Shown here piece after piece: positions 1 through 64,000 of a stretch of 64,000 bases of DNA; the first letter of the stretch is position 1; each line of letters starts with the position of its first letter. The notes beneath the pieces were generated by a model. It was not told where the DNA came from and did no database searches. It saw only the letters and a list, made by a program, of their open reading frames with translations. Position numbers and translations under genes: made by a program. The DNA lies in NCBI GenBank assembly GCA_011037195.1, contig JAAEAF010004368.1:1-64000 (forward strand), given 5' to 3'. Origin of the DNA: Triatoma infestans (Eukaryota > Arthropoda > Insecta > Hemiptera > Reduviidae).

Positions 1-2
1 TG

Positions 3-1041
3 GTAAGTGCCTTGCGGAAACTCGCCATTCCCAAGAAGTTGATCAGACTGATATGGGTAACGATGTGCGGTAGTAAGGCGAGAGTGCTGGTCAATGGGTC
101 TTTAAGCGAGATATTCCCGATCTCAGCTGGAGTAAGACAGGGGGACGCGCTATCCGCAACATTATTCAATATCGCGTTATATGATATGGTAGATAAGCTC
201 AACGTCACAGGGAATATAATTCGTTCAATGAATCAAATTTGTGCTTATGCGGATGATTTATGCATAATAGCTAGAAGCTTTCGCTCATTAAAGGAGGTTT
301 TTCGTACCCTTAAAGCTGAAGGCGATAAAATTGGTCTCGCAGTAAATGAAAGAAAAACAAAATACATGAACATAAGCCCAACCGGCAACTCTGCGGTAGC
401 CCAAAAACTAGAAGTAGAGGGCTTTTCTTTTGAGAAGATAAAATCATTTATATACTTAGTGGGCTGAGCTGAACAGCGAAAATAGGATTGTACCCGAGGT
501 AAATTATAGGATCATGGCCGGAAACCGTGCTTATTTTGCCAACTTGAAGCTATTCCGTTCTTCTCTATTGTCACGTAAAACAAAAATTAATTTATATAAA
601 ACATTAATAAGGCCAATTGTGACATATTCCGCGGAAACTTGGACCCTCTGTGTGGCAACTGTGAATCAGTTAAGAATATTTGAAAGGAAGATTTTAAGAA
701 AGATATTCGGTCCCACATTGGTGAGGGGAGAGTGGAAAATAAGAACTAATAATGAGCTTTATGAGATGTATCAAGAAAATGATATAGTGCAATTCATAAA
801 GGCAAGAAGAATTGAATGGTTGGGCCACGTGATACGGATGCCGGACAATCGGATGCCAAAAAAACTACTTTTCTCCAAAATGGAGGGTACAAGAGGTAGA
901 GGGCGACCGAGAAGACGTTGGATGCAGGATGTGGAGGCCGACTTGCGGAAGCTGGGAGTGACTGATTGGAAAAGGAGGGCGTTGGACAGAGGGAGGTGGT
1001 GCGAAGTTGTCAGGGAGGCCAAGGCTCACATAGAGCTGTAG
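3..1041 (+). pseudogene. RTE-like LINE, reverse transcriptase C-terminal half, frameshifted
   Basis: This is the 3' part of a non-LTR retrotransposon polyprotein that copies RNA into the genome; it runs off the left edge. The first block (positions 3-465) has the RT motif GVRQGDALS and the catalytic YADD box (Y79-D82 counted from the ATG at 12). A frameshift of one or two bases near 455-466 breaks the frame. The second block (466-1041) continues with the thumb region, ETWTL near residue 41 of the ATG at 514, GHVIRM near 104, and a basic GRGRPRRRW stretch near 128, typical of the C-terminus of many insect endonuclease-RT proteins. The frame ends at a TAG followed by a short 3' end. Endonuclease and N-terminus are outside the window. 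Clade RTE is my best guess; the LINE identity is secure. Confidence 0.88.
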
Positions 1042-1071
1042 AGCTATTTAGTAGTAGTGGTTCACACACAT

Positions 1072-1112
1072 TTTTATTATATTCGTATTATCATTATTAT
1101 TGTTATTATTAA
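1072..1112 (+). repeat. ATT-rich microsatellite tail of the RTE-like LINE
   Basis: About 30 bases after the LINE stop codon the sequence becomes imperfect ATT repeats. RTE-like elements often end in short simple repeats instead of poly(A), so this probably marks the 3' end. Other RTE-like pieces in the window end in different triplets. Confidence 0.6.
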
Positions 1113-1217
1113 TGAATAAGAGTCATACTAAGTACACAAACGTATTTTATTTCATTAGCATTCATCTCACAATAAATTATATTTTGAATATCTAGATGTG
1201 GCCGCAACAATACTTAA

Positions 1218-1629
1218 CATTTTATCCGTCGTAACATGCATATTTCTCTTGTTCCCGACCGGTTTCGGATTTTCATCCATCGTCAGAGCAAATCCACCAA
1301 GTTTCGTGTAGAGAGTTCACTTCAACGCAATGTTTCTGTTACACTCACACTCGTTGGTTGTATATATATGCGGAATGTTATAAGGTTATGTTACAATCTA
1401 TAATAATTTCATTTTACCATTAAACTCACACACATAGTAACATAACTTTATAACCTCCCTGCCCATATATACAACCAACAAACCAACAAGTGTGTGAGTG
1501 TTATAGAAACATTACGTTGAAGTGAACTCTCTACACGTACTTGTACTGAATATGCTTTGATGATGGATGAAAATCCAAAACCGGTCAAGAACAAAAAGGA
1601 ATATGCATTACTACGACGGATAAAATACC
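1218..1629. mobile_element. Foldback element F1a (full inverted repeat with two hammerhead-like motifs)
   Basis: Two arms of about 180-200 bases (1218-1400 and 1432-1629) are inverted copies of one another around a short centre. The outer ends read ATTTTATCCGTCGTA on the left and its complement on the right. Each arm holds the motif CTGANGA, a GGAT/ATCC hairpin, GAAA and CCGGTC: on the minus strand near 1252-1292 and on the plus strand near 1556-1590, where CTGA has become TTGA and GAAA has become AAAA. No protein is encoded. A second copy of one arm plus the centre lies at 41095-41336. I infer a non-autonomous retroelement related to F2; no clean target duplication was found. Confidence 0.75.
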
Positions 1630-1763
1630 AAATAAAGTATATCTCATAGAACTATATGAAATTATTTTTTTTGTAACAAAATAATTACATTATGGTGACA
1701 ACATACAGACATACATACATGCATACACACAAACAAATAGACCGTTCGCAAAAATAAAAATAT

Positions 1764-1887
1764 TACTTTCTCTTACTCCTAGTAAGAGGAAGTATTGTAA
1801 TCCTGTCAAATTTTCGATATCGAGTTTTTCACCGGAAATATCCGTTTTGAGGTCCCCTTAGTCCAAAAAAGTTGTTTTTAGCAAATG

Positions 1888-1924
<37 letters not shown>

Positions 1925-2792
1925 TGTATGTATGGATTTAATGTGACAACTAGCGCAAAACAAAAAACTAGAAAGTTGAAACTTGATATGTCCGTTTTAG
2001 GTAGCACCAGGGATCATGACACAGACGTTATTTGTTAAAAATTTCCTCAACCCGATACCAGTTTAGCTAGTTGTGTTTTTTTTTACTTTTTGCAAATGGG
2101 TCGTCAAAAAATGGCTCCAACGAGGTTTCTTTAACTGAAATACCACCCATAATTCAAGAGCGACAACTTTTATTTGAAACTTTTCTCCGGGAAAATTCAT
2201 TTAAGGGCACTTCTGGTGGAGGGATGGGGTTAGGTTGTCATCTAAAGTGCTATTTCAGTTTATTTAGACAATTCTGCCTTCTTAATAATGTTAATTAGAA
2301 TTAAATATGTTGTCAAAATTCCCGTTTGAAAAAATCGGATTACCGGAAGTGCGTTTGCTTTAAGACTTTACTAAATGATTTTTTCACTTTTTGCGATTTT
2401 CTCAAAAATGGCTCCGACGATTTTTTTGGAAACACTTAGTAATTAAACAGTCCGATGATCTACATCTTTATTGTAAACATTACTAACTAACGGGAAAATT
2501 TCTTGTTAAAGGGCACTTTTAGGGGAGGGGTGAGGGTTATGTTTTTCTCTAAAGTGCTATCATAGTTGATTTAACAATTCTATCATCCAAACATAATTAT
2601 TAGAAATAAATAGATGGCTGAAATTCAGTTTCAAGAAAATTACTAAACCGGAAGGGCGCTTTTACTGAACAGTTTTTTCAGTTTTCGACGAATTTCATTC
2701 AAATATGGCACGCAAACTATGAAATTTGTCAATTATAATTTTGAGAACTGGAGTAAGAGAAAGTTGTGTGAGTGTTTCACACCAGATTTTTT
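1764..2792 (+). mobile_element. Repeat family D, copy D1 (two ~300-bp internal units)
   Basis: This is the most complete plus-strand copy of the commonest large repeat here. The left end has a hairpin CTCTTACT-cct-AGTAAGAG (about 1770-1788). The right end has GGAGTAAGAGAAAGT, the complement of the left-end sequence, followed by a 6-bp hairpin GTGTGA-gtgtt-TCACAC (2766-2782) and a T-run. A (TG)n tract lies at 1893-1921. The interior has two ~300-bp tandem units; a GGGCACTT marker recurs at about 2205 and 2513. There is no coding capacity. The plan matches Helentron-associated non-autonomous elements (HINE/DINE-1 type); that class is inference. Confidence 0.8.
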
Positions 2793-3559
2793 TCTCATAA
2801 TATGAAGAGAAAATAAAATTAACTATTTTCCATTTTTTTTTATCTTTAATATCTTTAACTTCTAATCATTAAGATTTAATAAGAAGCAATTCGGGCATTT
2901 GGAAAGTCTAGAATTAACAAGTGTTAATGACCTCAGAAATTGATGCGTAAAAAGAAAAAAAAATACTGTAGAAAGAAAACAAAAAGCGAACATTCTAAAA
3001 AAAAACGTAGACAAAAAAAATAACAGAATAGAAATGAGGAAGTTCCACATTGAAATCCCAGATTTAGAAACTAAAGTGAATACTTTTCATGTTGGTGAGA
3101 TTACCTAACTCAGCAAATTCACCTGTGTAGATGCCAGCCTGTCTCCCTTTTTGGTGGGTAGGAAGCTGAGGTATCTAGTTCTAGTAATGGTTATGAGCAG
3201 AGGGAGTAAAAGAGATTTTCATCCCTTCTTTACAACAACTCCCCACGAATTCCCTACAACAACTTTCAGATCGAGAATTTAAGAAGTTCATCAAAAAGCT
3301 ATTTTCGCAGTTACAATAATTGGCTACATACCTTCTTCGTAAACCAATTTCTCCGGTAATTTAGTACGTGTATCTTCTATGTCACTTCTTATTATATAGG
3401 ACTATAAGGAGGTTATAAAAAATACCGATATTATAATTAGTATTTTTTTCTTTAAAATTTAGAACAGTAATTCAATTAATTGTTGTTAATTATAATTGCG
3501 TTAGTTTTTCATCGATCTTTTTTTTACTTTCACTTTCGTATTTAGCTGTTCTAAGAAGA
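2793..3559. other. AT-rich gap, nothing recognised
   Basis: Low-complexity A and T runs with no coding sequence that I recognise. The piece at about 3110-3290 is less AT-rich than its surroundings and may be an old repeat, but I cannot assign it. Confidence 0.5.
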
Positions 3560-3564
3560 AACAT

Positions 3565-4906
3565 TGTTACGTATTTGCGTACTCGGTAGCTCATCCGGCA
3601 CCACTAGATGGTTTCCGGGAATATTTAGACCACTGCAGGAACTCCGTACGGAGACCATAGGCAGGTCTTGCTGTAAGGAATAGAAGGGTGGGGCAACAAG
3701 ACAGAAAAGGCACCAATTCAAAAATAATAATAAGTTTATTGTTGAACAAAGCACCTCCCCAGTTCTTCCGCCTCACGTCCGAGCCCGAAAACGCACACTG
3801 ACTAGTGGGTATGCCCTGGGAACTCCTCTGACTGCCTGAAGGGCAGGCAATCCCTTCCAGGGCTGTCCACAGGTTGCTGATGAAGGATGATCTCACATCC
3901 GACGGAGGACCAGCAGCGAAGCTGCAAAGCTGTTGGCATAAGAATAACTATGTAGGAAATGTGCAGGGTGACAGACGGAGCTGTATATCCTCAACCTAGG
4001 TTGAGAGAAAATATAAGAGCACTAGGAGGGCTAATAAGAAAAGCTAAGGTGCGTACACTTGCCTTGAAGTTATTATAGTTCCGTACACCTCCTTTAATTC
4101 GAACTCGTTCTATCCAGTGTAGAGACTCCGTCTCTCCAGACTGTACAAGTGGAGCTTGCAGTGAATAGTCACTTAGCTTCAGGGCGATTGCAATAATCGC
4201 TTAAACGGCTTCTGCCGACTTATATTAACACTTAATAATGAACAGAGTAGAGATATCAAGGAGAGGAAAGAAGAGGAAAATTATCTTACTCTGAATGTAG
4301 AAGATGTTAATATACGCCACGTGCATCCGCCAGATTTTGACTCTATTTAGAGTGGTGACTCCTATTATCACTGCTGAATAAGCTCTTACTGAGTGTGAGA
4401 CTGTAAATTAAAGGTTTACCAGACTGCTGAGCAGATTACCCACGTGGGGCAGCAACTGAACGGCGTAAAAAGAAAACTATGATCCAGCGATTTAATGATA
4501 CGCCACCGAACTTGACATACACTAGAAAACTGTTATTAGAAGATAATTGTGCAATCTCACAAGATGATTCACACAATATAAACGGATTTGTGTAAGATGC
4601 TCACTAAGAACGAAAAATGCGGTCTGGTTGGGCGTCACACCAGCTCAACGAGATAGAACGGAACTTGAGGTAGTAATATGGTTACAACTACTGGGGCCCT
4701 GCCACTTAGCTAGGTGAGTACAACGAGCAACTGATACCCTGTGTTAAGGCTAGAACGGTACAACAGTGCTCTAGGTGACCAAAATTGTAAGTAACGTCCT
4801 GTCTCTTTTTTGATGGGAGGGGCCTCTATTAATTCAAGACTGTCACTCAAACAGTTACGTATTTCGCTGCATTAAAACTCCCCTTAAACTCCAGAAATAC
4901 GTAACA
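3565..4906. mobile_element. Solo LTR, 1,342 bp, with 5-bp target duplication
   Basis: The element starts TGTTACGTATTT and ends AAATACGTAACA, so it has the TG...CA ends and short inverted termini of a long terminal repeat. It is flanked by the direct 5-bp repeat AACAT (3560-3564 and 4907-4911). Five-bp duplications are usual for many Gypsy and other LTR retrotransposons. No gag, pol or primer-binding site lies inside, so this is what remains after recombination between two LTRs. Small open frames inside (for example 3591-3896 minus) look like chance. The family is not recognised. Confidence 0.85.
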
Positions 4907-4911
4907 AACAT

Positions 4912-5224
4912 TGTGATTGTATTACTTTTTTTGTATTTGATTTATAACGTGACATGTTTTGTCTTCCACGATTAGGACAAACGTTTTTAGAAATTATTCT
5001 GGAATTATTGTGTGTATGTGTGTGTAGTTTGTGTGAAAGAGGTATTGGAGAGAAAGCTTTTGCATCCTAGTTAAGATGAATATCGTGAAGGTAATCAATT
5101 GACGGATAAAGCGTCTAATTACATGAGGTCGTAATCTCATCATCCTATAATCCGTTAAGTATGTTAACTTATGAGGTTTGAGCAACTTTCGAAACCTCTT
5201 CAAAAATAGTAAATTTTCCTCTTA
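4912..5224. other. Gap with a short TG-rich tract
   Basis: A TG-rich stretch lies near 5010-5035. Nothing else is recognisable. Confidence 0.4.
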
Positions 5225-5372
5225 TTTGAAACTGTAGTGGAAAAAAGCAAATTGGGAAAAAAATTGAAATAATTTTTTGACAAAATAAATATAGTGAAAA
5301 TACGCTTCAAAGTGTCAGGTACTATTAATTTTTAAGGTTAATGGTGTTGAGGAGACAAAGAGACAAGAAATC
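5225..5372 (+). repeat. Repeat G, copy 1, left part (interrupted by F2a)
   Basis: This stretch resembles 61540-61720 closely enough to align by eye, including CAGGTACTAT and the purine-rich run ending GACAAG. Copy 1 resumes at 6353 after the F2a insertion. Repeat G in copy 2 leads into a Penelope-like coding piece, so G may be part of that element. Confidence 0.6.
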
Positions 5373-6352
5373 ACCAGAGATATTTTCCGTGATAGGCATT
5401 CTTCTTTTTGTGGTCATCTTACCGGTTTCGGATGTTCGCCCATGATCAGGATGCGTTTGTCAAACAGTATGATAACATAGATTTGCACAGAGCAAATTTA
5501 ACTTGTGGTCTTTAAATGTTTTGTTATGGCCTGGCTAGGTCTGGAAGGTGAAGTGGGACGGTACCTGAGTGGGAAAAAACACATGTTTGGGTCTTTAAAT
5601 GGCACATTTTTCTTTAAGAATGGAAACAGCCAACACGTAGGGGTATATAACTTCAACTACGTTGTTTTAGGAAGATTTACTTTATAATTATTTATCCATA
5701 CTATCTTACTATTATATTTATTTATTTACAACATGCGAAATAACACTGTGTCAGCAGTGGGCTAATGTGAAATAGTTACTGACAAGAAATGATAAAATAC
5801 GAGCTGAATGATTGTAAGATAGATTAGATGAATAAATAATATTTTGTTAAACAAAATAATCAAAACAAAGCAAACAAATAAACGACAATCAATCTATATG
5901 AGCAGGTTGTTTGATAACACTAACATATTTCGCGTTTCATCTTTCATAATTCATACACGCCATCCACGCACGCATGTATACTTAAATATGGGTTATTTAT
6001 ATGCCTAAATATAACAAATGAAATATAACAGTTTAAGATATAGACCCCCCCCACGTGTTGGATGTTTTCATTTTTAAAGAAAAATGTGCCCCTTTAAAGA
6101 CCCAAACATGTATTTATTCCCACTCAGGTACCATCCCTCTCTCCCTTCCTGACCTAGTTAGGCCATAACAAAACATTTAAAGACCAGTTAGTGTATAAAC
6201 TACTCTGTGCCAAACTTTGTTATCACACTGTTTAAAAAACCGCATCCTGATGATAGGCGAACGCCCGAAACCGGCCGATAACCACAGAAAGAAGCAGGCT
6301 ATCACGAAAAATATCTCTGATGCTTTCCAGCTCTGCGGAACCAACCACAACG
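5373..6352 (-). mobile_element. Foldback element F2a, 980 bp, with target duplication
   Basis: The outer arms (about 5373-5510 and 6186-6352) are inverted copies. A second inverted pair lies just inside them (about 5510-5645 and 6045-6186), so almost the whole element folds on itself. Hammerhead-like motifs sit at about 5425-5460 (minus) and 6243-6280 (plus); the latter has the exact core CTGATGA. Flanks are GACAAGAAATC (5362-5372) and GACAACAAATC (6353-6363), 10 of 11 matching. The related empty site in repeat G at about 61690 supports a real insertion. There is no protein and no poly(A). The longer terminal sequence is on the right, so the element is in minus orientation. Confidence 0.82.
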
Positions 6353-6770
6353 GACAACAAATCGTTAGGGCAAGACCAAAACAACTTGGCCGGTTTTTTT
6401 TTTGGTAGGAGAAACAAGGGCTACCAAGAGAAGCATTTCTTTCACGAGTTGCCTTGCAGCACTTAGTCTAAAAATTCGACATTCATCGAGTATACATAAA
6501 GACTGAACATCAGTACCAGTTATAAACATTTAACCTTGAATCTAGTTAAATAATTGATTTTATAAGCATACTTATTGTGTGATATTGAATAGTATTTAAA
6601 TTTCTTTAAAAGATAATATATTTAATTTAAGCTAGCAGTGATTTCTTACTTATTTCTTAATACTTCTCACTTCTCCTAAAACGTATACAACACACAAGCC
6701 CTTTACAGGACCGTTCGTGCTACACACAACACTACAAACATCCAAAAACATCACATTTCAAGGAAATTAC
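6353..6770 (+). repeat. Repeat G, copy 1, right part
   Basis: This continues the G copy after F2a. It shares landmarks with 61720-62130, including ACATCAGTACCAGTTATAA near 6509 and a segment near 6698 reading CCCTTTACAGGACCGTTC (CACTTTACAAAACCGTTC in the other copy). It is non-coding as far as I can see. Confidence 0.6.
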
Positions 6771-6827
6771 TTTATAAAGGAGCCGTTCATCAAGTTTAAC
6801 TGTTTCATTAAAACTGAATTTTTATAT

Positions 6828-7066
6828 AGATTTTTTGTTTTTTTTAATTTAAGGCGCTACTTCATCTGTGATCATTGGCGCCCGAAGCCTACTGCAGTGT
6901 TCTGTCGGCCTCCGGACAGTGTTCTCTCGTTACAAACAACACTGTCCATTATCGGGCAGTGAGCTTTAGGGGTTCCTAGGAAGAAAAAAGGGCAGTACAG
7001 CTAGACTCGAACTCAGTTCCTCCGCGTGTGAGTCTATTGCGCTAACCACTGAGCTAATCCCTTCCT
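6828..7066 (-). mobile_element. tRNA-derived SINE (family S1), minus strand
   Basis: Read on the minus strand it begins AAGGAAGGGATTAGCTCAGT, with an A-box-like part, then a B box GAGTTCGAGTC. Next come the S1 body (paired segments around CACTGTCC and GGACAGTG, then GGCGCCAATGATCA) and a GCGCCTTAAATT 3' end with an A-rich tail. An internal RNA polymerase III promoter is expected from the tRNA head. Mobilisation would depend on a LINE. Confidence 0.85.
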
Positions 7067-8277
7067 TGTGAATTTATATTATATTTGAAAATAATTTTAT
7101 TAAACAAGTTTTGTATTCTTTTTTTTTTTTTTTTTTTGTAATAGAAAACAATATGATCGAACAATAAATGAGAAGGAATTTCCGTTCTTATCAGTAATAT
7201 TGACTGTTATACAAAGCTTAGTCTACTCTTCAGCCAGCATTAATGGACGTCCTGTTGATTCCCATTTTCCCGACCCAAGTAAATTCTCTCAACCAAAACC
7301 TAACCAAACCCCCCCTTTTACCCAGCCTTTTATTTGTTATACCCTCATTAGCAACTCTCCACAATTATAATATCTTCTTGTATTGTAAATATTTGGACGA
7401 GAGATAGTGAAGGCTTTTCGTAACTGTCTGTTTAATAATACAGACAGACTTCTAGAGATTTTGTGGTTATTATCTACAAGTATAAGTCGCCTGGAGATGA
7501 GAGAGAGTGAGAGAGATGAGCAAACTTTTCTTCTAATTTATTCCTTTTTTTTTTCCTACCACCATTTTCTTCCTCGAAAACGGTAGTTTATTCTTTGTCT
7601 ATTTCCAGAATCCTTTCTGCATCCAGATCCTGTTTTATCATTTTATTTTGTTTTATTTTTTTCTCCGTATTAAATACGAAAATACCAAGGCCAACCAAAC
7701 ATGCTATTGTTTCACTTCTTAATCGCTAAACTAATCATTATTTTTATAAATTCTCTTCTAAAAATACTTCTTTATTCTAGAAGTATTTTCTGAGAAGTAA
7801 AATAAATTACTTCTATAAAAAAATTTCTGGAAATCTCCATAAAAATGAAATATTAAAAAAAAAAAAAATGAATTTTAATATAGGTTAATTTCAACAGCAA
7901 ATCGTTATAATTTTTTGTTTTTTTAAATACTACATTGGAATTTACAATTGCAGTTGCAATTGCCCCTGCAACAAGTAAATTGTAGTGTGATTGGGAATGA
8001 CATGAGAGGAGTTACCACCCAATGATTGCTATCCAAATGAATTAATTACAGCCCAGTATATCACATGACCAGCTACCTCTCAGGAAGATGTAAAGATCAA
8101 TTCGTAGATTAAGATGAGCGGCAAGGCGAGAATGAAATTTCTTGTAATTATGGCCGAATTTGAATATTGCATAAAAGGTACTTTTAGATCGGAGTGGATA
8201 GTTCTTAGGCACGCAATATGGAGCGTTGGTTTTACGTCTTAGGATTTTTGAGTGTTTTATTGGGAGATATGTGTGGA
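7067..8277. other. AT-rich gap, nothing recognised
   Basis: Poly(T) near 7117-7138, poly(A) near 7855-7869 and pyrimidine-rich stretches. No recognisable gene or repeat family. Confidence 0.45.
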
Positions 8278-8279
8278 GG

Positions 8280-8945
8280 AAGCAAACTCTACGCTATCCG
8301 AAGCTACGCTGCACCCATATAGCTACCCCAATGAAAAACAACAACAAACCGGATCTAGAATAACTATTCAGACTCGGGCCCAATCCATCTAAGATTCATC
8401 GCAGTCCTGAACTAAAGGGAAATAGTCCAAGCTCTTCCGCACACATCCTGTTCCGACCAAAGTTCCTGAACCAAATTTCCTCACAACCCAAGCAATTTTT
8501 TATGAGATGGATGGGTGTTTCCTTCTCTGTCTCACAGAGTCTGGATGGACAAAATGGATCCGGTATGAGCCCCATTATGTAGAGATGTCTCCTTAAACCA
8601 CAATAACCAGTAAGGGATCCAACCAGATGCCTGGATGAGTAAGTTACGTGAAAGAGACAGCAACGTCTCACCAACAGCCCTGTCCGGACCCGCGATGAGA
8701 ATTTCGGACTGCCGACAACCAACTGTGCTCAGCCGTAAGGATAAATGCTGTGAAGCTGTGTATGACTGGAAGCCTGTCAGACATGTGCCACAAACACGCC
8801 AACAGCAGGTTCGGGACCAATAAAAAGGAGAGTGGCGCCTATGCTGGCAAACCTATCCACCATTTCCAAAAAATTTTATATGACCTGGTACCCAGACTAG
8901 AAGCACATCCTTCAAAGAAGAAAGCTCTTCCAATCTTATTTTGTT
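8280..8945 (-). pseudogene. I/LOA-like LINE, RNase H to C-terminal region, decayed
   Basis: On the minus strand the translation has VPGH followed by a decayed GIFGNEE-like motif near 8870-8900, the end of an RNase H domain. Next is a conserved tail with HLVGSLTGYCGLRRHLY and a zinc-finger-like CETEKETPIHL...C pattern (8396-8722). The same tail, better preserved, lies at 53512-54057. The frame is broken in the left part of the RNase H region. The shared 3' untranslated part runs to about 8280. Such RNase H domains occur in the I, LOA and related LINE clades; the exact clade is open. Confidence 0.78.
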
Positions 8946-10547
8946 GAGTATAAGTTTTGGAGACGATAGATGGTTGAATACTTGGCTGAATCACACAGTT
9001 CGAGTCCATAAGTCTAATCGGTTTCAGTAGCGAGTTGTATATCAGTACTTTATTTTTTTATGTCAGTTTAGATCGTCTGTAAAGGAGTCTTACAAGCAGG
9101 TGACAGAATTTTATGGTAGAAATATCTATGAAAAACACATTCAAGACTTTCTATTATTGATTTTATCAATGTTTAATTACTCTTATAGGAATTGGTAACT
9201 AAAATTTCCATGTTTGTCTGGCAATGTGTGTGTGAAGATACATTATCATGGTGAAGCGTTAAGAATTCTAATGTTCAAAACGCCGAGTATTTGATGAAGA
9301 CATACTATATATTGCATCAGTTTCATATCTTCTGATCTTTTCAACTTAGTCACCTTCACCAGTTATAAAGGAACTGTATTCATTACTGTTTTCAACATAC
9401 ATCTTTTTTGTGGAAGCACTATTATTTAAAATTTTGAATGTTTCATTGATAAAAATATAGTTCATTCGTTTAAAACGTCGTTAGCAAAAGTGGAATCAAC
9501 GAGAGATGAATAACATCATTCCATGATGTTGATAAAGACTGGTGTACACAGTGTTGGCTCTAAATCGTAGTGACTTGCGAAAAAAGGAAACGCGAAATCT
9601 TTTTTCAATTAAAACAGACGCATCACACACGAACAAGATAGATTTTTATCACCAAAGTTGCAAGAAGTGGATGCACAGTGACTCATTCAGTGCTACCACA
9701 AGTCGTAGAACACCATAGCTCTAAAAAATCCTCTTTATTATGTTCCATGGCCTTTCAGAATATTAAGAAAATATTTCACTACCGCACACAAATGAATAAA
9801 TGAAAAGGGTAATATGAAATAGTTAATAGATAAGAGATCTTACGAGTACAAATAGAAGAAAATGCACTTTACATCCTTGTTTGTTTTTCATATCACAAAA
9901 CTTTTTAGTGACAGTGTCGCAAACCTTTTACAGTCATATATAAATGCATGCAAGAGTGCACTTACATGTATATTATTATCATGGCTTACAGCTGGCGTCA
10001 GCTTAGCATTTTGATTTCAGAATTTAATCAAAATTCATTCCCTTTTATGGAAAAGAGAATGGCCAGTTTTCTTAGACACTCAATGGATCTCTCCCTGAAA
10101 AATGGCAATATTCTCAACAAATGAATAAATATAACTTATGAAGTAGATGATAATTTTCACCGGGATGAAAACTTTCTGAAGATTTTATCATCCAAAAGCA
10201 AAAAATGTTGATTCCAGTATGAGACACTGTTGTTTGATTGTTGACAATCAATAAAAATTCTTAGAAAGTAACTTCATGTTTTTCAGAATCAATAAAATTA
10301 ATTATAATTACATTGAAAAAAAATGTTTTAACATTACGATAGTATGTTTTTATTGTAAAGAAAATAGTAGAAATCACAACACGTTCTAGAGAAAAGTTCC
10401 ACGTAGGAAATATAAAATAAATAAGTATGATTAAACCCCCTCGGGGAGATATAACACAAAAGAATAAAAATTCCATTGTATTATATCTAGTGTTATGTGT
10501 CTAAAATAATACTTTACAAAAATAATAATTAAATAATTTTAATTAGT
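8946..10547. other. Gap, nothing recognised
   Basis: Unique-looking AT-rich sequence. No coding region, RNA gene or window repeat was recognised by eye. Confidence 0.45.
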
Positions 10548-10775
10548 AAGGGAAGGGAATAGCTAAGTGGTTAGTGTACTGGATTCCCACTCGTAGGACC
10601 CGGGTTCGAGTCCTGCTGTGCTATGCTTAAATTTTTTCTTCCTAGAAGCCTCTACAACTCACTGTCCGGTGATGGACAGTGTTGTCTGTAACGAGAGAAT
10701 GCTGCCCGGAAGCCGGCAGTACACGGAAAAGGCTCCGGGCGCCAATGACCACTCAATCAAACGCCGTAAATTATT
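10548..10775 (+). mobile_element. tRNA-derived SINE (family S1)
   Basis: The head GGAAGGGAATAGCTAAGTGG holds the A box, and GGGTTCGAGTCC the B box. The S1 body follows (TCACTGTCCGGTGATGGACA and the later GCTCCGGGCGCCAATGACC), then a short 3' end with A-rich bases. The 63-73 aa open frames crossing it are chance. Confidence 0.88.
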
Positions 10776-10907
10776 AAAAAAAGTATTTCTGGGCACTTTC
10801 TTGGGAATACTGGTGTACCTCCTTTCCATAAAAATTTAATGACTCAGGAGCAATCATTAGAAATTATGATTTTAGTTTGTAGTTTCATCATGGTTAGTTG
10901 ATAGGCT

Positions 10908-11600
10908 TTTTTTTGTTTTTGTTTTTGGTTATTACAAAATTTACCCCAGCACTATTGTGCCATAAGTAAATATGTATACAGAGACAAAAATAAATTAAAA
11001 TAAAATCCGAGAGGAGAAACTACCCTGTGTAGTACCAATAATTCACTCACTGTAATAGAGGCCACTGGCGTTTAAACCGTCTAGGAGGGTTATCTTGTAG
11101 GGTACAGGATGAAAGGCTACCTGCTAGAGGGTTAGGATGTGAAGATAGGGTGCTGTGAATTTTTTTATATCGGAGTTTTATTACTTCTGATAGGAAAGGG
11201 ATATTAAGGTGGTTATGGATTGTTCGACTGGAGACATAAAAAGGAGCGTTGATTATTGTTCGCAGGATTTTGGATTGTAAGGATTGGATACGATGAGATT
11301 GGAACGCTTGGTTGAACCCGATAGTTCGAGGGCATATTCCAAAATTGGTTTCGATAGTAGACGTCTGTTTTCTAGTGAGAGTCTAGATCTGTAGTCAAAG
11401 AGTCGTTTTAGATGTCTGTACCGTGTGTTCATTTCTTGTCTTTTCATCGTGTGTGAGGGTTCTAAGTGAGTCTTTTATCGATGTATATCCCAAGGTAGCG
11501 GTCAACATCAGAGGTTGGCAAAGGAATTTGATTGTAGTATAGTGCGTGGGGAGTAATTGTACGTAAGGTGAAGGTGACATTGAGGCACTTGTTCTCATTG
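10908..11600 (-). pseudogene. 5'-truncated Jockey-like LINE with 12-bp target duplication
   Basis: The minus-strand translation matches the end of the RT domain seen in the 35-36.8 kb element: YLGIYIDKRLT, then RRSRLSLEN-like and LQSKILRTIINAPFYV, and a final PPRRFKRQWP. Frameshifts break it into pieces (11253-11447 and 11395-11598). The 3' end is an A-rich tract (T-rich on the plus strand from 10908). Direct repeats AGTTGATAGGCT flank it at 10896-10907 and 11601-11612, so the 693-bp insertion is delimited. It lacks the catalytic RT core and is dead. Confidence 0.88.
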
Positions 11601-11612
11601 AGTTGATAGGCT

Positions 11613-12552
11613 GACAAACTAAACGTCGGTAAAGGTACGAGTTATAATTTTGAAATTTTTGACTTTACTGAAGGAACTCCTGAAATCTGATCAATTCAAT
11701 TTTGTTATTCAAGAATTCTTGTTAATAAAAAAAAAGATAGAGTTACTTATATGGAGGGTGGTAATAAGTTTAATAGAGTTTATAAGAATATTATATCACT
11801 AAAATGATGTGAAGTGGTGAAATCAATCTGGAATGAAAGCTCTGATAGAATCGAAGCTTTGGCAAATGGTGCATAACATTGAAGAATGACATATCATAAG
11901 TTATTCATTTATATTATGCTAATTACTTAATCTAGTTGCAGTGCCGCCGGACTTTTCACTTATCTCAGCCGAAAAAAGTTCCATCGAACTTCTTTGATTA
12001 TAACTGCATTTAATTCGTTCTGGTTTCAAAGGTTCAAAAAGCGAGTTACTTTTGAGCAAATGATCTTTTGGCGCTAATTTTTTTTTCTCTCCTCTGTAGT
12101 AATACTCTACCATGATTACGTCCGCATTTCTTTAGACTTGGATAAGCTCTCATTTCTTCGTGTGCTTCTTATTTGAAAAAAGCTTCTTTTATGAAAAAGA
12201 TTAGTATTATTCGCAAAGCTTTTGTTTACTATTTAGCTTCTGTTTTTGTTTTTGTAGTTTTTTTTTTTTAATGCAAACTCATATAATTTGCTTCAAGCAC
12301 TGAATTTACGGTACTATTGAAATTCAGCTGTTGACATTTCTTCTTAACATATACATAATTTACGACGGTCTCCAGCTGAAATTTAGCTTCTCACAATTCC
12401 ATTGTTTTCAATGGAATTCCATTGTTATTCAGTACTAACTCAAATAATATTTAAACTTATTATTTATTCATTACAACTTTCGTGTCTTTTTTGTAGTAAT
12501 ATCCAAAGAGAGTATTAGTAGCAGAGAGACAAAATGACAAGACCAATCTCGT
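11613..12552. other. AT-rich gap with a small perfect hairpin
   Basis: Nothing coding is recognised. At 12395-12418 AATTCCATTG and CAATGGAATT form a perfect 10-bp stem with a 4-base loop; no function is apparent. Confidence 0.4.
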
Positions 12553-13364
12553 TGTAGTGGGATCAGATGTCTTGGAGAGAGGGTTATGATGCGATGAATA
12601 GTTGGGAATTAGTTAGAGATTTTTAGAGAGTTGTTACTCGAAATGTGAACTACTAATTTACGAAAATAGATATATATTTTAACAATAAATTAACGTTTGA
12701 AAAGATATAACTACAATTAATTTAAAATGATTTAAATGGTAACTAGAATGCACAACTATAATGATTGATAAATAAAATAAATGTTTAAATACTTAGATAG
12801 GGACGCGCTCCGATGTATGAACTATGTCGCTGGTAGAATCTTGATGATACGCTGATAAAATACTGAAGAATACTCATCCCCCCTTCCTGTGGAGAGACGT
12901 TATATTGCCATCACTCACACATTGACAAGTGTGTAATTACGGGTCACACTAAAACATCTCTTGCCGTATGTTGACCCTAGGTCTTGAATAGGTCGGGGAA
13001 CAGGGGCTGGCAACAGGTGATGACGGTTATCAAAAGACTGTAGCCAGGTGGTCTTTTGAGTGTTTGTTTATTGGCGGTTATCAAAGACTGTAGCCAGGTG
13101 GTCTTTTGAATGATTTGTTGACCCTTGTATATCGGCCAGGCGGCTTCTATGTACTGACCGTATAATGACCCTTTTAAAAGGGTTTCTTGTTGAAAGCGGT
13201 GTGTCTTTGGCGGTTCCTGTCCTTGGCGGTCCCTTTGACCGTGCACTGACAGCGGCTCTTGACTTGAATAATAGCGACTGGCTGGCACCACTATTTATAA
13301 TTTTTATAATTAAAAATTATATATTTTCCTTCTTGTTATCACTCCTTCTTGTTATCACATTACA
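12553..13364 (-). mobile_element. LTR-like repeat E, copy E1 (candidate solo LTR)
   Basis: This 812-bp segment is an inverted copy of the repeat at 39617-41020 (after removing a retroposon there). On the minus strand it begins TGTAATGTGATAAC and ends CCCACTACA, giving TG...CA ends. Inside, a ~50-bp segment is tandemly duplicated (about 13027-13120). Each unit has CAAAAGAC (AAAGAC in the second) paired with GTCTTTTG around a 12-base loop. No matching target duplication was found for this copy, so LTR status rests mainly on E2. Confidence 0.6.
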
Positions 13365-13739
13365 CTACTGAGTTCATACCACTGAGGTCACTCGCCAGTC
13401 ACACTACCAATCATTACCCCTTTTCCACTCTACCATACTCTATCATTTCAAGTGTAAAGTCCAGGCAGTCAGTGTCACATATTATATTATAAAGTGTTAA
13501 CCATATTTAGTTAATTCATTTAAACCAGACCATTTCTCTCCTTCAACAACCTTTCCTATGAAAATCTTTGGGTGTTGAGTTCTCGGTTAGATCAGAAGTT
13601 TCTTTCAATTTAGAACGTGAAATTCTATTTGGTTAGCCGCACCAGGCTACGAACTATTTACCTGGTGGATTATGTAAATCGACCGATCTTATTTTATTTT
13701 CAATTGATCTACTCTTATGCATGACTTGTTTAAATTCGT

Positions 13740-13875
13740 GTTAACTTCCTTTAGTGAAGGGATTAACTCAATGGAAGCGCTCTCTGCACACTAATGAGAA
13801 TGCCCTGGCTGTCGAGTCCAGGTTGTGCTACTTAGATTATCTCGTCGCTAGAAGTCTCTACAACTATGTGTACTT
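13740..13875 (+). mobile_element. Decayed tRNA-derived SINE fragment
   Basis: It has a degenerate A-box-like GGGATTAACTCAATGG and a B-box-like GCTGTCGAGTCC, followed by the body start GAAGTCTCTACAAC shared with other SINEs here. The 3' half is missing. Confidence 0.6.
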
Positions 13876-13920
13876 TCTAGTATCTAGATGCACCATTTAA
13901 TGATGTTAAAAATTTGTATT

Positions 13921-14912
13921 TTAACTTTCTATTACTCCTAGCAAGAGGAAGTATTGTAATTGTGTCAAATTTTCGATATTGAGTTTTCACCGGAAATATC
14001 CGTTTTGAGATCCCCTGAGTACAAAAAAATGGTTTCTAGCGAATGCTCTGTGTACGTATGTGAACAGCATAGCTCAAAAACGAAAAATTGCAGAAAGTTG
14101 AAACTTGATATTCCGTTTTGGTATCACTATGGGATCCGACAGTATGCCAGCGGTCGAAATTCCTGGACCGGAAGTAACATTTTACAAAGTGGTCTTTTCC
14201 CTTTTTTGCAGTTTTATCAAAAAATGGCTCCAATGATTTTCTTTAAATTTGATATATCAACCACACATACAATGATCTCCATTTTTTATTTGTAACATTT
14301 CTCCGGTAAAATGCATTCAAGGGCTCTTTTAGGGGAGGGGATGGTGGGTTGTCCTCTAAAGCCCTACTTCACTTTACTATACAATTCTATCATCTAAACA
14401 ATATTAATTAGAAATAAATGTGTTGTTGAAATTCCGAGTTTGAAAAAATCGGATGACCGGAAGTGCGATTTTTACTAAAATCTATTTTTCAGTTTTCTGG
14501 TATTTTTTTTACTTTCTTGCAATTTTCTCAAAAACGGCTCGGACGATTATCTTTAAACTTGATATATCAACTACACATGCAATGATCTACAACTTTTATT
14601 TAAATCATTTCTCTCGGAAAATTCATTTAGGTGCACTTTCAGGGGAGGGAGGTTATGTTTTTCTCTAAAGTGGCAACATAGTCGATTATACAATTCTATC
14701 ATCCAAACAAAATTAGTTATAAATAAATAGATGTCCAAAATACCGAGTTTCAAGAAAATAAGTAAACCGGAAGTGCGCTTTGTTTTCAGTTTTCGACGAA
14801 CTCCAACGAATTTCATCAAATTTGGTACACAAACTATAAATTTGTCAATTACAATTTTGAAAACTGGAGTAAGAGAAAGCTGTGTGAGTGTTTCAAACCA
14901 GAATTTTTTATT
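13921..14912 (+). mobile_element. Repeat family D, copy D2 (two internal units)
   Basis: Left end CTATTACTCCTAGCAAGAGG, right end GGAGTAAGAGAAAGCTGTG plus the GTGTGA hairpin near 14880-14900. Internal ~310-bp units have G-rich markers near 14314 and 14625. The 111-aa frame at 13960-14295 is only translated repeat DNA. D2 faces D3 tail to tail. Confidence 0.8.
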
Positions 14913-15052
14913 AAGATAATAGTGAGTCTTGATGACTCTAAATTTTTTATTCTTATTAAACATCTTAAAAAAAAAAAAAAAATGAAGAAGAAATCAATTT
15001 TCTTAACAGCATTAGAAATAAGAAAAAGTAAAAATGAATGCATATAACAAAA

Positions 15053-15462
15053 CGAAAAATCTGGTGTGAAGCACTCACACAACTTTCTCTTACTCCAGTT
15101 CTCAAAATTATAATTGACAAATTATATAGATAGTGTGCCAAATTTAAAGAAATTGGCGGAAACTGAAAAAAAAACTGTTCAGTAAAAGCGCACTTCCGGT
15201 TTGCTAATTTTCTTGAAATTCAGAATTTTGACCATCTATTTATTTTGTAATTAAATTTGTTTGAACGATAGAATTGTATAATCAACTATGAGAAAAACAT
15301 TACCACTTCAGAGAAAAACAAAACCACACCCCACCCCCTTAAAGTGCTGTTAAATGAATTTTCCCAGAGAAATGTTTCAAACAAAAGTTGCAGCTCTATG
15401 TATGTATAGTAGATGTAATAAGTTTCAAGAAAATCGATGGAGTAAAATCGCAAAAAAGTAAA
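15053..15462 (-). mobile_element. Repeat family D, copy D3a (3' part)
   Basis: It starts on the plus strand with TCTGGTGTGAAGCACTCACA, the complement of the D right end, and contains one internal unit. It is cut off where a second D right end begins at 15463, so it is a truncated copy or one part of a composite. Confidence 0.72.
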
Positions 15463-16458
15463 AAAAAAATCTGGTGTGAAACACTCACACCACTTTCTTT
15501 TACTCCAGTTCTCAAAATTATAACAAACAAATTTTATAGTTTTTGCACCAAATTTAATGAAATTTGACGAAAATTGAAAAAACTATTCAGTAAAAGCCCA
15601 CCTGCGGTTTACTGATTTCCTTCAAACTCGGAATTTTGGCCATCTATTTATTTCTAATTAATTTCATGTGGATGATAGAGTTGTATAATCAAGTATGATA
15701 GCACTTTAGGGGAAGCTATAACCTTACCCCTCTCTTAAAAATTCCCTTAAATGAATTTTTCTAGAGAAATGTTTTATATAAAAGTTGTAGATCATTGTAT
15801 GTTTAGTTTATATGTGTAGTCTCAAGAAAATCGTCGGGGCCATTTTTGAGAAAATCGCGAAAAAGTGAAAAAAATCATATTTAGTAAAGTGTTAAAACAA
15901 AAGCACTTCCGGTTATCCGATTTTCCTCAAATTCTGAATTTCAACAACATATTTAATTCTAATTAATATTATTTAAATGACCGAATTGTGTAATAAAGTG
16001 AAATAGCACTTTAGAGGTTAATCTAACCCCACCACTCCATCAAAAGTGCCCTTAAATGAATTTTCCTAGAGAAATGTTTGAAATAGAGTTGTAGTTCCTT
16101 GTATATGCAGTTGATGTATCAAGTTTAAAGGAAATCGCTGAAGCCATTCTTGAAAAAAAACGCAAAAAAGTAAAAAAAAACAACTCGTAAAGTGGTACTT
16201 CCGGTTGAGGAATTGTGACAGATAACGCACAGTCAGATCGCATGGTGATGCCTAAACGGAATATCAAGTTTCAACTTTCTACGGTTTTTCGTTTTTGAGC
16301 TATGCTGTTCACATACACACACACACACAGACCATTTGCTAAAAATCACTTTTTTGGACTCAGGGGACCTAAAAACGGATATTTCGATGAAACTCAATGT
16401 CGAAAATTTGACATGATTACAATACTTCCTCTCACTAAGAGTAAGAAAAAGTAAAAAT
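15463..16458 (-). mobile_element. Repeat family D, copy D3b
   Basis: A nearly complete minus-strand D copy. The right end with the CACTCACA hairpin is near 15475-15495. Internal unit markers (CCCTTAAATGAATTTT) are near 15749 and 16048, about 300 bases apart. An (AC)n tract is near 16314-16330, and the left end CTCTCACTAAGAGTAAG is near 16430-16446. Confidence 0.78.
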
Positions 16459-17651
16459 AAATATATGAAAAAAAAAAAAAAAAAATTGTGTTTACTTTTT
16501 TTATAAGAAAATTTAATGCAGAGCAAAAGTTCATCGTGATTTCAATAATAAGTCGATGTATTTTGTCAAGAGAAATAATTTGTCTAACTTAGATAGAAGC
16601 CGCAATATAACTTCAAAGGAAGCTGAAATATATCAGAGATGAAATTATTTTAATAAAAAAGTTTGTTATAAAAAAAAAACTGAACTTTATTTTCTAAGTT
16701 ATTCAAAGAATATAAACAAATTGAATTTAAACAAAAGAGACAAAAAAAAAAAAAAAAAATAGATAAACAAAAAATAATGTATTGTAATTTTATATTTTTA
16801 TAGTGAGAAACGAAAGATAAATTAATAAAAGAATTTTATTCATTACACATAGGAATCCGTGACCAGTATACACTATTCGACAACAAACTCGTATAGTATT
16901 CATAAAGTTACTTCTTTCATAAGGCCTTAATTAAACTTTACTTCATAAAATGTGAAAATCATTATTTAGAAATAAAATTTATGTTTTTCTACACTACATA
17001 AATAATTATAGCGCACTTTATATTGACTTTTATTGTTATTTATTTTGTTTTTAATAAATATTTTACTTTTAATATACATTTTCTGTATTAATCACGTTCT
17101 ATACTTGTTATAAAATGATTATACACTAGTATATCTTATTATTCATTAAAATTTTCTTCATTATCAGAAGATTGGAACGTTTATTTCTTAACCCTATATT
17201 TAAATTGTGGAACATAAATAATATGTCATTCTGATCGTATAAAAATGGTGAGGGGAGCAGGTCATTTTCCTACAGGAATACCCGTTTGACAAACGAAGTG
17301 CAAGGGAAAAAATCAGTTAACGGTTTTCCAGATCAAAAAATACTACAACTTTTGTTGAATGTGAAAAGGCGTTGGTTCTTCTAATGATCTCCGGATACCA
17401 TGTTGCAACAAGGATTTCAAGCCGACAATATTACTAATTAAAGAAAGTTTTTTGCAGTGTCTTTCTTACAGCTAGACCTTCTTCAGGCTTTTCAAAATGC
17501 TATTACAGTTAAACCATGAGAACATGTAAGTGTATAATAAATTTCAAAGTAGATTATTGAAAATCTAAGTTAAAAATCAAGCCTCGGCCATTTCTGAGAA
17601 TTAGAATAGCCCAGCTCTTTTGCAGGGTATTGTAAGTAGCGACTTAAAAAC
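16459..17651. other. AT-rich gap, nothing recognised
   Basis: Poly(A) runs near 16468-16486 and 16742-16759; otherwise no gene, RNA or known repeat. Confidence 0.45.
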
Positions 17652-17663
17652 TATTCTCTACAG

Positions 17664-18147
17664 TTGTTGTGGTGGTTGGTTCCACAGAGCTGGAAAGCAT
17701 CAGAGAAATTTTCCGTGGTAGTCTGTTTCATTTTGTGGTCATCGACCGGTTTCGGGCGTTCGCCCATCTTCAGGATGATGGCAGACAGTGTGACAACACT
17801 AACAATTCAGTTTATACACTAATGTTACTTCCGGTTAGTTTCCTGCCGTTTAGCTTCTGAGAGCCCATTTATTCAATCATCAGTAGACTAAGTACTGGTT
17901 CTTCATGATCATTCTGGCTTCCACAACCATTATTATGCAGAACACAACAGAAATATGAAAGGAATGGACTGAGCAGGTCTAAGGGAGACCTTAGATGCTT
18001 ACAATGATTTATGAGTGTATAAACATTTACAATGAATTTGCTCTGTGCAATCACACAGTCTGACAAACGCATCCTGAAGATAGGCGAACGCCCGAAACCG
18101 GTCTATGACCACAAAATAAAGCAGGCTACCACGGAAAATGTCTCTGA
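17664..18147 (+). mobile_element. Foldback element F2b, 484 bp, with perfect 12-bp target duplication
   Basis: It begins TTGTTGTGGTGGTTGG and ends ACGGAAAATGTCTCTGA. Inverted arms are about 17664-17822 and 18010-18147. Hammerhead-like motifs are at about 17742-17782 (minus) and 18068-18106 (plus, core CTGAAGA, GAAA, CCGGTC). Direct repeats TATTCTCTACAG flank it at 17652-17663 and 18148-18159. The centre (17824-18009) is cargo: an inverted copy of 18347-18532. No protein and no poly(A). Retroelement class is inference. Confidence 0.88.
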
Positions 18148-18261
18148 TATTCTCTACAGGTATGTTCCGTATACTATTTCTTAATACTTTCCTAATGACA
18201 TTTTAACATCAGGAACTACAGCAGTGTTCGCTCTCAGTGAATCCAATACCAGCAAGGAATT

Positions 18262-18262
18262 A

Positions 18263-18294
<32 letters not shown>
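18262..18294. repeat. TA microsatellite
   Basis: A run of mainly TA dinucleotides; ordinary simple repeat. Confidence 0.9.
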
Positions 18295-18299
<5 letters not shown>

Positions 18300-18346
18300 C
18301 TTCTTTTTTCCTTTTTTCTTGTGGAAATTTGCCTTTGATTGTAAAT

Positions 18347-18532
18347 CATTGTAAGCATCTAAGGGTTAATTTTTCAGTCCATTCCTTTCATATTTCTGTT
18401 GTGTTCTGCATAATAATGGTTGCGGAAGCCAGAATGATCTTGAAGAACCAGTACTTAGTCTACTGATGATTGTAGATAATTATTTAATGGGCTTTCAGAA
18501 GCTTAACGGCAGGAAACCAACCGGAAGTAACA
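18347..18532. repeat. Inverted duplicate of the F2b cargo
   Basis: The reverse complement of this stretch matches 17824-18009 inside F2b with a few substitutions and small indels. Landmarks are TTCATATTTCTGTTGTGTTC and AACGGCAGGAAAC. It lies outside the F2b target duplication, so one copy was probably derived from the other. Confidence 0.8.
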
Positions 18533-18540
18533 ACCATGTG

Positions 18541-20806
18541 ACACAGGAAGTAACAAACATATGATTTCCCAATAAACCTATGCAGGCTCGAGAGAACCGA
18601 ACCGCTAAGTCATCAAAACGACCCGTTTGTTAACACTACCTAGGAAAACCAGAAGTAACAAACTTGGGTTTTCACAATTAAAAGCAACCGAACTGGCATG
18701 AATTGTATGCTGCGACCTATTCATGGGAATGTTGCATAATGATTTACTCCTTCGAGCTTAAAATGGCGACTGTCTGAGAGAGGAGAAAATGCATAGGTTA
18801 GCCTCGCTCTACACTTAGGACACAGCCTAATAAATCAGTAAATTATTATCAAAGCAATACAATACGCCGCTCCAAAATAAAATTATTGGACGCCGTTGGC
18901 GGCAAATTAAATTTGTACTAATTACCGAACAGAATATTTAGCGATTACTTTGTGTGTGAATTCTCATTAGTTGGCAGGTATTTATTCGTATGAGTGACTT
19001 TTTCCAAAGAATATATTCATCTGAAGGAATGTAATTACAGATAAGTGTATACGGTAAAGTTTGATGACGCTGGAATTGGATTTTGCGCCAACACTAGTGC
19101 TGGAGATATCTCACAATGATGAAATGTAGGTTTGCTTCCATATAAGCAAATACATAGCCGATGGCAAGAGCTAATGAGTAAATACCAAACAACGGAATAA
19201 CTGGTAGTTGAGTGTCTGATATTAAAGAAAAAGTACAGAATGGAATGAAAGCTATCCGCCTGAAATATTGTAGAATTCTGGACTTATAGATAAGAAAAAG
19301 CTTATTTGCTCCACGATTCTAGAAAGTGTGACAACTATATTGTATTAATTTGTAGAGAAGATTATCATATTAAAAACAATCGAATACTTCATCAATATCT
19401 ATCAAAGCCATGCTTGTTATATGGTGTAAACAAAAAGAAAATATTTATTTGACGATAAGAGAGTGAAGTACCACTTTTACCCACTTGAGTTCAGGTTTGC
19501 TCACATGAGTAGCAAGCAAGATGGTTGACTGAACGAAATTTGTAAGCGTACTTTATTTCTGCGTTAAATTAAATATAATACTTTTTTCAAAAAGTTAAAT
19601 ACTTCTTAAAAGAGTTATAAAAATAGATCAGTCATTTACGGTAATCTGTAAGCGTGTATGTTTAATGAAAAGGGTTTACCTTCAGAAAGGTTGTAGAACA
19701 TTGGGTTAAAATTAAGAAACATTGTGTTATTAATATTTTCTGATATTTAATTCATCGTTTAATTGAAGTGTTAAAAAAAAAAAATGTTTAATTATTCATT
19801 AATCAATCTATCCACGTATTAAATTTGTTTAATTGAATGGTGGCAATACTGTGATTACTTTTAATCTCTAAAGATTAGAGAATAATCTCTAGAGATTAAA
19901 AAAAAAAACCCTCTCTAATGATTAAATGTACATGATTAGCCACTGATGAAAAATGATTTTTCCCTAATTGAAATGTAAGATCAATTTAGTTGTAATTATA
20001 ATGGTATGCAAATATAAGGCATTGTTTTCGTGACTAGATAATCGATTTCCTTTTCTCTAGAAACATGGCGGTTTAACATTTTCCATATAAAAGGACTGAC
20101 TGAAGCTAGTAGCGTGGAAAAGTGATATATACTCTAGAACTGTATAAAACAAATACACAATGCGCTGAAAACAAAATAAAAAATAATAAAAAAAAAAAAA
20201 CCTTGCGAATATGTACTGACCAGATAAGACTTTTGAAATTATATATGCACAAAGTAACAAATGATATAGTAACGTCAAAGTAATGCAAATTGTAGTGTTG
20301 AGTGTGTTTAAACAGGCATTTAAAGGGGTGAATTGTGCATGACTAAAGGTAATCACTCTTACAGTGTCTGCAACAGACAGATACGGCTAATTGCACGTAA
20401 TACAATATAAATTCTCCAGAACGCCATATAGATTCACTTTACTATTATGTTATACAATATAGTATTGCCCCACACAGAAATATCCTTAGATTAAATCAAA
20501 AAGAGTGAAGTTTAAGACTTTTAATTAGTATAAGATTTTTATCTTAATCCTTTAATGACTAAACATTTATCTTTAATTTTGTATAATTAATTTTAGAATG
20601 TCAGCAAATAATTTACTAAAGTATAAACGGCCCTGGGAATAGCTTTGAATAATTTACGTATAGAAGATTTACGATAATTCTGGGCAATTATGTGTTCAAC
20701 ATAAACAATAATTATATGGGTCATTCACTAACAAGATTTTTTCCATAACATACGTTTCCAATGAAAACTGAATTTCAAAGATTTGATACGATCGCTAACC
20801 TTTCTC
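18541..20806. other. AT-rich gap, nothing recognised
   Basis: A small palindrome of TAATCTCTAAAGATTA type lies near 19860-19900. No coding region or window repeat is recognised; the 99-aa minus frame at 20057-20356 has no recognisable domain. Confidence 0.45.
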
Positions 20807-20809
20807 TTA

Positions 20810-21877
20810 AGCGGCGTTTACACGATCACTAGTATTGACAATACTTTAGAGTATTGACAATAATATTGATCGTGTAAAGTGAAATAAATGTATTGATGGT
20901 CGGTATTGACAAGAGTATTGATGAAATTCAGATTTTCTATCAATACTGAGAATTGGAGGGGATATCGACAATATTATTGGTCAGTTCAATAGTTTTATCG
21001 AACGTTGCAACTAACCTGTACTAAACAAAAGCGATACTATTATAATAGGTTAAAGAATTCTATGTAATGAACTCTCCTATAATATATTAAAGTTGACTGG
21101 CCCAATTAATTTAAAATTTCCATTTTAAGAAAACATTTCAGTTTGAACTCTGGCAATTGCACTATTAGAAAAATCGTATGAGTGTTTCGCAGTTAATTTA
21201 ATTTTTTGTTTCAAAAAGGGTTTTTATATGCCATGCTGTTTAATATAGAGAGAAAATAGGCTTCTAACTTTCCTTCCGAATGGTAGGCATATTAAATCAC
21301 TACATGTCTACAAGAAAAGTCAATCAAACAATTTTCCTTGTTTATGCCTGATTTTGGTGGAATGTTAGATAAAGATTTAGTATTTTGCTTTCTAAGGTGT
21401 TAATAAAAAATTAATGTATCTAAAACATGCAACACAAAATTACCAGAATTATATTATATTTTATTAAATATATCATTAGGATAAATGTTTATTTTCGATG
21501 TTTTATAAAGGAATTAATTAAGAGTGAACGATAGTGGAAGTAATTTAAATAAGAAACATTAGAGCTGTCCCCCTTGAGTTTTCTATACAATATTAATAAA
21601 GTGAGCAGCAGGGTAAAGAGCTAACTATAACCATGGGCCAAAATAATAGCTACGCAAGCTTTAGAACAATTATTCATTTTTTAAAGGTTAAAAAAAAAAA
21701 AAAAACTGATGGTATAAACACGTAAATACACTCTCCTAGTGGCAGAAATAGTAAGTAGTATTGACAATAATATTGATCGTGTAAAGTAATGAAATATTGA
21801 TAGTGGTTAGTATGAGTATTGATGGAAATATTGTCAATACTGGTATTGACAATAATATTGATCGTGTAAACGCCGCT
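20810..21877. mobile_element. Non-autonomous PIF/Harbinger-like DNA transposon, 1,068 bp
   Basis: The ends are perfect 19-bp inverted repeats, AGCGGCGTTTACACGATCA, followed by an imperfect inverted extension rich in TATTGACAATA motifs that also recur as direct repeats near each end. The flanks are TTA on both sides (20807-20809 and 21878-21880). A 3-bp TTA/TAA duplication is typical of PIF/Harbinger. There is no transposase frame inside, so it would depend on a partner elsewhere. Superfamily is inferred from the duplication. Confidence 0.82.
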
Positions 21878-21880
21878 TTA

Positions 21881-22384
21881 GAAATTCAATGAGTTTACAC
21901 TGTGATTCACAAGATGGCACCAAAATATATGCAAATTATGATTTCAACTTTTGAAATGAAAATTACAGATTCCTCAGAACAATTTTCAAAATCAAAATTT
22001 GAACAGAAAAATGTATCGAATATTTCCAAATTTCAAGAAAATTATTATTTGACATATGTTTATAGGAAAATCCCTCCCCCCCCAAAAAAAACCTCCAAAA
22101 TCTATTCAGTAATATCGTACTTCCTGGTTAATCGATTTCATCAAATTAAGAATTCTAACAATGCTTATATTTCTGGGAAATTTCGGTAGGAACTTGATGT
22201 ATGAAGGTTGTAATACATTCGTCAGGATAGAAGAGCGTGAATGAGAGCAATGCGTGTAAAGTTTTATCTTAAATGAAACGCTATGTACTTATTTATTTTG
22301 TATATTATAAATAAATTGCCTGACAAATGATGATATTATTTTCTGCTCCTTCTTCTTTAATTTAACAAAAATTATGACCACTGG
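21881..22384. other. Gap, possibly a very old D-like remnant
   Basis: A 95-aa frame at 21902-22189 has no domain. The phrase around GTACTTCCTGGTTAATCG and the following ATTTCATCAAATT echo family D, but the match is too weak to call. Confidence 0.3.
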
Positions 22385-23166
22385 AGAAGACTCAGTTTGA
22401 AAACATTAATCTCTAATCAAATCGAGGAACCAAGAGAACATAAACTAAGATACACCAAGAAGACGAAGTTTATGCGCACCTCAAGGCTCCAGAGTCAATG
22501 AGCAGAACATATTCAAATTCTCAATTATACGTTCTTCACATGCGGCAAGTTCAAATACCTTGGCTTCATACTGACAGCAAATAGTGACATCACCGCTGAA
22601 ATAAAAGGAGAGTTACTGCAGGAAAGAGATGTTCATATGCGTTACAGAAAGCTTTGCGGTATCAGAATTTGTCACGCCCGGCGAAAATTATTATTTATAA
22701 AATAATAATAAGGCTGGTAGTGATATCCGATAGCGAGACATGGACAATGACGCAAGAATGCGAAAATATGCTTGGAATATATGGGAGAGAAAAGTGTTGC
22801 AGAAGATGGCCCTATATATTAACGGTGAATGGAGGATCCGAAAGAACGAAGGTACTCAAGAGACTATTCGGAGAACCCGACATACTTTCTTGTAACAAAA
22901 AAGGGAGATTGATATGGCTCGACCATGTTGAGCGGATGCCCCATCACCGAGTACCAAGAAAAGTTTTATATGGACATCCGGGGGGGGCATTAGACGTAAA
23001 GTCGTCCCCAGAATAATATGGTTGGATGACGCAGAAAGCGATTTGTGGATGGCAGGTGCCAAAAAGCCGAAGATAGGGAAGAGTGACACTCTCTCTTGAA
23101 TGAGGACCATGACCTATTATAGGACTGTAGCGGCATATAATAATAATAATTATTGTAATAATAATA
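22385..23166 (+). pseudogene. RTE-like LINE C-terminal fragment, heavily decayed, with ATA/TAA tail
   Basis: In changing frames the translation shows FKYLGFILTANSDI, SETWTM, RLIWLDHVERMPHHRVP and a W-D-AESDL-like end, the same order as in the 3-1041 LINE. Several stops and frameshifts are present; the longest frame is 120 aa at 22654-23016. It ends in a (TAA)-type microsatellite at about 23137-23166, directly against a SINE. It is inactive. Confidence 0.8.
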
Positions 23167-23395
23167 AAGGGAAGGGAATAGCTAAGTGGTTAGTGTACTG
23201 GACTCCCACGCGGAGTCGAGTCCGCTGTGCTAACCTAGATTTTTTTCTTCCTAGGTGCCTCTACAGATCATTGTCCGGTGATGGACAGTGTTGTCTGCAA
23301 CGACAGAATACTCTCCGGAGACCGGCAGTGCACTGAGAAGGCTCCGGGTTCCAATGACCCTAGCTGTTGACGGGCCTTAAATTAAAAAAAAAAAC
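23167..23395 (+). mobile_element. tRNA-derived SINE (family S1)
   Basis: Head GGGAAGGGAATAGCTAAGTG with A box; the B box is damaged by a small deletion (CGGAGTCGAGTCC). The S1 body follows and it ends GGCCTTAAATT plus an A-rich tail. It lies against the microsatellite tail of the preceding RTE piece, a common SINE landing place. Confidence 0.85.
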
Positions 23396-24149
23396 AAAAA
23401 ATAATAAAAATAATAATCTTTTTATCAGAAACCGAAAAGAATATGTAATTTAAATTAGAAAATGCCAGCCTTGGAATAAACAGTCTTGTGTTGAGGAAAT
23501 CCAACTTAACAAACGTTGGGAACTACATATTCCTATGCCCTTGATTGCTGCTTTTTATTTTTGAAAGGTACACCTTAACGCTCATTACCCTCCCTATCAC
23601 ACCACTTTGACCTGACAAATGGACCATAGAAACTTGAAGTAACAAGGTCCCACCTGAAGCTACACCAAGTTCCCACCTCGAGAAATACAAACAATCTTAC
23701 AAACGCTCAGCAATTTCTGAACTTGAGTCAGTCAGAAATCAACATTTCAAGAGTTAAAAATTCAGAGATCAAATTTAGAAATTATCTTCAAGAAGTTTAA
23801 TAATCAATTTCGAAAAGGAAGCAAGCAATCCGGGTACAACAAGCATTCCGAGCACTCACAAATATATTATCCGCATTCTACAAACTATACTAAATGAGTT
23901 ATAACAAGCTGCTCCTTTCATGTGCCACCCAAAATCATATTTAATATTGGCACTTTCAGAGCTTAAGTCAGATTGAAATCAACATTGTCAGAGGCGAAAA
24001 ACAATAGCCAACAATCTAAAAAGGCAGGAACTACAACAAGCAAACAAATTGTCAGGAAATAGTTTGCAAAGCGGCATTCAATGAGCCTATTAATAATTTA
24101 TTGAATAAACAACATACATAACTCGAAAGACTTACAACAAGCAACACAC
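23396..24149. other. Gap with a weak internal duplication
   Basis: Two segments about 230 bases apart share GTCAGAAATCAACATT and a GAGTT/GAGGCGAAAAA continuation (about 23727-23760 and 23967-24000). The stretch leads into an S1-type tail and may be a decayed retroposon body. Confidence 0.35.
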
Positions 24150-24213
24150 AACACTTGGCGCTAATGACCATGGCAGCCGATGCGCCAAAAAAAAGAAGAA
24201 AAAAAAAAGAAGT
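24150..24213 (+). repeat. S1-type SINE tail
   Basis: It contains GGCGCTAATGACCATGGCAG then GATGCGCC and an A-rich tail. This is only the shared 3' end of the S1 SINE type. Confidence 0.6.
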
Positions 24214-25684
24214 ATCCAACTATCTTCATTCAGCTCTCTATCAAGAAGCACTTTTAAAAGCCAAGTAACAAGCAAGAGTTGTAACTAGTTAATCGCTACA
24301 TTTCATCAACCAACACGGCTTTTTTTTCGGTCATAAACATATGTGCAATACCATTCTTGTAAAATCATCTTTTTCATTTTTCTTTCACTATTTTACCCCT
24401 TGTACGTGAGCTGCTTGTATATTAATTAAACTAAAGGAACTTTGGGAATAAAAATCTATATTTTAAAGCAATTATCCTTGTAAATACAAATAAGTAATTA
24501 ATTAAAACGAATTGATAACAAATAATAAATTAAAACACATAATTTTATTTAACTTTACAAGTTTAATATTATTATCTAATCAGACATATGGGTTTGTTAC
24601 AATAGTCATGTAAAACGGTAAGTTATACCATCTTTTCGTTTAAAAGTTTACTATTTTACAAGTCCTGGCAGACATTTTGAATATTCATTATGTGAGTTAC
24701 TTATTATATTCAGTGGGTGTTCAGCGAGTTAATTGCAACAAACAATTTCTGCTTAGCCCCCTTACTACTTCGTTTGAAAGCATACTTTTATGCAAACAAT
24801 AAGTTAGAATGTAAGCCTTACAATTTTGCTCTGATTAATTATTCTTAACCAAAAAAATTAATTAAATAGGTTAGTTAAAAATTAAGATATAGTAAAAAAA
24901 AATTATTAATATTGTTTAAACAATTAACAAATGGAATTCATTTACTTTTCTTTAAAAAATTATATAGAAGAAAAAGCGAAAAATGTTGAACATAAAAATA
25001 ATGAAGGGAATGGAAAAAGATCTGAACATAAAAACACTCGTTCAAGGGGAAAAGTGCTTTTATACTTTTTTTTTTTATTTTTACAACCTGCTGCAATAAT
25101 AATTAAATAACCCTTGGGTAGGAACTCTCATATACACTTACAAAAACACATAGACACAGGAATAAAATAAATAAATAAAAAAATACCAAGCAACAAGGAT
25201 AATAAAGGAGCGTAAAGTGTAGAACAGTTTTTAAAATAAAGTTGTTAAATATTCAAATATTGTTAATGTTTTGTTTCTATTTTTAACTACATTAATCTTT
25301 AGATGTTGATGTTGTTGTTGATGTAAAAATGTTTTAGAACATATATGTTGAAAGCTTTCTCAGCTTGTAAAGGCAACAGCACATGGTTATTATAATTTCG
25401 TTTCGATTTTGTTTGATTGATGATAATTTTTTCTTTTAAACTATATTCAGTTTTCATTTATCAAACTTTTAGAGTGCCAACTTTTACAGATTACGATTTC
25501 TACTGATCGAAAATACCAGAGATAAATGAAGGAATAAGGCAATCTGAATAGATTATGTTTAATTATTTCATTTATTGAATGAGGTGTACAAAAAAAATAT
25601 AGCATTTGTCAATAAAAAATGGATTTTTTATTACCTTTTTTGATTTTTTTTTTTTTTTTTTTATTAGTTTTCAGCTAATCAGTT
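24214..25684. other. AT-rich gap, nothing recognised
   Basis: Homopolymer tracts, with poly(T) near 25648-25663, and no recognisable gene or repeat. Confidence 0.45.
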
Positions 25685-26056
25685 CACAAAAAGATCTTCG
25701 GGCCTGTAAAAGAGGGAGAATCCTGGAGATTGTGGACAAATCGGGAGCTAAGCCTGCTGTATAATGAGATAAACTTAGTCCGATTTATTAAGATTAGCAG
25801 GCTTAGATGGGCAGGCCATGTCATCAGAATGGTAGAAGGCGAAATTCCTAAAAATGTGCTAGAGGCACAGGTGTATGATAAGAGAAGAGTAGGCAGGCCT
25901 AAAATGAGATGGGTGGATGGTGTGGCTGAGGATGCGAGGTCCCTGTTGGGAGTGAGAAATTGGAAATCGGCAGCGCAAAATAGAGAGGACTGGCGCACAA
26001 TGTTGAAGGAGGCCGAGACCCACATTGGGTTGAAGCGCCAACAAAGAAGAAGAAGT
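25685..26056 (+). pseudogene. RTE-like LINE 3' fragment (first of a tandem pair)
   Basis: A 128-aa frame (25730-26116) reads NRELSLLYNEINLVRFIKIS, LRWAGHVIRM and VGRPKMRWVDGV, the conserved C-terminus of RTE-like elements. It is strongly 5' truncated, with no RT catalytic motif. It ends in (AAG)n near 26045-26055. A second fragment of the same type follows at once. Confidence 0.85.
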
Positions 26057-26520
26057 TCACAAGACCCTGATCCGCCCAGTCTCAGGGCTCCGAAACCTGG
26101 ATCACATCTAAGATAGATGAGAGACGCCTCCTAGTTTTCGAAAGGAAAATACTGCGGTGAATTTTTGGCCCAGTACGCGTGGGACAGGAGTGGAGGTCTC
26201 GAACGAATCAGGAACTGTATGTTTAAAGAAATAGACATGGTCAAATTCATGAAGTTGGCTAGACATCAGTGGGCTGGAAATGTGGTTAGAATGAGGGACG
26301 GGGACATCCCGAAAAAGGTAATGAACGAGCACCTCCATGGAGCGAGGAGAGTGGGGAGGTCGAAGCTGCGATGAATGGACGGTGTTGGTGGTGACGCGAG
26401 GACGAAATTGGATGTCGCCAACTGGCGAGCAGCCGCACAGAACAGAACTGATGGCGGAAACTGGTTGAGGAGGCCAATACTCAGCAATGAGTTGAAGTGC
26501 CGCTGAATGATGATGATGTT
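26057..26520 (+). pseudogene. RTE-like LINE 3' fragment (second of a tandem pair)
   Basis: Translation in shifting frames gives GSETWITSKIDERRLLVFE, KIDMVKFMKLARHQWAG-like and HGARRVGRSKLR, again the RTE-like tail but diverged from the first fragment. Stops and frameshifts are present. It ends in (ATG)n near 26506-26519. Confidence 0.82.
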
Positions 26521-26585
26521 AAAAACTTGGCCCCATTGTATACCAACTTTCTGCCAGGTGTTGGAGCTTCCTTGCTGAGTAGTTT

Positions 26586-26640
26586 TTTTTTTTGCGGCGC
26601 ATCGATAGCGGTGGTCATTAGCGCCTTAGCAGTATTAATT
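26586..26640 (-). repeat. S1-type SINE tail, minus strand
   Basis: The complement reads GGCGCTAATGACCACCGCTA then CGATGCGCCGCAAAAA, matching the shared S1 3' end; poly(T) marks its A tail. Confidence 0.55.
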
Positions 26641-29500
26641 CTTCGCGATCTTGGATGGCATCAAGTTTCTCGTAACATCCTTCACAACTTTTCTAGGAAG
26701 TTGGTGGAGCCCGAGGTTGATTCAGTGGCCATTCACAGAGGCCATTCTCGAACACAAGACAGTCGAAACGTGTCGATGGGTTAGGAAAACGGCAGCAGTG
26801 AAGGTACCATCCCTTAACTTTCTCTTTCAAACAAGTTGTAATAAGTATTAAATTTCACTGAAATGATAAGCTAGGGCAGAGAACTTTATATTTATATTCC
26901 TGTCAAAGTACATTGGGACTTACTTTGAAAATATTATGTAAGTATATATATATATGTGCAATCTACATTCCTTAATCACAATTCTAGTTATTAAAAGGAG
27001 TGTCTTTTTAGGAGGCTATTTGTGGATAGAGTACGTTTATAAATTTTCCTCATCCTCCCTAACCTAACATTCTATCTAAATAAATTAACTTCTAATACTT
27101 TAGTTTAAAATATAATAGTCTAATTAACGTATATTTGGGGGTGAAGTACTCTAATAAATTTTCTTTGCGCCTCCTAGTAAAATTCTAACCTACACGTTCA
27201 TTCAAACATCCTCGCTAATAAATACAATCATGCTATTAAATACATTCAAATATTATTTACACCTATACTAAATTCTTTTGCACTATCTTTCTTGCTAATT
27301 CATACAACACTTTCATACATCACTCATTCTTCGAGAGAATACGTCTCTCTTCAGCTGAAGGTCATGTTAACTAATATAACCAATCAAATCTAAATCCTAT
27401 GTTACAAATTAACATTCCTTAAATAATTAAATAGCCCTCCTATAAACGGAGAACCTTCTTCTAGTGTTGTACGTAAGTCAAGTGTTAAGCCTGCTAGTTC
27501 TTGATGTTCTCGTAGACCGTGACCTACTTCCAATATGTGTGCCACTGTGAATCTTTCTTGTGGATATAATTGGCACCATGGGCTTCTTTCGTCTACCACG
27601 AGTTGACTTCGGTGAAGTTCTTATATTTTTTTCCACAAAGAAATTATGCCATGACCGAAACAAATGGCAGTCAGATGGAGCTAAGTCTGTGATGTGGGGG
27701 TGGGGGGTGGGAATTCAATGCAATTTATTTCTTCATTTTTTTCTTTAGTTTGTGGCCGAGCGTTTACTTGCTGTAGCAAAACTTGTTAGCGTTTGACCAA
27801 AACTGTTTATCACTGTATCGTTTTTGTTGCATCTATGTAATTGGGTCAAGGTCAAATCCAAACAGAATTCATTGTAATTCCATCGGTAACGAATTAGTAA
27901 TGAATTACTCCTTCATAGTCCCTGAAAATGCTTGTAGAACCAGAAATGCGCTATCCAACCATTGATCATCTGTCCTAGGATTTCGCCATAAATCCACTTC
28001 TATTCCTCTAATGTCACTATTCTTATGTAGAAGCGCATGTCAGAAGGATTTTTTAAGAGAAGTTGGTAAGTATCCATTTTTGTGGCGATCTATTTAGTGT
28101 AGTTCATGCGGCACTACCCTAAATCTTTTTTTATCTTCCCATAATATGTAGATGGCAGCCAATGGTGTCTTCAGATACTGTCAGTTATGCAGCAAGTGCA
28201 TGAGTATTTGTGGTTAGATTTGACTCGACAGCTTCTTGTAAAGCCGCATCAACATCACATGTTGATGGCCCTGAACCTGTCTTTCTTTTTGAGATCGTAT
28301 CATCACTATTAAATATTTGAAAGCAAAACTGATCAAGCAAATCCTCCCTATCGATTTCGTATAGAGCATACATAGCTTCAGTAGTTGTACACTGTTTTTT
28401 TCCAGTAGTGACGTAAAGTTATTAATATATTGCAAAAAAAAAAATTGATAGATATTGTAATAATAAATTGTAAGAAATCAGTAGTTATATGTATGTTTGA
28501 AAAATTACAACAACTAGAAGAGCCCTGAAAGTGATTGAAGAACTAATAGGAATAAAAACAACCCCTATTTGGGGTTGAGAACCAAGAAATAGAGAGGGTC
28601 ATGCTCCAATCCAATTAACAATACTAAAGGGACAACAGACAGTATTACCGCTTACAAAGCCATCTATACAATATTACACGCCCTTTTAACATTATACGCT
28701 AGATTATAAGATGTAAGAAACCATGCGTTTAATTATGATTATTGCAGTAAAGTCTTTCTTTCCTTCAATCAAGTGCAATGTTTGATGATCCTTGCAAAAA
28801 TTAAATAAAAAAATCTCTCAAAATTTCCCACAGTATTTTTTATATTTTGTCAACTTTATTTCATTTTTAAATTGTGAATTTAATATAACAAATTCATGAC
28901 CACCATAAGTCAATTTAGTATGAGGTAACAATATAGCGAATTCGAAGGATGACGTTATTTATCATGCGATCAGGTAATCATGAGCATATCGGGAAGTATT
29001 CGTTAGAAGAGTTGTCTGGTATAAGTTGCAGATCAGGGGTTTGTAGTATTTGGGAAAGTTTAGAATGAAAATTTAATACACTCGGGACTGGGCAATGTCA
29101 GGAACCAATGGGATGTTTAGGTACATGCTGACATAAAAAAAAATGATTGACAATTTAAATGCAAAAAGGATTTTTGATTGGAGGGGTTGGATACGCTTTT
29201 GAGATTAGATCGCTTTGCTGATCCATACAGCTTCTGTCCATACTACAGATCGGAGCGAGCAGACGACAACCCAAGTTATTGCTTATTGCTTGAGTTGAGT
29301 GTATGGGTGCCAAGTAAGCCGTTTACCAATATACAGGTCAAGATCTCGCAAGTTATCTGCCAGAGGGATAAAAAATGTGTTTTCAGGTTTATTGGAAGGA
29401 GTATTTTCCATTAAACGGTATTCTTCATTTCCGATAACAGTTTTCGAGGATTTAAAGATAGGCTGAAGGGGTCGTGGGGTAATTGCAAGATTCTCAAAGT
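26641..29500. other. Gap, nothing recognised
   Basis: Small minus-strand frames at 27402-27599 and 28185-28373 lack any domain I know. A TA-rich tract lies near 26941-26955 and a G-rich run near 27696-27707. This may be unique sequence. Confidence 0.4.
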
Positions 29501-29513
29501 GAAGGAGTGTCGT

Positions 29514-29837
29514 TGTGGTGGTTGATTCGGCAGAGGTGGAAAGCATCAGAGATATTTTCCGTGATAGCCTGCATCATTTTGTGATCATCGACCGGTTTCG
29601 GCCGTTCGCCCATCTTCAGGATACGTTGTCATGACAGTGTGATACCACAGACTGCACAGAGCAAATCAATTACACACTCAGTGTGTAAACACTTATACAG
29701 AGTGTGTAAACTGAATTTGCTCTGTGCAAGTCTGTGTTATCACACTGTCTAACAAACGCATCCTGAAGATGAGCGAACGCCCGAAACCGGTCGATGGCTA
29801 CAAAATGAATGAGGCTATAACGGAAAATGTCTCTGAT
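29514..29837 (+). mobile_element. Foldback element F2c, 324 bp (minimal form)
   Basis: Two inverted arms lie almost back to back around a TACACACT/AGTGTGTA centre, with practically no cargo. Hammerhead-like motifs are at about 29588-29626 (minus) and 29759-29795 (plus, core CTGAAGA; one stem position is now a mismatch, GAGC against GCCC). Flanking GAAGGAGTGTCGT (29501-29513) and GAAGGATTGTCAT (29838-29850) match at 11 of 13 positions and look like an aged target duplication. Confidence 0.82.
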
Positions 29838-29864
29838 GAAGGATTGTCATATAGTCGGCCGAAC

Positions 29865-29966
29865 GAATAATTGCACTTTAAATGGAAGCTTAAGTCATTT
29901 TCCCAGCAAAATGTTTCAAATAAAAGTGAAAACACAGACCTATGTACTAACAAAGTTTAAACAAAA

Positions 29967-30003
<37 letters not shown>

Positions 30004-30255
30004 GAAATTTCGGATATTTGGAGCGGAGTTTTGACAGAAACTTGATGTCGCATTCCATGCTGATAACTAAGAGGAATATCAAGTTTGAACTTCTTCGGTT
30101 TGTCGTTTTCGAGATTTTTGTTGGTTTTTGAGGTACACATACAAATATCCACGATCATTTCCTAAAAACCATTTTTTCAGACCCAAGAAGGATGTCAAAA
30201 ATTACGGTGAAAACTCAAATTGCAAAAAAATTTGACATAATCATAAATAAATAAG
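29865..30255 (-). mobile_element. Repeat family D, decayed copy D4
   Basis: On the minus strand it keeps the order of the D left half: a TTTGACAT-like start, ACCGTAATTTTTGACATCC, a GGAAATGATCGTGG segment near the microsatellite position, and AACTTGATATTCC. A long A run at about 29971-30000 interrupts it. Moderately secure. Confidence 0.6.
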
Positions 30256-31066
30256 AAAAAATAAAAAATAGTTAAATAAAATTTTTAATACAACCAATCA
30301 TTTCATTTAAAATCATGTTCATTCGAAGAGAAGTAATATGAATGCAAATCCGCAAATAAGCATTTTCACACTTCAATAATTAATATTGGATATAATGGAA
30401 TACTGAAACGTCAGCATTTGATATCAGTTGTCTTGTTCAGATAATTTTGAGGTAGTGTACAAAACTGTCAACAGATATTTCCTTATTTGTCACCTGTCAA
30501 TTAAATTTATTAGAGCTTAAAAATAGTAACCATTATTGGATTCATAATCATTATATTATAAAAAAAAAATGAATTCAAATTTAAGACATTTGTTATTTAT
30601 TTTAGCTTATCCAATTTTCCAAATTTATTCTGATATTGTTTTTAATTTTTGTTCATACTACATTACAAAAGAATTTATAGTAATTGTACGAGCTAGGATA
30701 AGACATTTAAATATGATTTTGGAAATTTTTTAAAGTTGTACGGTAGCGGCATCTTTGAAGATTAAGTTCTCATTCTTTTTTTCTCTCTATTTAGTTTTTA
30801 TAAATTTGTTGACGTAGTTTGTTTTTAAAAACAACCTTGAAAATTCATAAAACTTCAGTTTCTCTTTCAAACACCACCAGTCTTTCCCACTCTTTGGGTG
30901 GTCGGATTGTCGGCTTCTTTGATGTCGCGGTTGTCTCCCTCTCAACCGGCAAAGTTCGCTCGTCAAACAATACCATTTAGATTCAGTACTTTTCCCCCTG
31001 TTGATAAAAGAACCAATACACATTTAATGCAACTAAAAACTCAAAATCAACTTAAACACAGAAGAA
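30256..31066. other. AT-rich gap, nothing recognised
   Basis: No coding sequence or window repeat seen. Confidence 0.45.
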
Positions 31067-31079
31067 CTTAACTCTACAT

Positions 31080-32527
31080 TTTTTTTCTTTTTTTTTTTTA
31101 GCACTACAGCCCGTGAAGAGCCCTGGCCTCTACAGTAATTTTCCTCCATTCCTCTCTCTCTCTCGCCTTTTGGCGCCATCTCCTTACTCCCTGTAGCCGC
31201 ATATCCTCCTCTATCTCATCCTGCCACCTTCTTCTCGGCCTGCCTACCTTACGTCTGCCTTCGGGTCGGCCCAAGAACAGTTTCTGCACACTTCTCTCAT
31301 TGTCCATTCTCACAACGTGCCCTGCCCAGTCCAGCCTTTTCCCCTTCACCAACACTACCAGATCCGGTGACGCGTACAGCTGCTGCAGTTCAGAATTTTT
31401 CCTAATCTGCCACGTACCATTTATCTGTTTTGCTCCGAAAATCCTCCGTACAATGTTACGTTCCCATATTCGGAGCATATTACATTCACTTTTGTTTCAA
31501 TCCACGTTTCACATGCATTGGTAACCACAGGACGTATAACTGTTTTATAAATTCTGATTTTATGCTTGCGAGAGACAACTGTTGATTTTAACAATCTATT
31601 TAGGGCAAAGTAGCATTTATTTCCGGAGGCAAGCCTATCTTTTATCTTGGTTTTAAGCTATCGCTCCCGTGTAAATATGGCCCCCAAATATTTGAAGGAT
31701 CTGACATTCTCAAAACTTATCCCATTTACCACTACAGAGGGTCGGTTGCCACATCTGTTATCATATCTGGAGGACAACATATATTACGTTTTTTCGTAAT
31801 TCAGCTGTAAACCCACCGCTTTGGCACCTTTTTCTAACTGGTCATAATTTCCTCTAACGCTCTAAATGTTCTGCAAACCAGCAAACCATCGTCAGCGTAC
31901 GCCAAATATTGCATTGACCTCGAAAAAATTGTACCATTTGGGTTTACATCAACGCTGCGAATTACTCTCTCCAACGTAAGGTTGAATAAAATCGTGGACA
32001 ACACATCCCCTTGCCTCAGCCCTCTGCTGATACTAAATACGTCCGAGAAACCTCCTTGCACTCTGACTCTTGCAGCCGAATTATTTAAGCACATCCGCAC
32101 CAACCTGATTAGTTTATCGGGGATACCAAATTCCTGGAGTGTCTCATACATTTTTGACCTGTATATACTATCGTATGCCTGTTTAAAGACTATTAACAGG
32201 TGATGCAAATCTATGTTATATTCGTAACATTTTTCGTGCATCAACCTTAACGCAAATATTTGGTCGATAGTTGAGCGGTTCCTACGAAAGCCCGCCTGAT
32301 AATCTCCCAAAATACCATCTGCGAAACATGTTAGCCGTTTTGCCACTATCTTTGCCATTACCTTATAAACAATCGTCAGCATTGCTGTGCCTCTGTAATT
32401 TTCGCAAAGGGTCCGGTCTCCTTTTTTAAACAATGGGCAAATAATTGCCACGGACCCCTCATCTGGCATTTTTTTCTTTTTCCCAAACAGCTGCAATTAA
32501 TTGGAATATTTTACATTAATTGGAATT
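31080..32527 (-). pseudogene. 5'-truncated RTE-like LINE with 13-bp target duplication
   Basis: The minus-strand frame 31834-32496 (220 aa) holds much of the RT domain: CPLFKKGDRTLCENYRG near residue 20, a DYQAGFRRNRSTIDQIF block near 85, GLRQGDVLSTILFNL near 158 and the catalytic YADDGLL near 200. After frame breaks, 31104-31478 carries the tail (WERNIVRRIFG, RLDWAGHVVRM, VGRPRRRW) down to a stop. It ends in an A-rich tail (T-rich on plus, 31080-31100). CTTAACTCTACAT flanks the insertion at 31067-31079 and 32528-32540. Endonuclease is absent through 5' truncation. Same element type as 3-1041. Confidence 0.92.
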
Positions 32528-32706
32528 CTTAACTCTACATACAAACACATTTTCAAAACACTATTTTTTTAATTCTTAATTTGTCTTGTTTTTTCTGTAA
32601 ATAACTTTTAAGAGAACCTCTCTCCCCAGTTCTTTCTTTCAAAACAATCCAGTTATCTGTACTATTAAGTTAGCTATTAGAAAACTCCATACATACTGCA
32701 AGTAAA

Positions 32707-32868
32707 ACAGAGATATTTTCCATGATAGCCTGCTTCTTTTTGCAGTCATCGACCAGTTTCGGGCGTTCCCCTAATTTTTCAAATAGTGTGATAACATAGA
32801 TTTGCATAGAGCAAATTTTGTTGATACACTATGATCTCGGATGCTTTCCAGCTCTGCGAAACCAATCA
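32707..32868 (-). mobile_element. Foldback element F2g, deleted and decayed
   Basis: One arm (32707-32825) is complete with a degraded hammerhead-like motif near 32748-32785. The other keeps only the long terminal part (GATGCTTTCCAGCTCTGCG then ACCAATCACAG). The flanks GCAAGTAAA and GCAAGACAA may be an old duplication. Confidence 0.65.
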
Positions 32869-33211
32869 CAGCAAGACAATTTTTATTGTTTTTGATATTT
32901 TTCAAAAAAATTTATATTGTAACTATTAATAAGTTTGCATTTTTACAATGTGCCATCCTGAAAAATGGGAAGCTTTTCCAAATCATTTAGGAAAACATAA
33001 GATTGTTATTCATTACTGACTGACCCAAAACCTCAACAATTTTTTAAAAAAATTATACAAATAAAAGGATCGAACAAAAATTTCTCAGTTCATAGTTAGT
33101 GAGAATTGGTGAGAACATCCTACGACACATTTGAATGAATGTTTATGGCCAACTCACCTCGGAACAGAACCAATCACAAATCAAGTTTCTCTTAGAAAAA
33201 TGTTTGCCTGC
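32869..33211. other. AT-rich gap, nothing recognised
   Basis: No feature seen. Confidence 0.4.
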
Positions 33212-33222
33212 AAGGGTATCTG

Positions 33223-33734
33223 CAAGGGTTTGACCAAGTATTTCTAGAGGAAATTAAGAAGGAGGAGGTGGCTGAAAGAGCTCGTCTCTGGAACACCATC
33301 CCGGGACTGAGCCAGGCCAAGGTCTGTCTGGGTGGCTATAACCAGGAAAGGTCGAAAGCCTTCATCAGTCTGAGTAATAATAGGATCCGTATTCTTACGG
33401 GATTCCTTACGGGGCATTGCACACTCAGGGGGCACCTGAGGAAGCTTGGCCTAGTAGATGACGGCACATGCAGATTCTGTGGAGAAACGGAGGAAACTCC
33501 GATACATCTCTTCACGGACTGTGATGCTGTCATTCAAAGAAGATTCAGCTGTCTGGATTGTTACCAGATAGGGGAGGAAGAAATAACTACCCTAGAACCT
33601 TCCAGGATCCTGAGATTCCTCAGGGAGCTAAACTTGGAGAGGGTGCTATAGATGAGCTAGCTCATCTTAGGCACCAGAGGGGGATACAATAGATCAAAAG
33701 AATGGTCGCGGTACAGAACCCTCAAAAAAAAAAA
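33223..33734 (+). pseudogene. 5'-truncated LINE (RNase H family) 3' end with 11-bp target duplication
   Basis: The open part (33268-33651, 127 aa) matches the C-terminal tail of the RNase H LINEs in this window: GFLTGHCTLRGHLRKLGL near residue 51 and a zinc-finger-like CRFCGETEETPIHLFTDC near 74. The frame is open upstream to the truncation point. A poly(A) run (about 33724-33736) ends it. AAGGGTATCTG flanks it at 33212-33222 and 33735-33745. The unbroken frame suggests a fairly young insertion. No catalytic domain remains. Confidence 0.88.
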
Positions 33735-33745
33735 AAGGGTATCTG

Positions 33746-34137
33746 TTGCACACAGTTACTTGGGGAGTAGCGACCCCACAGGCTACCACAGCTCAGTACT
33801 CTATGCACTTCATCAGAAAGTACACAATATACTTAAACTATATACACTTTACACTATACAGACAAGGACAAACACAGTACACAAACTAGAGTGTCCGTCC
33901 TTAGTTGATTGGCAAAAGCCAAGGGAGAAGGAAGGAATTAGCTCAGTGACAGCGCGTTGGACAAGCAACGCGAGGTTCCTGGTTCGAATCCAGCATTGTG
34001 CCCTCAGATTTTTTTTCTTCCTGGGAGCCTCTACAACTCATTGTTGTAGGGTCATTCCGGCTTGGAAGGCCCCGGGTGGCACAACAGATCTTTTAGGTCG
34101 CAGTGCAATAATCCCCTACAACAATCTACATCTCTAG
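33746..34137 (+). mobile_element. Long tRNA-derived SINE (family S2)
   Basis: A ~180-bp leader (from TTGCACACAGTTACTTGGGG) is followed by a tRNA-like part with A box ATTAGCTCAGTGACAGCG and B box GGTTCGAATCC. A body starts TTTTCTTCCTGGGAGCCTCT as in S1. The same arrangement, reversed, lies at 59880-60300, so the leader belongs to the repeat. Confidence 0.75.
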
Positions 34138-34533
34138 AAAAGTGTTGCAAATAATCAATAAAACATATAGTGAACATGATTTCATCCATGCCTCAAAGAC
34201 TCCAAGTGGTAATCAGAGTAATAAGGGAAGTTACAAAAGATGTTGTTGTGGGAAGATATTGTGGTATTTTCGTTATTTTCCTTTATTTTTGTATTTTTCT
34301 CCTTCCAAATCCCTTGAAGGAGAATTTTTTTCATATATACTACACATTAGCAATATTGCTATATAATAAAAGCAATAACGTAATCCAGAGAGAGCTTTTA
34401 AATAAAAAAAAAATAATGAATCAGAGAGCCATATTTTTGCACACCTGTTTATAATATAATATAAATACACAGATATTAATAATTATAATTACAGCACACC
34501 TGGTAAAATGTGCTATTCTCTTGTTTGGTACAT
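34138..34533. other. AT-rich gap, nothing recognised
   Basis: Several small overlapping frames without domains. Confidence 0.4.
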
Positions 34534-34760
34534 AGATTGAAATATTCTTCTTCATATCACTTTTTAATTGTTTTCTGTTATATAATATTTACATTGTGAG
34601 TGATAGCTACTAAAATGTCAGTATTATACTGCTGCAATTAAATAACAGTAAATTCTATCGGTAAAAGTTGGCAACTAAGTGTGCGTATTAAGTGTTTATT
34701 ATTTTTCACTAAATTAGTGACGGAATAAGTACAATCGCGTTTCCATTTGGTTCGATACAA

Positions 34761-35078
34761 ATGGATTCGGCACCGGACACAGAAAACGGTCCGTGGTCAG
34801 TCCCTAAGCGAGTCAAAGTCATACATAACCTCACTAGTAGCAGCCAACAAAGTTTCTGCACATCCAACAAATTTTCTGCACTTGCTCAGCAGACACAGTC
34901 TGAAGAACCACATACCATATCAAACATCCAACCTAGACCACCACCCATATTTCTAAGAAATGTATCAGATTATAATAAACTGCGTGAAGTTCTGGAAAAA
35001 GAGGTAGGTCTTGACAAATTTAAATACACGTCTACCATCACACAGGGCGCACTACAACCAAGTCACAAGACATCTTAA
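34761..35078 (+). pseudogene. Jockey ORF1 (gag-like) N-terminus, cut by deletion
   Basis: The 105-aa frame starts at the ATG at 34761 and is polar and proline-rich. It then has PPPIFLRNVSDYNKLREVLE near residues 52-71, the phrase that opens the nucleic-acid-binding region of Jockey-type gag proteins. The gag homology stops at about 35035, where the deletion joins it out of frame to ORF2; the last residues are read-through of ORF2 DNA. The CCHC zinc knuckles expected of a complete protein are missing, so it should not form a working particle. Confidence 0.75.
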
Positions 35079-36771
35079 CACTGAACTAAACGACCTAAAT
35101 TCTAAAAGGCAAGACCAATACTTACAATCCCTTAGTACCAAAGACTACAGCTTATGGAGGACAACAAAACGCATTTTACACTACATACCTGTTACATCAC
35201 CTTTAAGAAACGACAATGGAAAATGGACAACAACTGACGAAGAAAAAGCCTCACTTTTCTCCCACCACCTCCAACAAGTTTTCCAGCCTCATAACTATGC
35301 GGAAGAAGAGACTCACAATAGAACAAGAACTGAATTGTATGAACCACTCCAACTTTCACTTCCACCAAAACCTTTTACACCCGCAGAAGTACAACATGCT
35401 ATTAAGAACTTGTCAAACAAGAAATCACCAGGATACGATCTCATTACTGCAGACATCCTTAAACTATTGCCAAAAAAAGCAATACTGTATCTCACGTTTC
35501 TATTTAATGCATCACTAAGGACTGTTTATTTCCCTCTTATCTGGAAATATTCCTTAGTAACTATGATACCAAAACCTGGCAAATCTCCTACAGAGCCTAC
35601 TTCCTACAGACCAATTAGTTTGCTTCCGATACTAGGAAAATTACTAGAAAAACTGCTCATAAAACGACTTACACACTATACAGACCGTATCATACCACAG
35701 CATCAATTTGGCTTCAGACAACAGCACTCTACTATTCATCAAATACAAAGAGTCACAACACACATTGCTAACGCTCTCGAATCCAAACAGATATGTACAG
35801 GCATTTTTCTAGATGTTTCACAAGCCTTCGATAAAGTATGGCACCCAGGATTGCTTGTCAAACTAAAGAGAATTCTACCTTTCACTTATTACCTTTTGCT
35901 AAAATCTTATCTCGAGGACAGATTCTTCAGTGTTAGGGTAAAAACAGTTATCTCCGACATTCATCCCATTGAGGCTGGAGTCCCGCAGGGGAGTGTTCTG
36001 GGGCCACTACTATACAATATTTACACATACGACATACCTGAACATCCGAATATAGTTACTGCGACCTATGCGGATGACACAGCACTACTTGTTACCAACA
36101 CAGACATAATAACCAACAAATTAATATTGGAGCAGCATTTGACTAACTTGCATAACTGGAACATCACATGGCAAAGTAAACTCAATATAAACAAAACAAA
36201 AACAGTACATTTTACTCTAAAAAAGACGGAAGATATACCTGTGAAATATGATAACGAACCATTACCGTTAAGTAACTCGGTAAAATATTTAGGGATGCAC
36301 TTGGACAAACGACTAACTTGGGCAACACATGTAAAAACTAAAAGACTTGAACTTAATTTACGTTTCAAACAGTTATATAGATTACTAAAGACAAAATCCA
36401 CATTAAACATAAACAACAAACTCCTAATTTACAAGACTCTATTGAAACCAATTTGGACATACGGACTTCAGCTTTGGGGAGCGGCTAAACAGACACATTT
36501 GAAAAAAATTCAGACATTCCAATCTCGCACACTGCGGACTATACTTTCATCTCCTTTCTATGTTACAAACGAAACAATACATAAAGACACAAACACTGAA
36601 ACAGTACAACAAGCAGCACATCGACTGTACACTAAGTATCATGTCAAACTGAACAGTCATACAAATCTTCTAATCAACAATTTACAAACAACTCTAGTTC
36701 CAGGAAGAAGACTAAAACGGAGATGGCCACAGGATTTGTTACATCCACAGTGTAGACAAACTTCATACTGA
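35011..36771 (+). CDS. Jockey ORF2 remnant: intact reverse transcriptase without endonuclease
   Basis: An open frame of 586 codons. The first ATG lies in leftover ORF1 DNA, so the true ORF2-derived part begins near residue 10. RT motifs in order: NKKSPGYDLI near 138, SYRPISLLPILGKLLEKL near 199, FGFRQQHST near 233, FLDVSQAFDKVWHPGLLVKL near 268, AGVPQGSVLGPLLYNIYT near 328, catalytic TATYADDTALL (Y353-D356), and YLGMHLDKRLTW near 429. The C-terminus ends in a basic PGRRLKRRWPQDL. The upstream apurinic endonuclease domain is gone. The frame has no stop or frameshift. Whether it is translated is unknown; it lacks its normal start context. Confidence 0.93.
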   Translation: MTNLNTRLPSHRAHYNQVTRHLNTELNDLNSKRQDQYLQSLSTKDYSLWRTTKRILHYIPVTSPLRNDNGKWTTTDEEKASLFSHHLQQVFQPHNYAEEETHNRTRTELYEPLQLSLPPKPFTPAEVQHAIKNLSNKKSPGYDLITADILKLLPKKAILYLTFLFNASLRTVYFPLIWKYSLVTMIPKPGKSPTEPTSYRPISLLPILGKLLEKLLIKRLTHYTDRIIPQHQFGFRQQHSTIHQIQRVTTHIANALESKQICTGIFLDVSQAFDKVWHPGLLVKLKRILPFTYYLLLKSYLEDRFFSVRVKTVISDIHPIEAGVPQGSVLGPLLYNIYTYDIPEHPNIVTATYADDTALLVTNTDIITNKLILEQHLTNLHNWNITWQSKLNINKTKTVHFTLKKTEDIPVKYDNEPLPLSNSVKYLGMHLDKRLTWATHVKTKRLELNLRFKQLYRLLKTKSTLNINNKLLIYKTLLKPIWTYGLQLWGAAKQTHLKKIQTFQSRTLRTILSSPFYVTNETIHKDTNTETVQQAAHRLYTKYHVKLNSHTNLLINNLQTTLVPGRRLKRRWPQDLLHPQCRQTSY

Positions 36772-36988
36772 CTGACAGACCTCACTGAACGACATTATGA
36801 ACTAGCATAATTACATTCACACCCATACATTCATTTCACTTCACATTTCATTTATTCACTCCATAAACAAATCACTCCAACAGGGCCATCATTGGATGGG
36901 GTACCTGCACACGTTCTACACGTCAGTCCATTATCATACAGACAACAGCATTACAGGCAAAACACATTTTGTGTTGGTACTGTATTAC

Positions 36989-37019
<31 letters not shown>

Positions 37020-37198
37020 AAAGATTGAAATATAAATATTTATTTACCGTAATTTATTCAAAAACTCATGTTTCAATGCTATTTGTATTCTTTCTAAAAT
37101 GCAAAATATTAATGCTTGCTTTAGGGCACTATATCCTAGTTATTAAAAATGATTACAATCATATTCTGTAGATAATTCCAAACACTGTATGTTCATGG

Positions 37199-37618
37199 TT
37201 GTTGTGGTGGTTTCACAAAACCGATGACATCACGACCACGATGAAGCTAATACACTCTGGCCACAAAGGACGACGACTTGACATAGTAGAACAACTCGAA
37301 ATATATAAACGCAAAACAAAAAACTTAATCAACGAACAGACAAAATTTGCCAGTAAACCATTATTCAAAACACTCTTCCCACAATAGCAACAGAAACGCA
37401 ATTACCAGTGCAAACATTACACACGCAACAAATAGTTCTTAAACGGATTTTAGTTTTAGGTTTAGTTTTTAAATCTACTAGGTATATATATATATAAATT
37501 TACTAGTTTTATATATATAGGGGGAAAAAAAAGTGCTTATTTGGATGATGTTTGTGAATGATGATGTGATATGTTGAGTGGAATGCATAATAAAAAACTT
37601 AATTATATAAAAAAAAAA
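37199..37618 (+). pseudogene. Penelope-like element, C-terminal end of GIY-YIG protein plus 3' UTR
   Basis: The 62-aa frame (37199-37387) contains MKLIHSGHKGRRLDIVEQLE, then IYKRK, LINEQ and PLFKTLF. This order matches the extreme C-terminus of Penelope-like element proteins after the GIY-YIG endonuclease (GRRLDILEQLEIY ... LNEQ ... PL). The 3' part runs through a TA-rich stretch to a poly(A) at about 37608-37621. The 5' side is truncated; its first bases TTGTTGTGGTGGTT are the same as the start of the F2 foldbacks. No flanking duplication was found. Confidence 0.7.
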
Positions 37619-37869
37619 AAACATATTTAGGTATATATGCTTTGCGAGGATATGAATGTTGTGTGAAAAAGTGAAATAATTACTGGGAAGGCATAGTTAT
37701 AAAAAATTTAATTATAACAATCGTTTAATTTTAAATGAATGTATGAATTTTAAATGTTAGTTTAAATTGTTATTTAATTTTATTTAAATTTATTTTGTGT
37801 ATTTTATATTTTATTTTGGTTAGTTAATTATTGTAAAGTAAATCTCCCTTCAACAACAGAGTTTTAAAA

Positions 37870-38148
37870 ATTAGACCCCCCCCTCCACGTGTTGTGTCCA
37901 TTGTAAGGAAAATTTGCCCTTTAACAACCCAAACACGTGTTTTCCCATCTAGCTGGCCGTATCCCTTGACCTAGTTTAAGAGTTTAGTTTTAAAATACAG
38001 TTAAATCAGTCAGTGTGAAAACTAAGTTTGCTCTGTGCAAGTCTGTGTTGTCACACTGTCTGAAAAATGCATCCTAAAGAATGGGCGAACGCCCGAAACC
38101 GGTCGATGACAACAAAATGAAGCAGGCTACCACGGAAAATGTTTCTGA
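37870..38148 (+). mobile_element. Foldback family F2, right half only (F2e)
   Basis: The inner segment (from GACCCCCCCTCCACGTGTTG) matches the inner arm of F2a near 6045-6186. The outer arm (about 38018-38148) matches other F2 right arms, with a mutated hammerhead-like motif near 38069-38107 (CTAAAGA instead of CTGAAGA). No left arm was found next to it. Confidence 0.75.
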
Positions 38149-38722
38149 TACATTAGAAAATAGTGTATAATAAATAGCATGTTTTGAAGGATACATTATG
38201 ACTAAATTTTAATGGTTGGTGTTAAGTATGCTCAGTGTTTATCAAATTATTTTTATTATGGGGGAACGATAAAAAATTACAGATTACCGATTAAAAGTGC
38301 AGATTATTTGCATGATATACTTTTGAAATTTCCTATCGCGCCCACTTAAAAAATGCCACCATGATATCTTTCTCAACATATTCTTAATGTAATTTAAACA
38401 TAAATTAATATCATTTAAAAATGATCATGATAAATACAAACAAATACATTTGATTGCCTCTATTATTTATTTCAATATCATCTCCTATATGCCGTTTGCT
38501 GCCAACCTACTTACATATCGATTTACTTACATATTTTCTTGTACTAACCCTGCTTGTATTTCACATTTATTTATTACTTGTACAAGTTTTTGACTGTCCA
38601 AAAACTTTGTATTACCTTTCTTTAAACTTTATCAGTACAGTTTACTCCTGAAATTTCTCCCCCCCCTCCCACCTAATAAAATGGAATAGCTTAAATGAAA
38701 AATGGCCAAATGAAATGAAAAA
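38149..38722 (+). repeat. Direct duplicate block, copy 1 (partner 42397-42970)
   Basis: About 570 bases starting ATACATTAGAAAATAGTG are nearly identical to 42397-42970. Both copies directly follow the right arm of an F2 element. There is no recognised coding content; the 65-aa frame at 38454-38651 is not a known protein. Confidence 0.85.
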
Positions 38723-39394
38723 ACTTAAACAAATGAAATGGATTCCACTTAAACAAACAACAAGTTAAATATATTTTAATATAATTTAATAACTAAAACC
38801 TATTAATTTTTTTTTCGTAGTATTTTTGATAAAAAAAAAAAAAAGAAATTAGTAATAAATCTAAAATATTCAAAAAACTTGTAGAAGTAAAAATTACAAT
38901 TTTTAATCCCATAAAATGTTAAGTTTAATAAAAGTAAATTGCTGTTTTAATCAATTTTTGAAATAAAAAAACCCACTGTACAAGAAAGTCTTTTTCTGGG
39001 AAGACTCTTTTAAAAGAATGACAAAGTTTTTGTCAGCAAGGTTTTCATTTTTTATTTATTTTTTTTTTTTTTTGCCTTTCATCCTTTTTTTATTATGAAA
39101 ATTGACAAGGTGCTTCATTTTTTTTTTTAAATATTCATCATTATAAATTTACTTCTTTAAAAGAAATAATTCCACAAAAACTTTTGTAATCTATATAAAA
39201 TTTTAAGATAAAAACAAAAATAAATTTATTGCAAAACAGTTAAAAATCTTTCATCATGCAAATCTCACGAGATTTTTACTCATCGACCAGTTACGGGCGT
39301 ACGTATATGTATGGGCGTACGATATTTACAAAATAAAGTTTTTTTTTTTTATGTTTTGTATTTTTAATTAAGATACGTCCCACATCTAAGGTAA
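38723..39394. other. AT-rich gap with homopolymers
   Basis: Poly(T) near 39060-39074 and 39119-39128. A fragment near 39277-39320 (CATCGACCAGTTACGGGCGT) may be a scrap of an F2 arm. Confidence 0.4.
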
Positions 39395-39396
39395 AT

Positions 39397-39500
39397 GACG
39401 TTCAGAATATTCTCAGTGCACTGCCGGCCTCCGGGCAGTGTCCTACTATTACAGCCAACAATGTGTATCACCGGACTCATTGAGCTTTAGAGGCTCCTAG
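39397..39500 (-). mobile_element. S1 SINE body fragment, minus strand
   Basis: It contains CTCAGTGCACTGCCGGCCTC then CGGGCAGTG and GAGGCTCCTAG, the complement of the S1 body. The tRNA head and the A tail are missing. Confidence 0.7.
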
Positions 39501-39616
39501 AGGGGGGGAAAAAAAAAAATCTGGAGTGAAACACTCACACAAATTTCTCTTACTAAAGTTTACAAAAAAATTAATACTGACAAATTTTATTATTAGTATA
39601 CAAAATTTAATGGAGC

Positions 39617-41020
39617 TGTAATGTGATAACAAGAAGAAAAATCTATAATTTTTAATTATAAAAATTATAACTAGTAGTGCCGTATTTATTGGCGTGAATG
39701 TATTTATTGGCGTGAATGTATTTATTGGCGTGAATGTATTTATTAGCGTAAATAGTATTTATTGCATGAATGTTAGTGTGAATGTATAGATTAGGTTTTT
39801 TATTTTGGGGTTGAAAGAAATTTTATAAAAGTATTTCAACCCCACTAGGTTTAAGTTCAATTTAGGATTAGTCCATTTTAGGGGGTGCAGGAACATTTGC
39901 TGAAAGTACTGCACACCCCAACTAGTTTTATAGTAAATAGCCTCCTCAGAATAGATTATGTAGCTAAAGTGTACATAAAAATAAAAATGAAAATATTGAT
40001 GCAACATGGCACCCAAAGTACTTTTACTCGTCGTGAATTTTATTCAAATTACTTGTGGCAATTAAAGGGATGACACAACAATAAATCCACACTCCCCCTC
40101 GTCGACTAGATTGATGATATAAGTGGGGACGTGTGGAAAGATTCAGAACCTGGGGCTCTTCCCCGCCTTGTTCAGCAAGGTGTTGTGCAAGCAAGAGGCC
40201 AACTAGGTAGCAGCATGTGTCATCCCAGATCGACACATGCTGCTACCTAGATTGGGGCGCTAATAACCACAGTAGTTGATGCGCCAAAAAAAAAAAAACT
40301 AGTAGTGCCAGCCAGTCGCTAGTATTCAGGTCAAGAGCCGCGGTCAGTGCACGGTCAAAGGGACCGCCAAGGACAGGAACCGCCAAAGACACAGTGCTTT
40401 CAAAAAGGCCATTATACGGTCAGTATACAGAAGCCGCCTGGCCAATATACAAGTGTCAACAAATCATTCAAAAGACCACCTGGCTACAGTCTTTGATAAC
40501 CGGCAATAAACAAACACTCAAAAGACCACCTGGCTACAGTCTTTTGATAACTACCAACACCTGTTGCCACACCTGTTCACCGACCAATTCAGGACCTAGG
40601 GTCCCGACACACGGCAAGAGATGTGGCCCGTAATTACACACTTGTCAATGTGTGGAGTGATGGCAATATAACGTCTCTTCACAAGAAGAGGGGATGATTA
40701 TTCTTCAGTATTTCATCAGCGTATCATCAAGATTCTACGAGTGACATAGTTTATACATCGGAGCGCGTCCCTATCTAAGTATTTAAAACATATATTTATT
40801 TTTCAATCACTATAGTTGTGCATTCTAGTTACATTTTAAATCATTTTAAATTAATTGTAGTTATATCTTTTCAAACGTTTAATTTATTGTTAAAATATAT
40901 ATATCTATTTTCGTAAATTAGTAATTCATATTCCGAGTAACAACTCTCTAAAAATCTCTAATTAACTCCCAACTATTGATCGCATCACAACACCTCTCCA
41001 AGACATCTGAACCCTCTAAA
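39617..41020 (+). mobile_element. LTR-like repeat E, copy E2, with 4-bp target duplication and nested retroposon
   Basis: It starts TGTAATGTGATAAC and ends CCCTCTAAA, flanked by GAGC on both sides (39613-39616 and 41021-41024). It is an inverted match to E1 (12553-13364). Internal landmarks are two hairpins with AAAGACCACCTGGCTACAGT and TCGGAGCGCGTCCCTATC. Removing the nested retroposon and one duplicate leaves about 780 bp. The 4-bp duplication and TG start suggest a solo LTR; the expected final CA is not preserved. Confidence 0.65.
39682..40296 (+). mobile_element. Poly(A) retroposon with 18-bp minisatellite and hairpins, 13-bp target duplication
   Basis: AACTAGTAGTGCC flanks it at 39669-39681 and 40297-40309. 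The 5' end is an 18-bp tandem repeat, GTATTTATTGGCGTGAAT three times plus variant units (39682-39771). Then comes GGGGTTGAAA paired with TTTCAACCCC (39807-39843), and a perfect 19-bp stem of CTAGGTAGCAGCATGTGTC with its complement (40203-40250). The 3' end GGCGCTAATAACCACAGTAG plus GATGCGCC and A12 is the S1 SINE-type end. No protein and no tRNA head are seen. It appears to be a chimeric SINE-like element. Confidence 0.8.
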
Positions 41021-41094
41021 GAGCAAATCGCAAAAACTGAAAAAAACCTGTTGAATATATAAATGGGTCCGCAATGCTGGATAACTTTTGGTAT

Positions 41095-41336
41095 TTAATC
41101 CGTCGTAACATGCATATTCCTTTTGTTTTTGACCGGTTTCGGATTTTCATTCATCGTCAGAGCAAAGAATCATCAAGTTCGTGTAAAGAATTCACTTCAA
41201 TGTAATGTTTTTTGTTACACTCCGACACTTGTTTGGTTTGTTGGTTGTATATTCATGTACGGGAGGTTATAAGGTTATGTTACTATATGTGTGGGTTGTA
41301 TTTAACAACAAAATGGAATTATTATAAATTATGATT
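41095..41336. mobile_element. Foldback family F1, half copy (F1b)
   Basis: One arm plus the centre of F1, from AATCCGTCGTAACATGCATA to the AATTATTATAAATTATG centre. The hammerhead-like motif lies on the minus strand near 41130-41166 with core CTGACGA, GAAA and CCGGTC. The opposite arm is missing; the sequence gives way to the F2d target duplication. Confidence 0.75.
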
Positions 41337-41353
41337 ATACATTAGAAAATAGT

Positions 41354-42396
41354 TGTTGTGGTGGTTGGTTCCGCAGAGCTGGAAAGTATCAGAGACATTT
41401 TCCGTGGTAGCCTGCTTGATTTTGTGGTCATCGACCGGTTTCGGGCGTTCGCCCATCTTCAGGATGCATTTTTTCAGACAGTGTGACAACACAGACTTGC
41501 ACAGAGCAAACTCAGTTTACACACTGACTCTGTGTTTACACTTTAGTATTAATAATATATTATAGCTATTTCAACCAAACCTTAAAAAATTATTTAATTG
41601 AAAAATGGCAACACTGTTATTATTATTACTTTTATAATTTTTTTTTATGGAGGGGGAAATGTCTTCGCACAAAGTGTGGGACTTGCACCCACTAAAAAAC
41701 CCCCCTCCCTCATAAGCACTTGTCCATTCCGGAACTACATATACAGGGTGGTGCCTCGTAACCGCGGGCTGCCTCCGGCCTAGCTGGACCACGTCCTCAG
41801 GAGGTCGAGGTGCCTATTCATGTCTACAATCTTCATCCATAGGATCGTCCGGACAAAGGTAGCCACCCAGTTCTAACGGTCTTCCAAGGCGAGCATGGCC
41901 CTCACCACCGTCTCCCGTGAGATCCTCCCGATTTGGATTCCAGCTTCGGCCGTTCTCGCTCCCATCTGCCACATCTAAAAAAGATATGGAACGCTCATCC
42001 TTCTCTGCATCTCCGTAGATGCACACTTCCACTTTCCCCACTCTCCATAGGTACTCCGGCAAAACAGCCATGCCCTGTGAGAAATTGGGTGAAGAAATAG
42101 TCGACCTCGCCCTGCCGCCTACTTACCCATTCAGGCAGACTGGAGAAGAGACTCGCGATCCACCTACCGCGGCGCTCATTCCCCCAACGCTTCTGCCACC
42201 TTCGCAGCGTGGCCGGCCTGGCCTCAGTCTGGCACTGAGGCTCTGTGTAAACACAGAGTCAGTGTGTAAACTGAGTTTGCTCTGTGCAAGTCTGTGTTGT
42301 CACACTGTCTGAAAAATGCATCCTAAAGAATGGGCGAACGCCCGAAACCGGTCGATGACAACAAAATGAAGCAGGCTACCACGGAAAATGTCTCTG
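41354..42396 (+). mobile_element. Foldback element F2d carrying an R1 LINE fragment, perfect 17-bp target duplication
   Basis: It begins TGTTGTGGTGGTTGGTTCC and ends ACGGAAAATGTCTCTG. Direct repeats ATACATTAGAAAATAGT flank it at 41337-41353 and 42397-42413. The arms (41354-41523 and about 42243-42396) hold a well-preserved hammerhead-like motif on the minus strand (41430-41468) and a mutated one on the plus strand (42318-42356). The ~700-bp centre is a piece of R1-clade LINE in minus orientation, whose longer relative lies at 45650-46580. Confidence 0.9.
41524..42240 (-). pseudogene. R1-clade LINE C-terminal fragment (cargo of F2d)
   Basis: On the minus strand the translation, in shifting frames, reads TQFLTGHGCFAEYLWRVGKV then a later TVVRAMLA...W-VATFVRTI and MNRHLD. 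This is the region after the RT domain of R1/Waldo/TRAS-type LINEs, ending near a MNRHLD-like terminus. The best single frame is 41814-42071. The 3' untranslated part includes a G-rich tract and ends at about 41524. It matches 45890-46580 in inverted orientation but is 5' shorter. The usual cysteine-histidine cluster is damaged. Confidence 0.85.
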
Positions 42397-42970
42397 ATAC
42401 ATTAGAAAATAGTGTATAATAAATAGCATGTTTTGAAGGATACATTATAACTAAATTTTAATGGTTGGTGTTAGGTATGCTCAGTGTTTATCAAGTCATT
42501 TTTATTATGGGGGAACGATAAGAAATTACAGATTACCGATTAAAAGTGCAGATTATTTGCATGATATACTTTTGAAATTTCCTATCGCGCCCACTTAAAA
42601 AATGCCACCATGATATCTTTCTCAACATATTCTTAATGTCATTTAAACATAACTTAATATCATTAAAAAATAATTATGATAAATAAAAACGAATACATTT
42701 GATTTCCTCTATTATTTATTTCAATATCATCTCCTATTTGCCGTTTGCTGCCAACCTTCTTACATATCGATTTACTTACATATTTTCTTGTACTAACCCT
42801 GCTTGTATTTCACATTTATTTATTATTTGTACAAGCTTTTGACTGTCCAAAAACTTTGTATTACCTTTCTTTAAACTTTATCAGTACAATATACACCTGA
42901 AATTTCTCCCGCCCCCACCTAATAAAATGGAATAACTTAAATGAAAAATGGCCAAATGAAATGAAAAAAC
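42397..42970 (+). repeat. Direct duplicate block, copy 2 (partner 38149-38722)
   Basis: Nearly identical to the first copy, with scattered substitutions. It starts with the right target-duplication copy of F2d and ends where family D begins (at about 42970). Confidence 0.85.
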
Positions 42971-43605
42971 TGTTCAGTAAAAACGCATTTCCGGTTTACG
43001 AATTTTCTTGAAACTCCTCATTTTGGCAATCTATTTTTTTCTAATTAATTTTTGTTTAGATGGTAGTATTGTATAATCAACTATGATAGCATTTTACAGG
43101 AAAACATAACCCTGACCCACCCCAAAAGTCCCCGTAAATGAGTTAACCCGGAGAAATGTTAAAGACAAAAAGTTGTAGCTCTTTATATGTTGTGTAGTTC
43201 ACGGTTGGAGCCGTTATAGAAAAAATAGCAAAAAACTGAAAAATGTTTTTCAGTAAAAAAGCAATTTCGGCCATCCGATATTGTGGAAAATGTTACAAAT
43301 AAAAGTTGAACCTGTTTGTATGTGTACATGATATGTAATCTTTAAAGAAAATCGTTGAAACCGTTTTTGAGAAAATCACAAAAAAACTGAGAAAAAAAAA
43401 CTAGTGAGTAAAGTGACACGTCCGGTTTAACGATTGTTTACGAAAAGCTTATTCTCAGATCTTCTGGTAGCACTTTAACGAAATATTAAATTTGAACAGT
43501 CTGCGATTTTTTATTTTTGAGATATGCTATCTTACAGAAAGAAAGAAATTTTGGCGAATTGTTTCTTGTGTATGAACAAAATATTTTAAAAATTAAAAAA
43601 TTTAG

Positions 43606-44762
43606 GGACGGGGATAGCTAAGTGGTTAGCGTAGTGAATTCCCACGCGGAGGCCCCGGGTTCGAGTCCAGCTGTGCTACCCTTAGATTTTTTCTTCAGGA
43701 GCCCTACAACTCACTGTCCTGTGATGGACATGGCCGTGTAGGTCCCGGCTCTAGAATTGGCCTACGGTATGTCCTGCCTGTCGTACGAGGCGACTAAAAG
43801 GGTGACCCTGCACAGGAATTGACGTATTTTTAATAAGACATGCTCTAATCCAATGTGCGGATATTAAAAATCTAGAAGTAGCTTTAGAACTGCATACTTC
43901 TAGAAACAGAATTAGCGTTGGTCTGTGGTGCCTCCATCGCCCACCCTTCGGGGTGCAATCAGCCTCTGGCTCTCCAGGTTGGGGATTCCCTCCTCCAACC
44001 CATCCTGATCCTTTCCCCTTGCAGGTTGCCTGCAAGTATCCTGGGTTACTGACACCCCTGTTCTTCAGGCAATGGACAGGAATCAGTAGATGGACCGGCA
44101 CATCCATCGGGCTTGTGGTCAGTCACGCTAGCTCGTTAGAGTTGAAACACTGAACTACGGGCGCAAGCGCCTACCGAGCCAATTTCTTGCAATTGAGGTT
44201 GGATTCGTAGTGGTCGTGGTTTAAACAGCAGCTCCAAGGACTGCAGTCATGAGTTGAGCGGGAGGAGACTCGCTATATAAAATGGAACCCCGGAACCAGC
44301 CCATAAGTTGGTAGCGCATTTGCTGGGGTGCGCGGTTTACCAGAGCCTGTTAGAGTTTGCCTTCTCTAGCTTCTGGGAGTGAAGTGTGATCTTCGTGTGA
44401 TCACTTTGCGCACAGGTTGAGCGTATCATAACCTGCCCTTAAATGGGTCAAGCGGGGGCGTGCCCGGATGGGCACCTCTGCCAGTGGGAGGCCTTGCACT
44501 ATACCCACCCACTGGTGGCGACAGCCTTCTCTTGTTAAACGATCCCGTTGCTTGCAACGGGGGACCGGTAAACCCGAAAGGGTAGGTACGGTCTTAAAAG
44601 ATCCCCTAAAGTCCAGAAGGATACAGGGTTGTCGGGAAAAATGTCCTGTGATGGACAGTGTTGTCTGTAACGAGAGAGACTGTCCAGAGGCCAGCAGTGC
44701 ACTGAGTAGGTTCCGGGGGCTAATGACCATAGATGTTGACGCGCCTTAAATAAATAAATAAA
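43606..44762 (+). mobile_element. S1 SINE split by a 911-bp insertion
   Basis: The head GGACGGGGATAGCTAAGTGG and B box GGTTCGAGTCC are at 43606-43670. The body is cut after TGTCCTGTGATGGACA (43715-43730) and resumes with the same 16 bases at 44642-44657, ending GACGCGCCTTAAAT and an A-rich tail. Confidence 0.9.
43731..44641. mobile_element. GC-rich retroposon-like insert in the SINE, 16-bp target duplication
   Basis: The insert is much richer in G and C than the window. It begins TGGCCGTGTAGGTCCCGG, contains GTCCTGCCTGTCGTACGAGG and ends TTGTCGGGAAAA. The long perfect flank duplication is typical of LINE-driven insertion. No RT or endonuclease motif is visible in either strand; the 118-aa minus frame (43751-44107) and 109-aa frame (44401-44730) have no known domain. 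It may be the 5' region of a LINE or a non-coding derivative. Orientation is uncertain, though the terminal AAAA suggests plus. Confidence 0.7.
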
Positions 44763-44825
44763 ATAAAAAAAAATTGCACTAAATTTACAATACTTCCTCT
44801 TATCAAAGTAACAGAAGTAAAAATA

Positions 44826-45649
44826 TGAAAAGATGCAATACCAAAATACTTGTATTTTAATTCAAGTCTCAAATACTCCCCTCTCTCTATAACTTGTTCC
44901 CTTAGTATAACCTCAAATCCGCTTTATCTGGCATTTATTTTGTTCTGATTTTGGCGTATTGCCGCTAGATGTCGGGCTAGTTAGAGGTGAATAATGTTAC
45001 TTTCACACACTAGTGTAAATTGACTTTTAGTGTGTAACTCATTTGTGTATGAAAGCAGAACTTTCTTCACTAATTTAGGGTTATATCGTCACATTATTTA
45101 ATGATTGCAGAACCCAAACTATTTATGTACAATTCCGTATAATGTACAACTATGTAAATTCCAATATAATGTGTGTCTAAATTGTTGATTCAGAAAATAT
45201 TATTCAAAAACTGGTATTAAATAAATGGGCAGAGATATGATACGATTCTGTGAAGTGTTCATTCGATCAATACAAAAGCAAAAGCTTTAGTATTTTGGAA
45301 TAAGAGGTAATAAGGTTTTTTTTCCCGGTTTATCTTCCATATAGAATTTCAGTATTTACTCTCTAATGAACTCCTATTATTGTTGCATGCTTGTTATTGA
45401 GTCGTGACGGTTTTATACTTTTCCATTGATTTCTCTAACAAACTTTGTAATATCGTTCCTTTTCATAAAAAAAACTTTTCAGCTCCATTATCTCTTATAT
45501 ATAGTTTTGTGTTTATCTATATTAAATGCATTTTTTTGTTTTAAATCACTTGGTTGATTAAATTTGTTTTTTGTTCTATAATAATGTGCCCCATTACTGG
45601 ACCAAAGTCAGTGGTTTATGTACTGCTTTTAATCTCTTAAGATTATAAA
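44826..45649. other. AT-rich gap, nothing recognised
   Basis: No gene or window repeat seen. Confidence 0.45.
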
Positions 45650-46580
45650 AGTGTCCGTCGCGGGCGCCGTCCTCCTAGATGGATGTGAGATTTGGGCTAA
45701 CGCCCTTAGAAAATCGAGACACTGGAAAAAAATTTAGGCGTTTGTCCGCGGTACAAAGGAGGGGGGCGCTTAGAATAGCCACGGATGGTATCTGAGCCGG
45801 CCGTCTTAGTAATCCTTAGCCCGATTGATCTTCAGGCTAGAGAGAGACTGGAGGATTGGGAGTGCAAGGGAGTGCCGTCAATACGGGTGCCAGACTGAGG
45901 CCAGGCCAGCCACGCTGCGAAGGTGGCAGGAGCGTTGGGGGAACGAGCGTCGCGGTAGGTGGACCGCGAGTCTTTTCTCCAGTCTGTCTGAATGGGTAAG
46001 TAGGCGGCAGGGCGAAGTCGACTATTTCTTCACCCAATTTCTCACAGGGCATGGCTGTTTTGCAGGAGTACCTATGAAGAGTGGGTAAAGTGGGAACGTG
46101 CATCTACGGAGATCCAGAGAAGGATGAGCGTTCCATATCTTTTTTAGATGTGGCAGATGGGAGCGAGAACGGCCGAGGCTGGAATCCGAAATCGGTGGTG
46201 AAGGCCATGCTCGCCCGGGAAGACTGTTAGAACTGGATGGCTACTTTTGTCCGGACGATCCTATAGATGAAGATTGTAGACATGAATAGGCACCTCGACC
46301 ACCTGAGGACGGGGTCCAGCTAGGCCGGAGGCAGCCCACGGTGGCGTTACGAGGCACCACCCTGTAGTAGTACTATAAGTAGTTCCGGAATGGACAAGTG
46401 CTTATGAGGGGGGGTTTAGTGGGTGCAAGTCCCACACTTTGTGCGAAGACATTTTCCTCCTCCATAAAAAAAAAAAAATTGTAAAAGTAATAATAATAAC
46501 AGTGTTCCCATTTTTCAATTAAATAAATTTTTAAGGTTTGGTTGAAATAGCTATAATATATTATTAATACTAAAGTAAAA
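45650..46580 (+). pseudogene. R1-clade LINE 3' fragment
   Basis: The start translates in mixed frames to GAVLLDGCEIWANALRKSRH, the end of the RT region of R1-type LINEs. It continues with W-ERWGNERRGRWT, QGEVDYFFTQFLTGHGCF and, after frame breaks, TVVKAMLAREDC-NW and MNRHLDHL. It lacks any catalytic motif and has several stops. The 3' part (from about 46290) contains a GAGGGGGGGTTTAG tract and TTTGTGCGAAGAC and ends near TAATACTAAAG. Classic R1 elements sit in 28S rDNA; no rDNA is next to this piece. Confidence 0.85.
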
Positions 46581-46589
46581 TAGAAGTTC

Positions 46590-46870
46590 TTCAATTAACA
46601 TTTTTTTTGTTTATTTTATACTTGATTTCCTGAATACTGAAGTTCTTCTCAACCTAAAACGGCTTTTAATTTTCTTCTCCACAGTTCTGTATCCTGGGTT
46701 TCTTCCCCTCACAATCCAATCCCATATAAATATTCCTCCACTTCATCCATCCTTTCCGTCTCGGCCTTCCTCTTCTTTTTCTTCCTTCCACGTCCCAATC
46801 AAGGACCAGCCTCGGTAGACTGCCCTCTCTCTCATCCTTCTCATATGGCCGTATCACATGCAGTTATTTA
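46590..46870 (-). pseudogene. RTE-like LINE C-terminal fragment
   Basis: The 63-aa minus frame (46666-46857) reads EGSLPRLVLDWDVEGRKRRG then RPRRKGWMKWRN and KPRIQNCGEEN, recognisable as the GRPRRRW tail of RTE-like LINEs with small shifts. An A-rich tail lies at about 46598-46620. It abuts the R1 fragment. Confidence 0.7.
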
Positions 46871-47948
46871 TGAGATCTAATTTGGTGCAGTTATTAATGA
46901 GATCTCTAACGGTTTAAGGCGTTGCAAATGCACCATCCCTGACTGGACACTTAATATATTAAACCTTTGAATATAAGTTTTTTTAAAGTCCATGGCCGCT
47001 AATTATCTGAGCGTTTATAACTTAATGTTACATCATACTTCTGTCTTGAAATATTATTAATCGGGAAGTAATAATGTTGGACGTTAGAATATTTTTATGT
47101 TGAACTGCAGATATTTTGAAATTCATTTTGATATTTGAAGAGTGGTTGTCTTGATTTGTGTGTGTGTGTGTGCGTGTGTGTATGACGGACATATAAGTGG
47201 GTTTCAACAAAATATCTCAAAAAAAAAAAAATCGAAAAGTCACAGGAACCTCAAATTTGTTATTCTGTTTAGTTATTAATACCGCATCAGGTATACAAGT
47301 ATTTACCCGCCCAAAAAAACTTTTTTTTTTAAGACCAGCTGAATTACAAAAAAAAAAATTATATTAATTAAAGTAATAGAAATTTATATAAATATTTCAC
47401 ATCACATTTTTAATCAAATGATATTATTTCATATTTTTACTGGTAGAAACTGAATTTTAACATATTTTTTGGAGGGAGGACTTACAGTTTTTATTATTAT
47501 ATTTTAGGAATTTATTTTATCTAATTATATTTTAGTTCAAAGCGAATCATTTGTGAACTAATACGTATAAATAATTTCTTTGAATTGTTCATATTCTCAC
47601 TAACAATTGAATTTTTTTTTTATTTTTTGAATACATGTAATTACGTAACAAATAAAGTATTCATGAATTTATAGCTAATTAAACTAGACAATTGTGTTAA
47701 TGACAAGCTTTGTAGCTTTTAGAGAATTTGCCTCTTATAAATAATATAAACTGTATTACAGCAATCGTTAACCAAAATTATAATATAGTTATTAACAAAT
47801 AATTGTAATTACACTCTGTTAATTCAATTACCTATTATTTTGAATCGTTTGCAAGTTGATCTAATTTGCTATTTTGGTTGAATTTATTAAACAAAACTAA
47901 TTAATAATTTTTCTGTCGTAGTTTTTGGTTGATTGAATTTCAATCATA
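46871..47948. other. AT-rich gap with a TG microsatellite
   Basis: (TG)n at about 47156-47181 and poly(A) near 47219-47231; nothing else recognised. Confidence 0.45.
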
Positions 47949-47962
47949 TAATGTAGCGTTAG

Positions 47963-49295
47963 ATCTCGTTTATCTATGTCTAATCATCTAGCTGAAAGAA
48001 TATCGGTTGCTAAGTTTGGCATTAATAGGTTATGGTCCGATTTTGTTTGTAATAAATTAGTACCTCCTTCGTCTAAATATAATTTTTTTAAAGCAGTTTC
48101 TCGTTCTATTGTGTGTTACGCTGCCCAAATTTGGGGATTTCAGCTGCATGATTTGCTAGAAAGGTTTCACCGTTTTTTTTATTAAAAAATTATTTGGACT
48201 ACCTGCATACACTCCTAACTATATGCTTTTTCTAGAAACTTCCTCCACCCTTCTTCATGTATTTACTTTAAATTTGCATTTGAAAAAAGTATTCTGATTT
48301 AAACATTGGGTGTCCTTGGCTGAAAAATATTCTTGCGAGTTTGATTCAGGGTTGGATAGTTTTGACAAGTGGCAAGGTCAGTTGTCGACCATAGTGCAAT
48401 GTTTGAGAATGAGGTATTATGAGGAATGTGAACAGAGAGCCCGTCAGTCTATCCGGTTGTCCTTGTATAGAGATTTAAATTACTCTTTAGACGTTTTAAA
48501 TTTAGAGTCTAGCACAGTGGAAGTTTCACTCGCGGATTTGGGTTGGTTTTTTAAGTTACGATGTGAATTGCTTTATTTAAATTATAACCCTTGGTTCGAA
48601 AGAGAGCCTAGTTGCTGCTCTTTGTGTAATCTCCGCGTGAGGGAGGATATATTCCACTTTTTGGGGGTTTGTCCGATACTTTCCGAATTCAGATATCCCT
48701 ATTTAGGTGCAAAAACATTATCAAAAGATCAGTTAGTTCAGCTTCTTAATGGGCACAATTTTATGAGCCTTATTAAATTTGCGCAGCAATCTTGGATTTA
48801 TCGCCAAAATTTAGTTAAAGAATTTAACTTTACTTAGTTTCTATTATTTAGTATTCTTATTTTTTTTTTTTTTCTCTCTTATGTAATATCAATTAAAGTT
48901 TTAATTTTATTTAATTAACTAATATGATGGTTTCTATTGTTGTGTTAGATAACTTTTATCTTCATTCTGTAATTTTCATTTTTAAGCACAAGCATTAGCT
49001 ATGTACATTTGAATTATTATAAAATAACATAGGTATTTTCATAATATTATGTATTTTGTGATTATCTTTGAGCGATCATCATTTTTGTTTGTCAAGTATT
49101 TCATGTTATTATTATTATTATTATTATTACTTTCTTCTTCTTTTTTTAATTTTTTTTTATTTAGTTATTATTTTATTTTTTCTTCCTCATTATCAACCTC
49201 CGGCAGACGGTTTTACCATGCCGTAGAATGTCAAGAATGTATTTTTGTAGTTACTTTGTCATTATGAAATAAAACATTATTATTATTATTATTAT
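47963..49295 (+). mobile_element. 5'-truncated LINE with (ATT)n tail and 14-bp target duplication
   Basis: TAATGTAGCGTTAG flanks it at 47949-47962 and 49296-49309. The body encodes the C-terminal part of a LINE protein and a long 3' UTR with an internal (ATT)n at 49108-49128 and a terminal (ATT)n at about 49276-49296. The insertion is 1,333 bp. The family differs from the RTE, R1 and Jockey pieces; CR1-related is possible. Confidence 0.9.
47976..48837 (+). pseudogene. LINE protein C-terminus with Cys-His cluster
   Basis: A first frame (47976-48185) has HLAERISVAKFGINRLW and FKAVSRSIVCYAAQIWGF, the post-RT thumb region seen in many LINEs. A frame break near 48180-48310 follows. The second frame (48310-48837, 175 aa) is clean, with LNYNPWFEREPSCCSLC near residue 90 and CSLCNLRVREDIFHFLGVCP near 103-122, a C-x2-C-x8-H-x4-C cluster used by several LINE clades as a nucleic-acid-binding tail. 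Catalytic RT motifs were lost by 5' truncation. Confidence 0.85.
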
Positions 49296-49344
49296 TAATG
49301 TAGCGTTAGTTTTTAAATATTTCCACTTTCAATAGATATTTTAG

Positions 49345-49670
49345 TGTTTCTTACATTTAGTAAGAGAAAGTAATGTATCGTGCTTCTTAAGTACGAAAAA
49401 AAAAGTTTTTAGCGAATATACGTGTGTATGCATATGTGAACGTAGGATTCCGTTTAGATCCTACCACCGGATCTGACACTGAAGGTTTCTGACGAATCTA
49501 TTAGCACGAAAATGTGATTTAAGTGAATGTTTTTTCCAATTTTTCGCGATTTACTCTCGAAAACGGTACTAATGATTTTCTTAAAACTTCTCGAATACTG
49601 TCCTATACACATTAGATACCTATAAATTTTATTTGAAACATTTTCTGCTTTTCACTAAAGTGAACCCATA
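49345..49670 (+). mobile_element. Repeat family D, decayed copy D7
   Basis: It keeps GTAAGAGAAAGTAATGTATC, the AGCGAATATACGTGTG position, the TTTTTCGCGATTTACTCTCG phrase and an interior continuing to 49660. It is interrupted by the pogo-like element at about 49671. Confidence 0.6.
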
Positions 49671-50052
49671 GGTAGGGGAGAGTGGGGCTTGTTGTTACAG
49701 GGGCATGTTGTTACAGTGCAATTTTTAAAAAAATCGGCTGTGAGAAGCACTTCCTAAGTGGTCAAAGTTGAGAGATATGTGAGTGCTGTTTGTTGTAAGC
49801 AGTTCCCACTAAGATTCTGTGGCATATTGCGGCATTGCATGACTTCCTCAAAATATCATAGTGAAAGCTACATTTTATTATTGAAACTGAAAGCTGTGAT
49901 CTGAAAACTATTAAAGGTAAGACTTTCATACTTATGCTGTTAATTCGTACATCCTTAACCATAATTTCAATCCAATATGGTTGCGCTAGTATTCTTTGAT
50001 CTACTGTTTACGAATTAATTAGTGAAATAGCGTCAGTGGGGTTAGTTGTTAC

Positions 50053-51142
50053 TAGGGAACGGATTCGTATGTATTTACATATTTTTTTCTAGGCAATTTA
50101 CAGACGTTTTTCAACTAGAAGTATTCATACTGACACTTTTTAAGCCGTTTGAGTCTACTTTTATTTCACATATTTCCACATATTTGGATGTTATCGCATA
50201 TTTATACATATTTTATCAAAATAAATAAATATTTCTACATATTTAATCAAAATATGTACATATTTTTTCATATTTTTCATTTTGGGCATATTTTCATAAT
50301 TGGGAGGTGGTTGACAGGAACTGTGAACCACAGACTGTAGGGCTGTGAATCACAGTGGGTACAATGGTTATTGTAATTTACACAGAATGCTGCTAAACAG
50401 TGACGGGCACTTGTTAGTTCTTTGAAGTTGTCTGACGTTGTCTGTTCTTTCAGCTCATTCGTTGAAGTGTCCGATTCATTTCGTTCGGTCACTTAGTGTA
50501 TTCTTTTTTGGGTGAAATGCCACGAACATCGGCCTCAAACAGACAACTGGTTGCTAAATATCTTCGCGAGTTTCCAGCAGAACTTTTTCGAAGTGATGGA
50601 GACATTTTGTACTGCACAGCTTGTGACAAGCGCGTTTCTTGCTCTCAACGTTCCAAGTCACCCAACATATTGCCACCGGATCGCACATAGAGAATAAAAA
50701 CAGAAAGAAAGAGAGGACGTCCTATCAAGCCTTCCTTACATCTCCATCATCAAGTAAGTCTACTCTGAGTACAGATCTGTGTCGGGCTTTGGTTAGAGCA
50801 GATATCCCTTTCCACAAACTTAAAAATCCTCATTTCAAAGGATTCTTAGAGACCTATATTGGGGAAAAAATGCCTGACGAGAGCACAATCAGTTTCCCTA
50901 AAAACAAATTATTTTGTTCCTTATAAATTATTATAAATTGTAAAAATGTTCTTTTCTTGTATAAATAATTATAACTTGCCCCCCCCCCAAATTCCATTTT
51001 CATAAAAAAAAATGTCCATTTTACTTAAATATTCCAGAAAATATTTTAAGAAAATCACATATTTTCCACATAATTGACGAAAATAAATGCATATTTTAAT
51101 TAAATATTTGGCATTTTTAAATACATAAAAATCCGTTCCTTA
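50053..51142 (+). mobile_element. hAT-like DNA transposon, 1,090 bp, with 8-bp target duplication
   Basis: GTTGTTAC flanks it at 50045-50052 and 51143-51150. Ends are TAGGGAACGGATT and the complement of TAAGGAACGGATT, followed by an imperfect inverted GTATGTATTTA. An 8-bp duplication and TAGGG-type ends are hallmarks of hAT. It carries only the N-terminal zinc-finger part of a protein, so it is non-autonomous. Confidence 0.88.
50496..50926 (+). pseudogene. BED-type zinc-finger N-terminus of a hAT-derived protein, frameshifted
   Basis: The likely start is the ATG at 50517 (MPRTSASNRQ). The frame gives [20 protein letters not shown] (residues near 20-40 from that start), the first half of a BED-like zinc finger with C-x2-C. 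Near 50640-50690 the frame shifts, and the second frame supplies [16 protein letters not shown] H-x5-H, then [20 protein letters not shown] and [10 protein letters not shown]. The order resembles CGGBP1-like/hAT proteins. The RNase H-like catalytic core is absent. Probably a broken DNA-binding domain only. Confidence 0.8.
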
Positions 51143-51204
51143 GTTGTTACACTTGGTTGCAGCATGTTGTTACAGTGTAACAACTTGTCACACTGCATAA
51201 TATA

Positions 51205-51530
51205 TCTTAAATCAAATCACGGCAGATCTTAAAAGAAATGAAGCCCAAAAACAAGAAAAAAGAGAAAGTTGGCAATTCTAACAAAAAGAAAATCTGTATC
51301 TCTAAAGCTGCGTACAAGAATCAAAAGTAATTCGGCACCATCAAGTTCCGGTGAAGAAGATGAAAACTGATTGAAATTTCTAAAACCTTGGCCACATTTA
51401 AAAGGTGGAGAAAATTGGGTTGAATGCATGCTCTGTGCAAAAGATGGGCCCATCCAAAATGTGTTAAAAATTATCCTGGATATATTTGCCACAATTGTCT
51501 CAGACTTAGAGATGGATTGTGACAGTGAAT
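51205..51530 (+). pseudogene. pogo/Tigger-like transposase C-terminus with PHD-like finger
   Basis: Translation across two frames gives KRNEAQKQEKRE, then GENWVECMLCAK and, after a one- or two-base shift, WAHPKCVKNYPGYICHNC. This C-x2-C...H...C...C-x2-C order is the small zinc finger found at the end of many insect pogo-class transposases. The DDE catalytic domain is missing. Confidence 0.65.
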
Positions 51531-51917
51531 GAATGTTTAAGCATTTAAGTTTGTAGTAATCCATGTTTAGATCATAATCAAGTTGCTATTATTATTAAAA
51601 TAAAGATCTGATAGTTTGTTTATTGAACATATTTCAGTTTTGTTTTCCTTAAAATAAACACCCAAACAAGTATTTTATACATTGTATAACAACTTACCCT
51701 TCGCTTATATTAACAAGCCCCACCGGAAGGGCAAGTTGTTACAGTATGCGCATTTTAATATTATTGTTAATTTTTTAAATATTATTTCAAATCTCAAAAA
51801 AAATATATAATTATAAGAAATATGTGAGACAACAAATTAATCAATTTTCATCAATTTTTAGTGCAACATACAGCGATTAAACTGAAATTTGTCACAATAA
51901 GCCCCACCTTCTTCTAC

Positions 51918-53400
51918 TTATCTATGGTTTTATTAACTAAATAATATTATTATACAATAGAATATAGAAAGAAAATTGATGAAAAGTGAGACTTTACTGA
52001 ATACTTGATATTTCACAGCAAAAGTAAAAACTTAACACTTTTATCTGAAACATTTTTCCACTAAAAATTGATATTAGAAGAGTTTTGGGGTCAGTTCGTA
52101 TAAAATTAAAGTGACGCTTCATGTTCTTGAGACCGAAGGCGCCTACCATATCCACTCTGGTATGTATGAATACTAAACATCTACCATCTTCTTTTATCTA
52201 CCATCTTACAATTTCAAAGATAATTTATTTAAGTAATTGGAGTAAGAAAAAGTCCTGAAGTGTTACACACTAAAGTTTCGTTCATTTAATATTATCAGTA
52301 AGAATATAGGATAAATCAAAAAACGGATAATGAAGAAACTGGAATGTAATATCTTGTTAGAAAGGTAAAGTTAGAAGAAAGTGCTTTTGTTCAAATAATG
52401 CGCGACTATGTGAAATAAACTGTGTAGAAGGCTAATTATTAATGTTAAGATAACTGCATAATAGAACCAACAATTTTTAGGCTAATTTCACATAAGTAAA
52501 TATTGCAAAGATACTAGGGATTGTCTGTAAAAAAAATAGCAATAACTGTTTATTAATAAAGTTTACAATGTTAAGTAAATGTTAAACAATTTTTTTTATT
52601 GCCTTATATATGTTATATACATGTATATATAACACGCCCACTCACTAACTCAACCAACCACCCTTATCCAAACCCACATACTCATATATATCTAATTTTA
52701 TTTATTCATTTTTTTTTGGCACACAAACACACACACATATATATATATCTAAATCTTACAATCAAGATGTGAAAAAGAAATCACTGTAAAAATGGTTACT
52801 GGGAAAAGTATTTCTATAGATTAAAAAAAAAAGAAAAAAGAAGATTAAATTGTACAATCTGATGCAAAACATTCAGATAACTTTCTATTATCGAAACGAT
52901 TATATTTGATCAATTTTTCTTTTGACTTGCAATCTTCTGTTAAACATTCAGTTTTCGGGCAGCTTCCCTCCACACATGTAAATAAATATATGTGACCTGT
53001 GTGGTAGCGTCTTCTGTATTTAGCCACTTAGCAAAAGCTAGTAAAGGCACTTTTACAGTTAAGTCTAAATTCATAGATTCCCGAGGAACTTCTTAAAATC
53101 AATCCCCCTAAACTGTCTACTAACAAATGTGTAAGGTTTATAAGTATGGGCATGCATTCCAAGTATAAAGAAAATCAAAATTTTAGAATTTTGTTTCAAA
53201 TTTATGCGTGTTTCCTGAGAAGTAAAATTGGTATTGGAATCTCCACAATATTCAGTTGTAGGGGGGGGGGGCACTGAATGGTTATTTCAGGATGAGATAC
53301 AAAAGAGAGTGGTTAGGAAAATTTAGACGAAGTAACACTAAGATTTAGGATAAAATTGGAAACGAACCAACTTCTTATCTCAAAAATTGATGAGACGAGT
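51918..53400. other. Gap with simple repeats
   Basis: AC/AT-rich microsatellite near 52722-52750 and a G run near 53262-53271. No recognised gene. The start may include a little more of D7. Confidence 0.4.
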
Positions 53401-54300
53401 AAGTGGTGGGGATTATTATTATTATTATTATTATTCAAAGAAGGGGAGGGCGAAACCCTACGCTGTCCCAAGCCTCCCTGGGCCCATATAGCTACCCCTA
53501 AAGAATAACAACTACTGGGTCTGGAACAAAATTCCAGTCCCAGGTTTTACCCATCTAAGTTTCACCACAGACCGAACAAATCGGACCAAAACCTTAAAAA
53601 CACATAGCTTAAGATCCTCTACCGACATCCTATTCCGGCCGAAGATCCTAAACCTAATCTCCTCACAGCCCAAACACTCCGTCATTAGATGCATGGGTGT
53701 TTCCACCTCCGTCTCACAAACTCTACAAAAGGGGTCAGGCATGAGTCCCATTGTATAGAGATGTCTCCATAAACCACAACGCCCAGTGAGGAAGCCAACC
53801 AGATGCCTGAGAGAGGTCCGTGAAAAACAACGGATCCCGCTACTCAAAGCTCCGTCCGGACCCCCAATGAGCATCTTAGACTGCTGACAATCCACTGCAC
53901 TCATCCATAAGGATGAGTGCTGTGAGGTCATCCACGTCCGAAAGCCCGACAAACATGTGTCAGAAGACACACCAACAGCAGGCTCTGGACCAATGAAAGG
54001 GAGAGAGGCACCTAATTTGGCAAACCTATCCACCTCCTCATTCCCAAAGATTCCCATATGACCTGGAACTCAGACCAGAAGCACATCATTCTATGAAGAA
54101 AGATCTTCCAGTCTTTTAGAACATTCCAACACCAATCTGGAAGTGAAGACACATGAGCTAAGCGCCTTCAAAGCAGCCTGGCTGTCCGAGCAGATACAAA
54201 CGCCTTTTAAATTAGTGTCAAAGTAAAGTACGAGAGATGTTATAAAATTAGCATTAACAGTATATGGGAGGATATCCTCAAAGGGCTAATGAAGGAAAGT
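53401..54300 (-). pseudogene. I/LOA-like LINE: RNase H domain and C-terminal tail
   Basis: On the minus strand, from 54300 down: FITSLVLYFDTNLKGVCICS then DSQAALKAL near 54190 (an RNase H active-site motif), a stop near 54090, then VPGHMGIFGNEEVDRFAKLG at the end of RNase H. The tail has HLVGFLTGRCGLWRHLYTMG and a CRVCETEVETPMHLMTEC cluster (frame 53512-54057, 181 aa). The 3' UTR is shared with the 8.3 kb copy, and an (AAT)n tail (plus-strand ATT repeats at 53414-53435) ends it. RT and endonuclease are absent. Better preserved than its relative at 8280-8945. Confidence 0.88.
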
Positions 54301-54364
54301 AATCGCATTATTTGCTGCTATTCTGATTGCTCCAGAATAAACCTGGACTGTCTGGAGTAGGAGC

Positions 54365-54645
54365 TTGGTTGCAGGGGTTGAACAAAGGAAGATCTGTGGC
54401 TTTAAAGAGGTATGGCCATTAGTACATTAATGCTGTGTACGAGTAGGATGCAAGAATGGCAGAAAGAGGCTGAAGTAATGAGGATATTTTCTGATACTCA
54501 AGCTGCCTTAAAGGCTTTAAATACGCAAAGCTGTAGCTGTAAACTAGTGGATGAATGTAGGAGAAGACTTAATAGCCTCGCTTAGTGGAGCAGGGTACAG
54601 CTCTTCTGGATAACTGGACATGCGTATATAGAGAGCTAATATGAA
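54365..54645 (+). pseudogene. RNase H fragment of an I/LOA-like LINE, plus strand
   Basis: Translated pieces include LNKGRSVALKRYG, then RIFSDTQAALKALNTQSCSC, LVDECRRRLNSLA and VQLFWITGHA. This is the RNase H order (DxQAAL, later GH) seen in the neighbouring minus-strand LINE but diverged and broken by stops. It lies head to head with that LINE. Confidence 0.75.
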
Positions 54646-54699
54646 TTCCACACTACCACTTTGTAGTTTCGAAACAGCATTAGCCATCAATAAGTAATT

Positions 54700-54897
54700 T
54701 TGGGGGCGGGTGTTGGTGTAGTGGTTATGAGCATGGACTTGTAAGTGGGAGGACCCCAGTTCGAATCCAGCGTATAACTGCTAAATTTTATATTTGTTTA
54801 AAAAATGCTAATAGTAAAGTAGGTGCTCCCGCCCCCGTCCACGACACCTAATTTGGTAGTTGGACGTTAAGCCCGCCTAAAAAAATAGGCATTACTT
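54700..54897 (+). mobile_element. tRNA-derived SINE (family S3)
   Basis: A-box-like TGGTGTAGTGGTTATGAGC and B box AGTTCGAATCC, followed by an unrelated body with CTCCCGCCCCCGTCCACGAC and GGACGTTAAGCCCGCCTAAA ending in A-rich sequence. The body differs from S1 and S2. Confidence 0.75.
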
Positions 54898-56984
54898 TAC
54901 TTTTTACTTTTACTTTTACTAAGTAATTTTGAGATTTAGCAATGAAACAATGGTGGAAAAGGGAATTGGAGTAGCGCTGCAGGTACACTGTGGGGTGCCT
55001 CCAAGCTAAAAAAAAAGATCAGTTCACATAATCAATCTATATCACCGTTCTATGCCATAGTCGCTCGCCCTGACTTGATAATTCCTCATTTCCCAGTTTG
55101 CTATTTGTTTAAGATCTTATTGAACAGTAAGATCTTACTTAAATCGTTTCAGAATTAAAACATCACCAAATTGTAATTGTCCGTCTCTCTTGACTACAGA
55201 ACTATGTTCGCCTTATCTCGCCTCTTCTAGAGAGAGAGGGGGTGAGAGAGAGAGAGAGAGAGACGGAGAGAGAGCATATCATCGATTACATTCTGAGCAC
55301 TAGACAGACGTAAGACATTTTAACTCATTATCAATTAATTAAAAAATAATAACAATTTAAAAGAATATTGAATATTTTAAATAAAATAGATTTTTAAAAT
55401 TTAGTTCATAAAAATTACCAAATAATATTATAGTACATAAATATAAAATCTATAGTAATACAAATATATAAAATAAATAATAAAAAAGATTCATTATATT
55501 TCTGTATTTGTTTGTCACTATTTCTATTGTGTTTTTGTTTTATTATTAATATTGTTGATAATTTTGAACTCTATTAATGTTTTGTTTTATATTGTTTTCT
55601 TCTTTATTGTAAATGAATTCATTAATTGTTTTGTTTCATTCATATAATATATTCATTCGTATATTTATATATTTTAAATTGGAAATTAAATGGTAATAAT
55701 CAATAATTCTATGTAACACATATTATTTTATTGTTTTTTTTTTTTTTTTTTTTTAATAAATTATTACCTGTATTACTTTACTTAATTGGAGCATGTAATT
55801 ATGTAAATAAATTCTCTCTCATTAGTGTTTCTTCTCATGGAAAAAAAGAAAACAGAGAAGTTTAGTGCAATTTTATATATTTAATATTTAATTATAGTGT
55901 AAGTACTAATTAGTTAAATAATTTAATATTTCCCCTTTTACTTTCCCCTTTTTCCAACTAATCGAAAATTTCAGTAAAATATATGTAGTTGAAAGAAATT
56001 ATTAGTTATCAATGTATTAATAATATATAGCAAGTTTAATCAAACTAGAAGCCAATATGGTCACTTTATTTATAGTGAACATATAAAACTTGGACTGGAA
56101 TTATTTATTTCACTAGAAATCTGAATTTCAATGGATAAACATTTCAAAGGAAGCACCTCATTAATTTTTATTTTTTTTTCCCACCAATTTCCTCTTAATA
56201 TCCTTTATCCTAAATAACTACCGGAAATTCAAGTATTGATCAACCAGTTGTATTCATGCAAAGCAAAAAAAAAAAGGAAAAACGTATTTTTTTTATATCA
56301 ATATAGATTCTTTTTTTCTTTTTTTAAAAAAAAAACAAGTTTACTAGACATCTTCATAAACTAGATCACTCTGTCTACAGATTAGAGAAAATCTCATGGA
56401 AATTAGTTGTAATAGTATTTGTATAATAGTATTGAATGAAATTGAAGCAGTGAACTCCTTAATGATTATTCAAGTAAGAAAAAAAAAAGAAAAGACAATT
56501 TTAAGTAAAGTTTAAATCAAGTTTTTAACAAATTTTAGAAATTTTTATCATAATTATTATTGCATGTAATTGATTAATTCTAATGACACTTTTATACAAT
56601 TTTGGATGATCCATTTTTTTATTTTTTTTTTGGATTATTTATAAATTCTTTATTTTTGACAGTCTTTATAAGTTCCGATATGTGACTGCGCTGTGGTTAT
56701 AATAATTATTAAGTCCTAACTTTATACAATGACATAAATAGTACTAGTGCTGTCAAGCTAAAAACTCTTGTGTCTAATGGCAGGATGATGAATGAGATGT
56801 TAATGTTAAAATAAATACCAGCTACTATATTCATAATATAATATTTTAGTATAATGAGTGAAGAAATAAAGAATATGAGAAAATAGAATAGCAATATTAT
56901 TTGGTGATTATAAAATGGTCGCGTTGACTAGTAGATGAGTGGTATAGCTACTTAGAAATATTTCGGAATGGGTAACTTGATAAG
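54898..56984. other. Very AT-rich gap with GA microsatellite
   Basis: (GA)n at about 55231-55274, poly(T) near 55735-55753, many A/T runs. No recognised gene. Confidence 0.5.
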
Positions 56985-56993
56985 AACTAGATA

Positions 56994-57226
56994 CGGATTA
57001 GCTAAGTGGTTAGCATACTGGACTCCCACGCGGAGGAGACCCGGGTTCGAGTCCAGCTGTGCTACCCTTAGATTTTTTCTTCATAGGAAGCCTCTTCAGT
57101 TCACTGTCCGGTGATGGAAGAGTGTTGTCTGTAACACTGTCCGGAGGCCGGCAGTGCACTGAGAAGGCTCCGGGCGCCAATGACCATAGATGTTGACGCG
57201 CCTTAAATTTTAAGAAAAAAAAAAAA
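56994..57226 (+). mobile_element. tRNA-derived SINE (family S1)
   Basis: TTAGCTAAGTGGTTAGCATA holds the A box and CGGGTTCGAGTCC the B box. The body has ACTGTCCGGTGATGG and GCTCCGGGCGCCAATGACC; it ends GACGCGCCTTAAATTTTAAG plus A12. One of the best-preserved S1 copies. Confidence 0.9.
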
Positions 57227-57269
57227 TCACTGATTTGAAAAAGGGTTTTTGGCAGTGAGCTGAGTGATT

Positions 57270-57860
57270 GTTTCCTCACTCCTACTAGCAAGAGGAAGTA
57301 TTGCGATCATGTCAAATTTTGAACAATTCATGTGTCGAGGCCCATATGAAGAAAACGCTTCCGGTGGTTGGAACAGGTGGTTAGTACAGAAGCATTTTGG
57401 AAATCAAAGGTATAATAGGCAAGGGTAATCGCATGTTTTGTGCCGGAATACGCAAACTTGTCAGTTTAGGAATACGGAAAATACATTTTTACCGAGCAAT
57501 CGGTATGTGTAGTGTAGGAACAAAAGATCTAATAAAATGAAAAGTTGCAGGAAGCTCAAACTTCGTATTCAAGCTGGGTACTAATATCGCTTCTGACACG
57601 AAGATATTTGTAAAATATATCACACGATAGTGCGATTTTACTGAGTGGTTTATTCAATTTTTCGCGATTTTCTCTACAAAGGCTCCAACGATTTTCTTTT
57701 CTACTTTTTGTAATTACTAAACAGATAAATAAATGATTGTACTTATTTGTATAGGTGGTATTATAATATATTACTCTGAACTAAACTGTACAACTTTTAT
57801 TTGAAATAATTTCCCCCAGATAAACTGATTTTTTCCCAGAAATAGAGTAAGCGTTATGCT
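57270..57860 (+). mobile_element. Repeat family D, copy D8 (diverged)
   Basis: The left end CACTCCTACTAGCAAGAGGA is followed by TTGCGATCATGTCAAATTTT. Later the TTTTTCGCGATTTTCTCT and ACAACTTTTATTTGAAATAA landmarks appear. The right end is not seen. Confidence 0.68.
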
Positions 57861-58171
57861 TCCCTTTGTAGTACCGCTCCAGTTCGACGTATGATTCTAC
57901 CATTTTTATAATATCAATAAAAATTAGAAGCATTTGAAGCTAATCGATTAACCAAAAATGCTACTTATAGATTAGGTTTTTCAATTTGTTAGAATTCTCT
58001 TAAAAATCGTCTACAATGAATTCGCTTTCTTATCCAACGCCCGCCTCTTCCCTTTCGACCATTCATCGGCGAGCAGCCCAATATATCGTTGCTTGCCTCA
58101 AGCAAATATCTGTAGATGTGAGGGAGACGTCTGCAAGTCATTAAATTTGAAATGTTCAGTGCATAGATAAA

Positions 58172-58415
58172 AATGTATCATTAGAGATATTTTCCGTGAT
58201 AGCCTGCTTGCTTTTGTGGTCATCGACCGGTTTGGGCAAAACAGTGTGATAACATATATAGACTTGCACGGAGCAAAACCGCTTTTTAAAAACCAGTGAA
58301 TCAACGAAATTTACTTTGTGCAAGTCTAAGTTATCACACACTGTTTTGACAAAAACATGATGATGGGCGAACGTCTGAAACCCGGTCGATGACCACAAAA
58401 TAAAGTAGGCTGTAA
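58172..58415. mobile_element. Foldback element F2f, short
   Basis: Inverted arms about 58185-58290 and 58310-58415. The left arm has lost the hairpin part of the hammerhead-like motif. The right arm keeps ATGATGATGGGCGAACGTCT then GAAACCCGGTC (58352-58392), with substitutions in the stem. No clear flanking duplication. Confidence 0.7.
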
Positions 58416-58564
58416 GGTTTAAATCTAAGTTAATTTTGTCAGTAGGCGCTCTACATAAATCCGCCGAGGTACACAAGTATAAACCCTACCACAGTTTTGA
58501 TGGACAGCCAAATAAAACATTGTAAAGATTAAAAATTTAAAAGAAAATTGATTAATTAAATAAT

Positions 58565-58620
58565 TGTATCAATAGGAGATTCACTCACAAGCCTTGTGAG
58601 TGTTTCACACCGGATTTTTG
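58565..58620 (+). repeat. Family D right-end scrap
   Basis: CTTGTGAGTGTTTCACACCG plus GATTTTTGG matches the D terminal hairpin and T-run only. Confidence 0.55.
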
Positions 58621-59879
58621 GAAGTTTCGCATTACTATTACATAGACGTTATAAATTAATTCTTTTCTCGTAGTTGCTTGACTCTTCGATTGGCGGCAGC
58701 ATGCAATAACTTTCTTCTTCCAAACTAAACCCGCAATACTTCTGTGTTATACACATTTTATATGTAATCTACCCAATGTTATTTTAAGGATGACCAGTCC
58801 ATTCTTTATCTGACTTGTTACACTTCTCCTTTACAAGTTAGTCTTTCCAATGAGTAATACAACCTAGCTTCATTATAGAGGTACTATTAAATACTTATCG
58901 GAATTAATTTAATATATTTAATTATTTATGTATTTATTTATAGATTTATCTTGTGACTATGGTCTTCAGACCATAATGCCAAGTATCTTTGGCATCCTTG
59001 TTAAGGATGTCGATATTTTTAAATGTTTCCGAGTTATGTGTTAATTCTGATCCTGCCAGTTCTAGAATTCTCTATATAATAAATATGCAAGTAACCTAAT
59101 AAAGTCCGAGTACAAAAGCACCAAAAAAATTGTAAAGAATCAGATTTCATGACATGGGAACGACATTATTCTCAGAAAGCAATCTTAACCTTTATGAGGG
59201 GGAAAGTCCTCAATTTACCAAAGTAATACCAACAGCCCTTTTCTTAAAATGCCATCATCCCTTTTACTGAAGTTTAATGCCAATTTATTTCTACCGCATT
59301 ACTATTACATAGACGTTCTTAAATTAATTCTCTTCTTTACCTGTTTATAGATAAATGTTCTTACTTTGTTTAATTTAGTTTTTTTTTTATAGAAAAGTAC
59401 ATTCTCTGAGAACAAAACAAACAAAAAATGTCTAGGAAAGCGGGTAAGAGAATATATGCGTTTTAAATTAAAATTACAAAACATTGATTATACGTATAAA
59501 ATCTGGTCAACTATTTTGTAAGTCAATGCAGTATGTCAGTTAATTGTATACTCATAATAATCTGGTGAAATTCCAAACAAAATAACGATAACAATGTTTT
59601 ACATTATTTCAGCACCAACTAATTATTATTTTGTATTTATTAATAATTATTTGTATGTATTAATAATTGATTTGTATTTTATTTCTCAATCAGCGATTAT
59701 TCCCTGCACTTTAAAACTGACCGGGTTTATTCTTGCACAATTTATTCCCCAACGTTAGTCGTGTAATAATGCAATATAATGGAAAGGCGCTAATAGAAAT
59801 CCAAAGGTCACAGATCTCAAAACAAGTTTATCAGAAAAAATATATAATATAAAAGACACCGGATAGATTGTAGATTGTT
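58621..59879. other. Gap, nothing recognised
   Basis: A short phrase CGCATTACTATTACATAGAC recurs at 58628 and 59299, so part may be a low-copy repeat. No gene seen. Confidence 0.4.
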
Positions 59880-60300
59880 GTAGGGGATTTAGCACTGTGA
59901 CGTGAAAGATTTATTGCGCCCCCGGAGCCTTCTCAGTGCACCGCCAGCCTCCAAACAGTGTTCTCTAGCTACAGACAACACTGCCCATCACCGGACAGTG
60001 AGCTGTACAGTCTGTTAGGAAGGTAAAATATAAGAGCAGCCTGCTGGATTCGAACCCGAGACCTCCGCGTTCTAGCCCAGCGCGCTACCACTAGCTCTAA
60101 TAATCCCATATTTCTCCCTTGGCTTTCGCCAGTTATGGAGGAGACACTAGTTTGTGTACTATAGTTGTCCCTGTCTGTAAAGAGTAGAGTGAATGTAATT
60201 TAAGTGTATTGTATACTGTTATGACGAAGTACATGGAGTAAGTGCTGAGCTGTGGTAACCCGTGGGTCGCTACTTCCTAAGTAACTGCAACATATACACC
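59880..60300 (-). mobile_element. Long tRNA-derived SINE (family S2), minus strand
   Basis: On the minus strand it has the S2 leader (GTTACTTAGGAAGTAGCGAC near 60285), the tRNA-like part with TTCGAATCCAGCAGG and an S1-like body (CACTGTCCGGTGATGGGCAG). It matches 33746-34137 in order. Confidence 0.72.
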
Positions 60301-60381
60301 TTACTGGCAAAAAAAAGCATATACATGAATATCGCTTCGGCGGTAATATACTGAAAAGACAAGGGTAAAAAATATACATAT

Positions 60382-60708
60382 TGTAACGCAGCCATCTAGG
60401 GGAAGAAGTAGGCACCTCAAGTTCTCGTCGTGGCTAGCAAGGTGCTTCTAGATCCTTCTATAGCGGACTCCCATGGCCTAGATATTTGAGAAACCTCCAG
60501 AACCTTCTCCAGTGGTATAAATAGAAGAAGGACAGCGCGAGTGACAAAATGGAGTGCGCGCTTGTTAAAAGTGAATAAAAAGTGTACTCAGAGATCTTTT
60601 GTTAGTTTATACAGTGTATTTAAGTGATTTATTTGTAATTTATTGTGTTGAACAATAAATTGGTGTTGTTAGAAGTTTAGTGTGTTTTCTAAGGCGAAAC
60701 CACTTACA
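60382..60708 (+). mobile_element. Candidate short solo LTR (327 bp) with TATA box
   Basis: It starts TGTAACGCAGCCATCTAGGG and ends AAACCACTTACA, with TGTAA/TTACA ends. A promoter-like TATAAATA sits at 60516-60523, with AATAAA signals at about 60574 and 60653, the order expected in an LTR. The flanks (CATAT and GCTAC) do not match, so the target duplication is missing and the call is tentative. Confidence 0.55.
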
Positions 60709-61099
60709 GCTACTTTGATAAACGTTTATATATATATATATTGTGTGTGTGTGTGTGTGTATGTAATTACAAATTCGAATTGTTAAAATAAAATAAAAAA
60801 ACTTTGGAACCATTTTCGAGAACATGGTAAAAACAAAAAAATTAGTGTAGTTGGATTTTCTATTAACAGGTTTTAACCAACAACACTTTCAAATTGGATG
60901 CCTGATAATTCCAAGTCGGATTAGCAAGTTTGAATTATTTGTTTTTCCAATTTGCTGTTAAAACTACGAACTAACTCATATTTTTTTTTTTATAACATAC
61001 CTATCGTTCATTAAAAAACTATTCTTTACTACCTTCACGTATGTATTACATTTTGGATATTGAGTTTCATCAATAATTATATTTCGAAATTTTCTAAGT
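60709..61099. other. Gap with TA/TG microsatellite
   Basis: TA then TG repeats at about 60727-60760; otherwise nothing recognised. Confidence 0.45.
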
Positions 61100-61520
61100 A
61101 AAAAAAAAAATGTTTTCAGCATATGGTGTTGTGTGTGAGGGAGAAAGGGGGGGGAAGTGTCTGGCATGTATATATGTCCTTAAACAATATGTCTCAATAA
61201 CGAAATATCGCTATAGGCTAAAAGTGGTTAGAACAGGGTTTCCACTTAGATGCACAGCAGCAGGTGACATTATGGTTTCGTACAAAATCAAAAGTGCGAC
61301 TTCACTGCAAATTTTTTTTTTTTTTTTTTTGCGAATTACTAGAAAAAGTTCCATTTCTATGCTAAATTTGCATACTAACTAAATCCAAAAAGTTCTAGCA
61401 TTTTTTTATTTTTTTTTTATTTGAAGCATTTTTCCAGCAATACTGATTCTTGAATAGTCTTTGGGGGGGGGCTGCAATTTTATGTTTTTCTTAAATGTAA
61501 CACTTCAACGTAATGCACGA
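61100..61520 (+). repeat. Possible decayed family D copy
   Basis: Faint D order: TTTTCAGCATATGGTGTTGT (microsatellite position), AAATCAAAAGTGCGACTTCA, CATTTTTCCAGCAA and a G run before TTATGTTTTTCTTAAATGT. Too diverged to be sure. Confidence 0.4.
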
Positions 61521-61539
61521 TTCTATCAATTATGTAGTG

Positions 61540-62130
61540 GAAGAAAGACATGGAAAAATAATAGTTTTGGAAAATAGTTTAGTGAAATAATTTTGTAAAA
61601 TTTTGCTAGTTCAATACACTTATTTTAGTGAAGGGTAAAGAGCCAGGTACTATAATTTAGGTAAATGGTACTGAAGAGGCAAAGGGACAAGTAACAGTTA
61701 GGATAAGACAATACACTCCCTCCAGACATACCAGCATTATTTGAAAAGATTTGTACTAGCAAGAGAAGGCATTCTTTCAGACAGTCTGCATTCTGCTTTC
61801 AAACAAGAACAGTCTGTATTAGACATTCTACCAGTAAACATCAGTGCCAGTTATAAGTTAAAACATAAGAATTTATTCTAACTAGCTTCAGTATATTATT
61901 GTACATTATTATGTACAATAAGTGTATGATTGTGTTATTGAAAAGTACTTAAATTCACTTAGAGAATATATTATCTATTTTGAAAACAGTGTGATCTCTT
62001 GATTATTTCAGATACTTCTCTCTTAAACATATATACTCCCAAGCACTTTACAAAACCGTTCACGCCACAATCTACTACTACCTCAAGCTACAACTACAAC
62101 ATCACATCCCCAACTACATTTCAATTATTT
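61540..62130 (+). repeat. Repeat G, copy 2 (uninterrupted)
   Basis: It matches 5225-5372 joined to 6353-6770 across the F2a site, showing an allele-like empty site near 61690 (GACAAGTAACAGTTAGG). It lies upstream of the Penelope-like coding piece and may be its 5' part. Confidence 0.65.
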
Positions 62131-62399
62131 AGTCATCAAATACATTAAAAACATTGCCAGTTTTCTAAGTTTGACAGGAAAACAGTTAATGGAAATTGCG
62201 ATTTTATGGAAAAGTTGTCTGAAATTTTTACAAAATTTTCTAGAAAATTTGGGTTTTTTTATTTTGGGAAATCTTTGGCGTTAGATTTTGTATATTATTT
62301 AAAAGAGGCTCTGGAGGACTCTAGTGTAATCTATTCACTAAATGTTACTATTTGCACGATTTTTTACCCCAACTAAAATTAAAGGTAACTAAACGTAGA

Positions 62400-62900
62400 G
62401 TAAAATCATGCCCGAGCCATCTATATTCCGTTCATTCATCTATTCAAATTCCATCTCATACATAATCATTCATACTCTAAAGTCTATCATTCCCAATCTC
62501 AAGTCTGGTCTCCACTCCTTCGACAAACTCAGTAAACATTACTCTAAACTCAAAAACCCCTTTGAAACTTATGACCAAACGAATTCTCTTTTCAGCATAC
62601 TTTGCACTGCACCAAACTGTAATGCATGTTACATTGGTGAATCAGAAAAACACCTACGAATGAAACTTAGACAACATGAAAACGGACATAACTAACAAAA
62701 AAAAATCTGGCAGTACAGACTTCACAAAACATGCAATTACCCTTGTCCATTCCTTTGATTTCCGAAATTGCTTCTAGGCTAACCAACTGAAGCGATTGAT
62801 TATTTTCTGAATCCATGCACATTAACCTCAATCCTAACTGCATAAACTACAAAAAAGACACGGACGAAATGTGATAATGACCTATTCTTACAACAATATT
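62400..62900 (+). pseudogene. Penelope-like element, GIY-YIG endonuclease region
   Basis: The frame 62408-62695 contains KLSKHYSKLKNPFETYDQTN, the linker before the nuclease, then SILCTAPNCNACYIGESEKH and LRMKLRQHENGH. This fits the GIY-YIG start (C..C..CYIGES..L..RL..H). After a stop the homology continues: GSTDFTKHAITLVHSFDFRN and, near 62815-62870, INLNPNCINYKKDTDE. The RT domain is not seen upstream. The nuclease would nick the target for priming; this copy is broken by stops. Confidence 0.72.
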
Positions 62901-62984
62901 TTTCGCTTCCTCCAAAAAGATACCCACACATTCAATTACACATACCAAAACTTTCTTTACATTCCGCTCATTTCTAGGTAATCG

Positions 62985-63655
62985 TGTCAAATTTTTGATA
63001 TCGAGTTTTCACCGGAAATATCCGTTTTGAGGTCCCCTGAGTCCAAAAAAGTGGTTTTTGGCAAATGGTTTGTGTCTGTGTGTGTGTGTTTGTGAATGTG
63101 ACCAGCTTAGCTCATAAACGAAAAACCGCAGACAGTTGAAATTTGATATTCCGTTTAGGTATCACCATGGGATCTGACTGTACGTTATCTGTAAAAATTC
63201 CTCAACCGGAAGTACCACTTTACTAGATTTTTTTATACTTTTTTGCGTTTTTCTTAAAAATGGTTAGGACGATTTTCTTGAAACTCCTTATATAAACTAA
63301 ACATACAATGATCTACAACTTTTATTTAAAACATTTCTCTAGGAAAATTCATTTAAGGGCACTTTTATGGAAAGGGTGGGGGTTATGTTTTTCCCTAAAG
63401 TGCTATCATAGTTGATTATACAATTCTATCATCCAAGCAAACTTAATTAGAAATAAATAGATGGCCAAAATGCCGACTTTCAAGGAAAGTAGTAAACCAG
63501 AAGTGGGCTTTTACTGAACAGTTTTTTTAGTTTTCGACGAATTTCATTAAATTTGGTACACAAACTATTAAAATTTGTCAATTATAATTTTGAGAACTGG
63601 AGTAAGAGAAAGTTGTGTGAGTGTTTCCCACCAGATTTTTTTTTCTTATAATTAC
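62985..63655 (+). mobile_element. Repeat family D, copy D9 (one internal unit, in Penelope-like DNA)
   Basis: It starts GTAATCGTGTCAAATTTTTG (left hairpin missing), has a TG-rich tract near 63070-63093 and a single ~300-bp unit with its marker near 63357. It ends GGAGTAAGAGAAAGTTGTGT plus the terminal hairpin and T-run. Compared with D1 and D2 it has one fewer unit. Confidence 0.8.
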
Positions 63656-63960
63656 TTATTGATTTGTTTTTCCCTTCTAGCACTCCTCATACTTTCCAAC
63701 TTTTCTAAATTTTCTTTTCACGATCTTCTTTGCAAGTTTACCTTATTCCATAATCAAACAATAACCTCCTCTAACATTCAACTCTCTATACTTCCTTAAA
63801 CATGTATCGTATCTTTTTTATTTTTATATTATTTAATCGTTAAATGTTGTAGTTTATTTCTTTTTGTATTGCTCTTTGTTTTGTTTATGTAGTTTCTGAG
63901 GAAAGACACCAAAGGTGTCCGAAACGTTGAATAAACTTTTAAAGATAAAAGTTTTTTTCT
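63656..63960 (+). mobile_element. 3' end of the Penelope-like element with hammerhead-like motif
   Basis: After D9 the Penelope-like non-coding tail resumes. It contains CTGAGGA, a 6-bp GACACC/GGTGTC hairpin and CGAAACGTTG at about 63896-63931, then AATAAA. The layout CTGANGA, hairpin, GAAAC followed by a short self-complementary ACGT matches the motif reported in Penelope-like pseudo-LTRs. Assignment to the 62.4 kb coding piece is by position. Confidence 0.6.
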
Positions 63961-64000
63961 TTGGCCCCCAGCTAACTAATATTTTGCTTGTTGAGTAAAA

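Follow-up and report, generated by a model that had tools for sequence, protein, structure and literature searches.

The stretch of DNA analysed here, 64,000 nucleotides of a Triatoma infestans contig (the window), raises the question of what kind of element carries a recurrent hammerhead-like motif, and how copies of that element came to lie there in inverted pairs. Our reading, to which we give a probability of about 0.85, is that two repeat families, F1 and F2, and a copy at 63.9 kb are the ends of Penelope-like elements (PLEs) carrying a minimal type I hammerhead, and that they insert from both sides of the target.

The motif, its stems and its putative activity

The repeated hammerhead-like motif described in an earlier note on this DNA is real. 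The window holds 46 occurrences of CTGANGA where 21.2 are expected, a number reached in none of 100 shuffles. CTGANGA and GAAACCGGTC stand one after the other, both without mismatch, at seven sites: 1257 (-), 17744 (-), 18074 (+), 29590 (-), 29763 (+), 41131 (-) and 41433 (-); the same search returned more copies with one or two mismatches, in line with the mutated copies reported earlier, together with some chance-looking matches. Genome-wide, the pattern CTGAAGATN{8,14}GAAACCGGTCGATG has 7130+7024 exact matches and the reversed pattern has 0. The order CUGANGA ... GAAA ... NUH of a type I hammerhead core is present.

The hairpins are as first described, GGGC/GCCC in F2, GGAT/ATCC in F1 and GACACC/GGTGTC in the copy of family F4 at 63896..63928 (+), which has the core CTGAGGA, a stem II of 6 bp and GAAACGTT. 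The covariation proposed for stem II is also borne out, its letters differing by family: 39 of 40 outer Watson–Crick pairs are kept across 10 families or subfamilies, these being 10 of 16 strings, chosen for having the stem and found with a pattern that held the C before GAAA fixed. The remaining six strings are degenerate or poorly paired. Cross-pairing between families gives a mean of 1.98 pairs of 4, and the observed pairing was reached in 0 of 20000 shuffles. Stem I pairs in all four families for which flanks were read, and cross-pairs between families are poorer. The CATC/GATG pairing of F2 was verified, F1 is weak as had been said (four of its first five positions paired, with one mismatch), and F4 pairs at four of four positions, two G-U pairs among them. 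Stem III is a palindrome without a loop, which could form only between two motifs; ACCGGT had been claimed for the arms, and the motif at 63.9 kb ends in AACGTT instead.

An extra T ahead of stem II had been listed as a departure from the classic consensus. One such base is present in 9 of the 10 stem-forming families, so it is not the defect of a single copy, and in F1 and F2 the T belongs to an ATG. Exactly one unpaired base followed by a stem II of at least 4 bp is found in 9 of the 16 strings, and none of the 16 pairs at least 2 bp at offset 0, where a classic stem II abuts CUGANGA. F4 has two bases before stem II and one after. The 25,832 genome matches to the F2 arm immediately beyond the putative cut site (40-nt window), together with the other families, make the reason for keeping one spare base testable, and likewise the question whether both target strands serve to build an insertion, from two separate reverse transcription start sites.

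The spare base adjoining the core and the loopless stem III would also suit a structural signal that is dead as a catalyst, such as a hairpin that binds protein or dimerises RNA and never cleaves. The Rfam check suggested in the earlier note is in keeping with this, the hammerhead models giving no match at E≤10 to the whole window or to stretches of 101 and 91 bases. The lowest-energy folds of predicted RNA dimers differ from a double hammerhead (for F2, -27.3 kcal/mol for the double hammerhead vs -31.2 for the best dimer fold). Nor is there a pile-up of ends at the putative cut: one of 41 mates of exact arms starts near it (60-78), which lends no support to cleaved RNA as the template, though the count is weak since BLAST can miss very short arms. 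An Anolis PLE with a mutated hammerhead is described as still inserting in vitro (PMC11167929). However, the core letters are common to the families, a usable NUH among them (GUC, as in F2, or GUU, as in F3), and the Anolis motif, with an ORF that likewise opens at stem II, is reported to cleave when given the PLE protein (PMC11167929). We consider a dead signal rather unlikely. With an active hammerhead, by analogy with reports on other PLE hammerheads, cleavage would occur in RNA dimers.

Penelope-like elements in the window and beyond

F1 and F2 are the pseudo-LTR ends of two PLE families, not free-standing fold-back repeats, and the motif at 63.9 kb is part of a third, F4. F2 copies that share long upstream sequence code for a PLE endonuclease ending ...KFASEPLFRTLFPQ, with a GIY-YIG match of 21.7 bits (E 2.6e-4), slightly below the cut-off of 22.6; of this ORF, only the first 34 codons and the C-terminal portion are known. 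Family F3 is represented in L087 by a full copy, whose 809-aa ORF scores 29.3 bits for RVT_1 (cut-off 29.6) and 28.1 bits, above the cut-off of 22.6, for GIY-YIG, and the combination of reverse transcriptase and C-terminal GIY-YIG endonuclease is found in the F3 ORFs of both L087 and L088. The L087 copy has direct pseudo-LTRs with the motif in each (one mutated), an inverted motif arm on the left and, as read by eye, a T-rich 13-bp duplication. For F1, placement among the PLEs is based on homologous arms rather than on an upstream ORF, and is to that extent probable. Pseudo-LTRs, one of them optionally extended by a tail of 30-40 bp, and target site duplications (TSDs), as expected of PLEs, are all present. 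Judged from the sequence, stem II covariation, stem I pairing and the position of the motif at the end of endonuclease-coding elements support the earlier note both in reading the motif as a hammerhead and in linking it to Penelope.

The arms end in one of two ways: at the end of an AC-rich tail (A end), or about 35 nt upstream, short of A (B end). The F1 insertion at 1184..1633 has inverted pseudo-LTR arms, the left with an old tail (A) and the right without (B), and motifs at 1257-1286 (-) and 1557-1586 (+, mutated core); another F1 arm with a tail lies at 41050..41200 (-), with its motif at 41131-41160. Among the F2 inverted pairs, the right arm has the tail at 5367..6351 (motifs at 5420-5449, -, mutated, and 6247-6276, +, one mismatch). 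The tail is on the left arm at 17662..18149 (17744-17773, -; 18074-18103, +), with TSD TATTCTCTACAG and a centre that includes 18342-18532 in inverted copy; at 29509..29837 (29590-29619, -; 29763-29792, +), where the flanks match over 7 nt only; and at 41350..42403 (41433-41462, -; 42323-42353, +, one core change), with TSD ATACATTAGAAAATAG and a centre that is an inverted copy of 45887-46576. Two further pairs are decayed, 32708..32869 with the tail on the right arm and 58180..58411 with ends not classifiable by type.

One endonuclease-coding F2 copy lies inside the window. This 5'-truncated PLE copy, 37199..38154 (+), begins with a short inverted tail piece (37199-37212), continues with the GIY-YIG endonuclease C-terminus (about 37214-37387) and then the 3' UTR, carries a motif with one core change (38074-38104) and terminates in a B end. 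The PLE evidence for F4 is a broken endonuclease remnant of this third family at 62399..62692 (+), which resembles the PLE ORF in L087 (30% identity over 89 aa, E 2e-8); Pfam GIY-YIG has no match in the remnant at E≤1.

Arm ends, their source and proposed two-sided insertion

The two ends of an inverted pair are of different kinds. Of 45 F2 pairs, 41 are AB, two BB, none AA and two not classifiable, whereas independent ends would give 21.5 AB among the 43. The 15 F1 pairs comprise nine AB, one BB, no AA and five not classifiable. This A/B rule yields a simple prediction, open to counting in any PLE-rich genome. Target duplications are frequently about 12 bp; a TSD of at least 11 bp is present in 15 of 31 pairs and none that long in the other 16, the longest chance duplication in 31 mismatched-flank controls being 9. 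The joins differ by copy, with spacers from -19 to 785 nt and variable centres, and L041, L070 and L085 combine a near-zero join with unequal arms, arm lengths, used here for near-zero joins only, being set by one reference copy and ending where that reference diverges. Among 25 single-arm ends, five are accompanied, on the far side of the copy, by a short inverted piece that is of the other kind. Five more have the appearance of simple one-sided truncations, with a duplication of 12-14 nt (L008, L054, L058 and two in L081, one of which is a T-run), and three (L005, L017, L047) look similar with a duplication of 9-10 nt. Two-sided priming would thus be common, not universal.

The two arms within a copy have a common source. 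Diagnostic variants agree between them in 193 of 207 cells, compared with a mean of 0.605 and a maximum of 0.731 in 500 shuffles, which makes two unrelated RNAs per insertion unlikely; short-lived subfamilies, rather than one RNA, could partly account for the agreement. Whole-arm identity is a weak test, with the mate top-ranked for 6 of 56 arms and mean identities of 0.924 within copies vs 0.894 between copies. The mates of the 41 exact arms carry 30/661 changes in the hammerhead core, 18/310 in stem II, 3/155 in loop II, 4/148 on the 5' side of stem I, and 61/1541 downstream and 60/966 upstream, diagnostic columns being omitted from the last two counts. These rates give no clear protection of the motif that would speak for selection on individual copies. 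Inserted motifs decay at the background rate, and the copies are mostly passenger relics.

On our reading, the pseudo-LTR of each family carries a minimal type I hammerhead in which a short stem I precedes CUGANGA, a usually single unpaired base leads into stem II, and GAAA follows, ahead of stem III, a palindrome (ACCGGU or ACGU) that only two motifs together can form; the F1 and F2 reading frame starts at the AUG overlapping A9. Reverse transcription would begin within the RNA at site A or site B. For many F2 copies, both staggered 3' ends of the target would be extended, one cDNA starting from A and the other from B, which would leave two arms that point outwards from a join of varying form, between TSDs of about 12 bp. 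Both cDNAs would derive from a single source, each made on its own target strand.

Alternatively, the inverted arm could arise by fold-back self-priming of one cDNA or of antisense RNA, the account given for rotifer Penelope, in which palindromes at the joins of inverted pseudo-LTRs are described (PMC3846280). The shared source of both arms would fit this, but a cDNA that copies itself should run back to where it began and leave two ends alike, and 41 of 43 classifiable pairs have two different end sites. The spacer-free joins with unequal arms are also unlike a hairpin turn, and we judge self-priming unlikely. A doubtful elaboration of two-sided insertion is that the stem III palindrome serves mainly to dimerise two same-source PLE RNAs in one RNP, not to cut; if so, an RNA dimer would template both sides (A and B), with the hammerhead as the enabling dimerisation signal.

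Very unlikely, in our view, is that the stretch is conserved as protein, the start of the PLE ORF, with the hairpin as a by-product. F1 and F2 do give alignable 34-codon frames from the ATG to the tail end (MGERPKPV..., MDENPKPV...), by-eye readings of typical copies among which several single F1 copies have one-base indels, and two of the 16 strings (C9 and C76), which may be decayed, have the ATG without a paired stem II. Yet CTGANGA sits upstream of the ATG, families F3, F4, F5 and F7 retain the core and pair in stem II although they lack an ATG at that place, and between F1 and F2 the amino acids change whilst the pairs stay. Inverted arms in twos, many copies and target duplications would also suit fixed DNA elements of fold-back or MITE-like type, whose terminal inverted repeats had acquired the motif by chance, but this reading of F1 and F2 is scarcely credible because the join is variable, the tail is on one arm only in nearly all classifiable F2 pairs, and the same arm terminates PLE copies bearing the endonuclease ORF.

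Comparison with known systems

Minimal PLE hammerheads have reportedly been published by Cervera and De la Pena in 2014 and by Lunse, Weinberg and Breaker in 2017. As described in a review (PMC7761336), they have the type I order, a stem III that is missing or loopless and suited to dimers, and a location in pseudo-LTRs with thousands of dispersed copies, all as here; the PLE hammerhead is widespread, and the review calls its in vivo activity and role a mystery. Animal non-LTR retrozymes share the type I order and some of their hammerheads are active as dimers, but they are described as short tandem repeats without ORFs (PMC7229834), whereas the arms here are mostly inverted and lie in coding PLEs; no tandem arm array of the retrozyme kind (direct repeats of 150-450 bp) was found in the window, though L079 has two arms that point the same way at a distance of 0.27 kb.

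Penelope of Adineta vaga (PMC3846280) is like F2 in its inverted, head-to-head pseudo-LTRs with a 31-bp tail on one, and like the present families in its captured spacer DNA and a pseudo-LTR spanning the first codons; TSDs of 8-10 bp are given for several copies and are absent in others. It differs in having few copies and in the self-priming invoked for inverted joins, and the word hammerhead is absent from the main text of that paper.

The closest details come from PAc, the Poseidon element of Anolis carolinensis (PMC11167929). There, too, the ORF starts where stem II starts; the cut falls 26 nt past the start codon (24 for the putative F2 cut), and reverse transcription starts in AC-rich sequence that lies 111-118 bp from the ORF start, compared with about 102-105 in F2. 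PAc has its tail between two reverse transcription start sites, as in F2, and both target strands are cut and extended, as we propose for F2. The portions of that paper drawn on here do not describe insertions as having an A end paired with a B end, and in vitro the strands are given as showing no difference in start site, unlike the A/B ends of F2. The association of PLEs with hammerheads was thus already known and the A/B insertion anatomy is less documented; for the latter, the many copies here provide unusually clear evidence of insertions often built from both sides.

The motif and its stems

In the window, CTGANGA is enriched (46 occurrences against 21.2 expected), and in seven places it is followed by a hairpin and GAAACCGGTC without mismatch in the fixed letters; the mutated copies that an earlier note had claimed are present beside these. 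Over the whole assembly (941 Mb, 13,959 contigs), the pattern of the F2 family gave 14,154 exact matches and the reversed pattern none, and the 40 bases 3' of the presumed cut site gave 25,832 matches with at most three mismatches and again none when reversed. The CTGANGA...CGAAACGTT pattern was matched 1,786 times and its reversed control 24 times. The earlier note was correct in calling the motif hammerhead-like, and the hairpins it described are right as given; the motif is of an already published kind. The Rfam search that it had proposed did not recognise the motif.

We compared 16 strings: those of F1 and F2 (the two Penelope-like element, PLE, families with pseudo-LTR arms in the window), that of F4 (the family of the motif at 63.9 kb) and 13 distinct ones from the 26 given with letters among 100 places listed of the 1,786 matches. 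In nine, exactly one spare base separates CTGANGA from a stem II that is 4 bp or longer when G-U pairs are counted. The stem of F4 has 6 bp, preceded by two bases and followed by one. Of the remaining six, which are degenerate or poorly paired, two have the ATG without a stem. At the classic offset, pairing of at least 2 bp was seen in none of the 16. The extra base between core and stem II, noticed earlier, is thus confirmed, and is common to nine of the ten stem-forming families.

Covariation in stem II, which the earlier note had wanted checked, is borne out in these ten families or subfamilies: the outer positions are Watson-Crick in 39 of 40, compared with 1.98 of 4 for cross-pairing, a level matched by none of 20,000 shuffles, although the ten were picked for forming stems and are not all independent, so that 10 of 16 is the fairer figure. 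The search pattern itself fixed the C preceding GAAA. Stem I pairs in all four families whose flanks were read, and stem III is a loopless ACCGGU or ACGU.

The spare base of F1 and F2 is the T of an ATG, from which, in typical copies read by eye, a reading frame runs through to the tail end. In PAc, the Poseidon PLE of Anolis carolinensis, the ORF likewise opens at stem II and cleavage is assisted by the PLE protein (PMC11167929). Since that motif still cleaves, the F1/F2 layout need not abolish a putative activity.

The Penelope link

By BLAST, F2 arms lie in twos, pointing outward from a centre whose length varies. Six single-arm copies have 470–600 nt of upstream sequence in common, and within it the end of a Penelope-type endonuclease was found in four of these loci and in the window copy (tail piece at 37199, endonuclease C-terminus at ∼37214–37387, hammerhead at 38074), but not in the upstream sequence of the sixth, L051. 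The best F2 frame scored 21.7 bits against GIY-YIG, slightly below the Pfam cut-off (E 2.6e-4), and matched the ORF of L087, a comparison locus of family F3, with 25% identity over 122 aa (E 4e-11).

L087 was reached through a GIY-YIG search with 38 matches. Its 809-aa ORF, with RT and GIY-YIG, is flanked by direct pseudo-LTRs; in a protein search with this ORF, 110 of the 7,995 candidates scored were relatives, at up to 44% identity, and their few named sources include insects and a rotifer. The pseudo-LTR motif is CTGAGGA-A-GATTAT...ATAATC-GAAACGTTT, with one change in the right copy, and the left end is an inverted arm bearing the motif. By eye, TGTTTTTTTTTCA lies on both flanks, and the ends of the one copy read fall at two points ∼40 nt apart. 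The 63.9-kb motif lies downstream of an endonuclease remnant that is broken and shows relationship to the L087 ORF. The link to Penelope drawn in the earlier note therefore holds for the F2 arms, which end copies with such an endonuclease, and for the 63.9-kb motif.

Other repeats were also seen. A direct duplication of 300 nt (97%; 38008–38307 and 42257–42556, 4,249 nt apart) spans one F2 arm together with the flank to its right; the 38.1-kb F2 copy has a flank in common with another insertion, and its own target duplication is not evident. A dispersed repeat of ∼0.7–1 kb has several direct and inverted copies (1798–2799, 13956–14915, 62978–63648; inverted around 15040–16332), one of them sitting between the F4 endonuclease remnant and hammerhead. 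Inverted repeats of 120–230 nt (91–93% complementarity) lie ∼27 kb apart at 12687–13305 and 40288–40884, and a 587-aa open frame at 35008–36771 resembles, by eye only, non-LTR retrotransposon reverse transcriptase.

Ends and build of the insertions

Two end points recur in F2: B, after GTCTCTGAT, and A, the end of the 35-nt AC-rich tail. After 12 loci had been excluded for overlap (one, L063, held an A/B pair absent from its overlapping locus), 45 inverted pairs from the window and 74 loci were counted, in which L019 and L020 may be near-duplicates; 41 were A/B, two B/B, two unclear and none A/A. Independent ends would give 21.5 A/B pairs in 43 (binomial tail 1e-10). The tail lay on the left arm in 22 A/B pairs and on the right in 19. 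F1 gave nine A/B, one B/B, five unclear and no A/A in 15 inverted pairs. Among 25 single-arm ends, five (L064, L077, L079, L080 and L082) have a short inverted stretch of the opposite type at their far end. Five others resemble simple truncations flanked by 12–14-nt duplications (one a T-run), and three more resemble these but with duplications of 9–10 nt; the others were left unclassified.

Target duplications reach at least 11 bp in 15 of 31 pairs (12 bp in nine), compared with at most 9 for mismatched flanks. Arms of the same copy agree in 193 of 207 diagnostic cells; shuffled mates gave 0.605 (maximum 0.731). We infer that a staggered cut would prime one cDNA at each of its two 3' ends, both being templated by one RNA, or by two RNAs of one source, and beginning at different start sites.

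Spacers can be as long as 785 nt, and in other copies the arms overlap; there are also unequal arms with no spacer. Six of the 14 copies with spacers of at least 90 nt match their own flanks; three of these spacers are a widespread repeat, and the other three, rare elsewhere in the loci, were copied from DNA 0.2–3.5 kb away. The F2 insertions at 17662–18149 and 41350–42403 have centres copying 18342–18532 and 45887–46576, both inverted, and that of L052 (1319–1660) copies 1012–1148 in direct orientation. It is as if an end had switched to a local template while inserting.

Role of the motif and known systems

Changed positions number 30 of 661 in the hammerhead core, 61 of 1541 downstream and 60 of 966 upstream. 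Individual copies are not clearly protected; any conservation therefore operates at the level of the active source elements. Every strand of an inverted pair has the motif once in sense and once in antisense orientation, leaving no double hammerhead available within one transcript of it; a tandem element, for instance L087, could provide one. Mates did not pile up at the presumed cut site, with one of 41 near it.

What is added to the published kind is the spare base in nine of ten stem-forming families of this genome, together with the insertion anatomy. No statement of the A/B rule came up in a listing of papers on PLE twin priming or, for both-strand priming, in the PAc paper as the only match, in a literature search that covers few subscription journals. 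The rotifer Penelope paper notes a single tail with inverted pseudo-LTRs and proposes self-priming (PMC3846280). For PAc, extension of both strands and two start sites are reported, with no difference between strands, and the dominant substrate is described as uncleaved RNA (PMC11167929), in agreement with the lack of mate pile-up at the presumed cut here.
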